51,792 nucleotides of DNA from Methanolinea sp. (GTDB lineage Archaea; Halobacteriota; Methanomicrobia; Methanomicrobiales; Methanospirillaceae), in the NCBI GenBank assembly GCA_025453675.1, contig JALOPW010000012.1, forward strand, positions 1 to 51,792, in the 5' to 3' direction. The notes beneath the pieces were generated by a model. That model was given only the letters and a program-made list of their open reading frames with translations. It ran no database searches and was not told the origin of the DNA. The translations under genes were made by a program, and so were the position numbers. Numbering within the stretch: the stretch's first letter is position 1; the number at the start of each line of letters is the position of its first letter. Of this stretch, positions 1-51,792 are shown in pieces.

Positions 1-425
1 GGGAACCAACGGGCTGAGACTGCCACCGGTACGCCGTAGGCAATACCCACCCCTATTCCCCCTATCACTCCGTAGACCAGGTAGAGCATCTGGACAGATG
101 TGACCGTTGACGCGAGCAGCCACCCGAGCCCGGTGAGAATTCCCCCGATGATGGTCACCCTGCGGGGCCCGAGTGTGTCGATGTACTTCCCGGTCAGGGG
201 CATGGCTATGGCAAAGAAGGCCAGGAAGACCGAAAATGGCATCAGCACATCGTTTGCGGTGACCTGCTGGCCAAGAGTCCCGGTGAAGTAATCGGTCAGC
301 GGCTTGACAAAGACGCTCCAGGAGTAGATGCTCCCGAGGCACAGGTTGATGATCATCCCGAGGATGACCAGCACCCAGCGCCCTCTCTCGGCAGGCATGC
401 CGAATAAGGTCCCATCAGTAGACAT
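1..425 (-). CDS. OFA-family MFS transporter, N-terminal part (cut by window edge)
   Basis: Only the first 141 codons are in the window; the rest lies beyond position 1. The N-terminus runs straight into hydrophobic helices, and the segment SIYSWSVFVKPL near residue 35 is typical of the oxalate/formate antiporter (OFA) branch of the major facilitator superfamily. A loop with GKYIDTLGPRR around residue 85 fits the conserved MFS loop between helices 2 and 3. The gene starts 34 bp after the acetyl-CoA synthetase stop on the same strand, so the two are probably one transcript. That context suggests uptake of acetate or another small carboxylate, but the substrate is inference. The ATG follows an AGGA-type ribosome-binding site. 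Confidence 0.85.
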   Translation of the reverse strand, partial: MSTDGTLFGMPAERGRWVLVILGMIINLCLGSIYSWSVFVKPLTDYFTGTLGQQVTANDVLMPFSVFLAFFAIAMPLTGKYIDTLGPRRVTIIGGILTGLGWLLASTVTSVQMLYLVYGVIGGIGVGIAYGVPVAVSARWF

Positions 426-459
426 AGGAGTCCTTTTCCTATCAGAAAAATGCGGGGGT

Positions 460-2361
460 TTATTCCTCCAGCGTGGAGACATCCCCCGGGTCTATTCCCA
501 TCTCCTTTGCCTTCAGCACCCGTCGCATGATCTTCCCGGACCGGGTCTTCGGGAGTTTGTCCACGAAGTCGATCTCCGAGGGCATCGCAATGGGCCCAAG
601 TGTCATGCGCACGTGGTAGATCAGGTCGGACTTGAGCTTCTCGCTCGGGGAGAAACCCACCCGAAGTATCACAAAGGCCTTTATAATATTTCCTTTCATG
701 GGTTCGGGCTTCCCGATGACCGCGGCCTCGGCCACGGACTGGTGGGAGACGAGTGCACTCTCCACCTCGGCAGTGCCAATGTTGTGGCCGGCTACGATGA
801 TGATGTCGTCAGCCCTCCCGATGATCATGATATACTCATCTCCCTTCCCCTTCACTGCCAGGTCACCGGCAGTGTAGCAGTTCGGGATGGTATTCCAGTA
901 GGTGCGGTAGCGCTCATCGTTCTTGTAGACCGTGCGGAGCATGGCCGGCCAGGGTTTCTTGATCACCAGGAACCCCCCGTTTCCGGGGGCCACGGGATTG
1001 CCCTGCTTGTCAACCACGTCTGCAATCACCCCCGGGATAGGCCTTCCTGCAAATCCCGGCCGCATGGGCTCACCCACCATGGTGGTGATCATCTGCATCC
1101 CGGTCTCTGTCTGCCACCAGGTGTCCACGATGGGACTCTCTTTCTTCCCGATTACCCGGTAATACCACTCGAATGCCTCCGGATTCAATGGCTCTCCGAC
1201 CGATCCCAGTATCCGCAGGGATGAGAGGTCGTACTTGTTAGGCCACTGCTCGCCCACTTTCATGAACATGCGGATGGCGGTGGGGGCGGTATAGAAGATA
1301 GTGACCCCCAGGTCCTCGATGATCTTCCAGAATGCTCCGGGATCAGGGTAGTCGGGGACCGCTTCGGCCATGACCACAGTAGCCCCGATGGCCAGCGGCC
1401 CATACACTATGTAACTGTGGCCGGTGATCCAGCCTGTGTCGGCCGTACACCAGTATACGTCGGTGTCCTTGACATCAAAGACGTGCTGGGTGGTGTACGC
1501 AGTGCCAACCATGTAACCGGCGCAGGTGTGCACGATACCCTTTGGTGTACCGGTGGAACCACTGGTGTAGAGGATAAAGAGGGGATCCTCGGCGTCCATG
1601 ACTTCTGCAGGGCAGGTGGAAGGGACCCCCTGGATCAACTCGTAGTAGTCCACTTCCATCTCTTTATGCAGTTCAACTGGCTGTTCCACTTCGCGGGAGA
1701 GCACCACGACCTTCTCCACACTCGGGGCATTGATGATGGCTTCTTCCACGATCGTCTTCAACGGAATGGTCTTCCCACGGCGGATGGCCACGTCTGCCGT
1801 GATCACGACTTTGGCCTCGGCGTCCTTGATGCGCATGTTGAGTGCCTGTACCCCGAAACCTCCAAAGACCACGCTGTGCACCGCGCCGATACGGGCGCAG
1901 GCAAGCATTGCAATGACCTGTTCGGGTACCAGGGGCATGTAAATACAGACCCGGTCTCCCTTCTGCACACCCAATTTCTTGAGACCGTTGGCGAACCGGC
2001 ATACCTCCTGGAAGAGTTTCTTGTAAGTGAAGATCCGTTCTTCACCCTCTTCGCCTCTCCAGATGAGGGCTACCTTGTTCCTCCGGTGGTTATTTACGTG
2101 GCGGTCAAGGCAGTTTGCGGTGATATTGAGCTTGGCGTTGACAAACCACTTGGCATAGGGGTAGTTCCATTCGAGGACCTTGTCCCACTTCTTGATCCAT
2201 TCAAAGTGGTGGGCCTGCTTCTCCCAGAACCCGTCGGGATCTGCAAGGAACTCCTTGTAGGTAGCGGTATAGTCCTTCGTCCATGCGTTCTGTTTATAGG
2301 ATGGGTCGGGAATGTAGGTCTTCTCATCCCCTGACAGCGGCACCTCAAATGATTCTGCCAT
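460..2361 (-). CDS. acsA: Acetyl-CoA synthetase (AMP-forming)
   Basis: Activates acetate to acetyl-CoA through acetyl-AMP, using ATP and CoA; in hydrogenotrophic methanogens this mainly feeds biosynthesis. The 633-residue length matches the family. The adenylate-forming P-loop [11 protein letters not shown] lies near residue 265, the core motif DTWWQTETG near residue 415, and the acetylatable catalytic lysine in [10 protein letters not shown] is about residue 610. The N-terminal ACS domain is present. The start ATG follows GGAAAGGTG at good spacing. An OFA-type transporter follows in the same direction. Upstream is a roughly 450-bp AT-rich region with palindromes that probably holds its promoter. 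Confidence 0.97.
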
Positions 2362-2819
2362 TCTTTCGCACCTTTCCGTTTGGACTCATTCAATCAGCCA
2401 TTGATGTGTGGGGGAGCGGGCGGGAACGGATTCCCGCTGGACGACTCCTCCGAAATGTGCACTCCTCAACGATAAGTTCGAGTGTTCATCTGTTCACGCT
2501 ACCGCGGACGGAGAAACCGCCCGGAAACCCAAAAGCCCCTGTATCTCTCTTTCGCGGCGCCTCCGTGGATTTTATTTTAATGATTAATCATTATAATTAT
2601 TAAAAGCTGATGATTCTGAAATTGTCCTGGAAAATGCATTTTCATCGTTCTTCTTCAATTATAATCTTTTTAAGAGGAATATGTGTCAAAATCAGCGGTT
2701 TCATCGGATAACTCTTTTTCTCGCCTCCCGTAATTACGGGTCATGGTATCGCGCAGGCGGCAAATATCGGTGCAAATGAAGGGAAAAAGGATTAACATAT
2801 GCCAATCGAAAAGAGATGT
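2362..2819. promoter_or_regulatory. Intergenic region between divergent acsA and argC, with palindromes
   Basis: No convincing gene is present. The acsA-proximal half is GC-rich. The middle (about 2571-2690) is AT-rich and contains a perfect 14-bp palindrome, AATGATTAATCATT, at 2579-2592, followed directly by ATAATTAT at 2593-2600. These could be a regulator site or TATA elements for acsA; if the acsA promoter lies here its leader would be nearly 200 nt. TATA-like stretches for argC include CTTTTTAAGA near 2667 and ATTAACATAT at 2791-2800, the latter about 25 nt before the internal argC ATG. Confidence 0.5.
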
Positions 2820-3806
2820 ATGGATATCGCCATCATCGGCGCCTCCGGTTATGCCGGTGGCGACCTGATCCGCCTCCTGCTCACCCATTCCAAGGCCAGA
2901 GTAGTCTGCGCAACCTCCCGGAAACTGGCGGGAAAGACTGTCGACTCCATCCACCCACAATTCAGGGGATTGGTGGACCTGGAGTTTTCAAATCCCTCGC
3001 CTGAAGATCTGGAGGCAGACCTCGCATTCCTGGCAGTCCCCCACACCGCGGCAATGACCTATGCACGGCCTCTCCTCTCCCGGGGAATCAAGGTGATCGA
3101 TCTCTCTGCTGACTACCGGCTGCCGAAAGATATCTTCGAGAAGGTCTATGGTGTCCCCCATACGGATTACTTCACCGCCCCCTACGGTATCCCGGAACTG
3201 CGCCGGGACTCGTACCGGAATGCGGAATTTGTCAGCAATCCTGGATGCTTCCCCACCGGGGCAACTCTCGCCGCGGCGCCGCTGGCCCGGTATGCCCACA
3301 CGGTTATTTATGACTCCAAGACCGGTGTCTCCGGGGCTGGTGACAATCCTTCGGCCACCACCCACTACCCGAATGTTGGAGACAATGTGAATCCTTACAA
3401 GTGGACCACGCACCGGCACCTGGCAGAGATGAAGCAGGAACTTGCGAGCCTCGGGTCCCGGGCAAAATGCTACTTCACCCCTCACCTGGTGCCGGTCAAC
3501 CGGGGGATTCTCACCACCGCACATATCCTGCTGGAGAAGCCCATGGACCAGGGGGAAGTGGATGCCCTCTATCGCAAGCACTATGAGCGGGAATTCTTCG
3601 TGCGCCTCCAGAACCCGGTTCTCGCAGCGGTCAGGGGCACCAATTTCTGCGATATCAGGGTCGAGAGCGAGGGAGACCGGGTGGTGGCGGTCTCGGCCAT
3701 CGACAACCTGGGCAAGGGTGCCAGCGGCCAGGCGATCCAGAACATGAACATTATCTGCGGCTTTGACGAACATGACGGCCTCACAGGAGCAGGGCTGTTG
3801 CCCTGA
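2820..3806 (+). CDS. argC: N-acetyl-gamma-glutamyl-phosphate reductase
   Basis: NADPH-dependent reduction of N-acetylglutamyl phosphate to the semialdehyde, the third step of arginine (ornithine) synthesis. The N-terminal Rossmann motif [15 protein letters not shown], the catalytic cysteine in SNPGCFPTG and the HLVPVNRGI segment identify ArgC. The ATG at 2820 starts just before the first beta strand, as in the family, and has a TATA-like sequence about 25 nt upstream. An earlier in-frame ATG at 2799 has an AAGG ribosome-binding site and would add seven residues, so the start is not certain. The gene leads a cluster with a CBS protein, argJ and argB. Confidence 0.95.
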
Positions 3807-3823
3807 ACGAGGTGAACGCGTAT

Positions 3824-4297
3824 ATGCTGATACGAGAGATTATGACCAGGAACCCGGTCACTGTTCAGGCGAGCGACCCTGTCAGGGACGCCGCCGCACT
3901 TCTCCGGAAGCACAAGATCGGCGGTCTGCCGGTCATGGACGGGGAGAAGCTGGTGGGAATGATTACCGAGTCCGATATCCTGCGGTTGTTGGAGACAGGG
4001 AAGATCTCCGATGATCTCTGGCTTCCCTCCCCCCTGGAGGTCATCGAGGTGCCCATCAGGGAGATCATCAACTGGGAAAAGACCAAGCACGCCCTCACCT
4101 CCATCGGGAGCGTGCAGGTGCGGAAAGTGATGAGCCACCCCGCCATCACCATCGGCGAGGACGAAGAGATAGAGGATGCAGCGGCCGTGATGCTCTCCCG
4201 GAAGATCGCCCGCCTCCCCGTGGTACGGGGTGAGACCCTGCTCGGGATAGTGGCCCGGGCTGACATCGTCCGGGGGGTTGCAGCTCCCGGTCAGTAG
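3824..4297 (+). CDS. CBS domain-pair protein in the arginine operon
   Basis: A 157-residue protein made almost only of two CBS domains. The first begins IREIMTRNPVTV and ends GMITESDILR; the second begins VRKVMSHPAITI and ends GIVARADIVRG. Such tandem pairs usually bind adenosine nucleotides (AMP, ATP, SAM) and act as energy or metabolite sensors. No catalytic domain is attached. It sits 17 bp after argC and 20 bp before argJ, so it is probably co-transcribed with arginine genes. A role in tuning arginine synthesis is inference. The ATG at 3824 follows GAGGTGA at about 9 nt; the upstream GTG at 3812 overlaps that site and is less likely. Confidence 0.9.
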   Translation: MLIREIMTRNPVTVQASDPVRDAAALLRKHKIGGLPVMDGEKLVGMITESDILRLLETGKISDDLWLPSPLEVIEVPIREIINWEKTKHALTSIGSVQVRKVMSHPAITIGEDEEIEDAAAVMLSRKIARLPVVRGETLLGIVARADIVRGVAAPGQ

Positions 4298-4317
4298 ACC
4301 GGGTGGAAGGCACAGGG

Positions 4318-5469
4318 ATGAAGAGCATCTGTGGAGTGGAAGGGGTCACAGCCTGGGGCCTCAAAGAGGGCAAGTTCGGCCTGGCACTGATCAGGGCTGA
4401 TGGCGAGGCGGCAGGGGTGTTTACAACGAACCTGATGAAGGCACCCCCCATCAGGCTCATGGAGGAGCGGATCAGCCGGGGAACGCTCTCTGCGGTCATG
4501 GCCAACAGCGGCTGCGCAAATGCCTACACCGGGTCAAGGGGTCAGGAGGATGCCCTGGAGATGGCGGCCATCGGCGCGGAGGCGTTGCATCTCCTGCCCG
4601 AGGAGGTAGGGGTGGCGAGCACCGGCGTGATAGGGCGTTACCTGAACCTTCCTCTGATCGAGGACCAGTGCCGGAGGGTTGCCCCTCACCTTGCCCGGAC
4701 CGATGAGGCCGAGGTTCTCGCTGCCCGGGCCATTATGACCACAGATCTCACCGAGAAGCATTCCCTGGTCAGGCGGGAGACCTTCTCTGTGGGTGGGATT
4801 ACCAAGGGGTCAGGGATGATCGCCCCCAATATGGGGACAATGCTCGCTTTCATCTACACCGATGCGGAGGTCGGGGCACAAAAACTCCGGGAAGCACTGA
4901 AGAGTGCCACCCGGCGCACCTTCAACCGGGTCGTGGTGGACGGGGATATGAGTACTAATGACATTGCACTCTGCACCGCGACGGGAAAGGCAGGACATGT
5001 CAATCCACAGGAGTTCTCCACTGCCCTGGAGGAGTGCTGCAGGGCGCTCGCCATCCAGATCGCCGAGGACGGGGAGGGTGCGAGCAAACTCCTTGAGGTC
5101 ACCGTGCAGGGAGCACCCGGGGAGGAAGAGGCGGCTACTGTGGCAAAGACGGTTGTTGCCTCTCCCCTGGTGAAGACCGCGGTCTACGGTGCGGATCCCA
5201 ACTGGGGCCGGGTGATCGCCGCCGCCGGCAGGGCGGGGGTCGAGTTTGATCCCGACCGGGTGAATCTTTGGATGGGAGACGGCCGGGAGTCCGTGCCCCT
5301 GGTGACAAAGGGGGAGATCGTCGTGGACCTGGTCCGTGCAAAGGCGCTGATGCAGGGGAAGAAGGTCACCTTCACCCTGGACCTGGCGGCAGGCAGCAGC
5401 AAGGCCACGGCCTGGGGCTGTGACCTGACCGAGAAGTACGTGGAGATCAACGGGAGGTATACCACATGA
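4318..5469 (+). CDS. argJ: Bifunctional ornithine acetyltransferase / N-acetylglutamate synthase
   Basis: Transfers the acetyl group from N-acetylornithine to glutamate; some family members also use acetyl-CoA to make N-acetylglutamate. ArgJ precursors cleave themselves before a threonine that becomes the nucleophile of the beta chain; the site here is [16 protein letters not shown], with Gly rather than the common Ala before Thr. The C-terminal segments [15 protein letters not shown] and [14 protein letters not shown] are typical. Length 383 residues is normal. The ATG at 4318 follows GGAAGG; a GTG at 4303 is an alternative. The stop overlaps the argB start (ATGA), indicating translational coupling. 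Confidence 0.96.
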
Positions 5470-6341
5470 AACGCGAGGAAGTGCTGACCGAAGCCCTCCC
5501 CTACATCCAGCAGTTCCATGGCAAGACCATGGTGATCAAGCTGGGAGGGCATGCAATGGTGGACAACGCAATCCTGGAGACCGCTATCCGGGATGCCGTC
5601 CTGCTGCAGCTGGTGGGGATACGGGTGGTCCTGGTGCATGGCGGCGGCCCTGAGATCACCGATAAAATGAAGGCCATGGGAAAAGAGCCCAAGTTCGTTG
5701 CCGGGCTTCGCATCACTGATGAAGAGACACTGGAGATCGCCCAGATGGTCCTTGTGGGGAAGATCAACAGCAATATCGTCTCCCTGATCGCCAAGAGCGG
5801 GGGGAATGGTGTCGGACTCTCAGGCAATGACGGGAACCTTATCATCGCCCGAAGGATGGATCCCCAGAAAGTCCACGTGGCAGGGAAGGAGCAGGAAGTG
5901 GACCTCGGGCACGTGGGGGAGATCGAGGAGATCACCCCTGCGGTCCTGCACACCCTCCTTGACAGGGGGTATATCCCTGTGGTGGCACCAATCGCCATCG
6001 ATCGCCACGGCCAGAGCCTGAATATCAACGCTGACACCGCAGCAGGTGAAATTGCGATCTCCCTCGAGGCCTATAAACTGATCAACATGACAGACGTGGA
6101 CGGTATCATGGACGCCTCCAGAACCAGGGTCTACCGCCGACTGCGGGTGAAGGAGGCAGAGCAGCTGATAGGGAGCGGGGTGATCTCAGAGGGGATGATC
6201 CCGAAGGTGAGCTCACTCGTGCGTGCAGTGAACAACGGTGTCTCCTACGGCCACGTGATCAACGGAAATATCGCCCACAACCTTCTCCTGGAGATGTTCA
6301 CGGACGAGGGTGTGGGGACCATGATATACGCACGGGAGTGA
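5466..6341 (+). CDS. argB: Acetylglutamate kinase
   Basis: Phosphorylates N-acetylglutamate, the second step of the acetylated ornithine pathway. The amino-acid-kinase fold is shown by VIKLGGHAM near residue 20, [10 protein letters not shown] near residue 55 and the nucleotide-site segment [11 protein letters not shown]. Length 291 residues is usual. It overlaps argJ by 4 nt. The N-terminal extension before the kinase core ([19 protein letters not shown]) resembles arginine-inhibited forms with an N-terminal helix, so feedback control by arginine is plausible but not shown. Confidence 0.96.
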
Positions 6342-6363
6342 GGGGTTCACTACGAGGCCGGCA

Positions 6364-7524
6364 ATGGCGAGGTACGGAGAAAAAACCCTTTTCCGACTCA
6401 TTTCCGGGTTCCTTATCGTTGCCATCCTGATCTCCTTTACCGGAGCGGACTCTCCAGATCTTTCCTCCCTTGGGCCGGACCCGACAAGTTCGCCTGCGCT
6501 CTCTGTCCCACTCTACGAGGATGGAAAGCCTGTGGTGCACTTCTTTTTCAATACCCACTGTGCTGACTGCCAGAAGACACTCCCCTATATCCAGGAGATG
6601 GTCCCCCTCTACCCCGGGGTGGTCTTCCGGTACCATGATATCAGGGAGAGCGATACCGCGAGGGTCCTCTTCCAGGAGTTCAAGCAGTATTATGGGAAAG
6701 AGTTCCTGCCTGTCCCCTCACTCTTCGTGGGCCCATATGTCCTCTCCGGCTACGAGGAGATCACCGGGAACCTGGATGATGCCATCCGGCTCACCACGCA
6801 GCAGTCGGGCCCGCATCCCACCCTGCCGGTAACGCAGGGTTCAGGGACCGGTGAAGCACTTACCATCCCCCTGGTTGTCGGTGCAGCACTGGTGGATGGG
6901 ATCAATCCCTGTGCCTTTGCGGTGCTGATCTTCCTCATGCTCTCTCTCCTGGTCCTTGACTCAAGAAGAAGGGTGGTCCTGGTGGGGGCCACTTTTATCC
7001 TTGCGGTCTTCTGTTTCTACTTCCTCTCGGGCCTGGGGCTCTTTGCAGTGGTCCAGTCATCAGGGATTTCCCGGCTCATATCAGTGGCAGCCGCGGCGAT
7101 AGCCATCCTGGCCGGGGTGATAAGCCTTGGAGAAGCGCTGTTGAAGAGAAAAACGCCATTTCTCTCTATCCCCGAGTCGACCAGGGGGATTATCGAGACA
7201 TGGGTGAAGAGAGGGTCTGTGCCCGGGGCATTTGTGCTGGGGGTGATGGTAGGGATGTTCGAACTCCCCTGCACCGGGGGAATATACCTGGCCATTCTCT
7301 CCCTCCTCTCAAACCGGATGACCCTGTACGAGGGTATCCCCTACCTCCTCCTCTATAACCTGGTCTTCATACTGCCGCTGGTGCTGATCCTGGCCGTGGT
7401 CGCCCTCGGGGTGGCGCCCGAACAGCTGGAGAAGCTGCGCGAGGAGAAGCGGCCCATTATCCGCCTGGCCATGGGTGCAGTGATGATTGTCCTCGGGATC
7501 ATCCTGATCCTCGAGGTCATCTGA
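6364..7524 (+). CDS. Membrane thioredoxin-CcdA/DsbD-like fusion protein
   Basis: A 386-residue membrane redox protein. Residues 8-27 form a signal or anchor helix. Residues about 45-145 are a thioredoxin-like domain with CADC at Cys66/Cys69. Residues 165-386 hold about six hydrophobic helices of the CcdA/DsbD type, with the paired membrane cysteines in NPCAF (Cys183) and ELPCTGG (Cys303). The family passes electrons from cytoplasmic thioredoxin across the membrane to extracytoplasmic thiols. Here the outer thioredoxin domain is on the same chain, N-terminal to the channel. It starts 22 bp after argB with a GAGG site, so it may share the arg transcript, although no link to arginine is known. 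Confidence 0.88.
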   Translation: MARYGEKTLFRLISGFLIVAILISFTGADSPDLSSLGPDPTSSPALSVPLYEDGKPVVHFFFNTHCADCQKTLPYIQEMVPLYPGVVFRYHDIRESDTARVLFQEFKQYYGKEFLPVPSLFVGPYVLSGYEEITGNLDDAIRLTTQQSGPHPTLPVTQGSGTGEALTIPLVVGAALVDGINPCAFAVLIFLMLSLLVLDSRRRVVLVGATFILAVFCFYFLSGLGLFAVVQSSGISRLISVAAAAIAILAGVISLGEALLKRKTPFLSIPESTRGIIETWVKRGSVPGAFVLGVMVGMFELPCTGGIYLAILSLLSNRMTLYEGIPYLLLYNLVFILPLVLILAVVALGVAPEQLEKLREEKRPIIRLAMGAVMIVLGIILILEVI

Positions 7525-7528
7525 CCGT

Positions 7529-7813
7529 TCAGGGGAGGTTCCCGTCCCCCTGGCATTCCCTCTGTTTCTCCTCGCTCATCTCGATCAGGAGTGCAAAGAT
7601 ATTCTTCACGAAGACCGGGTTGATATTCTTCTCCACCGCGTAGTTGAACGCCTGGTCCAGCACCTCGTGGGTCCTCTTCTCGTCATGAACCGGCAGGCCC
7701 TCGTTCATCTTCACCTGCGCCATGCGTGCCGCGAGATGCTGCCTCCTGACGATGAGATCGATGATTTGCTCGTCAATCCGGTTGATCTCGGCCCTGAGTG
7801 CTTCGATGGGCAT
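7529..7813 (-). CDS. Chorismate mutase, AroQ class
   Basis: Converts chorismate to prephenate for phenylalanine and tyrosine. The 94-residue all-helical protein starts MPIEALRAEINRIDEQIIDL and continues with RRQHLAARMAQVK, the typical AroQ first helix with its active-site arginine and lysine; VHDEKRTHEVL follows. It is a stand-alone domain, not fused to a dehydratase or dehydrogenase. The gene converges with the preceding membrane redox gene (4 bp between stops) and diverges from the protease gene across an ATTTAAAT palindrome centred about 30 nt from its ATG. No ribosome-binding site is obvious, so it may be leaderless. Confidence 0.9.
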   Translation of the reverse strand: MPIEALRAEINRIDEQIIDLIVRRQHLAARMAQVKMNEGLPVHDEKRTHEVLDQAFNYAVEKNINPVFVKNIFALLIEMSEEKQRECQGDGNLP

Positions 7814-7837
7814 ATACTCTACCTACAGGGAGTGAAG

Positions 7838-7849
7838 AGATTTAAATGT
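7838..7849. promoter_or_regulatory. Symmetric TATA element between chorismate mutase and protease genes
   Basis: The palindrome ATTTAAAT (7840-7847) is the only good TATA-like sequence in the 64-bp gap. It lies about 30 bp from the start at 7813 and about 34 bp from the start at 7878, suitable spacing for transcription in both directions. Bidirectional use is inferred from position and symmetry only. Confidence 0.5.
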
Positions 7850-7877
7850 GGTGGCAGGTGCACCATCCAAAGGTGAT

Positions 7878-8543
7878 ATGGGGTGGGAGGAACAAAGAAT
7901 AAAGAGACGAATAACCATGCTCGAACGAATCACCCGACGGGAACGTTCCGACCTGCTCATCGCCTGGCTGGCTATCTCCATAGCATTCTCCCTGATCTTC
8001 ATCAGGGGAGGGGTGACCGTGGAGCTCTTCGTGATATTCCTGCTCATCTCCATGCTCACCGTTGGGATCGGGTTTATCCTCCACGAGATGGCCCACAAGT
8101 TCACGGCCATGAAATACGGGTTCTGGGCCGAGTTCCGGAAAGACAACCTGATGCTTCTCGTGGCAGTGGCCATGGCCGCCCTGGTGGGAGTGGTCTTTGC
8201 GGCACCGGGAGCCACGGTGATCTACGGCAGTTCCATCAGCAGGGAGCAGAACGGGAAGATATCAGCCGCCGGGCCGGCAGTCAACCTCATCCTGTGCATC
8301 CCGTTTGCACTCCTCCTCCTGGTATCCGGGATGTTCTCAGTCCCACTCCTGTCGAGAAATCTCCTCTCCCTGATAGGGATGGTGGGATTGCAGGTGAATG
8401 CCATGATCGCCGCCTTCAACATGCTTCCTGTGAGCGTGCTTGACGGAAAGAAGGTGCTCGCATGGAACCCGGGCGTCTTCGCGGTTCTCATTGTCGCAGC
8501 CTTTGGAATTCTCCTGGTGTCATTTTATCCCTCTTTTTTCTGA
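7878..8543 (+). CDS. Site-2 protease-family (M50-like) membrane metalloprotease
   Basis: An integral membrane protein of 221 residues with the zinc motif HEMAHK in the second hydrophobic region and a distal NMLPVSVLDGKKV segment whose Asp is the likely third zinc ligand; both are hallmarks of site-2 proteases that cut proteins within the membrane. GPAVNLIL between them is a conserved family segment. The natural substrate is unknown. The ATG at 7878 follows AAAGGTGAT and lies about 34 nt after the shared TATA; GTG 7848 and ATG 7917 are alternatives. T-rich runs after the stop could terminate transcription. Confidence 0.88.
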   Translation: MGWEEQRIKRRITMLERITRRERSDLLIAWLAISIAFSLIFIRGGVTVELFVIFLLISMLTVGIGFILHEMAHKFTAMKYGFWAEFRKDNLMLLVAVAMAALVGVVFAAPGATVIYGSSISREQNGKISAAGPAVNLILCIPFALLLLVSGMFSVPLLSRNLLSLIGMVGLQVNAMIAAFNMLPVSVLDGKKVLAWNPGVFAVLIVAAFGILLVSFYPSFF

Positions 8544-8554
8544 ATTCTTTTTTT
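8532..8554 (+). terminator. T-rich terminator after the site-2 protease gene
   Basis: Two oligo-T runs (about 8532-8539 and 8548-8554) follow or overlap the protease stop codon, the usual signal for archaeal termination. The second run touches the start of a dispersed hairpin repeat. Confidence 0.5.
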
Positions 8555-8625
8555 AATATGAAAACGGCTGCGCCATTTTCATGAACACATATGCGTGTGT
8601 CTCGAAGAGAATCATCTAGTTTTTT
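8554..8625 (+). repeat. Dispersed intergenic hairpin repeat, copy A (right half)
   Basis: This 72-nt stretch matches 24061-24132 with about six differences. It contains an 11-bp-arm inverted repeat at 8558-8582 (arms ATGAAAACGGC and GCCATTTTCAT, loop TGC, one mismatch), then the conserved tail CTCGAAGAGAATCAT and a T-run. It lies between the protease gene and cbiM. No transposase or target-site duplication is visible. The T-run could act as a terminator. Confidence 0.85.
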
Positions 8626-8717
8626 TTAATTCAGATTGTGAGTGAAAAGAGAAAGCATAAATATTAATCATTTTTAATTGTTCTAAAACAAATTATATTG
8701 AATATAGGTGATCTCAA

Positions 8718-9410
8718 GTGCACATTATGGAAGGTTTTCTGCCGCTGCAATGGGCGGTATTCTGGTGGATCATTGCACTCCCCTGCCTGGTATTTGGCAT
8801 CCTCCAGCTGAAGCGGGTTCTTGCTGCCGACCGCGAGGCGCTCCCCCTCCTCGGTGTGACGGGGGGGTTCATCTTCATCCTCTCATCATTGAAACTCCCC
8901 TCAGTCACCGGAAGCTGCTCCCACCCAACCGGCACCGGGCTCTCCTCGGTCTGCTTCGGGCCGTGGATCACGTCTGTCATCTGTGCAATCGTCCTCCTCT
9001 TCCAGAGCCTCTTTCTTGCTCACGGAGGACTCTCGGTCCTTGGGGCGAATATAGTCTCCATGGGAATCGTCGGCCCCCTCGCCGGATGGGGGATATACCG
9101 TGCGCTTCGCGACACAGGGGTGAATATATACTTCACCGTGTTCCTGGCCTGTGCCCTTGCCGACTTCTGCACCTACATTGTGACCTCGCTTGAACTGGCA
9201 CTCGCCTACCCGGCCGAGGTGGGGGGATTCGGGAGCTCGTTCGTCATGTTCATGGGGATCTTTGCGATCACCCAGATCCCGCTGGCGATTGTCGAGGGTA
9301 TCGTGCTCGCGCTTGTCTTCAAGTATATCGTGCAGCTCAAGCCGGAGATCCTTGTACGTCTGAAGGTATTCCCGGAAGAGAAGATCCGGGCCGCAGCGGG
9401 TGATTCCTGA
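8718..9410 (+). CDS. cbiM: Cobalt ECF transporter, substrate-binding membrane protein CbiM
   Basis: The metal-binding S component of the cobalt ECF transporter, needed to supply cobalt for corrinoids. The conserved N-terminus MHIMEGFLP, whose amino group and early histidines bind the metal in this family, is present, and the GTG at 8718 places it exactly at the start. Several hydrophobic helices follow, with HPTGTGLSS and LAHGGLSVLGAN segments typical of CbiM. A GGTGATC ribosome-binding site precedes the GTG. It is the first gene of cbiMNQO and overlaps cbiN. A C-terminal Cys-free cytosolic tail ends the protein. Confidence 0.96.
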   Translation: MHIMEGFLPLQWAVFWWIIALPCLVFGILQLKRVLAADREALPLLGVTGGFIFILSSLKLPSVTGSCSHPTGTGLSSVCFGPWITSVICAIVLLFQSLFLAHGGLSVLGANIVSMGIVGPLAGWGIYRALRDTGVNIYFTVFLACALADFCTYIVTSLELALAYPAEVGGFGSSFVMFMGIFAITQIPLAIVEGIVLALVFKYIVQLKPEILVRLKVFPEEKIRAAAGDS

Positions 9411-9715
9411 TGTGGTCCAGGTACCGTCTTGAGATAGTGGCAATTGTTGCCATCGTCTGCTTCTGCGGAGTGTTCCTGTATACCAGTTCACTCATGAATG
9501 ATGCAGAATATGCCGGGTCCGATACATTGGGATCAGCAGGAGTGGCGGAACTCACAGGGGTCTCCGAGGAAGCATTCCAACCCCTGGTACCCCAGTGGGA
9601 GCCCCCGAGCGGGGAGATTGAATCAGGGCTGTTCGCGCTGCAGGCTGCTGTCGGGGGCATATTCGTGGGATGGGTGTTTGGATACTGGAAGGGCCAGAAG
9701 AATAGAAGCACCTGA
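9410..9715 (+). CDS. cbiN: Cobalt ECF transporter accessory protein CbiN
   Basis: A 101-residue protein with two transmembrane helices (about residues 8-27 and 76-93) and an extracytoplasmic loop, the CbiN topology; the second helix region ALQAAVGGIFVGWVFGYW ends near the C-terminus. CbiN couples with CbiM for cobalt loading. Its ATG overlaps the cbiM stop (TGATG), so translation is probably coupled. Confidence 0.93.
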   Translation: MWSRYRLEIVAIVAIVCFCGVFLYTSSLMNDAEYAGSDTLGSAGVAELTGVSEEAFQPLVPQWEPPSGEIESGLFALQAAVGGIFVGWVFGYWKGQKNRST

Positions 9716-9741
9716 AAGGTACATGATATCTCAAGAGTTCC

Positions 9742-10530
9742 ATGTATGAAGAACTGCTTGAGGACATCGCCCAGCAGAATGGGTTGAGGGAGGTAAACAC
9801 CTACACCAAACTGGCCGCCGGCCTCGGGGCCATCCTCCTCTGCCTCCTCTCGACGAGTTTTGTGGCGCCCCTCTTCATTGCAGTCGTGCTCACCCTCACC
9901 CTCTTCATCATGGCGAGAATTGATCCAGGAACTTATGGGAAGATCTTCGTTGCACCGGTTCTTTTTGCACTCCTGGGCGTAAGCGTGATCATCCTGCTGG
10001 CCGGCGGAGAAGGGGCGTTCTGGAGCTGGCGCCCCCTCCCCTGGCTCTCGCTCTCCATTACAAGGGAGAGCATCAACCAGGGATTGTTTGTCTTCTTCCG
10101 GGTGCTTGGGGGGATGTCAGCCCTGATCTTCATCGCTCTCACCACTCCCATGACAGATCTCTTCGTGGTGATGAGGCGTGCCCGGTTCCCTGAGGAGGTG
10201 CTTGACCTGGCAATGATCATCTATCGCACCATCTTCGTGATCATGGCCCAGCTGGTGCTGGTCTACCAGGCGCAGTTGATGCGCCTTGGTTATAGTTCAT
10301 TCCGGGAATCTGTCCGCTCGTGTGCCACCCTGTGCGGTTCGGTCTTTATTGCAAGCTGGGAAGCAGGGGAAGACCTGATCAGGGCCATGGAGGCCCGCTG
10401 TTACGAAGGGAAGTTCGCGGTGCTGGGCGAGGGCAGGCCGATTGGCCTCCCCTCGGCCATGGCGGTCCTCTCGTTTCTCGTGGTGTCGGCGGCGATCGTG
10501 GTGACCACCCGTCAAATCACACTCATTTAG
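9742..10530 (+). CDS. cbiQ: Cobalt ECF transporter, T component CbiQ
   Basis: The transmembrane coupling subunit that links CbiM/CbiN to the ATPase. It has 262 residues and several hydrophobic segments. Family signatures are the central FRVLGGMSALIFIALTTPM and the cytoplasmic coupling helices with MRRARFPEEVLDLAMIIYR and EAGEDLIRAMEARCYEG; the last matches the ARG-type motif region that contacts the ATPase groove. It lies 26 bp after cbiN and 10 bp before cbiO. Confidence 0.94.
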   Translation: MYEELLEDIAQQNGLREVNTYTKLAAGLGAILLCLLSTSFVAPLFIAVVLTLTLFIMARIDPGTYGKIFVAPVLFALLGVSVIILLAGGEGAFWSWRPLPWLSLSITRESINQGLFVFFRVLGGMSALIFIALTTPMTDLFVVMRRARFPEEVLDLAMIIYRTIFVIMAQLVLVYQAQLMRLGYSSFRESVRSCATLCGSVFIASWEAGEDLIRAMEARCYEGKFAVLGEGRPIGLPSAMAVLSFLVVSAAIVVTTRQITLI

Positions 10531-10540
10531 GAGTTGCAGC

Positions 10541-11743
10541 ATGGGGCGAATCATCATGGAAGCACGGGATATCCGGTACCGGTATCCCAGGGGAATGGAG
10601 GCCATCAGGGGGATCAGTTTCCACATTCGCCGAGGTGAGAAGATCGCCCTGGTCGGTCCCAACGGTGCCGGGAAATCCACGCTCCTTTTGATGTTCAACG
10701 GGATGATACGCCCGGATTCCGGGACCATCCTCTTTGACAATGCCCCAATACAGTACGACCGGGCATCTTTGCGCATGCTGCGGAAAAGGGTGGGGTTCGT
10801 GCTGCAGAATCCCGACCGGCAGATCATCTCCCCCACAGTCTACCAGGACGTGGCCTTCGGGCCCACCAACCTGGGGTGTCGGCCGGATGAGGTGAAGGAA
10901 GCGGTCGAGAGATCACTCAGCCAGGTAGGACTGGCTGGATTTGAACGCCGTCCACCCCACCATCTCTCGGGTGGTGAGAAGAAGAGGGTGGCCATTGCAG
11001 GGGTGCTTGCCATGGACCCGGATGTGCTGGTCTTTGATGAACCAACCACCGGCCTTGATCCCTCCGGATCGGAGGATATCATGGAACTCCTCGAGGAGCT
11101 GAACCAGCAGGGAAAGACGGTGATCATCTCCACCCATGACATCGAACTCGCATATCCCTGGGCAGAACGGGCCATCCTGCTCCTTGATGGGAAGATCCTC
11201 CAGGAGGATGTGCCGGACGTCGCCTTCGGGAACCAGGAACTGGTGCGTAAAGCCCGGCTCTCCATGCCGACGCTGCTGGAACTGTACCTGGAACTCGAGA
11301 GGCGGGGCTTCCGTCTCCCCGAAAGGAGGCCAAGGACAGTGCTTGACATGCTCAATGTTATTGACAGGGCATTTCGAAACAAGCCCTGTTACACCGAACC
11401 CGGGGCAATCTCCCTCATTGATATCAATGCACCAGGTGAAGTCGACCTTCCGGTGTGGCGTGCCGCACATCCTGGAATCTCCATCGGAGCGATGGGAACC
11501 CGTGCCAAGCAGTATGCGGTTGATAAAAATATCCCCCTGGACTTCACGTACGGGGTCATCGACAAGTGTATCCTGAAAGCGCTGCTGGGAGAGGACAGCC
11601 TGATCATCATCACCGGGAGCATGGTGAGAAGGGTCCACGAGAGGGTGGAGGAGTTCTGCCGGGAGAACCAGGTCAGGATCCCCATTTTGGACTTATGTTA
11701 TGCCCGGAAAGGGGACGACCCGGGAGGGGAGGTCCCGGTGTGA
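10541..11743 (+). CDS. cbiO: Cobalt ECF transporter ATPase CbiO with an unusual C-terminal domain
   Basis: Residues 1 to about 260 form an ABC ATPase: Walker A GPNGAGKST near residue 40, Q-loop VLQNPDRQI near 88, signature LSGGEKKR near 145, Walker B VLVFDEPTTGLDP and the H-loop STHD. It energises cobalt uptake. Typical CbiO proteins end near 270-280 residues; this one has 400. The extra 120 residues (from about DMLNVIDRAF) read as alternating strands and helices, with SIGAMGTRAKQYAVD and LIIITGSMVRRVHERVEEF segments and four cysteines. No known domain was recognised. ATG 10541 follows AGGAG; ATG 10556 is an alternative. Confidence 0.94.
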   Translation: MGRIIMEARDIRYRYPRGMEAIRGISFHIRRGEKIALVGPNGAGKSTLLLMFNGMIRPDSGTILFDNAPIQYDRASLRMLRKRVGFVLQNPDRQIISPTVYQDVAFGPTNLGCRPDEVKEAVERSLSQVGLAGFERRPPHHLSGGEKKRVAIAGVLAMDPDVLVFDEPTTGLDPSGSEDIMELLEELNQQGKTVIISTHDIELAYPWAERAILLLDGKILQEDVPDVAFGNQELVRKARLSMPTLLELYLELERRGFRLPERRPRTVLDMLNVIDRAFRNKPCYTEPGAISLIDINAPGEVDLPVWRAAHPGISIGAMGTRAKQYAVDKNIPLDFTYGVIDKCILKALLGEDSLIIITGSMVRRVHERVEEFCRENQVRIPILDLCYARKGDDPGGEVPV

Positions 11744-11758
11744 CGAGGGTGGAACGGT

Positions 11759-12118
11759 ATGGTTGATACGACGTTCCGGGCTGACAGGGAGACGCTCAGC
11801 GCGGCGTTCTCACTGGTCTTCCGCCAGGGCCGTGCTCCCCCGTCCTGCCCGAGCCCCTGCGAATCAGAACTCCTGAACTTTATCCGGGACAGGGTGCCGG
11901 CGGCATCTCCTGCCGCGTGCAGGGATGCACTCATCCGCGTCCGGAAGCTCTCCAAAGACGTGTATACTGTCTGTGATCAATTCAGGGAAGGCCTCTTTGG
12001 AAGCGGGGACACGGCACAGGTGGCAGCAATGAAGGCCCTAATGGAGAAGAACCCCGGGTTCTCCGAAGAGGAGTACCGGGTTGCGTTTTCAGTCGGGATG
12101 ATGTGGACGGCGTTCTGA
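11759..12118 (+). CDS. Unknown protein downstream of the cobalt transporter
   Basis: A 119-residue protein, not recognised. It has four cysteines (in SCPSPCESELL, PAACRDAL and YTVCDQF), appears mostly helical and soluble, and has no signal peptide or membrane helix. The C-terminus NPGFSEEEYRVAFSVGMMWTAF is hydrophobic. It begins 15 bp after cbiO on the same strand with a GAGGGTGG site, so it is probably the last gene of the cobalt operon. A role in cobalt handling is a guess from position. Confidence 0.7.
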   Translation: MVDTTFRADRETLSAAFSLVFRQGRAPPSCPSPCESELLNFIRDRVPAASPAACRDALIRVRKLSKDVYTVCDQFREGLFGSGDTAQVAAMKALMEKNPGFSEEEYRVAFSVGMMWTAF

Positions 12119-12224
12119 ATAGTGAGAAATCCCCTTCATGCAGGGGTTCGAGGTCGGCCAACACTTTTCACAGATCGTGAGGGATCGATTTTTCCCTCTT
12201 CAAAGAGCAGAGGACGAGAACACT

Positions 12225-12830
12225 TCATTCGTCCTTCAACCTCTCCAGTACCCTGACAATTTTGGCTCCTTTCTCCCTCGCCTCCGCAAGCGCAGACGGG
12301 TGGCCCCGGATCCCCTTGTGGCTGTCCATATCATTGGCGATGATATTGTCGTAGTATTCAAAACCCAGGGTATTGAAGAAGGCGGTGACAGCCGGGAATG
12401 CCGCGTCAAAGACATTGTCCCAGGAGAGTCCGGCGGTAGAGATGAAGATGCCCTTGTGGTGCTGTGTGTGCTCGTTGGTGAAATAGAGATTTTTCAGGAT
12501 GAATTTCCTGGCCCAGATGAACTGCGCCCGGTCGATGAGGCCTTTCAGTTCTGCCGTGATCCCCATGCTGTAGATGGGGGAGGCGACCGCCAGGCAGTCG
12601 GATGCAAAGATGCGGTCAAAGAGCGGGATTGCATCGTCCTTCACGATGCACTCTCCTGTCTTGTGACACGCATTGCAGCCCCGGCAGGGGGTGTAGTCAA
12701 GGTCTTTAAGGATGACCTTCTCGACCTCGCCGCCGGCGGCATTCGCACCCTCGAGGAATGCATCAAGGAGAGTCTCGGTGTTTCCGTGGCGGTGGGGGCT
12801 CCCGGAGAGGCCGAGGACCTTCACTGTCAT
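12225..12830 (-). CDS. Iron-sulfur flavoprotein (Isf-type), second of a tandem pair
   Basis: A flavodoxin-fold protein of 201 residues. The FMN phosphate loop is GLSGSPHRHGNTET near the N-terminus. A compact cysteine cluster CRGCNACHKTGEC (Cys49, 52, 55, 61; C-X2-C-X2-C-X5-C) matches the 4Fe-4S motif of the Isf family, methanogen proteins that pass electrons from ferredoxin to FMN and can reduce oxygen or peroxide. ASPIYSMGITAELKGLIDR is the second flavin-contact segment. It starts 3 bp after the stop of its paralogue at 12834-13448, so the two are co-transcribed and arose by duplication or parallel recruitment. The electron acceptor is not known. Confidence 0.9.
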   Translation of the reverse strand: MTVKVLGLSGSPHRHGNTETLLDAFLEGANAAGGEVEKVILKDLDYTPCRGCNACHKTGECIVKDDAIPLFDRIFASDCLAVASPIYSMGITAELKGLIDRAQFIWARKFILKNLYFTNEHTQHHKGIFISTAGLSWDNVFDAAFPAVTAFFNTLGFEYYDNIIANDMDSHKGIRGHPSALAEAREKGAKIVRVLERLKDE

Positions 12831-12833
12831 GGC

Positions 12834-13448
12834 TCACTGCTCCAGTCTCTTCCGGAGCTCCGCGATGACCTGTTGGCCTAACTGCTCCGCATCTGCCTTT
12901 GCGGTGGGGTGCGAAAGGATTGCCCCCTTCTCGTCAACTCCGTTGACCATCAGATAGCGGATGTCCTTATCCCTGATATCAACGACGTGGAAGAAGCACT
13001 TCACAGAAGGGACCGCCCCGTCAAAGACGTAGTTCCAGTTCTGGCCGGCAGTGGAGAGGAATATCCCAAGCCTCTTCCCCTTCCGCTCCAGCGGGACCAC
13101 GGGGAGCTTGAGGACAAATTTGCGGGACCGGAAGACCTGGAAACGGTCGATCAGGGCTTTGGCCTGTGCGCATATTCCCATGCAGAAGATCGGGGCAGCG
13201 AGGATGATGCAATCGGCTTCTATGATCTTGTCGTGCAGGACATCCATCCCGTCCCGTTGCACGCACCTGTTCAGGGTCTCGCAGGCGTTGCACCCCCTGC
13301 AGGGGTTCACGTTGGCATCTGTCAGGGGAATCTTCTCGATGACCACGCCCTCTTCCTTCTCCATGGAAGAGAGCACCCAGTCGAGCAATGTCTCCGAGTT
13401 CCCTCCCCTCCTCGGGCTCCCGGCAAACGCAAGGACTTTGATCTCCAT
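12834..13448 (-). CDS. Iron-sulfur flavoprotein (Isf-type), first of a tandem pair
   Basis: A paralogue of the following gene: 204 residues, flavodoxin loop AFAGSPRRGGNSET, cysteine cluster CRGCNACETLNRC (Cys50, 53, 56, 62) and AAPIFCMGICAQAKALIDR. The motif spacing is identical to its neighbour. A full Isf-like redox protein with FMN and a 4Fe-4S cluster is expected, acting in the cytoplasm. The upstream neighbour on the same strand is a peroxiredoxin ending 75 bp away, so the pair may belong to the same oxidative-stress transcription unit. Confidence 0.9.
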   Translation of the reverse strand: MEIKVLAFAGSPRRGGNSETLLDWVLSSMEKEEGVVIEKIPLTDANVNPCRGCNACETLNRCVQRDGMDVLHDKIIEADCIILAAPIFCMGICAQAKALIDRFQVFRSRKFVLKLPVVPLERKGKRLGIFLSTAGQNWNYVFDGAVPSVKCFFHVVDIRDKDIRYLMVNGVDEKGAILSHPTAKADAEQLGQQVIAELRKRLEQ

Positions 13449-13523
13449 TACTCTTGCGTTTCACCCCGGGAGAAGAAAAAAGGTTGGAATCCTGTACCTC
13501 CATGGGGTGGGGAGAAAAAGTGG

Positions 13524-14165
13524 TTAGATAGTCTTGAAACAGAGGTACCAGTCCTTGCACTCGTACCCCTCGGAGAGACGCTTGTCCATCTCCGCCTTGT
13601 TCTTTGGCGCCGGCACCACGACCTTCTCGCCGGGTTGCCAGTTTGCAGGGGTAGCGACCCCGTACTTGTCGGTGGTCTGCAGGGATTTGACCAGCCGGAT
13701 GATTTCAGGCATGTACCGCCCACTCGCGAGCGGGTAGTAGATCATTGCCCGGAGAATCCCCTTGTCGTCAATGAAGAAGACTGCCCGGATGGCAGCCGTG
13801 CTACTCTGACCGGGATGGATCATCCCGTACTTCTTTGCCACTTTCATGTCCAGGTCTGCGATGATGGGGAATGGGATGTCAACACCCATCTTCTCCTTCA
13901 CGTTCCGTATCCACGCCAGGTGGGAGTGGACCGAGTCAATAGAAAGGCCCATCAACTGGACATTAAGGGATTTCAGTTCATCCGCAATTGCGGTGAACGC
14001 GATGAACTCGGTGGTGCACACCGGGGTGAAGTCTGCAGGGTGCGAGAACAGCACGAGCCACTTCCCCTTGAAGTCAGAGAGCTTTACCATACCCTGGGTG
14101 GTGAGGGCCTCGAAGTCAGGGGCCGGTTCACCGAGGATGGGCATTGAACCAAATTCACCGCACAT
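13524..14165 (-). CDS. Peroxiredoxin, Prx6/archaeal type
   Basis: Reduces hydrogen peroxide and organic peroxides. The peroxidatic cysteine is in PADFTPVCTTE (Cys50), followed by the Prx6-type long C-terminal half with DKYGVATPANWQPG and a tail YECKDWYLCFKTI holding Cys203 and Cys209. A pair of C-terminal cysteines is known in archaeal Prx6 enzymes as resolving residues. The start at 14165 has GGAG about 10 nt upstream; an internal ATG at 14144 (MPILGEPAPDFEA) fits the family start better, so the first seven residues are uncertain. It lies 7 bp after the AhpD-like gene. Confidence 0.95.
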   Translation of the reverse strand: MCGEFGSMPILGEPAPDFEALTTQGMVKLSDFKGKWLVLFSHPADFTPVCTTEFIAFTAIADELKSLNVQLMGLSIDSVHSHLAWIRNVKEKMGVDIPFPIIADLDMKVAKKYGMIHPGQSSTAAIRAVFFIDDKGILRAMIYYPLASGRYMPEIIRLVKSLQTTDKYGVATPANWQPGEKVVVPAPKNKAEMDKRLSEGYECKDWYLCFKTI

Positions 14166-14172
14166 GCTGTCA

Positions 14173-14517
14173 CTACTCCTTCAAAATCTCATCGAGCTGG
14201 GCCTTCCCGTATACATAGGCAGGCATTCCTGCAAGGAGGAAGGCAACTCTCAAGGCTTCTTCTACTTCCTTCTTTTTAATCCCCAGGTTCGCGGCACCCG
14301 CGAGCTGGGCCCTGGTGGCGTGCTGGTCGCGGAGCGATGCGGCAATGGCAATGGCGATCAGTTTCTTGGTCTTCCGGGTGAGTGCCCCGTCGTCCCAGAT
14401 GTGCCCCTCGAGTTTCATCACCATCTCATACATCTGGGGGTCTTTCTCGGCGAGATCCTTGAAGAATTTCGGGACCTTGCCGATCATCCGTTCCAGATCC
14501 TTGGTGTCTTTTGGCAT
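14173..14517 (-). CDS. Carboxymuconolactone decarboxylase/AhpD-like protein lacking the CxxC motif
   Basis: A 114-residue all-helical protein of the CMD superfamily (the DDGALTRKTKKLIAIAIAASL segment is typical). Many prokaryotic members are AhpD-like peroxidases or disulfide reductases with a C-X2-C then a histidine after this helix. Here the site reads RDQHATRAQLAGAANLG: both cysteines are replaced and the protein has no cysteine at all, so thiol-based AhpD chemistry is not possible. It sits between a desulforedoxin-domain gene and a peroxiredoxin, so an accessory or altered function in the same stress unit is likely. Confidence 0.88.
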   Translation of the reverse strand: MPKDTKDLERMIGKVPKFFKDLAEKDPQMYEMVMKLEGHIWDDGALTRKTKKLIAIAIAASLRDQHATRAQLAGAANLGIKKKEVEEALRVAFLLAGMPAYVYGKAQLDEILKE

Positions 14518-14524
14518 ACAGGAA

Positions 14525-14650
14525 TCACTTCTTCAGTTTCATTGGCTGGCCGCAACAGACGAGTTCTCCGCCGCCTACAACCTTCACCACTACGACATTT
14601 CCGCAAATCTCACACTCGAATTGCTGTCCTTCCTTTGATACGTTCACCAT
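14525..14650 (-). CDS. Stand-alone desulforedoxin/desulfoferrodoxin N-terminal domain (41 aa)
   Basis: A very short gene. The product begins MVNVSKEGQQFECEICGN and has four cysteines as CEIC (13, 16) and VCCGQPM (32, 33). This C-X2-C...C-C pattern is the Fe(Cys)4 centre of desulforedoxin and of the N-terminal domain of desulfoferrodoxin (superoxide reductase). The catalytic superoxide reductase domain is absent. The ATG follows a strong GGAGGGT site. It is the first gene of an apparent operon with the AhpD-like protein and peroxiredoxin, and likely supplies electrons in the same detoxification route (inference). Confidence 0.88.
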   Translation of the reverse strand: MVNVSKEGQQFECEICGNVVVVKVVGGGELVCCGQPMKLKK

Positions 14651-14672
14651 TCTTACCCTCCTATGAAGAATT

Positions 14673-14695
14673 CCCGGTTATAATGCATTACCGGG
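14673..14695 (-). promoter_or_regulatory. Inverted repeat over the promoter of the desulforedoxin-peroxiredoxin unit
   Basis: The arms CCCGGT (14673-14678) and ACCGGG (14690-14695) flank a TATA-like core, and the centre holds a perfect 10-bp palindrome TAATGCATTA (14681-14690). It lies 23 bp upstream of the desulforedoxin ATG. A dimeric repressor bound here would block TBP, so this is a candidate operator; the regulator is unknown. Confidence 0.5.
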
Positions 14696-14760
14696 GGTCT
14701 GATGTGTTCTGAAGGCGATACCCCTGGATTTCGCCCTGTCTGTGAAGAAAAAATGAAAGA

Positions 14761-14997
14761 TTACTGGTTGCTCTTTCCGCGCTTGGGCGGGTGCATCGCA
14801 TCCTCCGGGGTCTTGATATCCGGACGGATGTGGGTCATGGGGAAGCACTGGTACTCTTCACAGGCGCACTGCGGGCATTTCCTGAGATCCTGCTCTGAAG
14901 CGTCGAGCTCCATTTCTCGTCCGCAGTCAATGCAGACGTATTTGCCGGGGCCAACTTTCTGCCCGGCCTTTGCCTTCTCGGTCAGCTCTATCACCAA
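14761..14997 (-). CDS. Small zinc-ribbon protein
   Basis: A 78-residue protein with YVCIDCGREMEL near residue 20 and RKCPQCACEEY near residue 40, two C-X2-C knuckles that would bind zinc (or iron as in rubredoxin-like folds). A lysine/proline-rich tail follows. No enzyme domain is present. A TATA-like ATTATATATGG (about 15018-15028) is centred close to 27 nt upstream of the ATG and no ribosome-binding site is seen, pointing to a leaderless mRNA. It lies between redox genes, but its role is unknown. Confidence 0.75.
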   Translation of the reverse strand: MVIELTEKAKAGQKVGPGKYVCIDCGREMELDASEQDLRKCPQCACEEYQCFPMTHIRPDIKTPEDAMHPPKRGKSNQ

Positions 14998-15147
14998 CTC
15001 GCTATATGGGAACAGAGATTATATATGGCTTTTGTTCTTCCCCTTTAAATCGGCATATTTGGGGCATTCAGCACGAATTGAAGGTAATTGCGATCAATTC
15101 CAGGCAGCTGCACCATCCGAAGCTATTATGGAAGCCGGGGTCACCTG

Positions 15148-15756
15148 ATGTGTATGGGATACCGCATCGTGGGGCTGCTTGGAAGCCCGCTCCCGCATGG
15201 AAACACCGCAAAGCTCCTGGACTCAAGCCTGAAAGGGGCCCTGGATGCAGGGTGCGAGGTGGAGAAGATAGAGGTAGCCAACCTGCAGTTCCGCTCCTGC
15301 CGGGAGATCTTCTATTGCAGAGAGCACGAGACCTGTGCCATGAAGGATGATATGACCTCCATATACCAGAAGTTCAGGGAGCTGGACAGCCTGATCGTGG
15401 CCACCCCGGTGATGACCATGGGGATCCCCGGGGCCTTGAAGTCCTTCATGGACCGGTTCCAGGTCTTTTTCATGGCCAAGTACATGCGGGGACAATCTCT
15501 CGTCCCAAAGGAGCGAAGTGCCCACCGCCGGGGACTCTACCTTGGAATATCAGGGATGAAGGTCCCATATGTCTTCGACGGGGCAAAACTGACCATGAAG
15601 GCTTTTTTCTCCATCGTGGACGTGGAATACTGGGACGAACTCCTGATAAGCGACATGGATACTCTCCATGACCTCACCACCAGGCCGGATATACTGGAGG
15701 CTGCATACCAGAAGGGACACGAGATGGGAAGACTGCTGGTGGAAGGGAAAACCTGA
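15148..15756 (+). CDS. Isf-like flavodoxin-fold protein with one cluster cysteine missing
   Basis: Third flavoprotein of the redox region, 202 residues from the ATG at 15148. The FMN loop is LLGSPLPHGNTAKLLD, and ATPVMTMGIPGALKSFMDR matches its paralogues. At the Isf cluster site it reads CREIFYCREHETC: compared with C-X2-C-X2-C-X5-C, the second cysteine is Ile54, leaving Cys51, 57 and 63. It may bind a 3Fe cluster, use another ligand, or have lost the cluster. The start is uncertain: no good ribosome-binding site is seen, ATG 15154 is possible, and a TTG at 15088 would add 20 unconserved residues. Confidence 0.85.
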   Translation: MCMGYRIVGLLGSPLPHGNTAKLLDSSLKGALDAGCEVEKIEVANLQFRSCREIFYCREHETCAMKDDMTSIYQKFRELDSLIVATPVMTMGIPGALKSFMDRFQVFFMAKYMRGQSLVPKERSAHRRGLYLGISGMKVPYVFDGAKLTMKAFFSIVDVEYWDELLISDMDTLHDLTTRPDILEAAYQKGHEMGRLLVEGKT

Positions 15757-16425
15757 TCAGAGCAGCCCCCGCTCTTTCAGGCTCAGGTACCCGGTGCGGG
15801 CCACGATGAGATGGTCCAGGAGCCGGATACCGAGAAGCTCCCCGGCATCCTTCAATTGGCGGGTGATGGCCAGGTCCTGCGAACTCGGTTCAAGGGTGCC
15901 GGACGGGTGGTTGTGCACGCAGATTACTGCCGCTGCCCGGTCGGTTATGGCATCCGCGAACACCTCCCTGGGATGGACAAGGCTGTGGTTCAGGAGCCCG
16001 ACGGTGACGGTCCGTGTGGCGATCACCTCGTTCGCCCCGTTCAGCGTGATGCAGATGAAATGCTCCTGGCGTCGCCCGTTCAGGTCGGCAACAAGCGGCA
16101 GTATATCGGCAGGGGTCTGGACCTTTACCCGGATCTCTTCATCGTGGCGGAGATACCTGCGGGCCAGTTCCATTGAGGCCAGGATCTGGGATGCCTTCCC
16201 CTGTCCGACACCGGGAATACGAACAAGGTCCGCATACGTGATCCCGTCCGGGTTATCAGAGAAGAGTCGGGAGATGTCCCGGGAAACCTGCAGGACATCC
16301 CGGCCTACAGTACCCCGTCCGATGATGCAGGCGATCAGCTCATGATCTGACAGGGCGCATGCGCCCTGGTGTGCTATTTTTTCCCGGGGTTTATCCTGTT
16401 CCTGGAGTTCCCTTAGTTTCTTCAT
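15757..16425 (-). CDS. RadC-family JAB-domain protein
   Basis: A 222-residue RadC/UPF0758-type protein. The N-terminal half has a helix-hairpin-helix segment, VRIPGVGQGKASQILA. The C-terminal half is a JAB1/MPN-like domain with the metal motif CVHNHPSGTLEPSSQD. Despite the old name, the function of RadC is unsettled. The start MKKLRELQEQDKP matches the usual family length; an upstream ATG at 16491 adds 22 unconserved residues that overlap an intergenic-repeat fragment, so it is less likely. It converges with the flavoprotein gene with no gap between the stop codons. Confidence 0.9.
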   Translation of the reverse strand: MKKLRELQEQDKPREKIAHQGACALSDHELIACIIGRGTVGRDVLQVSRDISRLFSDNPDGITYADLVRIPGVGQGKASQILASMELARRYLRHDEEIRVKVQTPADILPLVADLNGRRQEHFICITLNGANEVIATRTVTVGLLNHSLVHPREVFADAITDRAAAVICVHNHPSGTLEPSSQDLAITRQLKDAGELLGIRLLDHLIVARTGYLSLKERGLL

Positions 16426-17048
16426 AGGATGCTTGAGCAGTAACGTGCGTCCCCATGTTAAAAAAATTGCATGATTCTCTTCGGGATACATGAATAGAAG
16501 ATGAACATGCCGGAAGCATTTTCATATTCACTCAAAATGCGCTCCATTTCAGTTTGAAAGGCATAATACATGGGGATTGTGTATAAAATTTTTTTAGAGA
16601 AAAGTGATTACTTCTGCACCCCCTGATTGGAATCCAGGGCATGGCAGTTGAACTGAGATCTGTTCAGGTACGTTATCGGAGAGTGGTCATCAGGCCTGCT
16701 TCAGGGTCGGACTGCATCGATGTGTCCGGATATCCTCTCTCTTTACATCTGCCCCGCACCTGGTGCAAAAAAAGTGGGAGGTCTCCCCGGGACGAAGCGA
16801 CTGGCAACGGTATCGTATCATACTATACTATCTGTCGCACATGAGCAAATATGCTTTCCAAGAGAAGTATGGTGCTCATTGTGTGAGGACCAGGTATATT
16901 TTTCGAGTATACCCATGGAAAACCCACAGGAAGGCCGCGTGAAAAAACCTGCAGTGAGTCCAATGTACATGAGAGAAGTCGGATGTCCTCCCTGATCTGT
17001 CCGTATGTTTCTTAAGGGCTCTCTTCCATTCACTTTTCAGGAGGCAGG
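16426..17048. other. 623-bp gene-free region between radC and the MFS gene
   Basis: Two small open frames on the plus strand (16641-16844 and 16720-16995) show no recognisable protein, no ribosome-binding site and poor composition, and are not called. The radC-proximal part contains an inverted fragment of the dispersed repeat (16471-16483, with a poly-A/T stretch beside it). A TTTCTTAAGG element at 17008-17017 is the probable TATA region for the MFS gene. Nothing else is seen. Confidence 0.6.
16459..16490 (-). repeat. Inverted fragment of the dispersed repeat upstream of radC
   Basis: Read on the minus strand, 16471-16483 is CGAAGAGAATCAT, identical to the tail core of the repeat copies at 8554 and 24061, and is likewise followed within a few bases by a run of T. 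The hairpin part is missing. It lies just upstream of the chosen radC start. This is a short match, so common descent is likely but not certain. Confidence 0.5.
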
Positions 17049-18305
17049 ATGAGCATGGACAGATCCCAACTCCGGAATATTGCCCTCTATTTCACCACCG
17101 ATATCTTCACCTTCGTCAGCGTATGGATGTTCGGGCTCACTGCCAGTTACCTCACCTACCTTGCCACCATGTCCGCCGGCCCTCTCGGGCTTGTTGGCGG
17201 GCTCTTCAATATCCCGTTTCTCTTCTTCAGCCTGCCCGGCGGGGTTATTGCAGACCGGCATGACCGTCGCCGGATGGTCATTCTCTTCAACTTATGCCTT
17301 CTCGCAACCACCTGTGCGGCGTTCCTCCTCCAGGCCGCGGGATCCCTGCATTTTACCCTCATACTCACCTTATGTTTCGCGTACGGGGCCATATGGGCCT
17401 TAAACATCCCCTCAATGCTCGGTCTCGTGAAGGACATGGTCACGGATCCGAAGGAATTCTCCCGGGTGATGGGAGCGGCGGCATCCAATGCCAAGATTGG
17501 CCAGCTGATCGCCTCCGCGGCGTTCGGATTCATCCTTTCTGCATACTCCCCTGCGGCGGTGCTCCTCCTTGCCGTCGCCTTTAATATCATCGCCACCGTC
17601 TCCATGGTCCTGGTCAGGAAAAAACCCACGGTGCTCCCCCCTTCGATTGGGACGGTCCGGGAGAACCTCATGGCAGGACTCGGATATGTCCGGACCCGCC
17701 CCCCGATATTGTTCATTATCCTCCTGGCCACGGTGGTCACCATCGCGTTTGGATTCGTGACCTTCCAGTATCCACTTATAGATGCCGAGTATCTTCACGG
17801 CAACAAGGTGTTCCTGAGTTACCTCTATTTTGCAGGAGGTCTTGGAGGTCTTCTGGCCGGGATCTACCTTGGAAAGAGAAAGAGTCCGGGAGGTATCCTG
17901 TATGTCCTCATTGCAAGCTCCCTGATCGTAGGTACTGCAGTCATCGGACTTGCCCTGTTCGGGCACGACCTTATCCTGGCCACGATATGTGCTGCAGGGG
18001 TCGATTTTGCGTTCATCGCTTCATTTGGGTCCTGCAATGCTGCGATCCAACTCCTCTGCGAGGAGGAGATGCGGGGGAGGGTGCTCGGGGTGAGTGCCAT
18101 GTTCCTCTGGGGGGTGATGTCTGTTGGTATGACGCTGATCGCATTCTTTGCTGCAAGTTTCGGGATCGCCACCGCACTTGTCCTGACGGGATTCATCTGT
18201 TTCTCGGCGGCAGGTATATTTGCAGTCACCCTGCCATGGCAGAGGCCGTTGATCCGGGATATCTGCCGTGATAGGGGACTTTCGGAGACAGAGTATCCGC
18301 TCTGA
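17049..18305 (+). CDS. MFS transporter (EntS-like MFS_3 type)
   Basis: A 418-residue major facilitator protein with about twelve hydrophobic helices. The loop GVIADRHDRRRMVI after helix 2 matches the MFS A-motif, and the overall pattern (ALNIPSMLGLVKDMV, FGSCNAAIQLLCEEEMRGRVLGV) resembles the enterobactin-exporter-like group of drug and siderophore exporters. Substrate unknown. The ATG at 17049 follows AGGAGG; ATG 17055 is an alternative. It stands alone on its strand with a 623-bp upstream gap. Confidence 0.9.
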   Translation: MSMDRSQLRNIALYFTTDIFTFVSVWMFGLTASYLTYLATMSAGPLGLVGGLFNIPFLFFSLPGGVIADRHDRRRMVILFNLCLLATTCAAFLLQAAGSLHFTLILTLCFAYGAIWALNIPSMLGLVKDMVTDPKEFSRVMGAAASNAKIGQLIASAAFGFILSAYSPAAVLLLAVAFNIIATVSMVLVRKKPTVLPPSIGTVRENLMAGLGYVRTRPPILFIILLATVVTIAFGFVTFQYPLIDAEYLHGNKVFLSYLYFAGGLGGLLAGIYLGKRKSPGGILYVLIASSLIVGTAVIGLALFGHDLILATICAAGVDFAFIASFGSCNAAIQLLCEEEMRGRVLGVSAMFLWGVMSVGMTLIAFFAASFGIATALVLTGFICFSAAGIFAVTLPWQRPLIRDICRDRGLSETEYPL

Positions 18306-18360
18306 CGAACGCGATTCCATCACCCTTGATCCCCCAATGTGAGCCGGCCGGGAAGAATAC

Positions 18361-18370
18361 CTATTTATGG
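18361..18370 (+). promoter_or_regulatory. TATA box of the rubrerythrin gene
   Basis: TATTTATG (18362-18369) is centred about 29 nt before the rubrerythrin ATG at 18395, and the gene has no ribosome-binding site, so transcription probably starts at or next to the start codon. Confidence 0.6.
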
Positions 18371-18394
18371 CACCCACTCTCCAACAGTACGACC

Positions 18395-18895
18395 ATGGCA
18401 ACTATGGAGAATGCGATGGATGCCTTCGCCGGGGAATCGCAGGCCAACCGCAAGTATGCGGCCTTTGCCGACCAGGCAGAATCCGAAGGATACAAGAACA
18501 TTGCCCGCCTCTTCCGGGCCGCCTCGGAGGCTGAGGCCATCCATGCAAAGAAACTCCTCAAGGCGATGGGGAAGATCCACCCCACCAAGGAGAACCTTGC
18601 CGAATCGGTCTCGGGGGAAACCCATGAGTACACCGAGATGTACCCGGGGTTTCTGAAGGAGGCCGAGGCCGAGAAGAAGAGCGATATCGGGCTTGTCTTT
18701 ACCTATGCCATGAAAGCCGAGGAGGTCCACGCCACCCTCTACAAGGAGGCCCTGAACAACTTGAACCACGGACAGGACATGTCAAACCGCACGGTATACC
18801 TCTGCCCGGTCTGCGGGAACGTATTCCTCGGCACGGCCCCGGAGAAGTGCCCCATCTGCATGGCAGTCCGGAAAGTGTTCAAGACAATTGAATAA
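18395..18895 (+). CDS. Rubrerythrin
   Basis: Non-haem di-iron peroxidase that protects anaerobes from hydrogen peroxide. The 166-residue protein has the ferritin-like four-helix domain with metal-ligand segments AGESQANRKY, EAEAIHAK and KAEEVHATLY, and a C-terminal rubredoxin domain YLCPVCGNVF...EKCPICM (Cys137, 140, 152, 155). The ATG at 18395 is chosen because it starts right before the conserved helix and follows a TATA box by about 29 nt; a longer frame from 18326 adds 23 unconserved residues across that promoter. Confidence 0.96.
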   Translation: MATMENAMDAFAGESQANRKYAAFADQAESEGYKNIARLFRAASEAEAIHAKKLLKAMGKIHPTKENLAESVSGETHEYTEMYPGFLKEAEAEKKSDIGLVFTYAMKAEEVHATLYKEALNNLNHGQDMSNRTVYLCPVCGNVFLGTAPEKCPICMAVRKVFKTIE

Positions 18896-19006
18896 TACAC
18901 AAATAACCCGTTTTTATTCATTTCCTCCTCCCCCGTGTGACACAGCGGGACCTGGCTGTATGCGGGGCCGGCTCTCATATCTTGATATAGGTGGGGGCCC
19001 ACAGGT

Positions 19007-19501
19007 ATGTCTATGCAGAATTCCCTGGTATACCTTGCCCTCCTCGCATGTATTGTAATTCTTGCAACCGGTTGCATAGGAAATGCCCCCGTCTCTCCCC
19101 AAACGACCGTCCCCACCACCTCACCGACACTTCCTCCGTCCACTCCCCTGCAGACACCGACACTCTCCCTGGTCCCCGAACCTACCGATGTGATACCTCC
19201 CACCTATTCGGTAACGGTCCAGGTGATCAAGAACACCATCGCCACCGATCCGTCGATCACCGTGACGTTTGAGGGAGGGCAGGGCATGGCATTCGTGGAA
19301 TCCATGAAGGCTGAAGTCATCCGTTCGGATGGGAAGGTCGAGGAACAGACTCTCGAAAATCCTCAGATGGGCTCCGAGATTGTCCTCTCCGGTACCACGG
19401 GAACCGACAGGGTCCTCGTCTATGTGACGATCGCGAACGGGGTGACTTATACAATATTCGACAAGGATATGCCGTTCCAGCCAATCAACCCGCAATACTA
19501 A
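19007..19501 (+). CDS. Predicted lipoprotein of unknown function
   Basis: A 164-residue exported protein. Residues 6-22 are a hydrophobic signal segment ending in a lipobox-like ILATGC; Cys23 would be the lipidated residue. A Pro/Thr/Ser-rich linker of about 40 residues follows, then a beta-rich domain (YSVTVQVIKNTIATDPSITV through ANGVTYTIFDKDMPF). Thr/Pro-rich lipoproteins with a small beta domain are common on the surface of Methanomicrobiales. No binding motif was recognised. Confidence 0.82.
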   Translation: MSMQNSLVYLALLACIVILATGCIGNAPVSPQTTVPTTSPTLPPSTPLQTPTLSLVPEPTDVIPPTYSVTVQVIKNTIATDPSITVTFEGGQGMAFVESMKAEVIRSDGKVEEQTLENPQMGSEIVLSGTTGTDRVLVYVTIANGVTYTIFDKDMPFQPINPQY

Positions 19502-19663
19502 TCTTTTTTTCAGTCATGGTCTTCCCGCAACAGGCACAGCAGAGGTTGGGGCTGGCATCACTCTTTATTCGTAAAGAGAGGAATTCCGACGCGATGCAGG
19601 TACCGAAAAGGACTGCCTCCCGCTCCACCACTTTTATTACCCATCCCCTGCAAACTCCCCTGC

Positions 19664-20812
19664 ATGCCCAGGGTCACCGTCTATTCTACTCCAAACTGCC
19701 CTTACTGCCGCATGGTGAAGGCGTTCCTTGATAAACACGGCGTGGATTATATGGCCATCGACGTGGGTACTGACCGGGAGCAGGCGAAAAAGATGGTGGA
19801 ACTCTCCGGCCAGTACGGGGTCCCGGTCACCACTGTTGACGACGAGATCATCGTGGGTTTTGATGCCCAGCGTCTGAACGAACTCTTCGGGAGTGCGAAA
19901 GAGGGGGACATCTACGATGTCCTGATCGTCGGAGCGGGACCTGCCGGGTTGACTGCCGGGGTCTATTGCTCCCGGAAAATGCTGAATACTATTCTCATTT
20001 CAGAGAATATCGGTGGGCAGGCCCTGGAGAGCTGGGCCATCGAGAACTACATGGGGTACCGGATGGTGACCGGGGAAGACCTGATGCACAAGTTCGAGGA
20101 GCAGGTCAGGGGGGAGCATATCCACCTGGAACTGGACAGGGTCCAGTCCCTGAAGAAGGAGGGAGATCTGTTCGTGGCCGAGACCGCCACAGGAGCCACC
20201 TACTTTGCGAAGACCGTCATCCTGACCCAGGGGAAGCGTCCCAGGAAACTCGGCGTGGAGGGCGAGGAGCGGTACATGGGCCGGGGCCTCTCGGTCTGCT
20301 CCACCTGCGACGGCCCGCTCTTCCGGGACAAGGTGGTTGCCGTGGTCGGGGGAGGGAACTCGGCCCTCCAGACAGCAATCGAGATGAGCAAGATCGCAAA
20401 GGAGGTACATCTCATCGTCAGGAGCACTGTCAAGGCAGATGCAGCCTACGTGAAGCGTTACGAGGAGCAGAAGAACATCATCACCTACCTACACCATGCC
20501 GTTGCTTCCCTGCATGGAAACGCCATCCTCAACGGGATCACCATCAAGGACCGGGAGTCCGGGAAAGAGACCACCCTCACCCTGGACGGGGTGTTTGCGG
20601 AGGTGGGATGGATCCCCAACACCGATTTCCTGGAAGGGGTCCTCCGGCTCAATGACCAGAAGGAGATCGAGATCGATATCAACTGCCACACCAATGTCCC
20701 GGGTATCTTTGCCGCCGGTGATGTGACCACTATCAAGACCAAGCAGATCATCACCGCTGCCGGGGAGGGTGCGAAGGCCGCACTGGAGGCCTACGAGTAC
20801 CTGACCAGGTAG
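19664..20812 (+). CDS. Glutaredoxin-thioredoxin reductase fusion protein
   Basis: A 382-residue fusion. Residues 1-75 are a glutaredoxin/NrdH-like domain with CPYC (Cys12, Cys15) and YGVPVTTVDDEIIVGFD. Residues 82-382 are a thioredoxin-reductase-like flavoprotein: FAD loop VLIVGAGPAGL, active disulfide CSTCDG (Cys212, Cys215), second nucleotide loop VVGGGNSALQ and distal FAD motif IFAAGDVTT. The usual NADPH 2'-phosphate motif HRR is not present; the strand ends HLIVRSTVKAD, so the electron donor is uncertain. The fusion would let the reductase pass electrons to its own thiol domain. A TTTTATTA box about 28 nt upstream and no ribosome-binding site suggest a leaderless mRNA. Confidence 0.93.
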   Translation: MPRVTVYSTPNCPYCRMVKAFLDKHGVDYMAIDVGTDREQAKKMVELSGQYGVPVTTVDDEIIVGFDAQRLNELFGSAKEGDIYDVLIVGAGPAGLTAGVYCSRKMLNTILISENIGGQALESWAIENYMGYRMVTGEDLMHKFEEQVRGEHIHLELDRVQSLKKEGDLFVAETATGATYFAKTVILTQGKRPRKLGVEGEERYMGRGLSVCSTCDGPLFRDKVVAVVGGGNSALQTAIEMSKIAKEVHLIVRSTVKADAAYVKRYEEQKNIITYLHHAVASLHGNAILNGITIKDRESGKETTLTLDGVFAEVGWIPNTDFLEGVLRLNDQKEIEIDINCHTNVPGIFAAGDVTTIKTKQIITAAGEGAKAALEAYEYLTR

Positions 20813-20823
20813 AGCACCCTCAC

Positions 20824-22071
20824 TCACCCCTCTTTTTTGAAGACCACTATCCGGTTGGTATTGGTCCCGTGGGCATTGTTCCCGATTCCCCAGATATGCG
20901 AGGTCTTGGTGAAGTGCTGGAGGTTCACCAGTATTCCCTCGCAGGAGAAGCCCGCCCGGACTCCCAGCGGTACCACCACCTCGTCAAGCCGCACGGTACC
21001 GCGCCTCACCTCTCCGACCTCGAAGGCGACAAACCCCCCCTCCCTCGTGATGCGGAAAAGTTCGCTGAAGGTCTGCTGCATCACCCTCCTCCACTCCGTG
21101 AGGGAGCGGGTCACCGTGATATCCCCCTCGACCTGCCCTGCGTCTATCCCGTTGAACCAGCACCTGAGCCAGTTGTCAGATGAATACTGGACCACGTCCA
21201 GGAACGGCGGGGAGGTCACGGTGAGCTGGACCGTGTCGTCGCCGATCTCGGGGGTTTCGCGGGAATCTCTGGACAGAAAGAGCGCGTTCTCCCCTGCCCT
21301 GCGCAACCGCTCCCCCTGGGCCTGGCTCACATTCTTCAGGAGTGAGAGGGTCTTCTTATGGATCAGGGCCCCGGTATCCCGGTATTCAGGTGCCTGGTCC
21401 CTTTTTTTGTTTATCCGAATCTGCCGCTCGGGGGAGACCGCCTGGTTAGGGGGCAGGGTGTATACAGAGAAGAATCCACTGGAATGCCCGGTCAGCCGGT
21501 TTGTGGCAACCATCCTGATCCATTCGTCAAGATGGTCGAGTGTGCCCTCTCCCTCCCTTTTCCGCATGTAATTGCGAAGGGAGACGAGCTCGGCCTCTGT
21601 CCGGGGGTGGTAGAACATGGAGAGGTCTATTTCTGCCTTTCCATCAGCATTGGGCGGGATCTCTTCGAGCCTGGCCTTCACATCCGATGGATCGGGCAGG
21701 AAGAAGCGTGGGCGGGTGAGGATGCAGGAGAGTGGGTTGATATCGTTTGCCACGACATGCCTCCCCTGCAGACCCGCCTCCAGCACGGTGGTCCCACGCC
21801 CGCTGAAGGGATCGTATACCAGGTCACCCCCCTTTGTGAAGAGGGAGATGAAGAAGGCAGGCAATTGCGGCTTGAAACACCCCCTGTAGGAGACCTCGTG
21901 AAGGGATGACCCCTGCCGCTGCCCGGAGGTCCAGAACTCGCCGGTACTCCGCTCAACAGGAATCCCGGACACCACGAGTGTCTCGGTACGGACACCCTCA
22001 ACTCCCCGGAAAGGTGCTTCCCTTGTGTTTGCCCCCGGCATTGCATATTCGTATTGTGGCTCTCCGTTCAT
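20824..22071 (-). CDS. Orphan DNA methyltransferase (N4-cytosine/N6-adenine class)
   Basis: Amino-methyltransferase with SAM-binding motif I DPFSGRGTTVLEAGLQG (about residue 75) placed before catalytic motif IV TSPPFLDVVQY (about residue 285), the order of beta-class enzymes; TSPP with F or Y often marks N4-cytosine methylation. Length is 415 residues. No restriction endonuclease or specificity subunit is nearby, so it is an orphan. ATG 22071 has an excellent GGAGGTGA site; ATG 22086, five codons earlier, would give a leaderless mRNA from the shared TATA at 22111-22118. The longer frame from 22374 runs across the divergent gene and is rejected. The target sequence is unknown. Confidence 0.88.
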   Translation of the reverse strand: MNGEPQYEYAMPGANTREAPFRGVEGVRTETLVVSGIPVERSTGEFWTSGQRQGSSLHEVSYRGCFKPQLPAFFISLFTKGGDLVYDPFSGRGTTVLEAGLQGRHVVANDINPLSCILTRPRFFLPDPSDVKARLEEIPPNADGKAEIDLSMFYHPRTEAELVSLRNYMRKREGEGTLDHLDEWIRMVATNRLTGHSSGFFSVYTLPPNQAVSPERQIRINKKRDQAPEYRDTGALIHKKTLSLLKNVSQAQGERLRRAGENALFLSRDSRETPEIGDDTVQLTVTSPPFLDVVQYSSDNWLRCWFNGIDAGQVEGDITVTRSLTEWRRVMQQTFSELFRITREGGFVAFEVGEVRRGTVRLDEVVVPLGVRAGFSCEGILVNLQHFTKTSHIWGIGNNAHGTNTNRIVVFKKEG

Positions 22072-22108
22072 CAACCTCACCTCCATCGGTTCGGGATTCG
22101 TATCGGAC

Positions 22109-22120
22109 CAGTTATAGGCC
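22109..22120. promoter_or_regulatory. Shared TATA element between the methyltransferase and dolichol-kinase-like genes
   Basis: TTATA with flanks (GTTATAGG, 22111-22118) lies 28 bp from the ATG at 22142 on the plus strand and 28 bp from the ATG at 22086 on the minus strand. No other TATA-like sequence exists in the gap. Bidirectional use is inferred. Confidence 0.5.
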
Positions 22121-22141
22121 CCGGGAGTCCATACTACCCGT

Positions 22142-22693
22142 ATGCATGAACAGGCCCGGAAGATGGTCCACATGTTCTTCGGGGTGGGCATCGCCGCGCT
22201 GGCGTGGGTCCTTCCGCGAGATCTCATGGTTCTCCTTCTTGCGTCCTCCCTCTTCGTGGGGTTCATCCTCGCAGAAGGGGTGCTGCGGGGATACCGTATC
22301 CCCCTGGTGACCATGCTCATCAGGAACCTGGAGCGGGAAGGCGAGTATCCGGGGAAAGGTGCATTCTTCTTCACCGCCAGCGCCCTCTTCTGCGTGCTCT
22401 TCTTTCAGACCAGCGTGGTGGTCCCTGCTATCCTCTCGCTTGCGGTCCTTGACGGGGTGGCGACCCTCGTAGGGATGCAGTATGGAAAGCACTGCATTAC
22501 CAATGGGAAATCGGTGGAGGGGTCCCTCGGGGGTGTCCTTGTCAACATCCTTGCACTTCTCCTCTTCCTTCCCCCCCTCCAGGCAATCGCTGCCTCAGTC
22601 GTTGCAGGGGTGGTCGAGCTCGTCTCCCCTGTGGACGACAACCTCACCATCCCGGTCTGTATCTGCCTCCTGCTCACCCTGATGGGACTATAG
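22142..22693 (+). CDS. CTP-dependent dolichol/lipid kinase-like membrane protein
   Basis: A 183-residue membrane protein of the SEC59/DGK1/VTE5 cytidylyltransferase-like family. Diagnostic segments are ARKMVHMFFGVG at the N-terminus, LDGVATLVGMQYGKH, GKSVEGSLGG and VELVSPVDDNLTIP, in the usual order between five to six hydrophobic helices. The family phosphorylates polyprenols or diacylglycerol with CTP; in archaea it may serve dolichol phosphate or archaeol lipid metabolism. A TATA box sits 28 nt before the ATG with no ribosome-binding site, so it is probably leaderless. Confidence 0.9.
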   Translation: MHEQARKMVHMFFGVGIAALAWVLPRDLMVLLLASSLFVGFILAEGVLRGYRIPLVTMLIRNLEREGEYPGKGAFFFTASALFCVLFFQTSVVVPAILSLAVLDGVATLVGMQYGKHCITNGKSVEGSLGGVLVNILALLLFLPPLQAIAASVVAGVVELVSPVDDNLTIPVCICLLLTLMGL

Positions 22694-22757
22694 TAGCCAT
22701 CACTTTCTCCCTGCACCCTGCAGGTTTATCTGGGCCGGCGAAGAGAAATTTTCAACC

Positions 22758-23966
22758 ATGCATATCGGGAAAGGGGCGTACCTTAAAGCGATCACCTCGT
22801 CGAGGATCGGGTCTTCCAGGATCCTCGAGAAGACCATGGAGGGGAGCACTCCCCCCTCTGTCTTTGTCGGGAGCTGGAACTACCCAAAAGTGTATGCAGG
22901 ACCCCTGATAGCACCGGTACGCGAGGAGTGCGGGATCATGGACACCCCAGAGGCCTGGATACCTTCAGGGTGGTCTCAGGAGGAGATCCTGGCATGCCGC
23001 CTTGACCTGGTGAGGGGAAAGCGTATCCATGATGTCAACCGTGTCAATGGCCCTGATGCCTGCAGCCTGCAGGAGATAGCCCTCTCTGCAGGATCCATCG
23101 AGAGCCAGGCATCCTTCTCGGAAAGGCCGGCAGGCACCTCCTTTTCAGAAGAGCATACCCCGTTTGGTCCAAGTGCGCACCTGCTGGAGTTCGAGGCCGC
23201 GAGCAGCCGGTTCGAGCCCCACCTGGAGCGGTGCTACTATGACTGCGACCTCCCTGCATCAGAGGCGATCCTCCAGCTCCACAGGGACGGTGTCCCCTTC
23301 AGCAGCATCCAGAAAGCCCTCTCGGTAGGATCGCTCGGAAAGGGAGGAAAGAGGCGGATGGTCCCCACCCGCTGGTCGATCACCGCCTGCGATACCACGC
23401 TTGCGGACCGGTTTCTCTCCCGGGTCCGGCAGAACAACCTGGTCGACACCGTCAGGGTGCACGAGTTCGCAAGCCTCAACAACCACTACGCAGTCATCCT
23501 CATCCCCACCCCCTGGCAGTACGAGTGGATGGAGGCCTTCCTGCACATCCGGGGGAACGAGGAGTTACTCTTCTCTGACCACGAGGAGTTCCGGGGCAAG
23601 AAAGGATACTCCTGCGTGGGGGGGTGTTACTACTCCTGCAAGATGGCAGTGCTGGAGGGCCTCATGAGGGTGGGGATACAGGCCGGGGCCATTGTGCTCC
23701 GTGAGGCCCGGAAAGGGTACATCCCCATGGGTGTCTTCAATGTGCGGGAGAATGTCAGGCAGGCCATGCTGCAGCCGTACCGGGAGTTCGAAGACCTGGG
23801 GTCGGCACTTGCAGATATTTCTGGGAGGATGACCCTTCCCATGGAGAGGTTTGTCAACGAGAGCACCCTGTTGCGGTCGCAGTTCAGGGCCAGGCAGACC
23901 ACGCTGGATGCATTCTCCAGGAAGGAGGAGAATGGGACCCGGTTGCAGCCGGATGCCTGTGTGTGA
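22758..23966 (+). CDS. nreA: NreA-family DNA repair protein with C-terminal PCNA-binding motif
   Basis: A 402-residue archaeal Nre protein, a family linked to repair of DNA crosslinks with UvrABC and dependent on PCNA. Recognised by PSVFVGSWNYPKVYAGPL near the N-terminus, the central GKGGKRRMVPTRWSITA, the aromatic/cysteine-rich SCVGGCYYSCKMA and a C-terminal PIP box QTTLDAF (residues 380-386). The N-terminal cysteine-rich zinc motif found in many NreA proteins is absent here; the chain begins MHIGKGAYLKAI. A TTTATC element about 30 nt upstream and no ribosome-binding site suggest a leaderless start. Confidence 0.92.
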   Translation: MHIGKGAYLKAITSSRIGSSRILEKTMEGSTPPSVFVGSWNYPKVYAGPLIAPVREECGIMDTPEAWIPSGWSQEEILACRLDLVRGKRIHDVNRVNGPDACSLQEIALSAGSIESQASFSERPAGTSFSEEHTPFGPSAHLLEFEAASSRFEPHLERCYYDCDLPASEAILQLHRDGVPFSSIQKALSVGSLGKGGKRRMVPTRWSITACDTTLADRFLSRVRQNNLVDTVRVHEFASLNNHYAVILIPTPWQYEWMEAFLHIRGNEELLFSDHEEFRGKKGYSCVGGCYYSCKMAVLEGLMRVGIQAGAIVLREARKGYIPMGVFNVRENVRQAMLQPYREFEDLGSALADISGRMTLPMERFVNESTLLRSQFRARQTTLDAFSRKEENGTRLQPDACV

Positions 23967-23988
23967 TTTCTCGGTCACACGTCTGTCA

Positions 23989-24132
23989 TTTTTCTAATGA
24001 AAATGGCTTCGCCATTTTCATGATTTATGTCCGAAATCCTGAAAGGAGTTCATAGTGTGTTAATATGAAAATGGCTGCGCCATTTTCATGAATGCATATG
24101 CTTGTGGCTCGAAGAGAATCATGTAGTTTTTT
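23989..24132 (+). repeat. Dispersed intergenic hairpin repeat, copy B (complete, two hairpins)
   Basis: The fullest copy, 144 nt. The left half (23989-24072) matches 33521-33604 with only two differences. It holds two perfect hairpins with 11-bp arms ATGAAAATGGC / GCCATTTTCAT: 23997-24021 (loop TTC) and 24065-24089 (loop TGC). The right half (24061-24132) matches copy A at 8554-8625 and ends in CTCGAAGAGAATCAT and a T-run. It lies downstream of nreA and upstream (antisense) of tfrB's end. No coding capacity is seen. Confidence 0.92.
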
Positions 24133-24325
24133 CCTAGTCTGTTGATCACTGGTTTGACATTCACCAAAACGGGGATCGTCGCTGCTTTATCAGGAGTGAT
24201 AAATCTCATTCTTTCGCGAATATTCACTGGTCACCGAACCGCCGCGGGGGCATCTCCTGGGGGAGGGGTTATTCTACCAGTTTTAACCCTGTTCAGACCG
24301 AAAAAGAAAGAGAAAAACCCATTTA
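24133..24325. other. Remainder of the nreA-tfrB intergenic region
   Basis: Together with copy B this gap is 359 bp. An open frame at 24142-24390 has no ribosome-binding site, runs into the end of tfrB in antisense and shows no recognisable domain, so it is not called. An A-rich run near 24300-24316 would read as oligo-T on the minus strand just after the tfrB stop and may serve as its terminator. Confidence 0.5.
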
Positions 24326-25789
24326 CTACCCTGCCTTCTCAGCCTTCTTCCGGTCCTTCTCCCTGTAGCCTTCCAGGAGGAGGGTGGTGATGTTCTTCAC
24401 CGGCCGATCGGTATGCTCCATGATGTGGAACTCGCAGAAGGGGCAGGAGCTGACCACGATGTCTGCTCCTGTCTTCTCGATCTCCTCCCTCCGCTTCTCT
24501 GCAAGGGCAGCAGCCTCTTCTGGAATCCCGGAACGGACACCCCCACCGGATCCGCAGCAGATGGCTGGCATCTCCACCAGATCCACCACCTGGGTGATCA
24601 GCTCCCGGGGCAGGTCACGGATCCCCTGGCCCCTCATCAGGTGACAGGGGTCATGGTAGGTGGCCTTCAACGGGAGCCTGGCCGGGGGCTCGATCCCGTA
24701 TCTGGTCAGCACCTCGTTGATGTCCATCACCCGGAAGGGGGTCTTGTAGTCGTTCTTCAGGGTGGACCCGCAGCCGGCGCACATGGTGAGCACGGTGTCT
24801 ATATTCCGGAAGACGAAGGCATCGATATTCCGCTTCTTAAGGGTATCCAGGAAGTCGATCTGTCCGGTCCGGATGAGGGGTGACCCGCAGCAGACCTGCT
24901 CCTTCGGGATGATCACCCGGATGCCGTTTCGGCGGAGCACCTCCATCGCGTCGAGCGCGGTCTGGGGAAGGCGCTGGTTGTACATGCATCCCACGAAAAA
25001 CCCAACCGTGGCCTTGACCGGTCCATAGGGCTCCAGGACTTCGCCGACCTGTTCGAGGAACGTGGGCTCGGTGCGGGTGACGCTCCTTCCTGTCTCTTTG
25101 ACCAGCTTTGACACCTCCTGGTGGCGTGGGAGTGTCAGGCCTTTCTTGTTTGCAAGAGCCCGCAGCTTCTCGATGGCCTTCCCTGGGATCTGAATATCCT
25201 TTGGGCAGACTTTCCAGCAGGCCTGGCAGGAGGTGCAGGTGAAAAGCCCGGATTTCACCGCTTCCGTCACCCGGTCCTCCGAATCACGGGGGTCGAGTGC
25301 TAGCCGCAGGTCCTCCCGCATGGCGGTAGGCCCGGCGAATGAGATGACCTTGAGGGCCGGGCAGGCTGAGACGCAGGCCAGGCACTCAATGCAGCTCCGG
25401 AGAGGCTTTATTGCCTCCACCACCTCGGGTGTGGGCATGGTGAAATCCTCTTTTGGAACCAGTGAGGAGATCGCCGCGAGATAGGGCTCCATGTCAATTA
25501 CCAGGTCCTTCTGCACCGGGAGATCGAGGGGCTCGATGGTCATCCCGTCACGGGCTTCCTCCATGCAGGCGAGAACCGGCTCTCCGTTCACCCTGACTGC
25601 ACAACTCCCGCACTGGCCCGAGCCGCAGCAGTAGCGGTAGGAGAGAGTGGGGTCATGCTCGTCGTGGATGGCGTGCAGGACATGGAGTACGCGGGCTCCT
25701 TCGTTGACCTGCACCTGGTAAGTCTGATAGTGCGATACCTCGTCCTCTGACGGGTCGAAGCGGTAGACCCGGACTGTCAGATCCTTCAT
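24326..25789 (-). CDS. tfrB: CoM/CoB-dependent fumarate reductase, iron-sulfur subunit
   Basis: Subunit B of thiol:fumarate reductase, which in methanogens reduces fumarate with coenzymes M and B, giving succinate and CoM-S-S-CoB. Domain order over 487 residues: N-terminal 2Fe-2S ferredoxin (CCGSGQCGSC, then a distal Cys), two 4Fe-4S motifs CIECLACVSACP and CTSCQACWKVCP, then an HdrB-like half with CCG-type cysteine clusters (CCGSP, CAGCGST, HDPCHL, CCGSGGG, CPFC) where CoM/CoB chemistry occurs. The ATG overlaps the tfrA stop (ATGA) and follows GGTGAAGG. An upstream frame to 26089 lies inside tfrA and is not coding. Confidence 0.96.
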   Translation of the reverse strand: MKDLTVRVYRFDPSEDEVSHYQTYQVQVNEGARVLHVLHAIHDEHDPTLSYRYCCGSGQCGSCAVRVNGEPVLACMEEARDGMTIEPLDLPVQKDLVIDMEPYLAAISSLVPKEDFTMPTPEVVEAIKPLRSCIECLACVSACPALKVISFAGPTAMREDLRLALDPRDSEDRVTEAVKSGLFTCTSCQACWKVCPKDIQIPGKAIEKLRALANKKGLTLPRHQEVSKLVKETGRSVTRTEPTFLEQVGEVLEPYGPVKATVGFFVGCMYNQRLPQTALDAMEVLRRNGIRVIIPKEQVCCGSPLIRTGQIDFLDTLKKRNIDAFVFRNIDTVLTMCAGCGSTLKNDYKTPFRVMDINEVLTRYGIEPPARLPLKATYHDPCHLMRGQGIRDLPRELITQVVDLVEMPAICCGSGGGVRSGIPEEAAALAEKRREEIEKTGADIVVSSCPFCEFHIMEHTDRPVKNITTLLLEGYREKDRKKAEKAG

Positions 25790-27411
25790 ACCTTCACCCC
25801 TGTCTTGATGTTGGATCCCTGGAGCGACTGGCAGGTATGTCCGTAAGGTGATCCCTGGGCATCCCAGGCCTGCGTCACATCCCTCCGGACGTGGGCTCCC
25901 CGGGACTCCTTCCGGAGCAGTGCGCCCCGCACCACCAGGGACGCGGTGGTGAGCATGTTCTGCACGATGCAGCATTCTGCGGGATTGGATTTCCCGGTGG
26001 CTTTCAGGGAGAGGGAGGAGAGGTGATTGATCACACCCTCTGTCTTCTCCAGATCTTTTGCAGTCCGGAATATCCCTGCCCCCTCCCACATGGCGATCTG
26101 GAGAGACCGGGCGACCGTTGTCGGGAGTACCTCGCCCCCGTAGAATACAGAAAGCCTCTTCTCCTGGGCCTCGATCTCCTCCCGGTGTATCCGTTTGACC
26201 CTCTTTTTGGCCTTCCCAGCCGATTCCCCGGCCCTCTTTCCAAAAACCTGGGTGTCTGCAAGCGCGTTGCCGCCCAGGCGGTTTGCCCCGTGCACACCTC
26301 CCGCCACCTCCCCGCAGGCATAGAGGCCGGGAACCGTGGTCTGCCCCTCTGTGGAGATCCGCAGGCCGCCCATGATATGGTGGGCAGTGGGTGCCACCTC
26401 CATGGGATCGTCCCGGATGTCCACCCCAAACTTCAGGAACTGCTCCAGCATCACCGGGAGCCTGCTCTCGATCTGTGAGCGGGGCAGGTGGGTCACGTCA
26501 AGATACACCCCCCCATGGGGGGTGCCCCGCCCTTCCATGATCTCGGTGGCGATGGAGCGGGCCACCACGTCCCGGGTGGAGAGTTCCATCCTCTCCGGGT
26601 CATATTTTATCATGAAACGCTCATTGAGTGCGTTTTTCAGGATACCCCCCTCCCCTCGCACCGCCTCGGTCACGAGGCGTCCCCGGGCGTCGTAGGGGTA
26701 TACTGCACCAGTGGGGTGGAACTGCACCTGCTCCATGTCCACAAGCTCGGCCCCCGCACGGAACCCCAGGGCGTACCCGTCACCGGTGCCGCTCGACGAA
26801 TTGGTGGAGATGTCGTAGATCCTGGTCCCTCCTCCTGTGGCAAGCACGGTGCTGTCGGCACGGATGGCGAGGAGTTCCCCGTTACGGTCGATTCCAAGCG
26901 CACCTGCCACGGTATTTTCGTCCTTGAAGAGATGGACGATCGTCACTTCCTGCAGGACCTCCGTCCCGGTAGCAGCCAGCCGGTCCATGAGGGTCAGCAT
27001 CATCTCATGGCCGGTGCGGTCTCCGGCATAGCAGGTGCGGGGAAAACGTTGCCCTCCAAACGGCCTCTGGGCCACCTCGCAACAGTCCGTCACGTCAAAG
27101 ACCGCCCCCCACCTGAGCAGGTCCCCCATCCTTTCCGGTGCCTCGTCCACGAGGAGGCGGACAAGGGCAGGATCGTTAAGGTAAGCCCCGCCTTTCATGG
27201 TATCCTCGAAGTGAACCTCGCAGGAGTCCTGCTCCCTGAGCACCGCATTGTATCCCCCTTCGGCCATGGTGGTGCATCCTCCCTTTCCGGCGATGGTCTT
27301 GGAGACAAGGATAGTCTCTCCATAACCAGAGGCCTCGATGGCTGCACGGACCCCGGCCCCGCCACTCCCGATTACCAGGACGTGGCAGTCCAAAAATTCA
27401 GCTGACCGCAT
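25786..27411 (-). CDS. tfrA: CoM/CoB-dependent fumarate reductase, flavoprotein subunit
   Basis: Catalytic FAD subunit (541 residues), homologous to succinate dehydrogenase/fumarate reductase flavoproteins: FAD loop VLVIGSGGAGVRAAIEA, TIAGKGGCTTMAEGG, VLATGGGTRIYD, substrate region QVQFHPTGAV, HHIMGGLRI and CGEVAGGVHGANRLGGNAL. With TfrB it supplies succinate for biosynthesis. The start MRSAEFLDCHVLVIG (27411) is preferred: a TATTTATG box lies about 30 nt upstream and there is no ribosome-binding site. The longer frame from 27441 would place that box inside the gene. It is divergent from lysC. Confidence 0.96.
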   Translation of the reverse strand: MRSAEFLDCHVLVIGSGGAGVRAAIEASGYGETILVSKTIAGKGGCTTMAEGGYNAVLREQDSCEVHFEDTMKGGAYLNDPALVRLLVDEAPERMGDLLRWGAVFDVTDCCEVAQRPFGGQRFPRTCYAGDRTGHEMMLTLMDRLAATGTEVLQEVTIVHLFKDENTVAGALGIDRNGELLAIRADSTVLATGGGTRIYDISTNSSSGTGDGYALGFRAGAELVDMEQVQFHPTGAVYPYDARGRLVTEAVRGEGGILKNALNERFMIKYDPERMELSTRDVVARSIATEIMEGRGTPHGGVYLDVTHLPRSQIESRLPVMLEQFLKFGVDIRDDPMEVAPTAHHIMGGLRISTEGQTTVPGLYACGEVAGGVHGANRLGGNALADTQVFGKRAGESAGKAKKRVKRIHREEIEAQEKRLSVFYGGEVLPTTVARSLQIAMWEGAGIFRTAKDLEKTEGVINHLSSLSLKATGKSNPAECCIVQNMLTTASLVVRGALLRKESRGAHVRRDVTQAWDAQGSPYGHTCQSLQGSNIKTGVKV

Positions 27412-27436
27412 CTTATTATAAGGTGGGTCATATACG

Positions 27437-27448
27437 TACATAAATAGC
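27437..27448. promoter_or_regulatory. Shared TATA element between tfrA and lysC
   Basis: CATAAATAG (27439-27447; TATTTATG on the other strand) lies 30-32 bp from both start codons, 27411 and 27473, and is at the centre of the 61-bp gap. A second AT-rich element, TTATTATAAG at 27413-27422, could instead serve lysC with a leader of about 28 nt. Confidence 0.5.
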
Positions 27449-27472
27449 TAGGAAAGGACAGCGTGAGCCCAG

Positions 27473-28873
27473 ATGAGGTTTTTGATGAAATTTGGCGGCA
27501 CTTCCGTGGCAGACGGGGCAAGTCTCTCCCGGGTGGTGGATATTGTGGAATCATCCTACGTTGCGGGAAACGAGGTTGCGGTGGTGATCTCAGCCCAGCG
27601 GGGGGTCACGGACCAGCTGATCACCATGGCCACGGAGCTGGCCAACAGCCCTGATTCGAGTGGAATCGGGCCGTTTATCAACTCATTGCGCGTTCGGCAC
27701 GGGAAGGTGCTCCTCGAGTCTGCCGAGGACTACGCCGACGAGGTGGGCATCCTCCTCGAGGAGCAGCTCTGCAACCTCGAGAATATCCTCAACGCAGTGC
27801 ACAACCTGCGGGAACTCACCCCGCGCTCCCGCGACTACATCATCACCTTCGGTGAGCGGCTCAACAGCCTGGTGGTGTCAGCTGCATTCCGGCAGCGGGA
27901 AATCCCTTCCACGACCCTTGACGGGTGCGAGGCCGGGATCGTCACTACCTCAAACCACGGCGAGGCCATGGCCCTCCCCGAAGGTGAAGGGAAGATCAGA
28001 AGCCGGGTGCTCCCTCTCCTCACCGGCATGGTCCCGGTGATCATGGGCTTCATGGGCTGCACAGAGAAGGGGATCGTCACCACACTGGGGAGGTCAGGAT
28101 CAGATTACTCGGCCGCCATAATTGGGGCAGCCATCGGAGCGGACGAGATCCTGATATGGACCGACGTGGACGGGATCATGACCTCAGACCCGCGGCTGAT
28201 CCCCGATGCGCGGGTGATCCAGACCATCTCCTACCTTGAGGTGATGGAGCTCTCCTACTTCGGGGCCAAAGTGATGCACCCCCGCTCCATCGAGCCGGCA
28301 ATGAAGAAGAACATCCTGGTACGGGTGAAGAACACCTTCAATCCCGACCACCCGGGAACTGCCATTGTCCGGGGGGAGAAGAGGGATAGCCGGGTAGTCA
28401 AGGCCCTCACCTATATCGAGAAAGTGGCCCTGGTCAACATCTGCGGGGCTCAGATGATAGGAAGGCCCGGGGTGGCGAAGGCAATATTCAGCCAGCTCGC
28501 TGACAGGGATGTGAATGTGATGATGATCTCCCAGGGCTCCTCCGAGGCCAATATCACCCTGGTGATAGAGGAGAGCCAGGAAGACACGGCCAGGGAAGCG
28601 CTGGCCGTCCTCTTGAACCAGGGAATGGTCAGGGAGGTGACCACCAACAGGGACGTCTGCGCTGTCGCCGTGGTGGGTGCGGGTATGGCCGGGGCCAAGG
28701 GTACCGGTGGCAGGATATTTACCGCGCTCGGGAATGGCGGGGTCAACGTGATGATGATCTCCCAGGGCTCCTCCGAGGTCAACATCTCTTTTGTGGTCAC
28801 CCAGGCAGACGGGCCAAAGGCCATGCGCATCCTGCACGATGAATTCCGGCTCTCAGAGGAGGACGATGAGTAA
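27473..28873 (+). CDS. lysC: Aspartate kinase with tandem ACT domains
   Basis: First step of the aspartate pathway (lysine, threonine, methionine). The kinase domain starts MKFGGTSVADG, with LGRSGSDYSAAIIGAAI and IWTDVDGIMTSDPR. Residues about 315-466 are two ACT domains; each contains NVMMISQGSSE, and the DNA for this segment is a 31-bp exact repeat (28517-28547 and 28748-28778). ACT domains usually bind lysine or threonine for feedback control. Length 466 residues is typical. It overlaps purM by 8 nt. Confidence 0.96.
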   Translation: MRFLMKFGGTSVADGASLSRVVDIVESSYVAGNEVAVVISAQRGVTDQLITMATELANSPDSSGIGPFINSLRVRHGKVLLESAEDYADEVGILLEEQLCNLENILNAVHNLRELTPRSRDYIITFGERLNSLVVSAAFRQREIPSTTLDGCEAGIVTTSNHGEAMALPEGEGKIRSRVLPLLTGMVPVIMGFMGCTEKGIVTTLGRSGSDYSAAIIGAAIGADEILIWTDVDGIMTSDPRLIPDARVIQTISYLEVMELSYFGAKVMHPRSIEPAMKKNILVRVKNTFNPDHPGTAIVRGEKRDSRVVKALTYIEKVALVNICGAQMIGRPGVAKAIFSQLADRDVNVMMISQGSSEANITLVIEESQEDTAREALAVLLNQGMVREVTTNRDVCAVAVVGAGMAGAKGTGGRIFTALGNGGVNVMMISQGSSEVNISFVVTQADGPKAMRILHDEFRLSEEDDE

Positions 28874-29861
28874 TCCCCATACCTACCGGGAGGCGGGGGT
28901 TGACATCCGCCTCGAGGCGAATGCCATCTCTGCACTGGTGCAGAATCTCTCGTACCGGAGGAAGGGAAACTATCCCATGATGGGCGGGGTGGGCCATTTT
29001 GCCGGGCTAATCGACTTCGGCCACCTGGTGCTCGCCCTCACCGTTGACGGTGTGGGGACCAAGATGCTGGTGGCGGACCGACTACAGGACTGGTCGACGG
29101 TGGGGATCGACTGCATGGCCATGAACGTGAACGATCTCTATGTGATGAACATGGAGCCGGTGGCATTCGTCGATTATATCGCTACTGATCGCCTCTCTGA
29201 AGAGCAGATGGCCCAGATTGGGGTGGGGCTGAACGAGGGGGCGAGGCTCGCCAACGTCAATATCGTTGGTGGAGAGACCGCGACACTCAAGGGCCTGGTC
29301 AACGGCCTGGACCTTGCAGGGACCTGTGTCGGGGTGCAGGAGAAGGGAAAAGTAATTACCGGGGAGCGAATTCGCCCGGGAGACCTGGTGGTGGGAATCC
29401 CCTCATCCGGGATCCACAGCAACGGGCTCTCGCTTGCACGGCGTGTGGTGGAAGGCCAGGATGCATGGGAAGAGACCCTCCCTTCCGGGAGGAGTATTGG
29501 AAGAGAACTCCTGGTGCCTACCCGTATCTACCACGAAGTGCTCACTCTGACCGCGGAGACCGAAGTGCATGGAATGTGCCACGTCACCGGTGGGGGGCTC
29601 CTCAACTTCTCGAGGCTGACAAGGTATGGATTTGAATTCACGGACCCCATGCCCCCGCACGAGATATTTACCTGGATCCAGGACCACGGCGAGGTGGAGA
29701 ACGCCGAGATGTTCAGGACATTCAACATGGGCATGGGGTATGCCTTTGTGGTCCCGGAAGGAGCAGAAGGTCCCATCCTCGCAAAGGTCAGCGGGAGCAG
29801 GGTAGTGGGAAGCGTCACTGCCCGTCCTGGAATATGGTTGAATGGGGCAGAAATACGATAA
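28866..29861 (+). CDS. purM: Phosphoribosylformylglycinamidine cyclo-ligase (AIR synthetase)
   Basis: Closes the imidazole ring in purine synthesis using ATP. The 331-residue protein has the PurM/AIRS core: LVLALTVDGVGTKMLVA, IDCMAMNVNDLYVMNMEPVAF, GGETATLKGLV and GLPSSGIHSNGLSLAR-like GIPSSGIHSNGL. Start MSNPHTYREAG at 28866 follows GAGGAGG and overlaps the end of lysC by 8 nt, so the two genes are coupled although their pathways differ. T-rich sequence follows the stop. Confidence 0.96.
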   Translation: MSNPHTYREAGVDIRLEANAISALVQNLSYRRKGNYPMMGGVGHFAGLIDFGHLVLALTVDGVGTKMLVADRLQDWSTVGIDCMAMNVNDLYVMNMEPVAFVDYIATDRLSEEQMAQIGVGLNEGARLANVNIVGGETATLKGLVNGLDLAGTCVGVQEKGKVITGERIRPGDLVVGIPSSGIHSNGLSLARRVVEGQDAWEETLPSGRSIGRELLVPTRIYHEVLTLTAETEVHGMCHVTGGGLLNFSRLTRYGFEFTDPMPPHEIFTWIQDHGEVENAEMFRTFNMGMGYAFVVPEGAEGPILAKVSGSRVVGSVTARPGIWLNGAEIR

Positions 29862-29872
29862 TTTTTTTACCC
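29862..29872. terminator. Oligo-T run between convergent purM and ZPR1-like genes
   Basis: A run of seven T directly after the purM stop (about 29863-29869) separates it from the stop of the convergent gene at 29867. It fits an archaeal terminator for purM. Confidence 0.4.
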
Positions 29873-30418
29873 GGCATTTTCCTGGTCTGATCCGCATTCG
29901 ATACCAGTGATGGGATAGATCCTGGCCCTATCGCCCAGGATGGCAGAATTTCCGGTAGGATCGTCAATACGGAGCGTTACGGAGAGCCGTCCTTCCTTCA
30001 CGTCTGCAAGCCGATCCCGCAGGTTCCTGGCATTCTTCCGTTCCTCCTCATCCTCCGTCCAGCCCATAACATTGGCAATGACTGCATCGATGCGGTTGAG
30101 GACCCCCTCCACGTTGGAGACAAAACCCTCGCAGGCCGGGCCTGGATTGACATGCACTCCCAGCTCCGGGATGCTGACGATCCCGTTCATGCTCCGCACT
30201 ACACGGGTATTCAGGTCATCAGGGGACAGGATTGTCAATTCCCACCGGGATGGCTCGGCATTCTTCAGCAGCTGGGTGTCCACAAAGCGGTACCCGCAGA
30301 CCGGGCAGCGGGCGGACATGATCAGTATTCCGGAAAAATAGGGGATATCTTCTGTCTGGTAGAGATACTCTATCTCCGTGCCGCAGGCCGGGCAGGGCCC
30401 GGGAACCACCTGCCGCAC
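29867..30418 (-). CDS. ZPR1-type zinc-finger protein
   Basis: A 183-residue archaeal ZPR1-domain protein: a four-cysteine zinc finger PCPACGTEI...RCPVCGYR near the N-terminus followed by the beta-rich ZPR1 domain (SRWELTILSPDDLNTRVVRS, GIVSIPELGV, GPACEGFVSNVEGVL). Eukaryotic ZPR1 assists folding of elongation factor 1A; the archaeal role is not established, though a link to aEF1A is an attractive inference. A GTG start follows the sepF stop by 3 nt, so it is co-transcribed with sepF. Confidence 0.92.
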   Translation of the reverse strand: MRQVVPGPCPACGTEIEYLYQTEDIPYFSGILIMSARCPVCGYRFVDTQLLKNAEPSRWELTILSPDDLNTRVVRSMNGIVSIPELGVHVNPGPACEGFVSNVEGVLNRIDAVIANVMGWTEDEEERKNARNLRDRLADVKEGRLSVTLRIDDPTGNSAILGDRARIYPITGIECGSDQENAG

Positions 30419-30421
30419 TCT

Positions 30422-30793
30422 TCAGCTGACCCCGCCGATCTTGTCTCTCGAGATCTTCACGGAATTCGGGGTGATTACCACGTACCGCTGGTCTCCAAGC
30501 CCGATGATGTCCCCGTTGACATCCTTTGCCACTTCTTTCAGATCCTTGAGGACCCGTTCGTACATGACCTTGTCAGCCTTGAGCTTGGCGATATCCACGA
30601 TGACGATGTTTCCATTGTAGATCTCGTCCTTGATACGCGGACTGTCCTTGATATCTCCCACGGTGGCAATTTTCACGAACAGTGCCGGGGCACCTGCCTC
30701 AGCCTCCTCGAACGCCTCGAGGTCGAGGTCCATGTAATCGTCTTCAGATGAAGGGGTACTCTTTCCAAGAAGGGTATCCAGGAATTTTACCAT
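30422..30793 (-). CDS. sepF: Archaeal SepF, FtsZ anchor of the division ring
   Basis: Links FtsZ to the membrane in archaea that have FtsZ but divide without FtsA. The 123-residue protein has a short amphipathic membrane-binding N-terminus (MVKFLDTLLGKS), an acidic linker and a C-terminal DUF552 domain with LFVKIATVGDIKD, NGNIVIVDIAKLK and GDIIGLGDQRYVVITP. A TATA-like ATTTATTTAAT (about 30812-30822, on the minus strand TTAAATAAAT) is centred 25 nt before the ATG with no ribosome-binding site: probably leaderless. The ZPR1-like gene follows at once. Confidence 0.93.
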   Translation of the reverse strand: MVKFLDTLLGKSTPSSEDDYMDLDLEAFEEAEAGAPALFVKIATVGDIKDSPRIKDEIYNGNIVIVDIAKLKADKVMYERVLKDLKEVAKDVNGDIIGLGDQRYVVITPNSVKISRDKIGGVS

Positions 30794-30810
30794 GGGAAAA
30801 ATTGTCTATT

Positions 30811-30824
30811 GTCATTTATTTAAT
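30811..30824 (-). promoter_or_regulatory. TATA box of sepF
   Basis: A TTAAATAAAT element read on the minus strand, about 25 nt upstream of the sepF ATG at 30793, with AT-only flanks; it is the only candidate core promoter for the sepF-ZPR1 pair. Confidence 0.55.
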
Positions 30825-30914
30825 AGTATCTATGCAAAATGGGATATTCCCCGTCCGGAAGCCTGGATTTGACGATCGACTGTTCGTGGTGCGGCGAAAA
30901 AGCGCCTGGGTTTC

Positions 30915-31412
30915 TTACATCTCCAGGGACCAGAGATCATCCCCCACGTAATATTTGGTCTTGATCACCTTTCCGTTACGCTTCTCCCGCATCTCTCCGG
31001 CATCAAAAAGGGCGATTCCCAGGGCGATCGGCTTTCCGTGCCGCTCCTCCACCACCTGGACGGGCATTCCCGCCCGGATGTCATCCGAGATGGAGGTGAT
31101 CCCGGGGCGCATCACATCCGCACCCTTGATCACAAAAGGTACCGCGCCCGAGTCGACGACAACCCTGCGCCCGGGGAAGGGATGTTCAAGGAGACCCCGC
31201 AATGTGGGAAAGACCATCCCCTGAAGGTGCATAAGCATTGGTTTCTTGTCTATCAGGTAGAGGGAGATCCCGGCATCGGTCTCCAGGATCTCCATCCGGT
31301 CTCCGGGAAAGAGGCTGGCGGCCTCTCCTATCTGCTCCCGTAATCCTGCCATAAGCTCCTGCGCCTGGGATCTCCGTATGGTATGCCGTTTTCTCGGGGT
31401 GATTCGCGACAT
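30915..31412 (-). CDS. PUA-domain RNA-binding protein (MCT-1-like)
   Basis: A 165-residue archaeal protein with an N-terminal DUF1947-type region (RKRHTIRRSQAQELMAGLRE) and a C-terminal PUA domain (GRRVVVDSGAVPFVIKGADVMRPGI, VQVVEERHGKPIALGIALF), related to eukaryotic MCT-1/eIF2D N-termini. Probably binds structured RNA in translation. The start is uncertain: ATG 31412 has AAAGGA directly against it, too close to work well; ATG 31457 would add 15 residues and could be leaderless from a weak GATATC element. Confidence 0.9.
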   Translation of the reverse strand: MSRITPRKRHTIRRSQAQELMAGLREQIGEAASLFPGDRMEILETDAGISLYLIDKKPMLMHLQGMVFPTLRGLLEHPFPGRRVVVDSGAVPFVIKGADVMRPGITSISDDIRAGMPVQVVEERHGKPIALGIALFDAGEMREKRNGKVIKTKYYVGDDLWSLEM

Positions 31413-31574
31413 TCCTTTCACATGGATATTGCTGCCATTTCCCAAAAAAACATCCATTGTATCCCAGGACGGGATGTTTTTTGATATCTCTTCAATATTG
31501 CCCTTATTGTGTGAAAAGGTGGCGTGGAGAAGCGTTTGGAATCTCCAGTACATTTAAGTATACGCATTACGCAC

Positions 31575-31582
31575 ATATATTA
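31575..31582 (+). promoter_or_regulatory. TATA box of the LSm-eL37-purF operon
   Basis: ATATATTA lies about 33 nt before the LSm ATG at 31612, predicting a very short leader. It is the best TATA match in the 200-bp gap to the divergent PUA gene. Confidence 0.6.
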
Positions 31583-31593
31583 CCCCAAAGTGA

Positions 31594-31842
<249 letters not shown>

Positions 31843-31887
31843 GCAGCATATACAAGAGAAGGCACAATTCAAAAAAGAAGGTGAATC

Positions 31888-32070
31888 ATGTCGAAAGGAA
31901 CTCCATCAATGGGAAAGAGGCATCATAAGACGCATATTGCCTGTCGCAGGTGCGGAAGCGTCTCCTATCACCTGCGTCACAAGACCTGCTCAGCCTGCGG
32001 ATTCGGCAAGAGTACAAAGATACGCGGGTATAAGTGGACGATGAAGAGGCCGAAGGTCCCCACCCATTAA
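31888..32070 (+). CDS. rpl37e: Large ribosomal subunit protein eL37
   Basis: A 60-residue basic ribosomal protein with a zinc finger built from CRRCG and CSACGFG. The N-terminus [22 protein letters not shown] and the segment [12 protein letters not shown] are typical of archaeal eL37. It lies 45 bp after the LSm gene and 9 bp before purF. Confidence 0.97.
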
Positions 32071-32079
32071 AGGCCTCCT

Positions 32080-33501
32080 ATGTGCGGAATCGTTGGCATC
32101 AGGGATGCTGGCGGTGTTTCCTTCTCCATTTATTATGCGCTCTACGCGCTCCAGCACAGGGGGCAGGAGAGCGCGGGGATCTCCACTTTTGACGCCACCA
32201 GGCTGCATAAGCACAAAGGCCAGGGCCTTGTGGCTGAAGTGTTCGATTCTTCCATTCTCGAGACCCTGGAAGGAAATGTGGGTATCGGTCACGTGAGATA
32301 TCCCACCACCGGTGCGAACCGCCCGGAGAATGCCCAGCCGTTCAATTTTGTCTATCGTGATCATATCATCTCCCTCGCCCACAATGGCAACCTGGTGAAT
32401 AGCCGGGAACTGAGAGACGAATACGAGTGCCGGGGCCAGACTTTCTGTTCCACCACTGACACGGAACTGATTGCAAAGGTGATCACCGAGGAGATGAGCC
32501 ACTCCGGGTGCGTCGAGGATGCGGTTCACCGCTGCATGCGAGTGTTGAAAGGCTCCTATTCCGTGGTTTTGATGATCGACGGGGTGCTCTACGGTTTTCG
32601 CGATCCGCTGGGTATCAAGCCCATGTGCATCGGAAAGGCGGGGCAGGGCTTGATCCTTGCATCCGAGAGCGTGGCCGTCGATGCCCTGGCGGGGACATTC
32701 ATCCGTGATGTGGCCCCCGGAGAGCTCGTCTGCATCGATGACCAGGGTATGCGCAGCATGCAGATCGCAATCTCCCGTAGAAAGGCCCACTGCATTTTCG
32801 AGTACATCTACTTTGCCCGTGCAGACGCGGTCCTCGATGGGGCGCTGGTCTACGATGTCCGGCTGAAAATCGGGCAGAAACTCTTTGAAGAGGCTCCTGT
32901 GGAGGCGGATTCAGTCTGCCCGGTGCCAGACTCAGGTACTGCCTATGCTATCGGGCACTCAGCCCGGTCAGGCATACCATTCGTGGAGAGCCTCCTGAAG
33001 AACCGGTATATGGGCCGGACTTTTATCATGGCCACCCAGAAAGAGCGCGAGATGGCGGTCCGTATCAAGCTGAACCCCATTCGGGAACACCTGGACAACA
33101 AGTCTGTGGTGCTGGTGGATGACAGCATCGTGCGGGGAACCACGTCCCGAAGGATCATCGGGATCATGCGGGATGCCGGTGCACGTGAGATCCACATGCG
33201 CATCGGCTCCCCTGCTATCAAGGCCCCCTGTTACCTCGGGGTTGACATGCCCACCCGGGAGGAGCTGATCGCAAGCGACAAGGTACAGGAGGAGGTTCGG
33301 AAGAGGATCACCGCCACCTCTCTCCATCACATCTCCATCGATGCCCTGGTGGAAGCCATAGGGATAGACCAGGCCGATCTGTGCACAGGCTGCCTGACAG
33401 GATGTTACCCGGTGGAGATCCCTGGTGAAGAGAGCAGCCCCCCTCCGGTTGATTTCCTGGACGGGACGTATCAGACCCGGCTTGAGTCGTTCGGTTCCTG
33501 A
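32080..33501 (+). CDS. purF: Amidophosphoribosyltransferase
   Basis: First committed step of purine synthesis, making phosphoribosylamine from PRPP and glutamine. The class II glutamine amidotransferase domain begins MCGIVGIRD, so the catalytic Cys2 needs only removal of Met and there is no propeptide. Further motifs are ALQHRGQESAGI, the PRPP loop VVLVDDSIVRGTTSRRI and the C-terminal cysteine cluster CTGCLTGCYP, which in related enzymes binds a 4Fe-4S cluster and could make the enzyme oxygen-sensitive. Length 473 residues. AAGG lies 7 nt before the ATG. Downstream is a copy of the dispersed repeat. Confidence 0.97.
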   Translation: MCGIVGIRDAGGVSFSIYYALYALQHRGQESAGISTFDATRLHKHKGQGLVAEVFDSSILETLEGNVGIGHVRYPTTGANRPENAQPFNFVYRDHIISLAHNGNLVNSRELRDEYECRGQTFCSTTDTELIAKVITEEMSHSGCVEDAVHRCMRVLKGSYSVVLMIDGVLYGFRDPLGIKPMCIGKAGQGLILASESVAVDALAGTFIRDVAPGELVCIDDQGMRSMQIAISRRKAHCIFEYIYFARADAVLDGALVYDVRLKIGQKLFEEAPVEADSVCPVPDSGTAYAIGHSARSGIPFVESLLKNRYMGRTFIMATQKEREMAVRIKLNPIREHLDNKSVVLVDDSIVRGTTSRRIIGIMRDAGAREIHMRIGSPAIKAPCYLGVDMPTREELIASDKVQEEVRKRITATSLHHISIDALVEAIGIDQADLCTGCLTGCYPVEIPGEESSPPPVDFLDGTYQTRLESFGS

Positions 33502-33520
33502 AAAGGTTCTGGATTCCTAT

Positions 33521-33731
33521 TTTTTCTAATGAAAATGGCTTCGCCATTTTCATGATTTATGTCCGAAATCCTGAAAGGAGTTTATAGTGTGTTTATATGA
33601 AAATTGCATTCTTGTCTTCATGCATTATGCGTGTTGCCCGAGAATGTGGCACATATAGGGTCAATAGGCACACAGCTCCGTCATTCTCACAAAGTATGCC
33701 TGTGTCTCAAAGGGAATCATCGTGTTCTTTC
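33521..33731 (+). repeat. Dispersed intergenic hairpin repeat, copy C (left half intact, right half degenerate)
   Basis: Positions 33521-33604 match copy B with two differences in 84 nt, including the perfect hairpin at 33529-33553. The second hairpin has decayed (GAAAATTGCATTCTTG instead of the palindrome). Further on, 33695-33731 resembles the repeat tail (TGTGTCTCAAAGGGAATCAT, then T-rich), so the right half seems to have been interrupted or lengthened by about 65 nt. It fills the space after purF. Confidence 0.85.
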
Positions 33732-33781
33732 ATCCGTACCGTAACAAGGGGATGGAAACAAATTTTTTAGAAACAGAGCAA

Positions 33782-33856
33782 TAGCGAGGGATGGATTTGA
33801 ACCATCGATCTACGGGTTATGAGCCCGTCGGGATATCCTGACTACCCCACCTCGCT
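33782..33856 (-). tRNA. Initiator tRNA-Met (CAT)
   Basis: On the minus strand the 75-nt sequence folds into a full cloverleaf: 7-bp acceptor AGCGAGG/CCTCGCT, D arm with GG, anticodon stem ACGGG/CCCGT, loop CTCATAA with anticodon CAT, T arm GATGG/CCATC with TTCAAAT, discriminator A. The A1-U72 pair and three consecutive G-C pairs at the foot of the anticodon stem mark it as the archaeal initiator rather than elongator Met or Ile2. No intron; the 3' CCA is not encoded. A TATA-like element (GATATAG, 33893-33899) lies upstream. Confidence 0.95.
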
Positions 33857-33978
33857 TCCTGGAATGCAGGGTTAGTAATTCACAATCTGCAGAGATATAG
33901 TTTGCCCCCGGATAATACGTGCGGGGGGAGGGAACGTGGGGGAGTGATTATGAGATCCCATTCCTATATCCCCTCAAT

Positions 33979-34398
33979 ATGGAAGATGAGGAACTGCAGC
34001 GGATCAGGGAGAAGAGACTCCGGGAGCTTGAGGAGAGACTGCACACTCCCAGGGAGGCACCGCCGGCTGCGAAGGTGCTCCTCGTGGAAGAGTCGAATTT
34101 TCGCGCTCTGCTTTCACAGCACCCCCGACTGGTGGTGGACTTCTGGGCAGAGTGGTGCGGGCCCTGCCGGATGGTTGGACCGGTGATAGAAGATCTCTGC
34201 CGTGAGATGGCAGGGCAGGTCACCTTCGGGAAATGTAACACCGATCACAACCAGAGGATAGCTGCCCAGTTCGGCATCTCGGCCATTCCCACCATCATCC
34301 TCTTCAGTGGAGGGCAGCTGGCGGACCGGATCATTGGTGCGTATCCAAAAGCGTCCATAAAATCGAGGATCTGCAAAATATACGGCCTTCCCACGTGA
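33979..34398 (+). CDS. Thioredoxin with a charged N-terminal helix
   Basis: A cytoplasmic thiol reductase. The thioredoxin fold has LVVDFWAEWCGPCRMVGP with the CGPC active site, and the cis-proline segment ISAIPTIILF. The N-terminal 40 residues (EDEELQRIREKRLRELEERL) form a highly charged helix not found in classical thioredoxins; similar extensions occur in other methanogen thioredoxins. Start ATG 33979 is preferred: a GATTATGA element lies about 29 nt upstream and there is no ribosome-binding site. A GTG at 33919 would add 20 residues. Confidence 0.93.
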   Translation: MEDEELQRIREKRLRELEERLHTPREAPPAAKVLLVEESNFRALLSQHPRLVVDFWAEWCGPCRMVGPVIEDLCREMAGQVTFGKCNTDHNQRIAAQFGISAIPTIILFSGGQLADRIIGAYPKASIKSRICKIYGLPT

Positions 34399-34624
34399 AG
34401 GGGCGGGGGGCTGTCCTTCCAGATGAGTCGGAGTCCCTTTCTGGAGACTCTTCCGCTGTCGAGATAGACCGCCCGTCGCCGTACTTCAGGGGATTGATTC
34501 TTGCAGAGTCTCTTCATCCACGGGTGCACGATCCCCCCACCTCCCTTTGAGAACGATTCTTACCGGTTCATTTGGCACGCCCAGCAAAACCATATTAAGG
34601 CCCGCCGGATCACCACTGTACCCA

Positions 34625-35212
34625 ATGGCAAAGACCCGAATCATTGTCGGACTCTCGGGTGCAAGCGGCATTCTCTATGGAATCCGGCTCCTTGAGGCTG
34701 CAAAAGAACTGGGAGTGGAGACCGATCTCATCATGACCGACCTGGCAGCCAAGATGATCGAGATCGAGACAGATGTCGACCCTGATCAGGTCATCACCCT
34801 ATCCACGAGGATGCACGACAGTTTTGACTTCACCTCCCCGCTGGCATCGGGGGGTTTCTCACACCAGGGAATGGTGGTGATTCCCTGCAGCATGAAGACC
34901 GTGGCAGGGATTGCCTGCGGGTTTGCCGACAATCTCCTGCTCCGTGCGGCAGACTGTGCCCTCAAGGAGCACAGACCCCTGGTGCTGGTACCCCGGGAGA
35001 CGCCCCTCTCGGTGATCCACCTGCGCAACATGCTCACCCTCGCAGATGCCGGGGCCACCATCCTTCCCGCAGCCCCGGGATTCTACCACAGGCCCCGGCA
35101 TATCCAGGGCCTGGTGGACCACGTGGTCGGGAAGGTGCTGGATGTGCTCTCTATCGAGCATCACCTCTATAGGAGATGGAGAGAAGGCGAGGAGAGCAAC
35201 AGGGAGAAATGA
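34625..35212 (+). CDS. ubiX: UbiX-type flavin prenyltransferase
   Basis: Attaches a dimethylallyl group to FMN to make the prenyl-FMN cofactor of UbiD-type decarboxylases. The 195-residue flavoprotein has the start RIIVGLSGASGILYGIRLLEA, the FMN region ASGGFSHQGMVVIPCSMKT and the C-terminal LVPRETPLSVIHLRNMLTL. No ubiD gene is in the window. The ATG at 34625 fits the family start and lies about 30 nt after an ATATTAAG box with no ribosome-binding site (probably leaderless); the longer frame from 34547 is not supported. Confidence 0.95.
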   Translation: MAKTRIIVGLSGASGILYGIRLLEAAKELGVETDLIMTDLAAKMIEIETDVDPDQVITLSTRMHDSFDFTSPLASGGFSHQGMVVIPCSMKTVAGIACGFADNLLLRAADCALKEHRPLVLVPRETPLSVIHLRNMLTLADAGATILPAAPGFYHRPRHIQGLVDHVVGKVLDVLSIEHHLYRRWREGEESNREK

Positions 35213-35401
35213 GCATATCCCGGTTCATGAAAGGGGAACTCGCAGCGAAATCTCCCGGGGAGAATGAGACCCTGAAAGGAATGTCCCGTTTCTCCATGGT
35301 TGTGTAACTCCTCTGCGTTGCTCTCTTCGTTTTATCCCTGCCCCTGGAGCCGGCAGGGGGAATTTTGTGTCAGCCGCTCCATACAATTCATGGAAGGATT
35401 C

Positions 35402-35581
35402 ATGAAAAAGTACGGGCTCCTGTTGAAAACACTACAGATAGTAGGGGTCCTGCTATGGATCAAGATCGGGATCTGCCTTGCAGGCCTCTCGATTCTTCCC
35501 ATGAATGCCCTCGACCGATATGAGAGAGACGACCTGCCCCCTCTCAACTCTTGTTCTCAAGCAACTGCCGAATTGCCCTGA
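35402..35581 (+). CDS. Possible small membrane protein (59 aa)
   Basis: An open frame beginning MKKYGLLLKTLQIVGVLL with one hydrophobic helix (about residues 8-32) and a charged tail (NALDRYERDDLPPLNS). GGAAGG lies 4 nt before the ATG, which is the main support. Its 3' end overlaps the 3' end of the convergent PH-domain pseudogene by 38 bp. No homologue is recognised; it could be chance. Confidence 0.4.
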   Translation: MKKYGLLLKTLQIVGVLLWIKIGICLAGLSILPMNALDRYERDDLPPLNSCSQATAELP

Positions 35582-36148
35582 CCTCCTCCAGGAGGTCCCC
35601 CAGCCCACCGGACGCGGGTGCAGGTGTCCTTGCGGATGTCCCGGGGGCATCAGATGGTCCCGAGACCTTTCTCGATTCCCTGATAGGGCCGGATGGTCTC
35701 CCGGAGTTCTTCTGCCTCTATTATCCCTTCCAGGGTGATCTCGAACCTTGCCTGTGCTGAATATCCCGCAGTCTGGAGCTTGATGGATGAGAAGCCGAAA
35801 TGGCGCATAAGGGGGCCCTGGTAGATATCGATAGTGGTGATGCGGTCGTAAGGGACGATCCCGGTCATGCGGAACCATACCCCCCGCTTCCAGGTCGCCT
35901 TGTCATCCTTCAATTCAAAGAATATGGTCTGGTAATATTTCCCGACCCAGAAAAGGTACCATCCTGCGATAAACAGGAGCAGAATCGTGGCCCCTTCGAG
36001 GAATAGCGAAGACTGGAGAGAAGTGACCGGCGAGGGAGAGAGTCCCGCCAATGATGAGCATGAGGACCACAAAGAGCATGTGGAACATGCTCACCAGGCT
36101 TTTATCAGGCTTAAATGGGGAAAATAAAAATGAATGGGCAGATTTCAT
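35544..36148 (-). pseudogene. PH-domain (DUF304/YdbS-like) membrane protein, broken by two frameshifts
   Basis: The gene can be followed through three frames. Frame 1 from ATG 36148 gives MKSAHSFLFSPFKPDKSLVS and a hydrophobic helix. Around 36000-36060 the reading moves to frame 2, with a second helix (ATILLLFIAGWYLFW) and the PH domain (LKDDKATWKRGVWFRMTGIV, PYDRITTIDIYQGPLMRHFG, LQTAGYSAQARFEITLEGI). Near 35660-35670 a second shift moves to frame 3, whose tail PASGGLGDLLEEVRAIRQLL ends at 35544. Without the second shift translation stops at 35650. It is either a decaying gene or carries two sequencing indels. Confidence 0.75.
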
Positions 36149-36336
36149 GCAACTCACATCCTCCACATGCAGGAACTCATGCGGAGACGGTGTGTGATAT
36201 GGGCATTCCGGAAATACATATTACACCTCCCCATGCGGATGGTACAATGGCACAGCTGGCTATCGCCATGTAGAACGCTCACCTGTCTCTGGTGCGGGAA
36301 TTATCTGCCCGGGCTGGTATGCACATGGAGGGAGAA

Positions 36337-37563
36337 GTGAACCGATATGAGGTAATAGTGGTAGGGGGAGGCCCATCAGGCCTTTTTTGCGCTATATTTT
36401 GTGCTGCAGCAGGTAAGAAGGTGGCGGTCCTCGAAAAAATGCCCTCTTGCGGGAGAAAACTCCTCATCTCTGGTTCGGGGCAGTGCAATATCACCCACGG
36501 GGGTGACATCTCCTCGTTCCTCTCCCACTACGGGGAGCACGGGAAATTTGTGAAGCCCGCTCTGATGCAGTTCTCCAACCAGGATATCATTGCGTTCTTT
36601 CTGGACCGGGGGCTTGGAATGATCACCGAGCCGGGAGGGAAGGTCTTCCCGGTCACCCGGAGGTCATCAGATGTTCTTGAGATCCTCCTCGCAGAGTGTG
36701 ACCGTCATGGGGTGGATATCCACTGCAGTGAACCGGTTCTCGGGGTAGAAACGAGAACCGGAGGTTTTTTTGTGATGTGCGGCAAGGAGGATTATCATGC
36801 CGATTCCCTTGTCATCGCCACGGGAGGTGCCACCTACCCTGTCACCGGCTCATCGGGGGACGGATATTCAATGGCCGGATCGCTCGGGCATCCTGTGACC
36901 GGGATCGCCCCGGCGCTTGCGGCAGTGCTGGTCAAAGACTACCCGTTTGCCGACCTGGCAGGAATGTCATTTGAGAACATTTTCATCACCCTGTCCAGGC
37001 AGGGAAAGAAAGTCAGCCAGCACAGGGGGGATCTCCTCTTCACCCACACCGGGCTCTCCGGGCCGGGTGTTCTTGACATATCGCGATATATCCTGCAGGG
37101 AGACATCCTGAAGGTCTCTTTCATCCCTTTCCAGGAGCCGGAATCTGCCAGGAAGACCGCAAATGAGCTTCTGCTCCAGGGAAAGGGGGTTTTGGTCTCC
37201 ACGGTCCTGAAAGGACTCTCTCTCCCCGAACGGCTGGTGAAAAGGCTGCTCGGGCAGGCAGGGGTGGTGAGCGGGGCCACTTGTGCACACCTCCCGAAAA
37301 GTGCCAGGAATTCACTTGTAGTGATGATATGCGGGTACCCGTTCCAGGTCCGGGCCCTTGGCGGGTTTGACCAGGCAATGGTGACCGGGGGGGGAGTGGA
37401 TCTCGGGGAAGTCAATCCACGGACCATGGAGTCCAGGCTGCACCGGGGGCTCTACTTTATCGGCGAAATCCTGGATATCGACGGCGATTCCGGGGGCTAC
37501 AACCTGCAGTTTGCCTGCTCGTCGGGTGTCCTGGCAGCAAAAAGTATCACGGGGGAAGAATAG
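36337..37563 (+). CDS. BaiN/RdsA-family (HI0933-like) flavoprotein oxidoreductase
   Basis: A 408-residue FAD protein of the HI0933/YhiN group: dinucleotide loop EVIVVGGGPSGLFCAIFCA, then CGRKLLISGSGQCNITHG, the LVIATGGATYPVTGSSGDGY segment and the C-terminal GLYFIGEILDIDGDSGGYNLQFACSSG, all diagnostic. Family members reduce varied substrates; the substrate here is unknown. The GTG at 36337 has GGAGGGAG just upstream and starts right before the FAD strand; ATG 36319 or 36325 would place that site inside the gene. Confidence 0.93.
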   Translation: MNRYEVIVVGGGPSGLFCAIFCAAAGKKVAVLEKMPSCGRKLLISGSGQCNITHGGDISSFLSHYGEHGKFVKPALMQFSNQDIIAFFLDRGLGMITEPGGKVFPVTRRSSDVLEILLAECDRHGVDIHCSEPVLGVETRTGGFFVMCGKEDYHADSLVIATGGATYPVTGSSGDGYSMAGSLGHPVTGIAPALAAVLVKDYPFADLAGMSFENIFITLSRQGKKVSQHRGDLLFTHTGLSGPGVLDISRYILQGDILKVSFIPFQEPESARKTANELLLQGKGVLVSTVLKGLSLPERLVKRLLGQAGVVSGATCAHLPKSARNSLVVMICGYPFQVRALGGFDQAMVTGGGVDLGEVNPRTMESRLHRGLYFIGEILDIDGDSGGYNLQFACSSGVLAAKSITGEE

Positions 37564-37683
37564 ACGATTGTCACATATCTCCGGAGAGACGGTAAATCCT
37601 TCTGATGACGTATCCCTGGTGCATATATCTTCCTGCAGGAAGTACCTGATGTGCAGGGTTCCCTGTGATACAGGAGGAGAACC

Positions 37684-38211
37684 ATGGTACATGAATGGCA
37701 GCGGGATGAAAAAGCAGTGACTGATAAAGCCGGGCCGCAGGAGTCCGACCGCATTCAACAGTTCTTTTCACGCCCCCTCTTCCTCTCCCTGACCATCGGC
37801 ATCCCGTTCTGCATCTTCAAGCTCCTCTTTGGAGTCATCGCAGTGCGGGTTGTGACATTCCCGCATCACGGGGTACTGGCAGCCTTTGGCTGGCTTGTGA
37901 TCTTCTGGGCAGGAACAGATCTGGTCATGAATGCAGGACGTGCGCTCCTTGACCTCCTCAACAGGAAGGCCCCCTTCGAATTCTGTGTCATTGCCCAGTT
38001 GGGGGCCTATTTCCACATGCCCCTGGTCTTCCTGGCCGTAGACACTTTCTTCTCGTTCGCGATCATTTGTGTGATGCTCTGGTCAGGGTGGATAACCCTG
38101 CTCACTCCCAACGAGGCGTACCTCTGGTATGCCGCAACCACCCTGAACCTGATCAGCCTCTCCCTGGTATTGCTCTATAACGAGGTCCGGAAAGTACAAC
38201 CAGGGAGATGA
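37684..38211 (+). CDS. Unknown membrane protein, about four helices
   Basis: A 175-residue protein, not recognised. After a charged 30-residue N-terminus there are hydrophobic segments at about 33-55 (PLFLSLTIGIPFCIFKLLFG), 64-82, 108-133 and 146-165. No catalytic motif is visible. An AGGAGGAGAACC site precedes the ATG, so the start is well supported. It lies 120 bp after the BaiN-like gene on the same strand. Confidence 0.8.
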   Translation: MVHEWQRDEKAVTDKAGPQESDRIQQFFSRPLFLSLTIGIPFCIFKLLFGVIAVRVVTFPHHGVLAAFGWLVIFWAGTDLVMNAGRALLDLLNRKAPFEFCVIAQLGAYFHMPLVFLAVDTFFSFAIICVMLWSGWITLLTPNEAYLWYAATTLNLISLSLVLLYNEVRKVQPGR

Positions 38212-38398
38212 GAACAAGGGAAAAATTGAGATATCCGACTCCCCCTTTTCAGCCGGCATAATGGCTTTTTTATCCTTTATTACAAGGTCTTGAGAATGCC
38301 TGCGGGAAGGTGTGATACATGAGTTTTCGGGATGTGTGCCTTATTTGATGATCAAATGTCGAATGTATCCCTTGATCCCCGCAGGAGGACGTTCTTCC

Positions 38399-39046
38399 AT
38401 GCATCCCACCATACGTGCGGTTTCCAGGTTTCTCCTCCCGTTTCTCCTGGGTTGCCTGTATCTCGCCCTGTGCGCCCTCTTCCTGACCCCGGAGAGGGCA
38501 CTGCTCCTGACCGGGCTCATGCTCGCCTATGTGGTCCCTCCGGCAGGAAAGGAGACGGTGATCCCTCTCGGGGTCGCGCTCGGCCTGCCATGGTGGCTCA
38601 TCGGAACATCTATCGCGCTCCTTGATGTGCTCGCGGGTCTCTTCATGGCCCTGAATTTTGAACTCGCCTTCCATATTCCCGTCCTCGGAGGATGGATATC
38701 CCGGTTCATGGACCACGGCCAGGCATTCCTGTCCCGCCGGCCCTGGCTGAAAAAATATTATTTCACCGGCGTGGTCCTCTTCGTGATGTTTCCACTCCAG
38801 GGGTCGGGTGGAATCGGGGCCTCACTCGTGGGGCGTTTACTGGGAATGTCCAGAAAAGCGGTGCTCCTGGCCATTACTATCGGGGCGTTCCTTGGGTGTT
38901 ACCTTATCGCGCTCGGATCTGAGTTCATCTGGGCACTCATCATTGCAAGACCTCTCCTCGGAATTGCGGTCGCAATTGCAGTCATCGTGGCAATTATCGT
39001 GGGATATTTTGTGTACCGCTGGAAAATGCCCAGGGTGGAGGAATGA
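38399..39046 (+). CDS. Small multidrug export-like membrane protein (COG2426 type)
   Basis: A 215-residue membrane protein with about six hydrophobic segments. AYVVPPAGKETVIPLGVALGLPWWLIG and GVVLFVMFPLQGSGGIGASLVGRLLGM match the family annotated as putative small multidrug export proteins; a real transport function has rarely been shown. The ATG at 38399 follows GGAGG by about 11 nt; an upstream ATG at 38312 lacks support. The exchanger gene follows 3 bp later, so the two are co-transcribed. Confidence 0.85.
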   Translation: MHPTIRAVSRFLLPFLLGCLYLALCALFLTPERALLLTGLMLAYVVPPAGKETVIPLGVALGLPWWLIGTSIALLDVLAGLFMALNFELAFHIPVLGGWISRFMDHGQAFLSRRPWLKKYYFTGVVLFVMFPLQGSGGIGASLVGRLLGMSRKAVLLAITIGAFLGCYLIALGSEFIWALIIARPLLGIAVAIAVIVAIIVGYFVYRWKMPRVEE

Positions 39047-39049
39047 GGG

Positions 39050-39979
39050 GTGTCACCACCAGCCCTCTCCCTGGCAGTATTCTGTATCGGCCTGCTGCTC
39101 CTGGTGAAGGGTGCAGACTGGCTGGTGAAGGGGGGGGCCGGCCTTGCAGCAAGATGGGGAGTCTCATCAGGTGTGATCGGGTTCACCATCATCGCATTTG
39201 GGACATCTCTCCCTGAATTCTTCGTCACCACCAACGCAGTGTTTATGGACAAAACAGATATCGGCCTTGGGAATGTGGTGGGGAGCAATATATTCAATAT
39301 CGCATTCATCCTCTCCCTCTGCATCATACTCAAGCCCGTGCCCTTTCTCTCATCAGAAACCCGTCATATCCTCTGGCAGGAGTATGTGCTGACATTCCTT
39401 GCAACAGGGCTCTATGTGGTCATGGCATGCCGCGGGGTCCTTGATATCTATTCCTCTGCGATCTTCCTCGCGGTTTTTTTTGGGATCCTTCTCTATATAA
39501 GCAGGAAAGGCCTTGCACAACCGGATGAAGGCCTGCATTCTCACGGGGACCTTGATTATATCCTCACCGTGCTCGGGTTAGCAGGGGTTGTTGTCGGATC
39601 CTCTCTCTTCCTCTCCGGTGCGATTGACCTTGCCACTACCTTCCATATCCCCACCTATGTCATCGGGCTTTCGGTGGTGGCAGCAGGGACGTCCATCCCC
39701 GAGCTGGTCACCTCACTTGTCGCTCTTATGAGGGGGTATGGCGGGGTATCTGTGGGGAACATCCTCGGGAGTAATTATTTCAACCTGCTCTTTATCCTGG
39801 GAATCGGAGGGCTTGTCCACCCGATTCTCGTCCCCGAACAGATGACCTCGTTATTCCTGATAGGTATTACTCTCTGCGTCATACCTCTGTTTGCTTTAAA
39901 AAAGACCTGGATGCTCCGGGCCTGGTCATCAATCATATTTGCAGGGTATTTCCTGTATCTATACATCATTTCGTCATAG
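39050..39979 (+). CDS. Sodium/calcium exchanger-family protein (CaCA)
   Basis: A 309-residue cation/Ca2+ antiporter of the YrbG/NCX_Mj group. The two inverted alpha-repeats that form the ion sites are clear: GFTIIAFGTSLPEFFVTTNA with GNVVGSNIFNIAFIL, and SVVAAGTSIPELVTSLVAL with GNILGSNYFNLLFILG, each carrying its key glutamate. Ten hydrophobic helices are expected. A GTG start follows GGAGGAATGAGGG. It is adjacent to and coupled with the preceding membrane gene. Confidence 0.95.
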   Translation: MSPPALSLAVFCIGLLLLVKGADWLVKGGAGLAARWGVSSGVIGFTIIAFGTSLPEFFVTTNAVFMDKTDIGLGNVVGSNIFNIAFILSLCIILKPVPFLSSETRHILWQEYVLTFLATGLYVVMACRGVLDIYSSAIFLAVFFGILLYISRKGLAQPDEGLHSHGDLDYILTVLGLAGVVVGSSLFLSGAIDLATTFHIPTYVIGLSVVAAGTSIPELVTSLVALMRGYGGVSVGNILGSNYFNLLFILGIGGLVHPILVPEQMTSLFLIGITLCVIPLFALKKTWMLRAWSSIIFAGYFLYLYIISS

Positions 39980-40127
39980 ATTATAGCGTATAAGCAGATG
40001 CAATCTATGCATACCTGAAGGTTCGGGGATGAGAGAGCATGCACGTGGCATGATGAGAATAGGAGACTTTTCCGGGATGAATTACCGGATACCAGCACAT
40101 AACTGGATTCCAGCAGAAAAAAATGGA

Positions 40128-41693
40128 TTATACGGGGGAGCTCTCACCCTTATCCTGTCCGCTCCTGGCCTGAAGAACAATGATGGCCAGCGTCGAGAGC
40201 GGGAGTGCGATGATCAGGGGGTCGATGGCACTCCATGGATAGGGAAGCACGCTGGCGGTCCCGAGCGCTGCCTTGGAGAGCCCGAATACTGCTGCGTACC
40301 TGGCGTTCACGAAGAAGGCCCACAGGAACCAGACTGCTGCGCCCACCACCAGGCTCACCTTCGCTGCCAGGGGATCCGGCTTCTTGCAGTAGACCGCCAC
40401 CGCAAAGACCGGAAGGAATGCCGATGCACAGAGGCCCATGAACATTGCGGTGGCGATGGCGATGATACTCCCTGGCATCAGGAATGCGACGATAACGCTG
40501 GCGATGATCATGACCAGCACCCCGACCTGGTTGGCCTTGAGAGAGAGGGCGCATTCCCGTCCCCTGCCCCACACATCACAGATCAGTGCCGTCCCCATGG
40601 TATGGAAGAGCGAGGAGAGGGTGGACATCGCCGCCGCGAGGAGGGTGATCATGAATAGGACTGTGAACCAGTCGGGAGTGGCCAGGTTGATGAAGAGTGG
40701 TATGATGGAATCAATGTTTCCTCCCGCAGCGGTGACAGCGATAGTCCCCTTGGTCTGGTTGAAGTAGACATTGGTGAGGGCTCCGACCGTGAAGGCCACG
40801 CCGGTCATCATCAGGATGAAGGGCCCGCCCACGAGCACCGCCCTGTTGAGGGAGCGGGTGTCTTTTGCGGTCATGAACCGCACCACCAGCTGGGGCTGGG
40901 CAAGCACCCCAATCCCCACTCCGAGCACCAGGGTGGTGACCAGAGTGAACCAGATGGGAGACCCGAGATCAGGCATGACCGTCCAGCCGTTCATACCCTG
41001 CTCTGCAAGTTTCACCGGGACCATGTCCGCCATGTTGGTGAGGGCGGTATGTGCTGCGGTGACTCCGCCCAGGATGACATAGGTGAAGATCAGCAGGAAT
41101 GTCATTCCTACCAGCATGATAGTGCCCTGCACGGCATCGGTGTACATCACTGCGATCAGTCCACCGAATACCACGTAGATAGCCACGATGACGGCAAATC
41201 CGATAAGGGACGCGGCATACGAGATTCCAAGGGTCTCCTTGATGAACTGCGCTCCGCCGATGAGCACCGCCGCGGTGTAGAGGGGCATCCCGACGATGAT
41301 CACGAGGCCCGATACCACCTGCATGAACTGTGACGAATAGACTTTTCCCATCAGGTCGGGGAATGTGATGGCTTTTAAGCGGGCTCCAATCTCGCGGGTC
41401 TTCTTTCCAAAGATCACGAATGCCAGCAGGACGCCCACCCCGATGTTGAACACGGTGAGCCAGATCATTCCCATCCCCAGGTTTGCTGCCTGGCCCCCGA
41501 AACCCACGATGGCCGAGGTGCTGATGAATGTGGCCCCGTAGGAGAGGGCGATGACCACCGGATGGACATTTCGCCCTGCCACGAGGTAATCCTCCGCGGC
41601 TTTGGTCTTCTTGTAGCCAATATACCCGAGTCCCAGGATCACCACCAGGTAAATGGCGGTGATCACCACGAGCCAGAAGAGGCTGGCGGCCAT
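40128..41693 (-). CDS. Sodium:solute symporter (SSS family)
   Basis: A 521-residue transporter with about 13 helices. AEDYLVAGRNVHPVVIALSYGATFISTSAIVGFGG near the N-terminus and LGVGIGVLAQPQLVVRFMTAKD are characteristic of the solute:sodium symporter family; the LLAAAMSTLSSLFHTMGTAL segment contributes the second sodium site. The substrate (for example proline, pantothenate or a carboxylate) cannot be read from the sequence. The ATG lies 3 nt after the stop of a 36-residue membrane protein that is probably its accessory subunit. Confidence 0.94.
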   Translation of the reverse strand: MAASLFWLVVITAIYLVVILGLGYIGYKKTKAAEDYLVAGRNVHPVVIALSYGATFISTSAIVGFGGQAANLGMGMIWLTVFNIGVGVLLAFVIFGKKTREIGARLKAITFPDLMGKVYSSQFMQVVSGLVIIVGMPLYTAAVLIGGAQFIKETLGISYAASLIGFAVIVAIYVVFGGLIAVMYTDAVQGTIMLVGMTFLLIFTYVILGGVTAAHTALTNMADMVPVKLAEQGMNGWTVMPDLGSPIWFTLVTTLVLGVGIGVLAQPQLVVRFMTAKDTRSLNRAVLVGGPFILMMTGVAFTVGALTNVYFNQTKGTIAVTAAGGNIDSIIPLFINLATPDWFTVLFMITLLAAAMSTLSSLFHTMGTALICDVWGRGRECALSLKANQVGVLVMIIASVIVAFLMPGSIIAIATAMFMGLCASAFLPVFAVAVYCKKPDPLAAKVSLVVGAAVWFLWAFFVNARYAAVFGLSKAALGTASVLPYPWSAIDPLIIALPLSTLAIIVLQARSGQDKGESSPV

Positions 41694-41696
41694 CGG

Positions 41697-41807
41697 TCAC
41701 TCGCCCCCGTGGTTCCAGTTCAGGAGTCCATAGATGACACAGGCCAGGGCCAGGGCTATGCAGAGCAGATACGCAATCCATATTTGTGGGTCAGGAATTC
41801 CAAGCAT
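41697..41807 (-). CDS. Symporter small accessory protein (36 aa)
   Basis: A tiny gene directly upstream of the symporter. The product starts MLGIPDPQIWIAYLLCIALA, continues as one hydrophobic helix and ends YGLLNWNHGGE. This pattern (short MxGIxDPxxW start, one helix, then a WN-type end) matches small proteins annotated as accessory subunits of archaeal and bacterial SSS symporters. GGAGG lies 8 nt before the ATG, and the stop is 3 nt before the symporter ATG, so the two are translationally linked. Confidence 0.88.
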   Translation of the reverse strand: MLGIPDPQIWIAYLLCIALALACVIYGLLNWNHGGE

Positions 41808-42060
41808 GAGAGAAACCTCCGGTAAACTCCAGGGATGTGCCGCTACATGGGGACCTGCAGCGAGGCTGGTCCCCTACCTAAACAGGAAGAAGAAAAAAAA
41901 CACGCCGGCGTGATGGAGAATTGGTGCCTTTCGGGTCACGGGCGTATCATTCATCCGGATTTACCTGATTAAAATGGAGAATATCAGGTATTTATGCGTT
42001 TCTTTTCCTCTCAGCACAACTGATAACCGGGTGAAGTGCCAACGTTTGGGTGAACGCCAT
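41808..42060. promoter_or_regulatory. Divergent control region between symporter and helicase genes
   Basis: No gene is seen. A GGTATTTATGCG element (41984-41995) is the likely TATA box for the helicase, predicting a start near 42018. A G-rich to A-rich stretch (41880-41900) lies nearer the symporter gene. No operator was identified. Confidence 0.5.
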
Positions 42061-44199
42061 GTGAACGGGATATTTTCAGGCCTGCACGAGTCGCTGCAGG
42101 AGGTGCTTGCCCACCGGCTGGGATGGTCCGATCTCCGGGAGGTGCAGTCCCGGGCATACCGCGAGGTGAGCGCAGGAAAGGATGTGTTGGTCATAGCCCC
42201 CACCGCGGGGGGTAAGACCGAGGCCGCACTCATCCCGGTGCTCGATCTGATCCTGAAGCAGGGAAGCCAGGGGGTTGCCTGCATTTACCTCTCCCCCTTA
42301 AAGGCCCTGATCAATGACCAGGAGGTTCGTTTCCGGTCGTTCTCTGTCCCCACCGGGCTAGAGGTGCGCATGTGGCATGGGGACGTCCCGCGGGGTGATC
42401 GCACCTGGGAAGACGGGGAGCCCCCGCACCTCCTGATGATCACCCCCGAATCTCTGGAGGTGCTGATGGGGGAGCACATCCAGTCCCGGGACCTCTGCAA
42501 TGCCCGTTTCGTGATCGTGGACGAGTTGCACGCGTTTGTCGAGTCAGAACGCGGAGTCCACCTGAGGGTGCTCCTGGACCGCCTGGATGCCATGGCCGGG
42601 CACCATGTGCAGCGGATCGGGCTCTCGGCGACGGTGGGGAATCCCGAAGAGGTCCTCGCATGGCTCTCAGGGAAGGGACATGAGAAGGAGCTGGTCCAGG
42701 TTGCAATACCGCCCCGGGAGAAGCGGTTCTCTTTTCACCTGGAGGAGGACGAACGCCGGAGGATGAAGTCAATCGCAAAGATTGTGGCGGGGAAGAAGGC
42801 GCTCGTCTTCGTGAACAGCCGGGCGGAGGCCGAGCAGGTCGGACGCGCCCTCCGGGGCCGCGTGGCGCACCTCTTTGTGCACCATTCCTCCCTCTCCCCG
42901 GAGATGCGGTGCGCCGCAGAGGAGTCGATTGCAGGAGAGGCAAGTGCCTGCATCATCTGCACCAGCACCCTGGAACTGGGGATCGATATCGGTGACCTGG
43001 ACGTGGTGGTGCAGCTCGGGGCACCCGCCTCTGTCTCTTCGTTCCTGCAGCGGATGGGAAGAAGCGGCCGCAGGGGTCGTTCTCCGTATATGGCATTCGT
43101 ATTGGTGGATGCCTGGGACCTGCTCCTCTGTACCGCGGTGATTGAGAGTGCCAGCAGGAAGAGAGTGGAACCTCTCACCCCGGTGAAAAGGCCTTACAAC
43201 GTCCTGGTTCAGCAGGTCTTCCTGGAGCTGGTCAGGCACCGGCGGACTACTCTCACCCGGCTGCGGAGGTACCTGGGGGCACTCCCGAGTTTTCAGGATC
43301 TCCCTGACAGCACCCTGGATCTCCTCCTCACCTTCCTCGAGGAGAAGAAGTTCCTGGTCCGGGACGGGGAGATGTTCATGCCCGGCCCGGAGATGGAAGT
43401 GTTGTATGGGCGATCCAACTGGAAGGACCTCTACTCGGTGATCCGTGGGGGTGGAGAGTTCCGGGCGGTGACCCCCGAAGGTGACCTGGTCGGAAGGCTT
43501 GATGCCCGCTTTGTGGCAAGCGGAGGGCAGGGAAGTTTCTCCCTGGGAGGGAAAAACTGGACCCTGATCAAGAGCGATGAATCCCATAACCTGGTGGTGG
43601 TGGTTCCTGGCGATGAAGCGGGAGGAAAGGCATTCTGGACCGGAGGGCAGGCCGGGTTCTCTCCCGTCGTCTGCCAGGCAGTACTGCGGATCCTCTCGAG
43701 GAGGCGGACGCTCCTGCCGCTCCTTCCGCCCCAGGAAGAAGCCCTGCAGGGTGTCATTGAGAGTATGCCTCCCCTTCACACCCGGGGAGTCCATATCTGG
43801 GAGGTGCCAGGGAAGAGGAAGATGGATGTGATGGCCCTCACTTTCCTCTCCCGTCCTGACAACGCCCTCCTCTCCGCCATGGTGCGGAGGGTGATCGGGG
43901 CGAAGACGAGGATACGGTATGATGATCTCTCGCTCTGGTTCCCTGACCTGGCCCCGGAAGGAGCGGCAGAAAGGATTATTAGTATATTCCGGCAGATCCA
44001 GGCGCTTTCCGTCCGGGAGATGACAGATCTTGTGACTATGCCTCTGCCCGAGACCTGGAAATTCGGGCCTGCGCTCCCCCCTGCACTCATCCGAGAGATG
44101 GCAGCGGCGGATACCTGGCACATAGAGGAGTTTGCCGCATGGTTCTCGGGGCTCCCCCTCTACCTGGTACCGGCGCCGGGCAGAAAAAATAATTCGTAA
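42061..44199 (+). CDS. Lhr-like DEAD/H helicase
   Basis: A superfamily 2 helicase of about 712 residues. N-terminal RecA-like domain: Q-region LREVQSRAYREV, Walker A APTAGGKTEAALIP, motif II DELHAFVESERGVH, motif III LSATVGNPEE. Second RecA domain: ALVFVNSRAEAEQV, STLELGIDIGDLDVVVQ and QRMGRSGRRG. The Lhr-specific winged-helix region follows. Lhr proteins unwind DNA or RNA-DNA hybrids and are tied to repair. The GTG at 42061 has GGGTGA 7 nt upstream and lies after the TATA box; GTG 42031 and ATG 41974 are alternatives, but the ATG precedes the predicted transcription start. Confidence 0.92.
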   Translation: MNGIFSGLHESLQEVLAHRLGWSDLREVQSRAYREVSAGKDVLVIAPTAGGKTEAALIPVLDLILKQGSQGVACIYLSPLKALINDQEVRFRSFSVPTGLEVRMWHGDVPRGDRTWEDGEPPHLLMITPESLEVLMGEHIQSRDLCNARFVIVDELHAFVESERGVHLRVLLDRLDAMAGHHVQRIGLSATVGNPEEVLAWLSGKGHEKELVQVAIPPREKRFSFHLEEDERRRMKSIAKIVAGKKALVFVNSRAEAEQVGRALRGRVAHLFVHHSSLSPEMRCAAEESIAGEASACIICTSTLELGIDIGDLDVVVQLGAPASVSSFLQRMGRSGRRGRSPYMAFVLVDAWDLLLCTAVIESASRKRVEPLTPVKRPYNVLVQQVFLELVRHRRTTLTRLRRYLGALPSFQDLPDSTLDLLLTFLEEKKFLVRDGEMFMPGPEMEVLYGRSNWKDLYSVIRGGGEFRAVTPEGDLVGRLDARFVASGGQGSFSLGGKNWTLIKSDESHNLVVVVPGDEAGGKAFWTGGQAGFSPVVCQAVLRILSRRRTLLPLLPPQEEALQGVIESMPPLHTRGVHIWEVPGKRKMDVMALTFLSRPDNALLSAMVRRVIGAKTRIRYDDLSLWFPDLAPEGAAERIISIFRQIQALSVREMTDLVTMPLPETWKFGPALPPALIREMAAADTWHIEEFAAWFSGLPLYLVPAPGRKNNS

Positions 44200-44206
44200 A
44201 ATACAT

Positions 44207-45066
44207 TCAGATGACCACGGCTTTCTGGAATCGCCACCACGCCAGCCCGAACATTGCGAGGGCAAAAATGACCAGGACCGAGAACGAGATGAGCAGTTCG
44301 ACAGGTGTGGTGAAATACTGGATTCCGATGGCCTGGAAGCGGTCCCCGATGGCAAAGTAACGGATGCCATTCACCAGGTGGGTGAGGGGGTTTCCCATGG
44401 ACACGGCCTGCAAGGCCGGGGGAAACGCATTCACCGGGTACAGGGCATTAGAGGCAAAGAAGATAGGCATGGTCATGAGGGTCATGATCCCCTGCATCCC
44501 CTCAGGAGTCTCGAGCGAGATGGCTCAGGAGTCTCGAGCGAGATGGCGATCGCCGCAGAGAGGAAGAGGAAGCCGAGGGAGAAGATCCCGACGAACAGGA
44601 GGATTCCGAGAATTGAGAATGTCACTTCTACGGGGCTGTATCCCTGGAAGAACTCGGCTCCGATGAAGATTCCAAAGACCATGATGATGACGGCCTGGAT
44701 GAAGGACTTCGTCATCCCCGAGAGAGCGATCCCGAAGATGATGTGGTCCCTCGGGAGAGGGCTTGCCATCACTTCCCGCATGAGGCCCCAGTTCTTGTCG
44801 AAGAGGAGGATCATCCCTCCAAAGAGGCTGGTGAAGAGGGTGGTCATGGCGATGACCCCGGCGGCCATGAACGTCAGGTAGCCGACGTTCGGGATCCCCG
44901 GGACCGGCGGGATGTCGGTGGTCAGCCGCGTGAAGTTTGCCGACATGGCGATCCCGAAGAACGCCATCCAGAGTGCCGGCTGCACCAGCGAGGAGATGAG
45001 GAGAGTGCGGAACCGCACGAACCGTATCATATCCCGCCAGTAGATGGTGAGGAATCCAAGGTGCAT
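44207..45066 (-). pseudogene. ABC-2 type permease gene disrupted by a 23-bp tandem duplication
   Basis: From ATG 45066 (GGCGGTGACC site) the frame encodes a normal ABC-2 permease: FLTIYWRDMIRFVRFRTLLI, GVIAMTTLFTSLFGGMILLFD, MREVMASPLPRDHIIFG, up to AAIAISLETPE. There a 23-bp unit is repeated in tandem (44501-44523 and 44524-44546), shifting the frame; translation then ends at 44482. The remaining third (GMQGIMTLMTMPIFFASNALYP to the stop at 44207) is intact in another frame. Removing one unit joins the two halves perfectly. The ATPase gene upstream is intact, so the exporter is inactive unless the duplication reverts or is an assembly error. Confidence 0.92.
44501..44546. repeat. Exact 23-bp tandem duplication inside the ABC permease gene
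   Basis: Two identical adjacent 23-bp copies beginning CTCAGGAGTCTCGAGCGAGA (44501 and 44524). Since 23 is not a multiple of three, the extra copy breaks the permease frame. The unit contains the short palindrome CTCGAG. Confidence 0.97.
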
Positions 45067-45068
45067 GG

Positions 45069-46055
45069 TCACCGCCTCATGGCTCTTGAATGGGCTGCGC
45101 CAGGGCGCTCGGCACCCTCGTCCCGGAGGTCCCTCCCGGTGAAATGGACGAATACATCATCCATCGAGGGCTTTTTGAGGTTCACCGTGTGGATGCGTAT
45201 CCCGTGGCCCTGGAGGGCCTCCATGATCCTTGGTAAAAGGTGGGAACCGTCCTGGCTGACATGGGCGATGAATCCCCTCGTTTTTTCCTGCACGCCAGTC
45301 ACCTCCGGCATCCCGCGGAGTGCAGCACCGGCAGCCGCATCGTCACTCGTCTCAAGGTAGATCAAGTCTTCTCCGAGGGCGTTCTTGAGCTCCCAGGCGG
45401 GTCCCGTGGCAATGATCAGGCCATGGTCGATGATGCTGACCCGGTTGCTGAGATGGTCGGCTTCATCCATGTAATGGGTGGTGAGAAAAATGGTGGTTCC
45501 CTCCTCGTTCACGGACTTGATATAGTCCCACATACGCCTGCGGGTCTGGGGGTCCAGGCCGATGGTGGGTTCGTCCAAAAAAAGCACTTTCGGCCGTGTC
45601 ATCAGGCCCCGTGCGATCTCAAGCCTCCTTTTCATCCCGCCGGAGAGGTGCTTGGTGAGGGTGTCCCGCTTCCCCTCAAGCTCGACAAGGTCCAGGAGCT
45701 CGTCGATCCGCTCCCGCCGCTGCTGATGGGGCATGCGGTAGAGCGACCCGTGGAATTCGAGTATCTCCCAGCAGGTCATGTCCCGGTCGAGCGTCACCTC
45801 CTGGAACACGATACCGATGGATTCGCGGACCCTTGCGGGCTCTGTTGCAACATCAAACCCTGCCACCCTTGCCGATCCCCTCTGGAGATGGAGGAGGGTC
45901 GTCAGCACGTTGATCGCGGTGCTCTTTCCCGCACCGTTCGGGCCAAGGAAAGAGAAGATTTCACCCCGCTCAACCGAGAAACTGATCCCCCTCACAGCCT
46001 CAAAGTCCCCATAGCGGTGCGCAAGATTGGAGACTTCGATGATCGGTTCAGTCAC
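45069..46055 (-). CDS. ABC exporter ATPase (DrrA-like)
   Basis: A 328-residue ATPase of the daunorubicin-resistance (DrrA/CcmA) group: Walker A LGPNGAGKST, Q-loop GIVFQEVTL, signature HLSGGMKRRLEIARGL, Walker B VLFLDEPTIGLDPQTRR and H-loop TTHYMDEAD. The C-terminal DUF4162-type extension (KKPSMDDVFVHFTGRDLRDEG) is typical. It would drive the neighbouring ABC-2 permease, now frameshifted, to export an unknown compound. The GTG at 46055 follows GGTG; no ATG fits. Its stop is just before the permease start, so the genes form one operon. Confidence 0.94.
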   Translation of the reverse strand: MTEPIIEVSNLAHRYGDFEAVRGISFSVERGEIFSFLGPNGAGKSTAINVLTTLLHLQRGSARVAGFDVATEPARVRESIGIVFQEVTLDRDMTCWEILEFHGSLYRMPHQQRRERIDELLDLVELEGKRDTLTKHLSGGMKRRLEIARGLMTRPKVLFLDEPTIGLDPQTRRRMWDYIKSVNEEGTTIFLTTHYMDEADHLSNRVSIIDHGLIIATGPAWELKNALGEDLIYLETSDDAAAGAALRGMPEVTGVQEKTRGFIAHVSQDGSHLLPRIMEALQGHGIRIHTVNLKKPSMDDVFVHFTGRDLRDEGAERPGAAHSRAMRR

Positions 46056-46088
46056 GCTGCACCATATGCGTATTGCCAATTGACAAGA

Positions 46089-46652
46089 TCAAGAGATCTT
46101 CTTGATCAGGCGGGCCACGTTCTCGGCAAAGACCCTCACCGTATTCATCCCTTCCACGTCTTTCCAGATCTCCCCGGGTTCCCGGCCGAATACCATGTTC
46201 CAGTAGGTGGACCCGGGCACGATCATGTTGTTGATGAAGAAGAACATCAGCATCTCCTGGATGGTTGCAGTATGCCCCCCTCTCCGGGCGATCGCAATCG
46301 GGCCACCCACCTTCCAGGTGAGGAACCGGTCGGTGGACATGGAGACCATGCCGATCCGCTGGAGCGCCGCCATCACGTCCCCCCGCGCAGTCCCGAAGTA
46401 GACCGGTGTTGCCACGATGAACCCTTCGGCTTCCCGTATACGGTCGATGATCTCCGGAAGCCCGTCTTCGAGGACGCAGTTACCCTCTTTCCCGCACCGG
46501 TAACAGGCGGTGCAGGACTCTATCTTCTTTCCTGCGAGGGAGATGACCTCGGCCTCCAGGCCCTGCTCCCGTATCACGCTGGCACACTCTTCGACGACCT
46601 GGAAGGTATTGCCCTCGGGCCGCGGGCTCCCGGAGAGAAGCACTACTCTCAT
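46089..46652 (-). CDS. Iron-sulfur flavoprotein (Isf-type), fourth copy
   Basis: A 187-residue flavodoxin-fold protein with FMN loop LLSGSPRPEGNTFQ, cluster motif CTACYRCGKEGNC (Cys47, 50, 53, 59; C-X2-C-X2-C-X5-C) and ATPVYFGTARGDVMAALQRIG. All four Isf cysteines are present. It is diverged from the tandem pair at 12-13 kb (ESCTACYRC instead of PCRGCNAC). GAGG lies 8 nt before the ATG. It ends 33 bp before the ABC ATPase start on the same strand and may share its transcript. Confidence 0.9.
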   Translation of the reverse strand: MRVVLLSGSPRPEGNTFQVVEECASVIREQGLEAEVISLAGKKIESCTACYRCGKEGNCVLEDGLPEIIDRIREAEGFIVATPVYFGTARGDVMAALQRIGMVSMSTDRFLTWKVGGPIAIARRGGHTATIQEMLMFFFINNMIVPGSTYWNMVFGREPGEIWKDVEGMNTVRVFAENVARLIKKIS

Positions 46653-46776
46653 TATTCAACCTCAGAGAGTGTCTGGGTGGCCTATTTATTTAGTTCTACG
46701 GGGAGGTGGCCTGGGTCTGATTGCGAGGGTTCACCTCATGGAGAGGGGAACTGGTGATCTTCCCTGAAGGAGCAAC

Positions 46777-47124
46777 TCAGCAGGTTACATGCAGTATCGC
46801 GGCAAAAGACCTCTCTTCTCTTTCCATGAGAACGAGAATGTCGGGCGTTGGGGCTATCACCGTGGTATACCCGGCGAGGAGTTTCTTTGCGCCAGGCGTC
46901 AGCGGGAGAGCACCATGCTGTCCTGTCCCGATGTAGACCACTTCGGGGTGTTCCTCTTCCAGGAATATGCATTCCTGTTCGGAGAGAGGCGTATGCCCGA
47001 AACCCTCCCGGAGGTGTTTTGACACCTTCTTCTTCCGCTTCTCCACCTCTCCGCTGCAATGGATGACCAGGTCATGCTCATACCTGGTACCCCCGAACTC
47101 GATCCAGCCGAACCCGGTCTTCAT
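46777..47124 (-). CDS. Mth938-domain protein
   Basis: A 115-residue protein of the Mth938/DUF498 (NDUFAF3-like) family. It begins GFGWIEFGGTRYEHDLVIHC and contains EVVYIGTGQHGALPLTPGAKKLL, the typical core that forms a beta-sheet with a deep pocket. Human relatives assist assembly of complex I; the archaeal role is unknown. A GGGGGTGCGGT sequence precedes the ATG. Divergent from the HEAT-repeat gene. Confidence 0.88.
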   Translation of the reverse strand: MKTGFGWIEFGGTRYEHDLVIHCSGEVEKRKKKVSKHLREGFGHTPLSEQECIFLEEEHPEVVYIGTGQHGALPLTPGAKKLLAGYTTVIAPTPDILVLMEREERSFAAILHVTC

Positions 47125-47238
47125 ACCGCACCCCCTGTTCCAGTCTGGAACACCTCTGCTATAAGAGAGTATGGTAACCGGTGGAGGGAGACTCTATCCT
47201 ACACCTATTTGAGGTGCATCCCCCCAATCTTTCCGCAT

Positions 47239-47559
47239 ATGGATGAGAAGAAGCATCTCCGTGAAGAGGAGAGGCGCTCACATCTCCTGGAAATGCTCAC
47301 GGATGAAGACCCCGGGAACCGCTGGAAAGCTATTGAATCACTGGCCCGGGAAGGGGACTCAAATGCAATCGATCCTCTCATACAGGCCCTTTCTGATGAG
47401 GATTGGCGGGTCCGGCAGAAAGCGGCCTGGGCCCTGGGATATCTCGGGGACCCCCGGGCCCTCGTCCCTCTCAGGCGGGCATTGAGAGAGGAGAGGGAAG
47501 GAGTAAAGGAAATCATGCTCGAGGCTATCGATGAGATCACCAGGAAATCCAGGGGTTGA
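47239..47559 (+). CDS. Small HEAT-repeat protein
   Basis: A 106-residue helical protein with two to three HEAT/PBS-lyase-like repeats: DEDPGNRWKAIESLAREGDS, then LIQALSDEDWRVRQKAAWALGYLGDPRALVPLRRAL. Such repeats form protein-binding surfaces; no catalytic part is present. ATG 47239 is preferred because a TATTTGAG element is centred about 29 nt upstream and no ribosome-binding site is seen; the longer frame from 47059 overlaps the divergent gene. Confidence 0.85.
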   Translation: MDEKKHLREEERRSHLLEMLTDEDPGNRWKAIESLAREGDSNAIDPLIQALSDEDWRVRQKAAWALGYLGDPRALVPLRRALREEREGVKEIMLEAIDEITRKSRG

Positions 47560-47777
47560 GACCTGGATACCCCCGCACATCCGCCGGGGATATCTTTCTG
47601 ACTTGGGTTCTCCTGGCTGACGTAAAACCATTATTATCTTCCCAACCCATTTCTTAAGGGAACAAGCCGGGATTTGTCTCATGCCCGGAGGCGTTATCCG
47701 TGAGTCTCCAGGTCGGCCCCGGCTGGAAATGATACAGGATGCCCGGTGGAAAATTCCGGGGAAGACCAGGAGAGACG

Positions 47778-49292
47778 ATGGAGAACAGGCAGAGCGACCT
47801 CGCATTCGACCAGCAGAGGCTTGAGAAGATAGAGGATTTGCGGGCCGGAGGAATCCCCCTCTACCCTCCAGAGTTCGAGGGGCGGGAGACGATCAGCGCG
47901 ATCAAGGCCAGGCATGCCGATATCGGGCATGAGAAGAGCGAAGAGCATGTGTGCACAGCCGGGCGCCTGTACACGATAAGGAACCATGGGAAGACGATAT
48001 TTGCCGATCTCCAGGACGAGAGTGGCCGGATCCAGCTCTACATCAGGAAGAATGACATAGGGGATGAGAAGTTCGATCTCTTCCTCCGCACCATCGAGAG
48101 AGGAGACATCGTGGGAGTATGGGGGCACGTCTTCCGCACCAAAGTGGGGGAGGTCACCCTGTGGGTGGACGAGATCACCCTGCTTGTCAAGGCGTTATGC
48201 CCGCTTCCAGAGAAGTTCCATGGTTTAAAGGACGTGGAGAAACGGTACAGGCAGCGGTACGTGGACCTCATCGTGAACGAGGAGGTCCGGGAGACCTTCC
48301 GGACAAGGAGCCGCATCATCTCGCTGATCCGAAGTTACCTGACTGACAGGGGCTTCCTCGAGTTCGAGACGCCCATCCTGCAGCCGATTTACGGCGGGGC
48401 GAATGCCAGGCCGTTCACCACATACCACAACTTTCTCCAGCAGACGCTCTTCATGCGCATCGCGCCTGAACTCTACCTGAAGCGGCTGGTGGTCGGGGGC
48501 TTTGAGAAGGTCTTCGAACTGGCCAGAAACTTCCGGAATGAGGATATCGACACCCATCACAACCCGGAGTTTTCCATGGTGGAGATCTACGAGGCCTACC
48601 GCGACTACCTGGACATGATGGCGCTCTCGGAGGGGATCATCAGTTCGCTCGTCCACGATATCCATGGGACCTACCAGGTGCCCTACGGGGAGGTCAGTCT
48701 CGATTTCACCCCGCCATTCCGGAAGATGAGCATGGATGAAGCGGTGAAGGATCTTGCCGGGATCGATATCTGGGAGTATTCCTGGGAGGACCTCCGCCGT
48801 ATCGCGGGGGAGAAGAAGATCGAGGATTGGGAGAAGGCAGAGAACCACCGCGAACTCATGGTCCTCCTCTTTGAGGGGCTTGTCGAGGACCAGCTGGTCC
48901 AGCCGACGTTTGTGTACGACTTTCCCATCGAGAACTCGCCGCTGGCAAAGAAACACCGGTCCCGCGAGGGATTCACCGAGCGGTTCGAGCTCTTCATCTG
49001 CGGGATGGAAGTGGCAAACGGCTTCTCGGAGCTGAATGACCCCGTCGATCAGCTGGCCAGGTTCGAGCGCCAGGACAAAAAGAGGAGAGCCGGCGACCTG
49101 GAGGCCCAGATGCTCGACTATGACTTCATCAATGCCCTGGGGTACGGGATGCCTCCTACTGGTGGGGTGGGCCTTGGGATCGACCGGCTGGTGATGCTCC
49201 TCACCAACAAGAGCTCCATCAAAGAGGTCATCCTCTTTCCGCAGATGAAACCTGAGACGGGGTCTGAACAGAGAGACAATCGTGAATCCTGA
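47778..49292 (+). CDS. lysS: Lysyl-tRNA synthetase, class II
   Basis: Charges tRNA-Lys. The 504-residue enzyme has the N-terminal OB-fold anticodon domain (GRLYTIRNHGKTIFADLQDE) and the class II core: motif 1 around FLEFETPILQP, motif 2 FRNEDIDTHHNPEFSMVE, motif 3 PPTGGVGLGIDRLVMLL. Many archaea use the unrelated class I LysRS, so the bacterial/eukaryal-type class II enzyme here suggests an ancient transfer, known in several methanogen lineages. ATG 47778 follows GGAGAGACG; the upstream ATG at 47739 is unlikely. A TTTCTTAAGGG element near 47651 may be the promoter. Confidence 0.96.
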   Translation: MENRQSDLAFDQQRLEKIEDLRAGGIPLYPPEFEGRETISAIKARHADIGHEKSEEHVCTAGRLYTIRNHGKTIFADLQDESGRIQLYIRKNDIGDEKFDLFLRTIERGDIVGVWGHVFRTKVGEVTLWVDEITLLVKALCPLPEKFHGLKDVEKRYRQRYVDLIVNEEVRETFRTRSRIISLIRSYLTDRGFLEFETPILQPIYGGANARPFTTYHNFLQQTLFMRIAPELYLKRLVVGGFEKVFELARNFRNEDIDTHHNPEFSMVEIYEAYRDYLDMMALSEGIISSLVHDIHGTYQVPYGEVSLDFTPPFRKMSMDEAVKDLAGIDIWEYSWEDLRRIAGEKKIEDWEKAENHRELMVLLFEGLVEDQLVQPTFVYDFPIENSPLAKKHRSREGFTERFELFICGMEVANGFSELNDPVDQLARFERQDKKRRAGDLEAQMLDYDFINALGYGMPPTGGVGLGIDRLVMLLTNKSSIKEVILFPQMKPETGSEQRDNRES

Positions 49293-49322
49293 AAAAAATC
49301 CCTGGTTCTGAATCGCATCAAC

Positions 49323-49341
49323 CATTTTTTTCTGATTTTTC
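49323..49341 (+). terminator. T-rich terminator after lysS
   Basis: Two T-runs (seven T at about 49325-49331, then five T shortly after) lie 30-50 nt after the lysS stop and fit an archaeal intrinsic terminator. Confidence 0.5.
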
Positions 49342-49436
49342 AATCGCAGGTGGCCCTTTCTGCAGATATCTGTGACCTTGTATCCTTGAAGGTACTACAC
49401 ACCCAGCGGTAATCTGGGAAAAGGGAGAAATTCTGA

Positions 49437-49447
49437 CAAAAAAAAGA
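49437..49447 (-). terminator. Oligo-T terminator of the DUF350 gene
   Basis: Read on the minus strand, a run of eight T (from the A-run at 49438-49445) follows the DUF350 stop codon immediately, a typical archaeal termination signal. Confidence 0.5.
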
Positions 49448-49948
49448 TTAAAGAAGTGCAGTGGTGATGCCGATAACACCAGACTGGATGATCACCGCGG
49501 TGGCGATGATGACACCGGCCATCTCCAGGGCTACCGCCACATTGCCCTTCCTGATCTCCTCGAACTCATTCACGCCCTTGGTAAGCTTGTCCAGGATATT
49601 GAGGGCAAGGTAAATAGCACCGATGGCGAGGACGATACCGAGGACCAGTTGCAGGAACGCGACCCCTATGGCAGTGATCCCGTCTGCAGAGAGGATACCA
49701 ACTGAGAGAGCCTTGGATATTCCCACCGAAATCCCGGAGACCCCTGACTGCACTACCAGGGCGATGGCAAAGAAGACGGATGCGATGATGATTCCCACCG
49801 CAGGGTTGCCTCTTGCAAGTTCCTTCTCTTCATCCATTCCCTTGGTTATCCGTGAGAGCACGGAGAACCCTATATATAATGCGACCACTGCCAGAAGAAT
49901 GGCAATGACCAGCTGAATTATCCCAATCACGGCATTTGCCCATAACAT
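49448..49948 (-). CDS. Membrane protein with two DUF350 domains
   Basis: A 166-residue protein made of two similar halves, each with two hydrophobic helices. The first carries ITKGMDEEKELARGNPAVGIIIASV and the second LTKGVNEFEEIRKGNVAVALEMAGV; the [EF]xxIxKGNxAVA signature is that of DUF350. Function unknown; the family is found in membranes of many prokaryotes. The ATG follows AGGTGAACGTAT, a good ribosome-binding site. It appears to be a single-gene unit. Confidence 0.9.
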   Translation of the reverse strand: MLWANAVIGIIQLVIAILLAVVALYIGFSVLSRITKGMDEEKELARGNPAVGIIIASVFFAIALVVQSGVSGISVGISKALSVGILSADGITAIGVAFLQLVLGIVLAIGAIYLALNILDKLTKGVNEFEEIRKGNVAVALEMAGVIIATAVIIQSGVIGITTALL

Positions 49949-50115
49949 ATACGTTCACCTCATGTGTGAATTCTCTAGTAGATGGGCGTATTCTATACAT
50001 AAATATTTCGTGGATTTTTATAAAAAAAGGACTCAGAATAGCTTTCAATTTTTCAATGGAGACGGAAAGACATTCTATTGATTCCTGGCCACTCTACTCA
50101 TACCTGGCTGGCCTT

Positions 50116-50379
50116 CTAGATCTCCAGCACCTCTGTGGCAGCTCCAGCACATAACTCCCTCGCCACAAGATCAATCAGGAGACCGGCACAGTCCGGAGGG
50201 AGACACTGGAGACTCTCGGATCCATCCCGTATGAGGCCGAGGAGATATACAAGGTCCTCTTTTGTGAGGCGCTCTACACTGTTCCGGAAATCTTTTGCAC
50301 CAGTGGAAAAATGGTTGGAGACCGGGGAATGAGAGACCTGAAAGGAAGTCCTGAACCAGGACAGGTGAGATCTTCGCAT
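50116..50379 (-). CDS. Possible small unknown protein
   Basis: An 87-residue open frame. The C-terminal two thirds (ERLTKEDLVYLLGLIRDGSESLQCLPPDCAGLLIDLVARELC) looks like a real helical protein, with biased codon use and amphipathic spacing; the first 25 residues (SWFRTSFQVSHSPVSNHFS) do not. No ribosome-binding site is seen at ATG 50379, so the true start may be further in. It is not recognised and could be a remnant of a larger gene. Confidence 0.45.
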   Translation of the reverse strand: MRRSHLSWFRTSFQVSHSPVSNHFSTGAKDFRNSVERLTKEDLVYLLGLIRDGSESLQCLPPDCAGLLIDLVARELCAGAATEVLEI

Positions 50380-50737
50380 TCAGGGGCCATTCTCTTCATG
50401 AGCGAATGGTCTTACCCTGAGAGAACCCTTTGCATATCTTCCTCCTGGGGGATGCAGCCGTATAACCCGTCACCCGGAAGATGAGATTTCATATTGAGGA
50501 AGGAGCGTGCGTTCCTGGCGAAATGGGCAGAAAATATGGAAATTTGGGAGAAACATTTATAAGCATTCAAAGAGAGGGTTTTTTCTATAAGAATCTGATC
50601 AGAACTCCAGGTTTCTCACCGGGTAGAGTCCAGAGTACCATTGCGAGTTGAGTAAGTACTGCGTGGCATCCTCGAGGCAGGGTTCTTCGTCTCTCCATGG
50701 TCAGCGGATATCCGGTGAAAGGTGGGAGGGGTAACTC
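50380..50737 (+). promoter_or_regulatory. Upstream region and long leader of the surface-protein gene
   Basis: No gene is seen in this 358-bp stretch. ACATTTATAAGC (50551-50562) is a strong TATA box for the plus strand and predicts a transcript start near 50583, giving an unusually long leader of about 155 nt before ATG 50738. The leader has GC-rich segments such as CTCGAGGCAGGG near 50671 that could fold, but no known riboswitch was recognised. Confidence 0.5.
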
Positions 50738-51792
50738 ATGAGATTAAAGTCAAAACTTTCAGTAATCCTTATTCTGGTGGCAGGACTCCTGGCACTCACC
50801 ATTCTCCCGGTCGTTGCAGATGAAACGGTCAGGGTGGATGTCTCCAGGATTCCCCTGGTATTCATCGAGAACCAGGGGCAGAAAAGTGCAGAGGTCATCT
50901 ACCATACGAATGCTGCCGGACATGGCATCTTTTTCACTCCTGATGCGGTGGTGTGCGCAGCAGGGAATGATGATGCCCAACCCGGTTCCGTCGTGAAGAT
51001 CTCTGTAGTGGGACAGAATGCCGGTATCCGGGTGACGGGAGAAGAACCTCTCCCCGGAACCGCGAACTTCTTCCTGGGCAATAACCCGGAGGATTGGGCC
51101 ACTTCTGTCCCCACCTTCGGGAAGGTGCGGTACGGGAACGTCATTCCCGGGGTGGACATCGTCTATTACGGTACCCAGGGGGCGCTCAAGCGGGATATCG
51201 TGCTCGCTCCAGGTATCGATCCTGCAGGACTGAAGTTCCATTATACTGGCCAGGAGTGCATATCGCGTGACGAAGAAGGCACTCTCCTCGTGGAGACTGC
51301 CACCGGGACCCTGTGGGAGGCGGCACCCGTCTGTTACCAGATCATTGGTGGCGAGCAGATACCGGTTGCATGCGAGTATGTGATCCTCGGCGATTCACAG
51401 GTGGGATTCAGCGTTGGAGCGTTTGATCCGGGATACCCCCTGGTCATCGACCCATTCCTGGATTTCTCTACCTATCTGGGTGGCAGCTGGGATGACCAGG
51501 GGTACGCGGTGGCGGTGGATGCCCTGGGCAGCACGTACGTGACAGGGAAAACCTGGTCTACTGATTTCCCCATTACCTGGTGGAAATCGGTCTACAATGA
51601 GACGAGCAACGGAGGCTACGATGTGTTCGTCACCAAGTTTGAGCCTGACGGTATGATGCTCAACTACTCCACCTATATTGGCGGGAACAATGACGATTCG
51701 GGCCAGGGTATTGCAGTGGACTCGGTGGGGAACGCCTATGTGACCGGGTACACCATCTCACAAAATTATCCCGCCGTCAGAGCCTTCCAGAC
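50738..51792 (+). CDS. Secreted SBBP-repeat beta-propeller surface protein (N-terminal part)
   Basis: The frame runs off the window after about 351 codons. Residues 1-27 are a signal peptide (VILILVAGLLALTILPVVA, then DETV). Residues about 28-235 form the domain that precedes SBBP repeats in archaeal and bacterial surface proteins (PLVFIENQGQ, ANFFLGNNPEDWATSVPTF, YGNVIPGVDIVYYG, PGYPLVIDPFLDFSTYLGG). SBBP repeats then begin (YAVAVDALGSTYVTGKTWS, then GIAVDSVGNAYVTGYTIS), each a beta-propeller blade. It is likely an exported adhesin or S-layer-associated protein. GGTGGGAGGGG precedes the ATG. Confidence 0.92.
   Translation, partial: MRLKSKLSVILILVAGLLALTILPVVADETVRVDVSRIPLVFIENQGQKSAEVIYHTNAAGHGIFFTPDAVVCAAGNDDAQPGSVVKISVVGQNAGIRVTGEEPLPGTANFFLGNNPEDWATSVPTFGKVRYGNVIPGVDIVYYGTQGALKRDIVLAPGIDPAGLKFHYTGQECISRDEEGTLLVETATGTLWEAAPVCYQIIGGEQIPVACEYVILGDSQVGFSVGAFDPGYPLVIDPFLDFSTYLGGSWDDQGYAVAVDALGSTYVTGKTWSTDFPITWWKSVYNETSNGGYDVFVTKFEPDGMMLNYSTYIGGNNDDSGQGIAVDSVGNAYVTGYTISQNYPAVRAFQ

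Follow-up and report, generated by a model that had tools for sequence, protein, structure and literature searches.

Copies of a short, structured repeat are scattered between the genes of a 51,792-nt stretch of DNA from the methane-forming archaeon Methanolinea sp. (contig JALOPW010000012.1 of assembly GCA_025453675.1; hereafter the window), raising the question of what these copies are and how they spread. The first-pass annotation offered a MITE- or REP-like element, a family of small structured RNAs or portable transcription terminators. Comparison with related Methanomicrobiales leads us to conclude that the repeats are very probably non-autonomous miniature derivatives of IS110-family insertion sequences. 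The MITE-like part of the earlier proposal stands in kind; the parent family, IS110, had been missed, and a REP identity in the strict sense is not upheld.

Copies in the window and across the genome

The copies and the T-runs before them are located as follows.

8548–8554, + strand: T-run before copy A, read from the sequence; presumed target side, adjoining the IS right-end side
8555–8625, + strand: copy A, a minimal one-hairpin element; AAT-ATGAAAA (8555–8564) is the right-end side, followed by hairpin (8558–8582) and tail (8583–8625)
16461–16525, − strand: copy D, a degenerate element upstream of radC with one hairpin and a tail
23989–23993, + strand: T-run before copy B; in the relative G009 the orthologous Nre gene is followed by nine T, with no element
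23994–24132, + strand: copy B; right-end triplet CTA (23994–23996), hairpin 1 (23997–24021), linker H (24022–24064), hairpin 2 (24065–24089) and tail (24090–24132)
33520–33525, + strand: T-run before copy C, read from the sequence
33526–33726, + strand: copy C; CTA (33526–33528), hairpin (33529–33553), linker H from 33554, linker Y (33622–33661) and a degenerate tail (33694–33726)

The similarities first reported between the copies were reproduced: 23989–24072 and 33521–33604 differ at 2 of 84 positions, and 24061–24132 and 8554–8625 at 6 of 72, while the next best ungapped match of the 84-mer in the window reaches 41/84 (mean 19.9). Hairpins described as perfect are indeed so, with 11/11 arm pairs in both hairpins of copy B and in the first of copy C; copy A pairs at 10/11. 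The window holds four hairpins and four tail cores, against 0 and 0.35 expected from shuffles, and copy B has T-runs at both ends, before its left hairpin and at its tail. The inverted core fragment noted beside radC is present as a tail core at 16471–16484 on the minus strand (one mismatch); the copy to which it belongs (16461–16525) overlaps radC when the gene is given its longest mechanical reading (to 16491) and is clear of the called start (16425). By our gene calls all copies are intergenic, as claimed, and a Pfam scan of ten neighbouring proteins agreed with the earlier statement that no transposase accompanies them (0/10). An Rfam search of the window returned a tRNA as its sole match and no known RNA family for the repeats.

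Further copies were found in the genome, with 50 matches to a 156-nt query. The hairpin pattern, allowing up to 3 mismatches, matched 104 times in the 1.84-Mb genome and its reversed control not at all. The tail pattern had no match in viral contigs. Contigs C35, C36 and C44 contain longer relatives of the repeat with extra hairpins.

Ends that match intact IS110 elements, and the guide of their RNA

Read in IS orientation, each element begins with an IS110 left end, AAAAAACTACATGAT..., which is the reverse complement of the ‘T-tailed end’ of the original description, and finishes with an IS110 right end, TTTTCAT-nnn-AAA. Copy A has such a left end in reverse complement as its tail (8583–8625), and where copy C lies, G009 has a complete IS110 in the same intergenic region. 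Intact IS110s of related Methanomicrobiales combine such ends with a recombinase (PF01548 and PF02371) and a covarying bridge-RNA-like RNA; two from the relative G040 and one from its sister species G045 have the common ends AAAAAACTACATGATGCCC...TTTTCATACGAAA, at which their flanks diverge. Profiles of the tail and linkers, built solely from the window's genome, were searched against 14 loci. The tail profile matched the left-end regions of five IS110 loci and the short element L203 (best E 4.8e-8), that of linker W three loci (best E 5.2e-11) and that of linker Z L200 and L203 (2.1e-8), with best E-values of 0.5–5.3 in block-shuffled sequence. Linkers H and Y and module X matched none of the 14 loci by profile; the left end of X resembles the tail, as judged by eye. 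The left edges are TCG or TAG (IS orientation) in 35/58 cases in the window's genome, and in the clusters read the tail and the left edge were not seen by eye to form an inverted repeat. The palindromes probably descend from subterminal structures of the parental left end. The elements themselves contain no DEDD recombinase gene, and Rfam found tRNA alone in six IS110 loci.

Short copies and intact IS110s occur together in G040, whose one-contig genome carries seven copies of 72–78 nt alongside two intact IS110s. Short copies in G040 and G045 consist of a left end joined to a right end; all 16 of those read terminate in TTTTCAT-AC(G/A/C), 14 of them with the resident triplet ACG, and both genomes hold an autonomous partner with the same ends. 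No IS110 recombinase was found in the 94%-complete assembly of the window's own genome, and a search there for an orphan bridge RNA, in which 150 of 324 candidates were scored, gave nothing at E up to 1.

In the RNA of the intact IS110s, 12 of 20 pairs change on both sides, and none of 500 shuffles reached the covariation score, the fold being derived from the very alignment used in this test; one of five covariation measures, further pair types, was not above shuffles. A three-base island in the covarying RNA equals the IS right-end triplet. The presumed donor guide matched the triplet at 30/33 nt over 11 IS, the remaining 3 of the 14 aligned IS being omitted because their right end was not found, and at 22/24 nt over eight distinct pairs (p 1.5e-5). 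The corresponding test of the target guide was weak, with the first base agreeing in 9/12 (p 0.02) and two and three bases not significant. In G009, G008 and G021 the short copies agree with the resident guide partially or not at all.

Repeats of the REP/BIME type (PMC2817692, PMC3733652) are likewise described as palindromic, intergenic, mosaic and of high copy number, and the tail has a GTAG nearby, a feature shared with REPs (PMC3733652). These features would fit mobilisation by a RAYT or IS200/IS605 (Y1, HUH) transposase, were it not that Y1_Tnp occurs in 0/61 genomes of the family, with a search control positive in 5/14 named genomes, and none was found in the window's own genome; the GTAG is also absent from the foot of the long hairpin, and the ends match IS110. 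Such an explanation is extremely improbable, and a REP/RAYT or PATE-like IS200/IS605 origin was rejected on the Y1_Tnp count.

T-runs, nesting and gene context

A T-run of at least four precedes 47 of the 58 definable left ends (the side away from the tail), compared with 9/166 and 983/7886 in controls, and is missing at the other 11; 12 of the 70 elements were left out because their start could not be defined. When 12 elements were compared with orthologous sites in G009, a clean junction was obtained at two, both showing a bare T-run without the element, while at the remaining ten the flanks were too diverged, the partner was missing or something else occupied the site. A duplication of the T-run as target site looked convincing by eye in a few copies and was then abandoned, since the bases that separate the T-run from ATG vary with element type.

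Hairpins followed by a T-run could also mean that selection on host gene expression maintains the repeats as portable terminators or as RNA elements of the 3'-UTR, and 33 of 50 tailed elements do have a same-strand gene upstream, many lying 10–60 nt from its stop. Between same-direction genes, however, the tail runs along the genes in just 15 cases and against them in 8, and regions between divergent genes hold 9/50 tailed elements. The left T-run pre-exists in the relative at the two sites above, no module follows Nre in 10/10 relatives with readable sequence, and the right T-run is part of the IS left end. Termination is not supported as the primary nature of the repeats, contrary to one of the original suggestions. 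We regard selection as terminators as highly unlikely to account for the family; a structured-RNA or termination effect may exist on top of the IS110-derived nature.

Copies also lie within one another. Other copies have module X nested in their A-run, and L203 gives an example of a Z-type piece inside another copy. When the flanks of X were joined, a hairpin was restored in 20 of the 58 candidates, a denominator that retains at least two chance matches within the window as well as ordinary tails that the loose pattern let in; with AAAA at the right flank, the figure was 18/22. No hairpin was restored in the 25/58 candidates where AA follows X, which is there mostly joined to linker H. Judged from these junctions, nesting explains much of the mosaic. 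Nested pieces would also be expected of an independent REP-like family into which IS110s merely insert, leaving repeat sequence at their flanks, and IS621 is described as targeting REP elements (PMC11208160). Against this, the tail-like sequence is the moving terminus of three IS copies in G040 and G045, the short copies there are made of the two ends, and the RNA of the IS itself matches the right-end triplet, leaving this account very unlikely.

A proposed route of spread and its significance

As miniature IS110 derivatives, the elements would keep a left end of ~35–43 nt and a right end (TTTTCAT-nnn-AAA) of ~13 nt, often with palindromes and linkers adjoining the left end, and would do without the bridge-RNA gene and recombinase. 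An IS110 recombinase and bridge RNA supplied in trans would excise the element as a circle with abutted ends, with TTTTCAT-nnn-A-run-ACTACATG as the expected junction of short copies, and the circle would recombine into an A/T-run, its right end being read by the donor guide. The expected partner IS110 would have an RNA donor guide ATTCGAAA or ATTAGAAA and a left end matching the tail, and nesting together with exchange of left-end types (tail, X, Z) would build a BIME-like mosaic. Since neither an IS110 gene nor, among the candidates scored, a bridge RNA was found in this assembly, mobilisation in trans is what we infer.

The likeness to IS621 and ISEc21, IS110 elements with bridge RNA/seekRNA, extends to the left and right ends and, in the intact relatives, to the recombinase family and a noncoding RNA upstream of the recombinase with a guide matching an IS end; terminal inverted repeats are not seen in either. 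Unlike those elements, the repeats have neither recombinase nor RNA, are often ~70–270 nt long, occur nested and in tens of copies, and target an A/T-run rather than REP. MITEs such as Sulfolobus SMN1 and SM3A (PMC3718332) are similarly short, gene-less, dispersed and provided with the ends of an autonomous relative. Published descriptions give the Sulfolobus MITEs terminal inverted repeats as well as direct repeats, whereas the ends of the present repeats are not inverted repeats and their recognition would be RNA-guided; terminal inverted repeats with target-site duplication, the features of DDE-type MITEs, were not found by eye in the clusters read. It was with IS621, in 2024, that bridge RNAs were described, a 22-bp donor working in the laboratory with the RNA in trans (PMC11208160), and the short donors reported to move in trans are laboratory-built (PMC11208160, PMC11187229). 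The extracts of the literature searched contained no report of miniature IS110 elements and credited no MITE to IS110.

Cut-down IS110 elements therefore seem, on sequence comparison, to have spread by borrowing another element's RNA-guided machinery. We lean towards the broader view that archaeal bridge-RNA recombinases spawned miniature passengers, bare donor sites of ~70–80 nt and longer that reached tens of copies with recombinase and RNA borrowed in trans, tracked the host donor guide, homed to T-runs such as terminators and nested into REP/BIME-like mosaics. If true, nature ran the in-trans donor experiment, and gene-less donors multiplied beside intact IS110s. Every copy would be a standing donor site, so that an active IS110 could invert or delete DNA between copies. 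The repeats would show, as natural data, how small a donor can be, how donor guide and end coevolve and how A/T-runs are chosen as targets. They would also supply element/IS110 pairs ready for testing RNA-guided recombination from archaea, and a possible origin for a family of palindromic mosaics between the genes of archaea that have no Y1 transposase.

Repeat modules and element edges in the window's genome

The hairpin repeats, which we read as gene-less miniature derivatives of IS110 insertion sequences, form a family across the draft genome to which the window belongs (1,838,665 bases, 53 contigs, 94.4% complete). The first-pass annotation had reported identities between the window copies, and these proved exact on recheck. 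Genome-wide, a hairpin pattern allowing up to three mismatches gave 104 matches, compared with none for a reversed control pattern, and a 156-nt copy used as query gave 50. The sequence surrounding the copies, 246,142 bases with the window counted in, holds 81 clusters of recurring modules, some of them consisting of a single module. The module kinds are:

hairpins, whose arms covary (GGC/GCC, CAC/GTG and GCC/GGC cores)
linkers H, W and Y
end pieces TAIL, X and Z

Read in tail orientation, most elements open at the left edge with a T-run, three bases (frequently CGA or CTA) and ATGAAA, whichever module comes first; at the right edge they close with the end of X or with the tail and the T-run belonging to it. 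Of the 58 definable left ends, 47 have a T-run of four or more within 14 nt (12 of 70 elements have no definable start and were excluded). The same holds for 9 of 166 ATGAAA motifs found elsewhere and for 983 of 7886 overlapping control positions taken after stop codons. With genes called by a codon-usage script, the 50 tailed elements divide into 18 in convergent, 15 in tandem with the genes, 8 in tandem against them and 9 in divergent intergenic regions.

Module X, which measures 65-68 nt in the clear cases, is built like the elements themselves, with left end AAACGCACATGAG and right end TTTTCAT-ACC-AAA. Of 58 candidates, 20 regain a hairpin (9 or more of 11 pairs) once the sequences on either side of X are joined. 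The right flank carries AAAA in 22 candidates, 18 of which regain the hairpin, indicating that X landed in the AAAA of ATGAAAATGGC. The right flank begins with AA in 25 of the 58, mostly linker H, and here X serves as an alternative left end.

Longer relatives of the repeats, with extra hairpin-like stretches of the GGGTAAAAATAATATTTTACCC type, lie in the same genome at C35:3700-4720, C36:4900-6300 and C44:92800-93620 (L019, L103, L113) and may be less deleted elements. A GC-rich intergenic motif of the type CCGCCGCC...GGACGCCCC...GGCGGC recurs near repeats in contigs C35 and C44 (L019, L113) and in two related genomes (L088 of G002, L098 of G032).

The tail pattern occurred in eight stretches of the genome collection, all from Methanolinea MAGs, a count from which the window's own or very near genomes may be absent; the window's genome is thus very likely that of a Methanolinea. 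Literature searches on MITEs in Methanomicrobiales and on repeats in Methanolinea yielded nothing on this family, and those on IS110, bridge RNA, seekRNA, MITEs and non-autonomous or transposase-less elements, covering mainly open literature and hence no proof of absence, yielded no description of miniature IS110 elements among the papers listed.

Intact IS110 elements and short copies in related genomes

Twelve elements were compared against the relative G009, in which the orthologous site of two (contig 13:17798 and contig 28:9504) is an uninterrupted T-run. No module follows Nre, the gene preceding the window's second copy, in any of the 10 relatives whose sequence can be read at this place, where G009 has nine T. 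The intergenic region that holds the window's third copy (33529) is occupied in G009 by a complete insertion sequence. Its left end resembles the reverse complement of the tail, and its protein carries DEDD_Tnp_IS110 and Transposase_20 domains. Counting fragments, relatives of this protein occur in 25 of 81 genomes. Comparison of 23967-24325 of the window with L132-L139 and L144 also shows that several relatives encode a small conserved reading frame after Nre, ahead of the following gene, which is absent from the window's genome; the repeat sits in this gap.

Profiles built from the window's genome were searched against 14 IS110 loci, with block-shuffled sequence as control (best E 0.5-5.3). 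TAIL reached a best E of 4.8e-8, matching left-end regions in five IS loci as well as in L203, a short element. Linker W matched such regions in three loci, from G063 and G067 (E 5.2e-11), and linker Z in two of G008, L200 and L203 (E 2.1e-8). None of the 14 loci had a match to linker H, linker Y or module X. L195 (G063) and L174 (G067) show the order left end, hairpin, W linker, RNA region, and L173 (G063) keeps the W linker and lacks the tail. In G008, a Z-type left end leads on to the RNA region and then, at the extreme end of a contig, to an IS110-like start; a draft can thus lose the recombinase. L203 (G008:C11, at ~570-800 within the locus) is a short composite in which the 5' half of a bridge-RNA-like sequence is joined to a tail, with no recombinase gene. 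It takes the nesting one step further, with a Z-type left end and half of an RNA lying within a tail-type element.

The two intact IS110s of G040 (one contig, 99% complete) and that of G045 share left end AAAAAACTACATGATGCCC and right end TTTTCATACGAAA, at which their flanks diverge. In addition to them, G040 carries seven short copies at seven different sites. Each consists of a left and a right end, measures 72-78 nt and has 94-100% identity to the query, which is one of the seven. G045 has 17 further matches, of which the nine read are 71-73 nt long. The resident right-end triplet, ACG, is found in 14 of these 16 short copies, the others having ACA and ACC. A different query gave matches in 7 of 10 chosen genomes. 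All four matches in G122, a one-contig genome, are longer copies in which the left end runs into the RNA region; these near-identical sequences at four sites (L260-L263) are probably recent IS110 copies and useful for target mapping. One intact IS110 of G040 directly adjoins a CRISPR-like array with a repeat beginning GTTGCATACGACCTTCCAGC (L086).

A predicted bridge-RNA-like RNA and its guides

A stretch of ~130 nt is conserved between the IS110 left end and the start codon. Its predicted fold pairs 96% of cells over 14 sequences, and in 12 of 20 pairs both partners vary; the covariation score was reached in none of 500 shuffles and slid controls drop to 34-42% paired, the fold being derived from the alignment on which it was tested and one of five measures not exceeding the shuffles. 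The predicted RNA has an internal loop flanked by two stems, like the bridge RNAs described in PMC11208160.

A three-base island that precedes AAA in this RNA agrees with the right-end triplet of the same IS, which stands between TTTTCAT and AAA, at 30 of 33 nt in 11 IS, eight of them complete, 3 of the 14 having no readable right end. Across the eight distinct island/triplet pairs the agreement is 22 of 24 nt (p 1.5e-5), and the island is taken as the putative left donor guide. The equivalent target-guide test gave a single significant base (9 of 12, p 0.02). By eye, resident guide and short copies agree in two of four definable cases in G009 and in none of the copies read in G008 and G021.

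Proposed movement in trans

Neither a recombinase nor, among the 150 of 324 candidates scored, a bridge RNA was found in the window's draft genome, and the two are either lost or missing from the draft. A donor of 22 bp is enough if the RNA is supplied in trans (PMC11208160), and ISEc11 and ISEc21 accept their own noncoding RNA in trans (PMC11187229). We infer that the archaeal elements also move in trans. The most likely scheme is that a short copy would form a circle, in which its right and left ends are joined, and that a complex of recombinase and RNA produced elsewhere would read this junction and recombine the circle into an A/T-run. Elements with neither gene nor RNA would persist because only their ends are needed.
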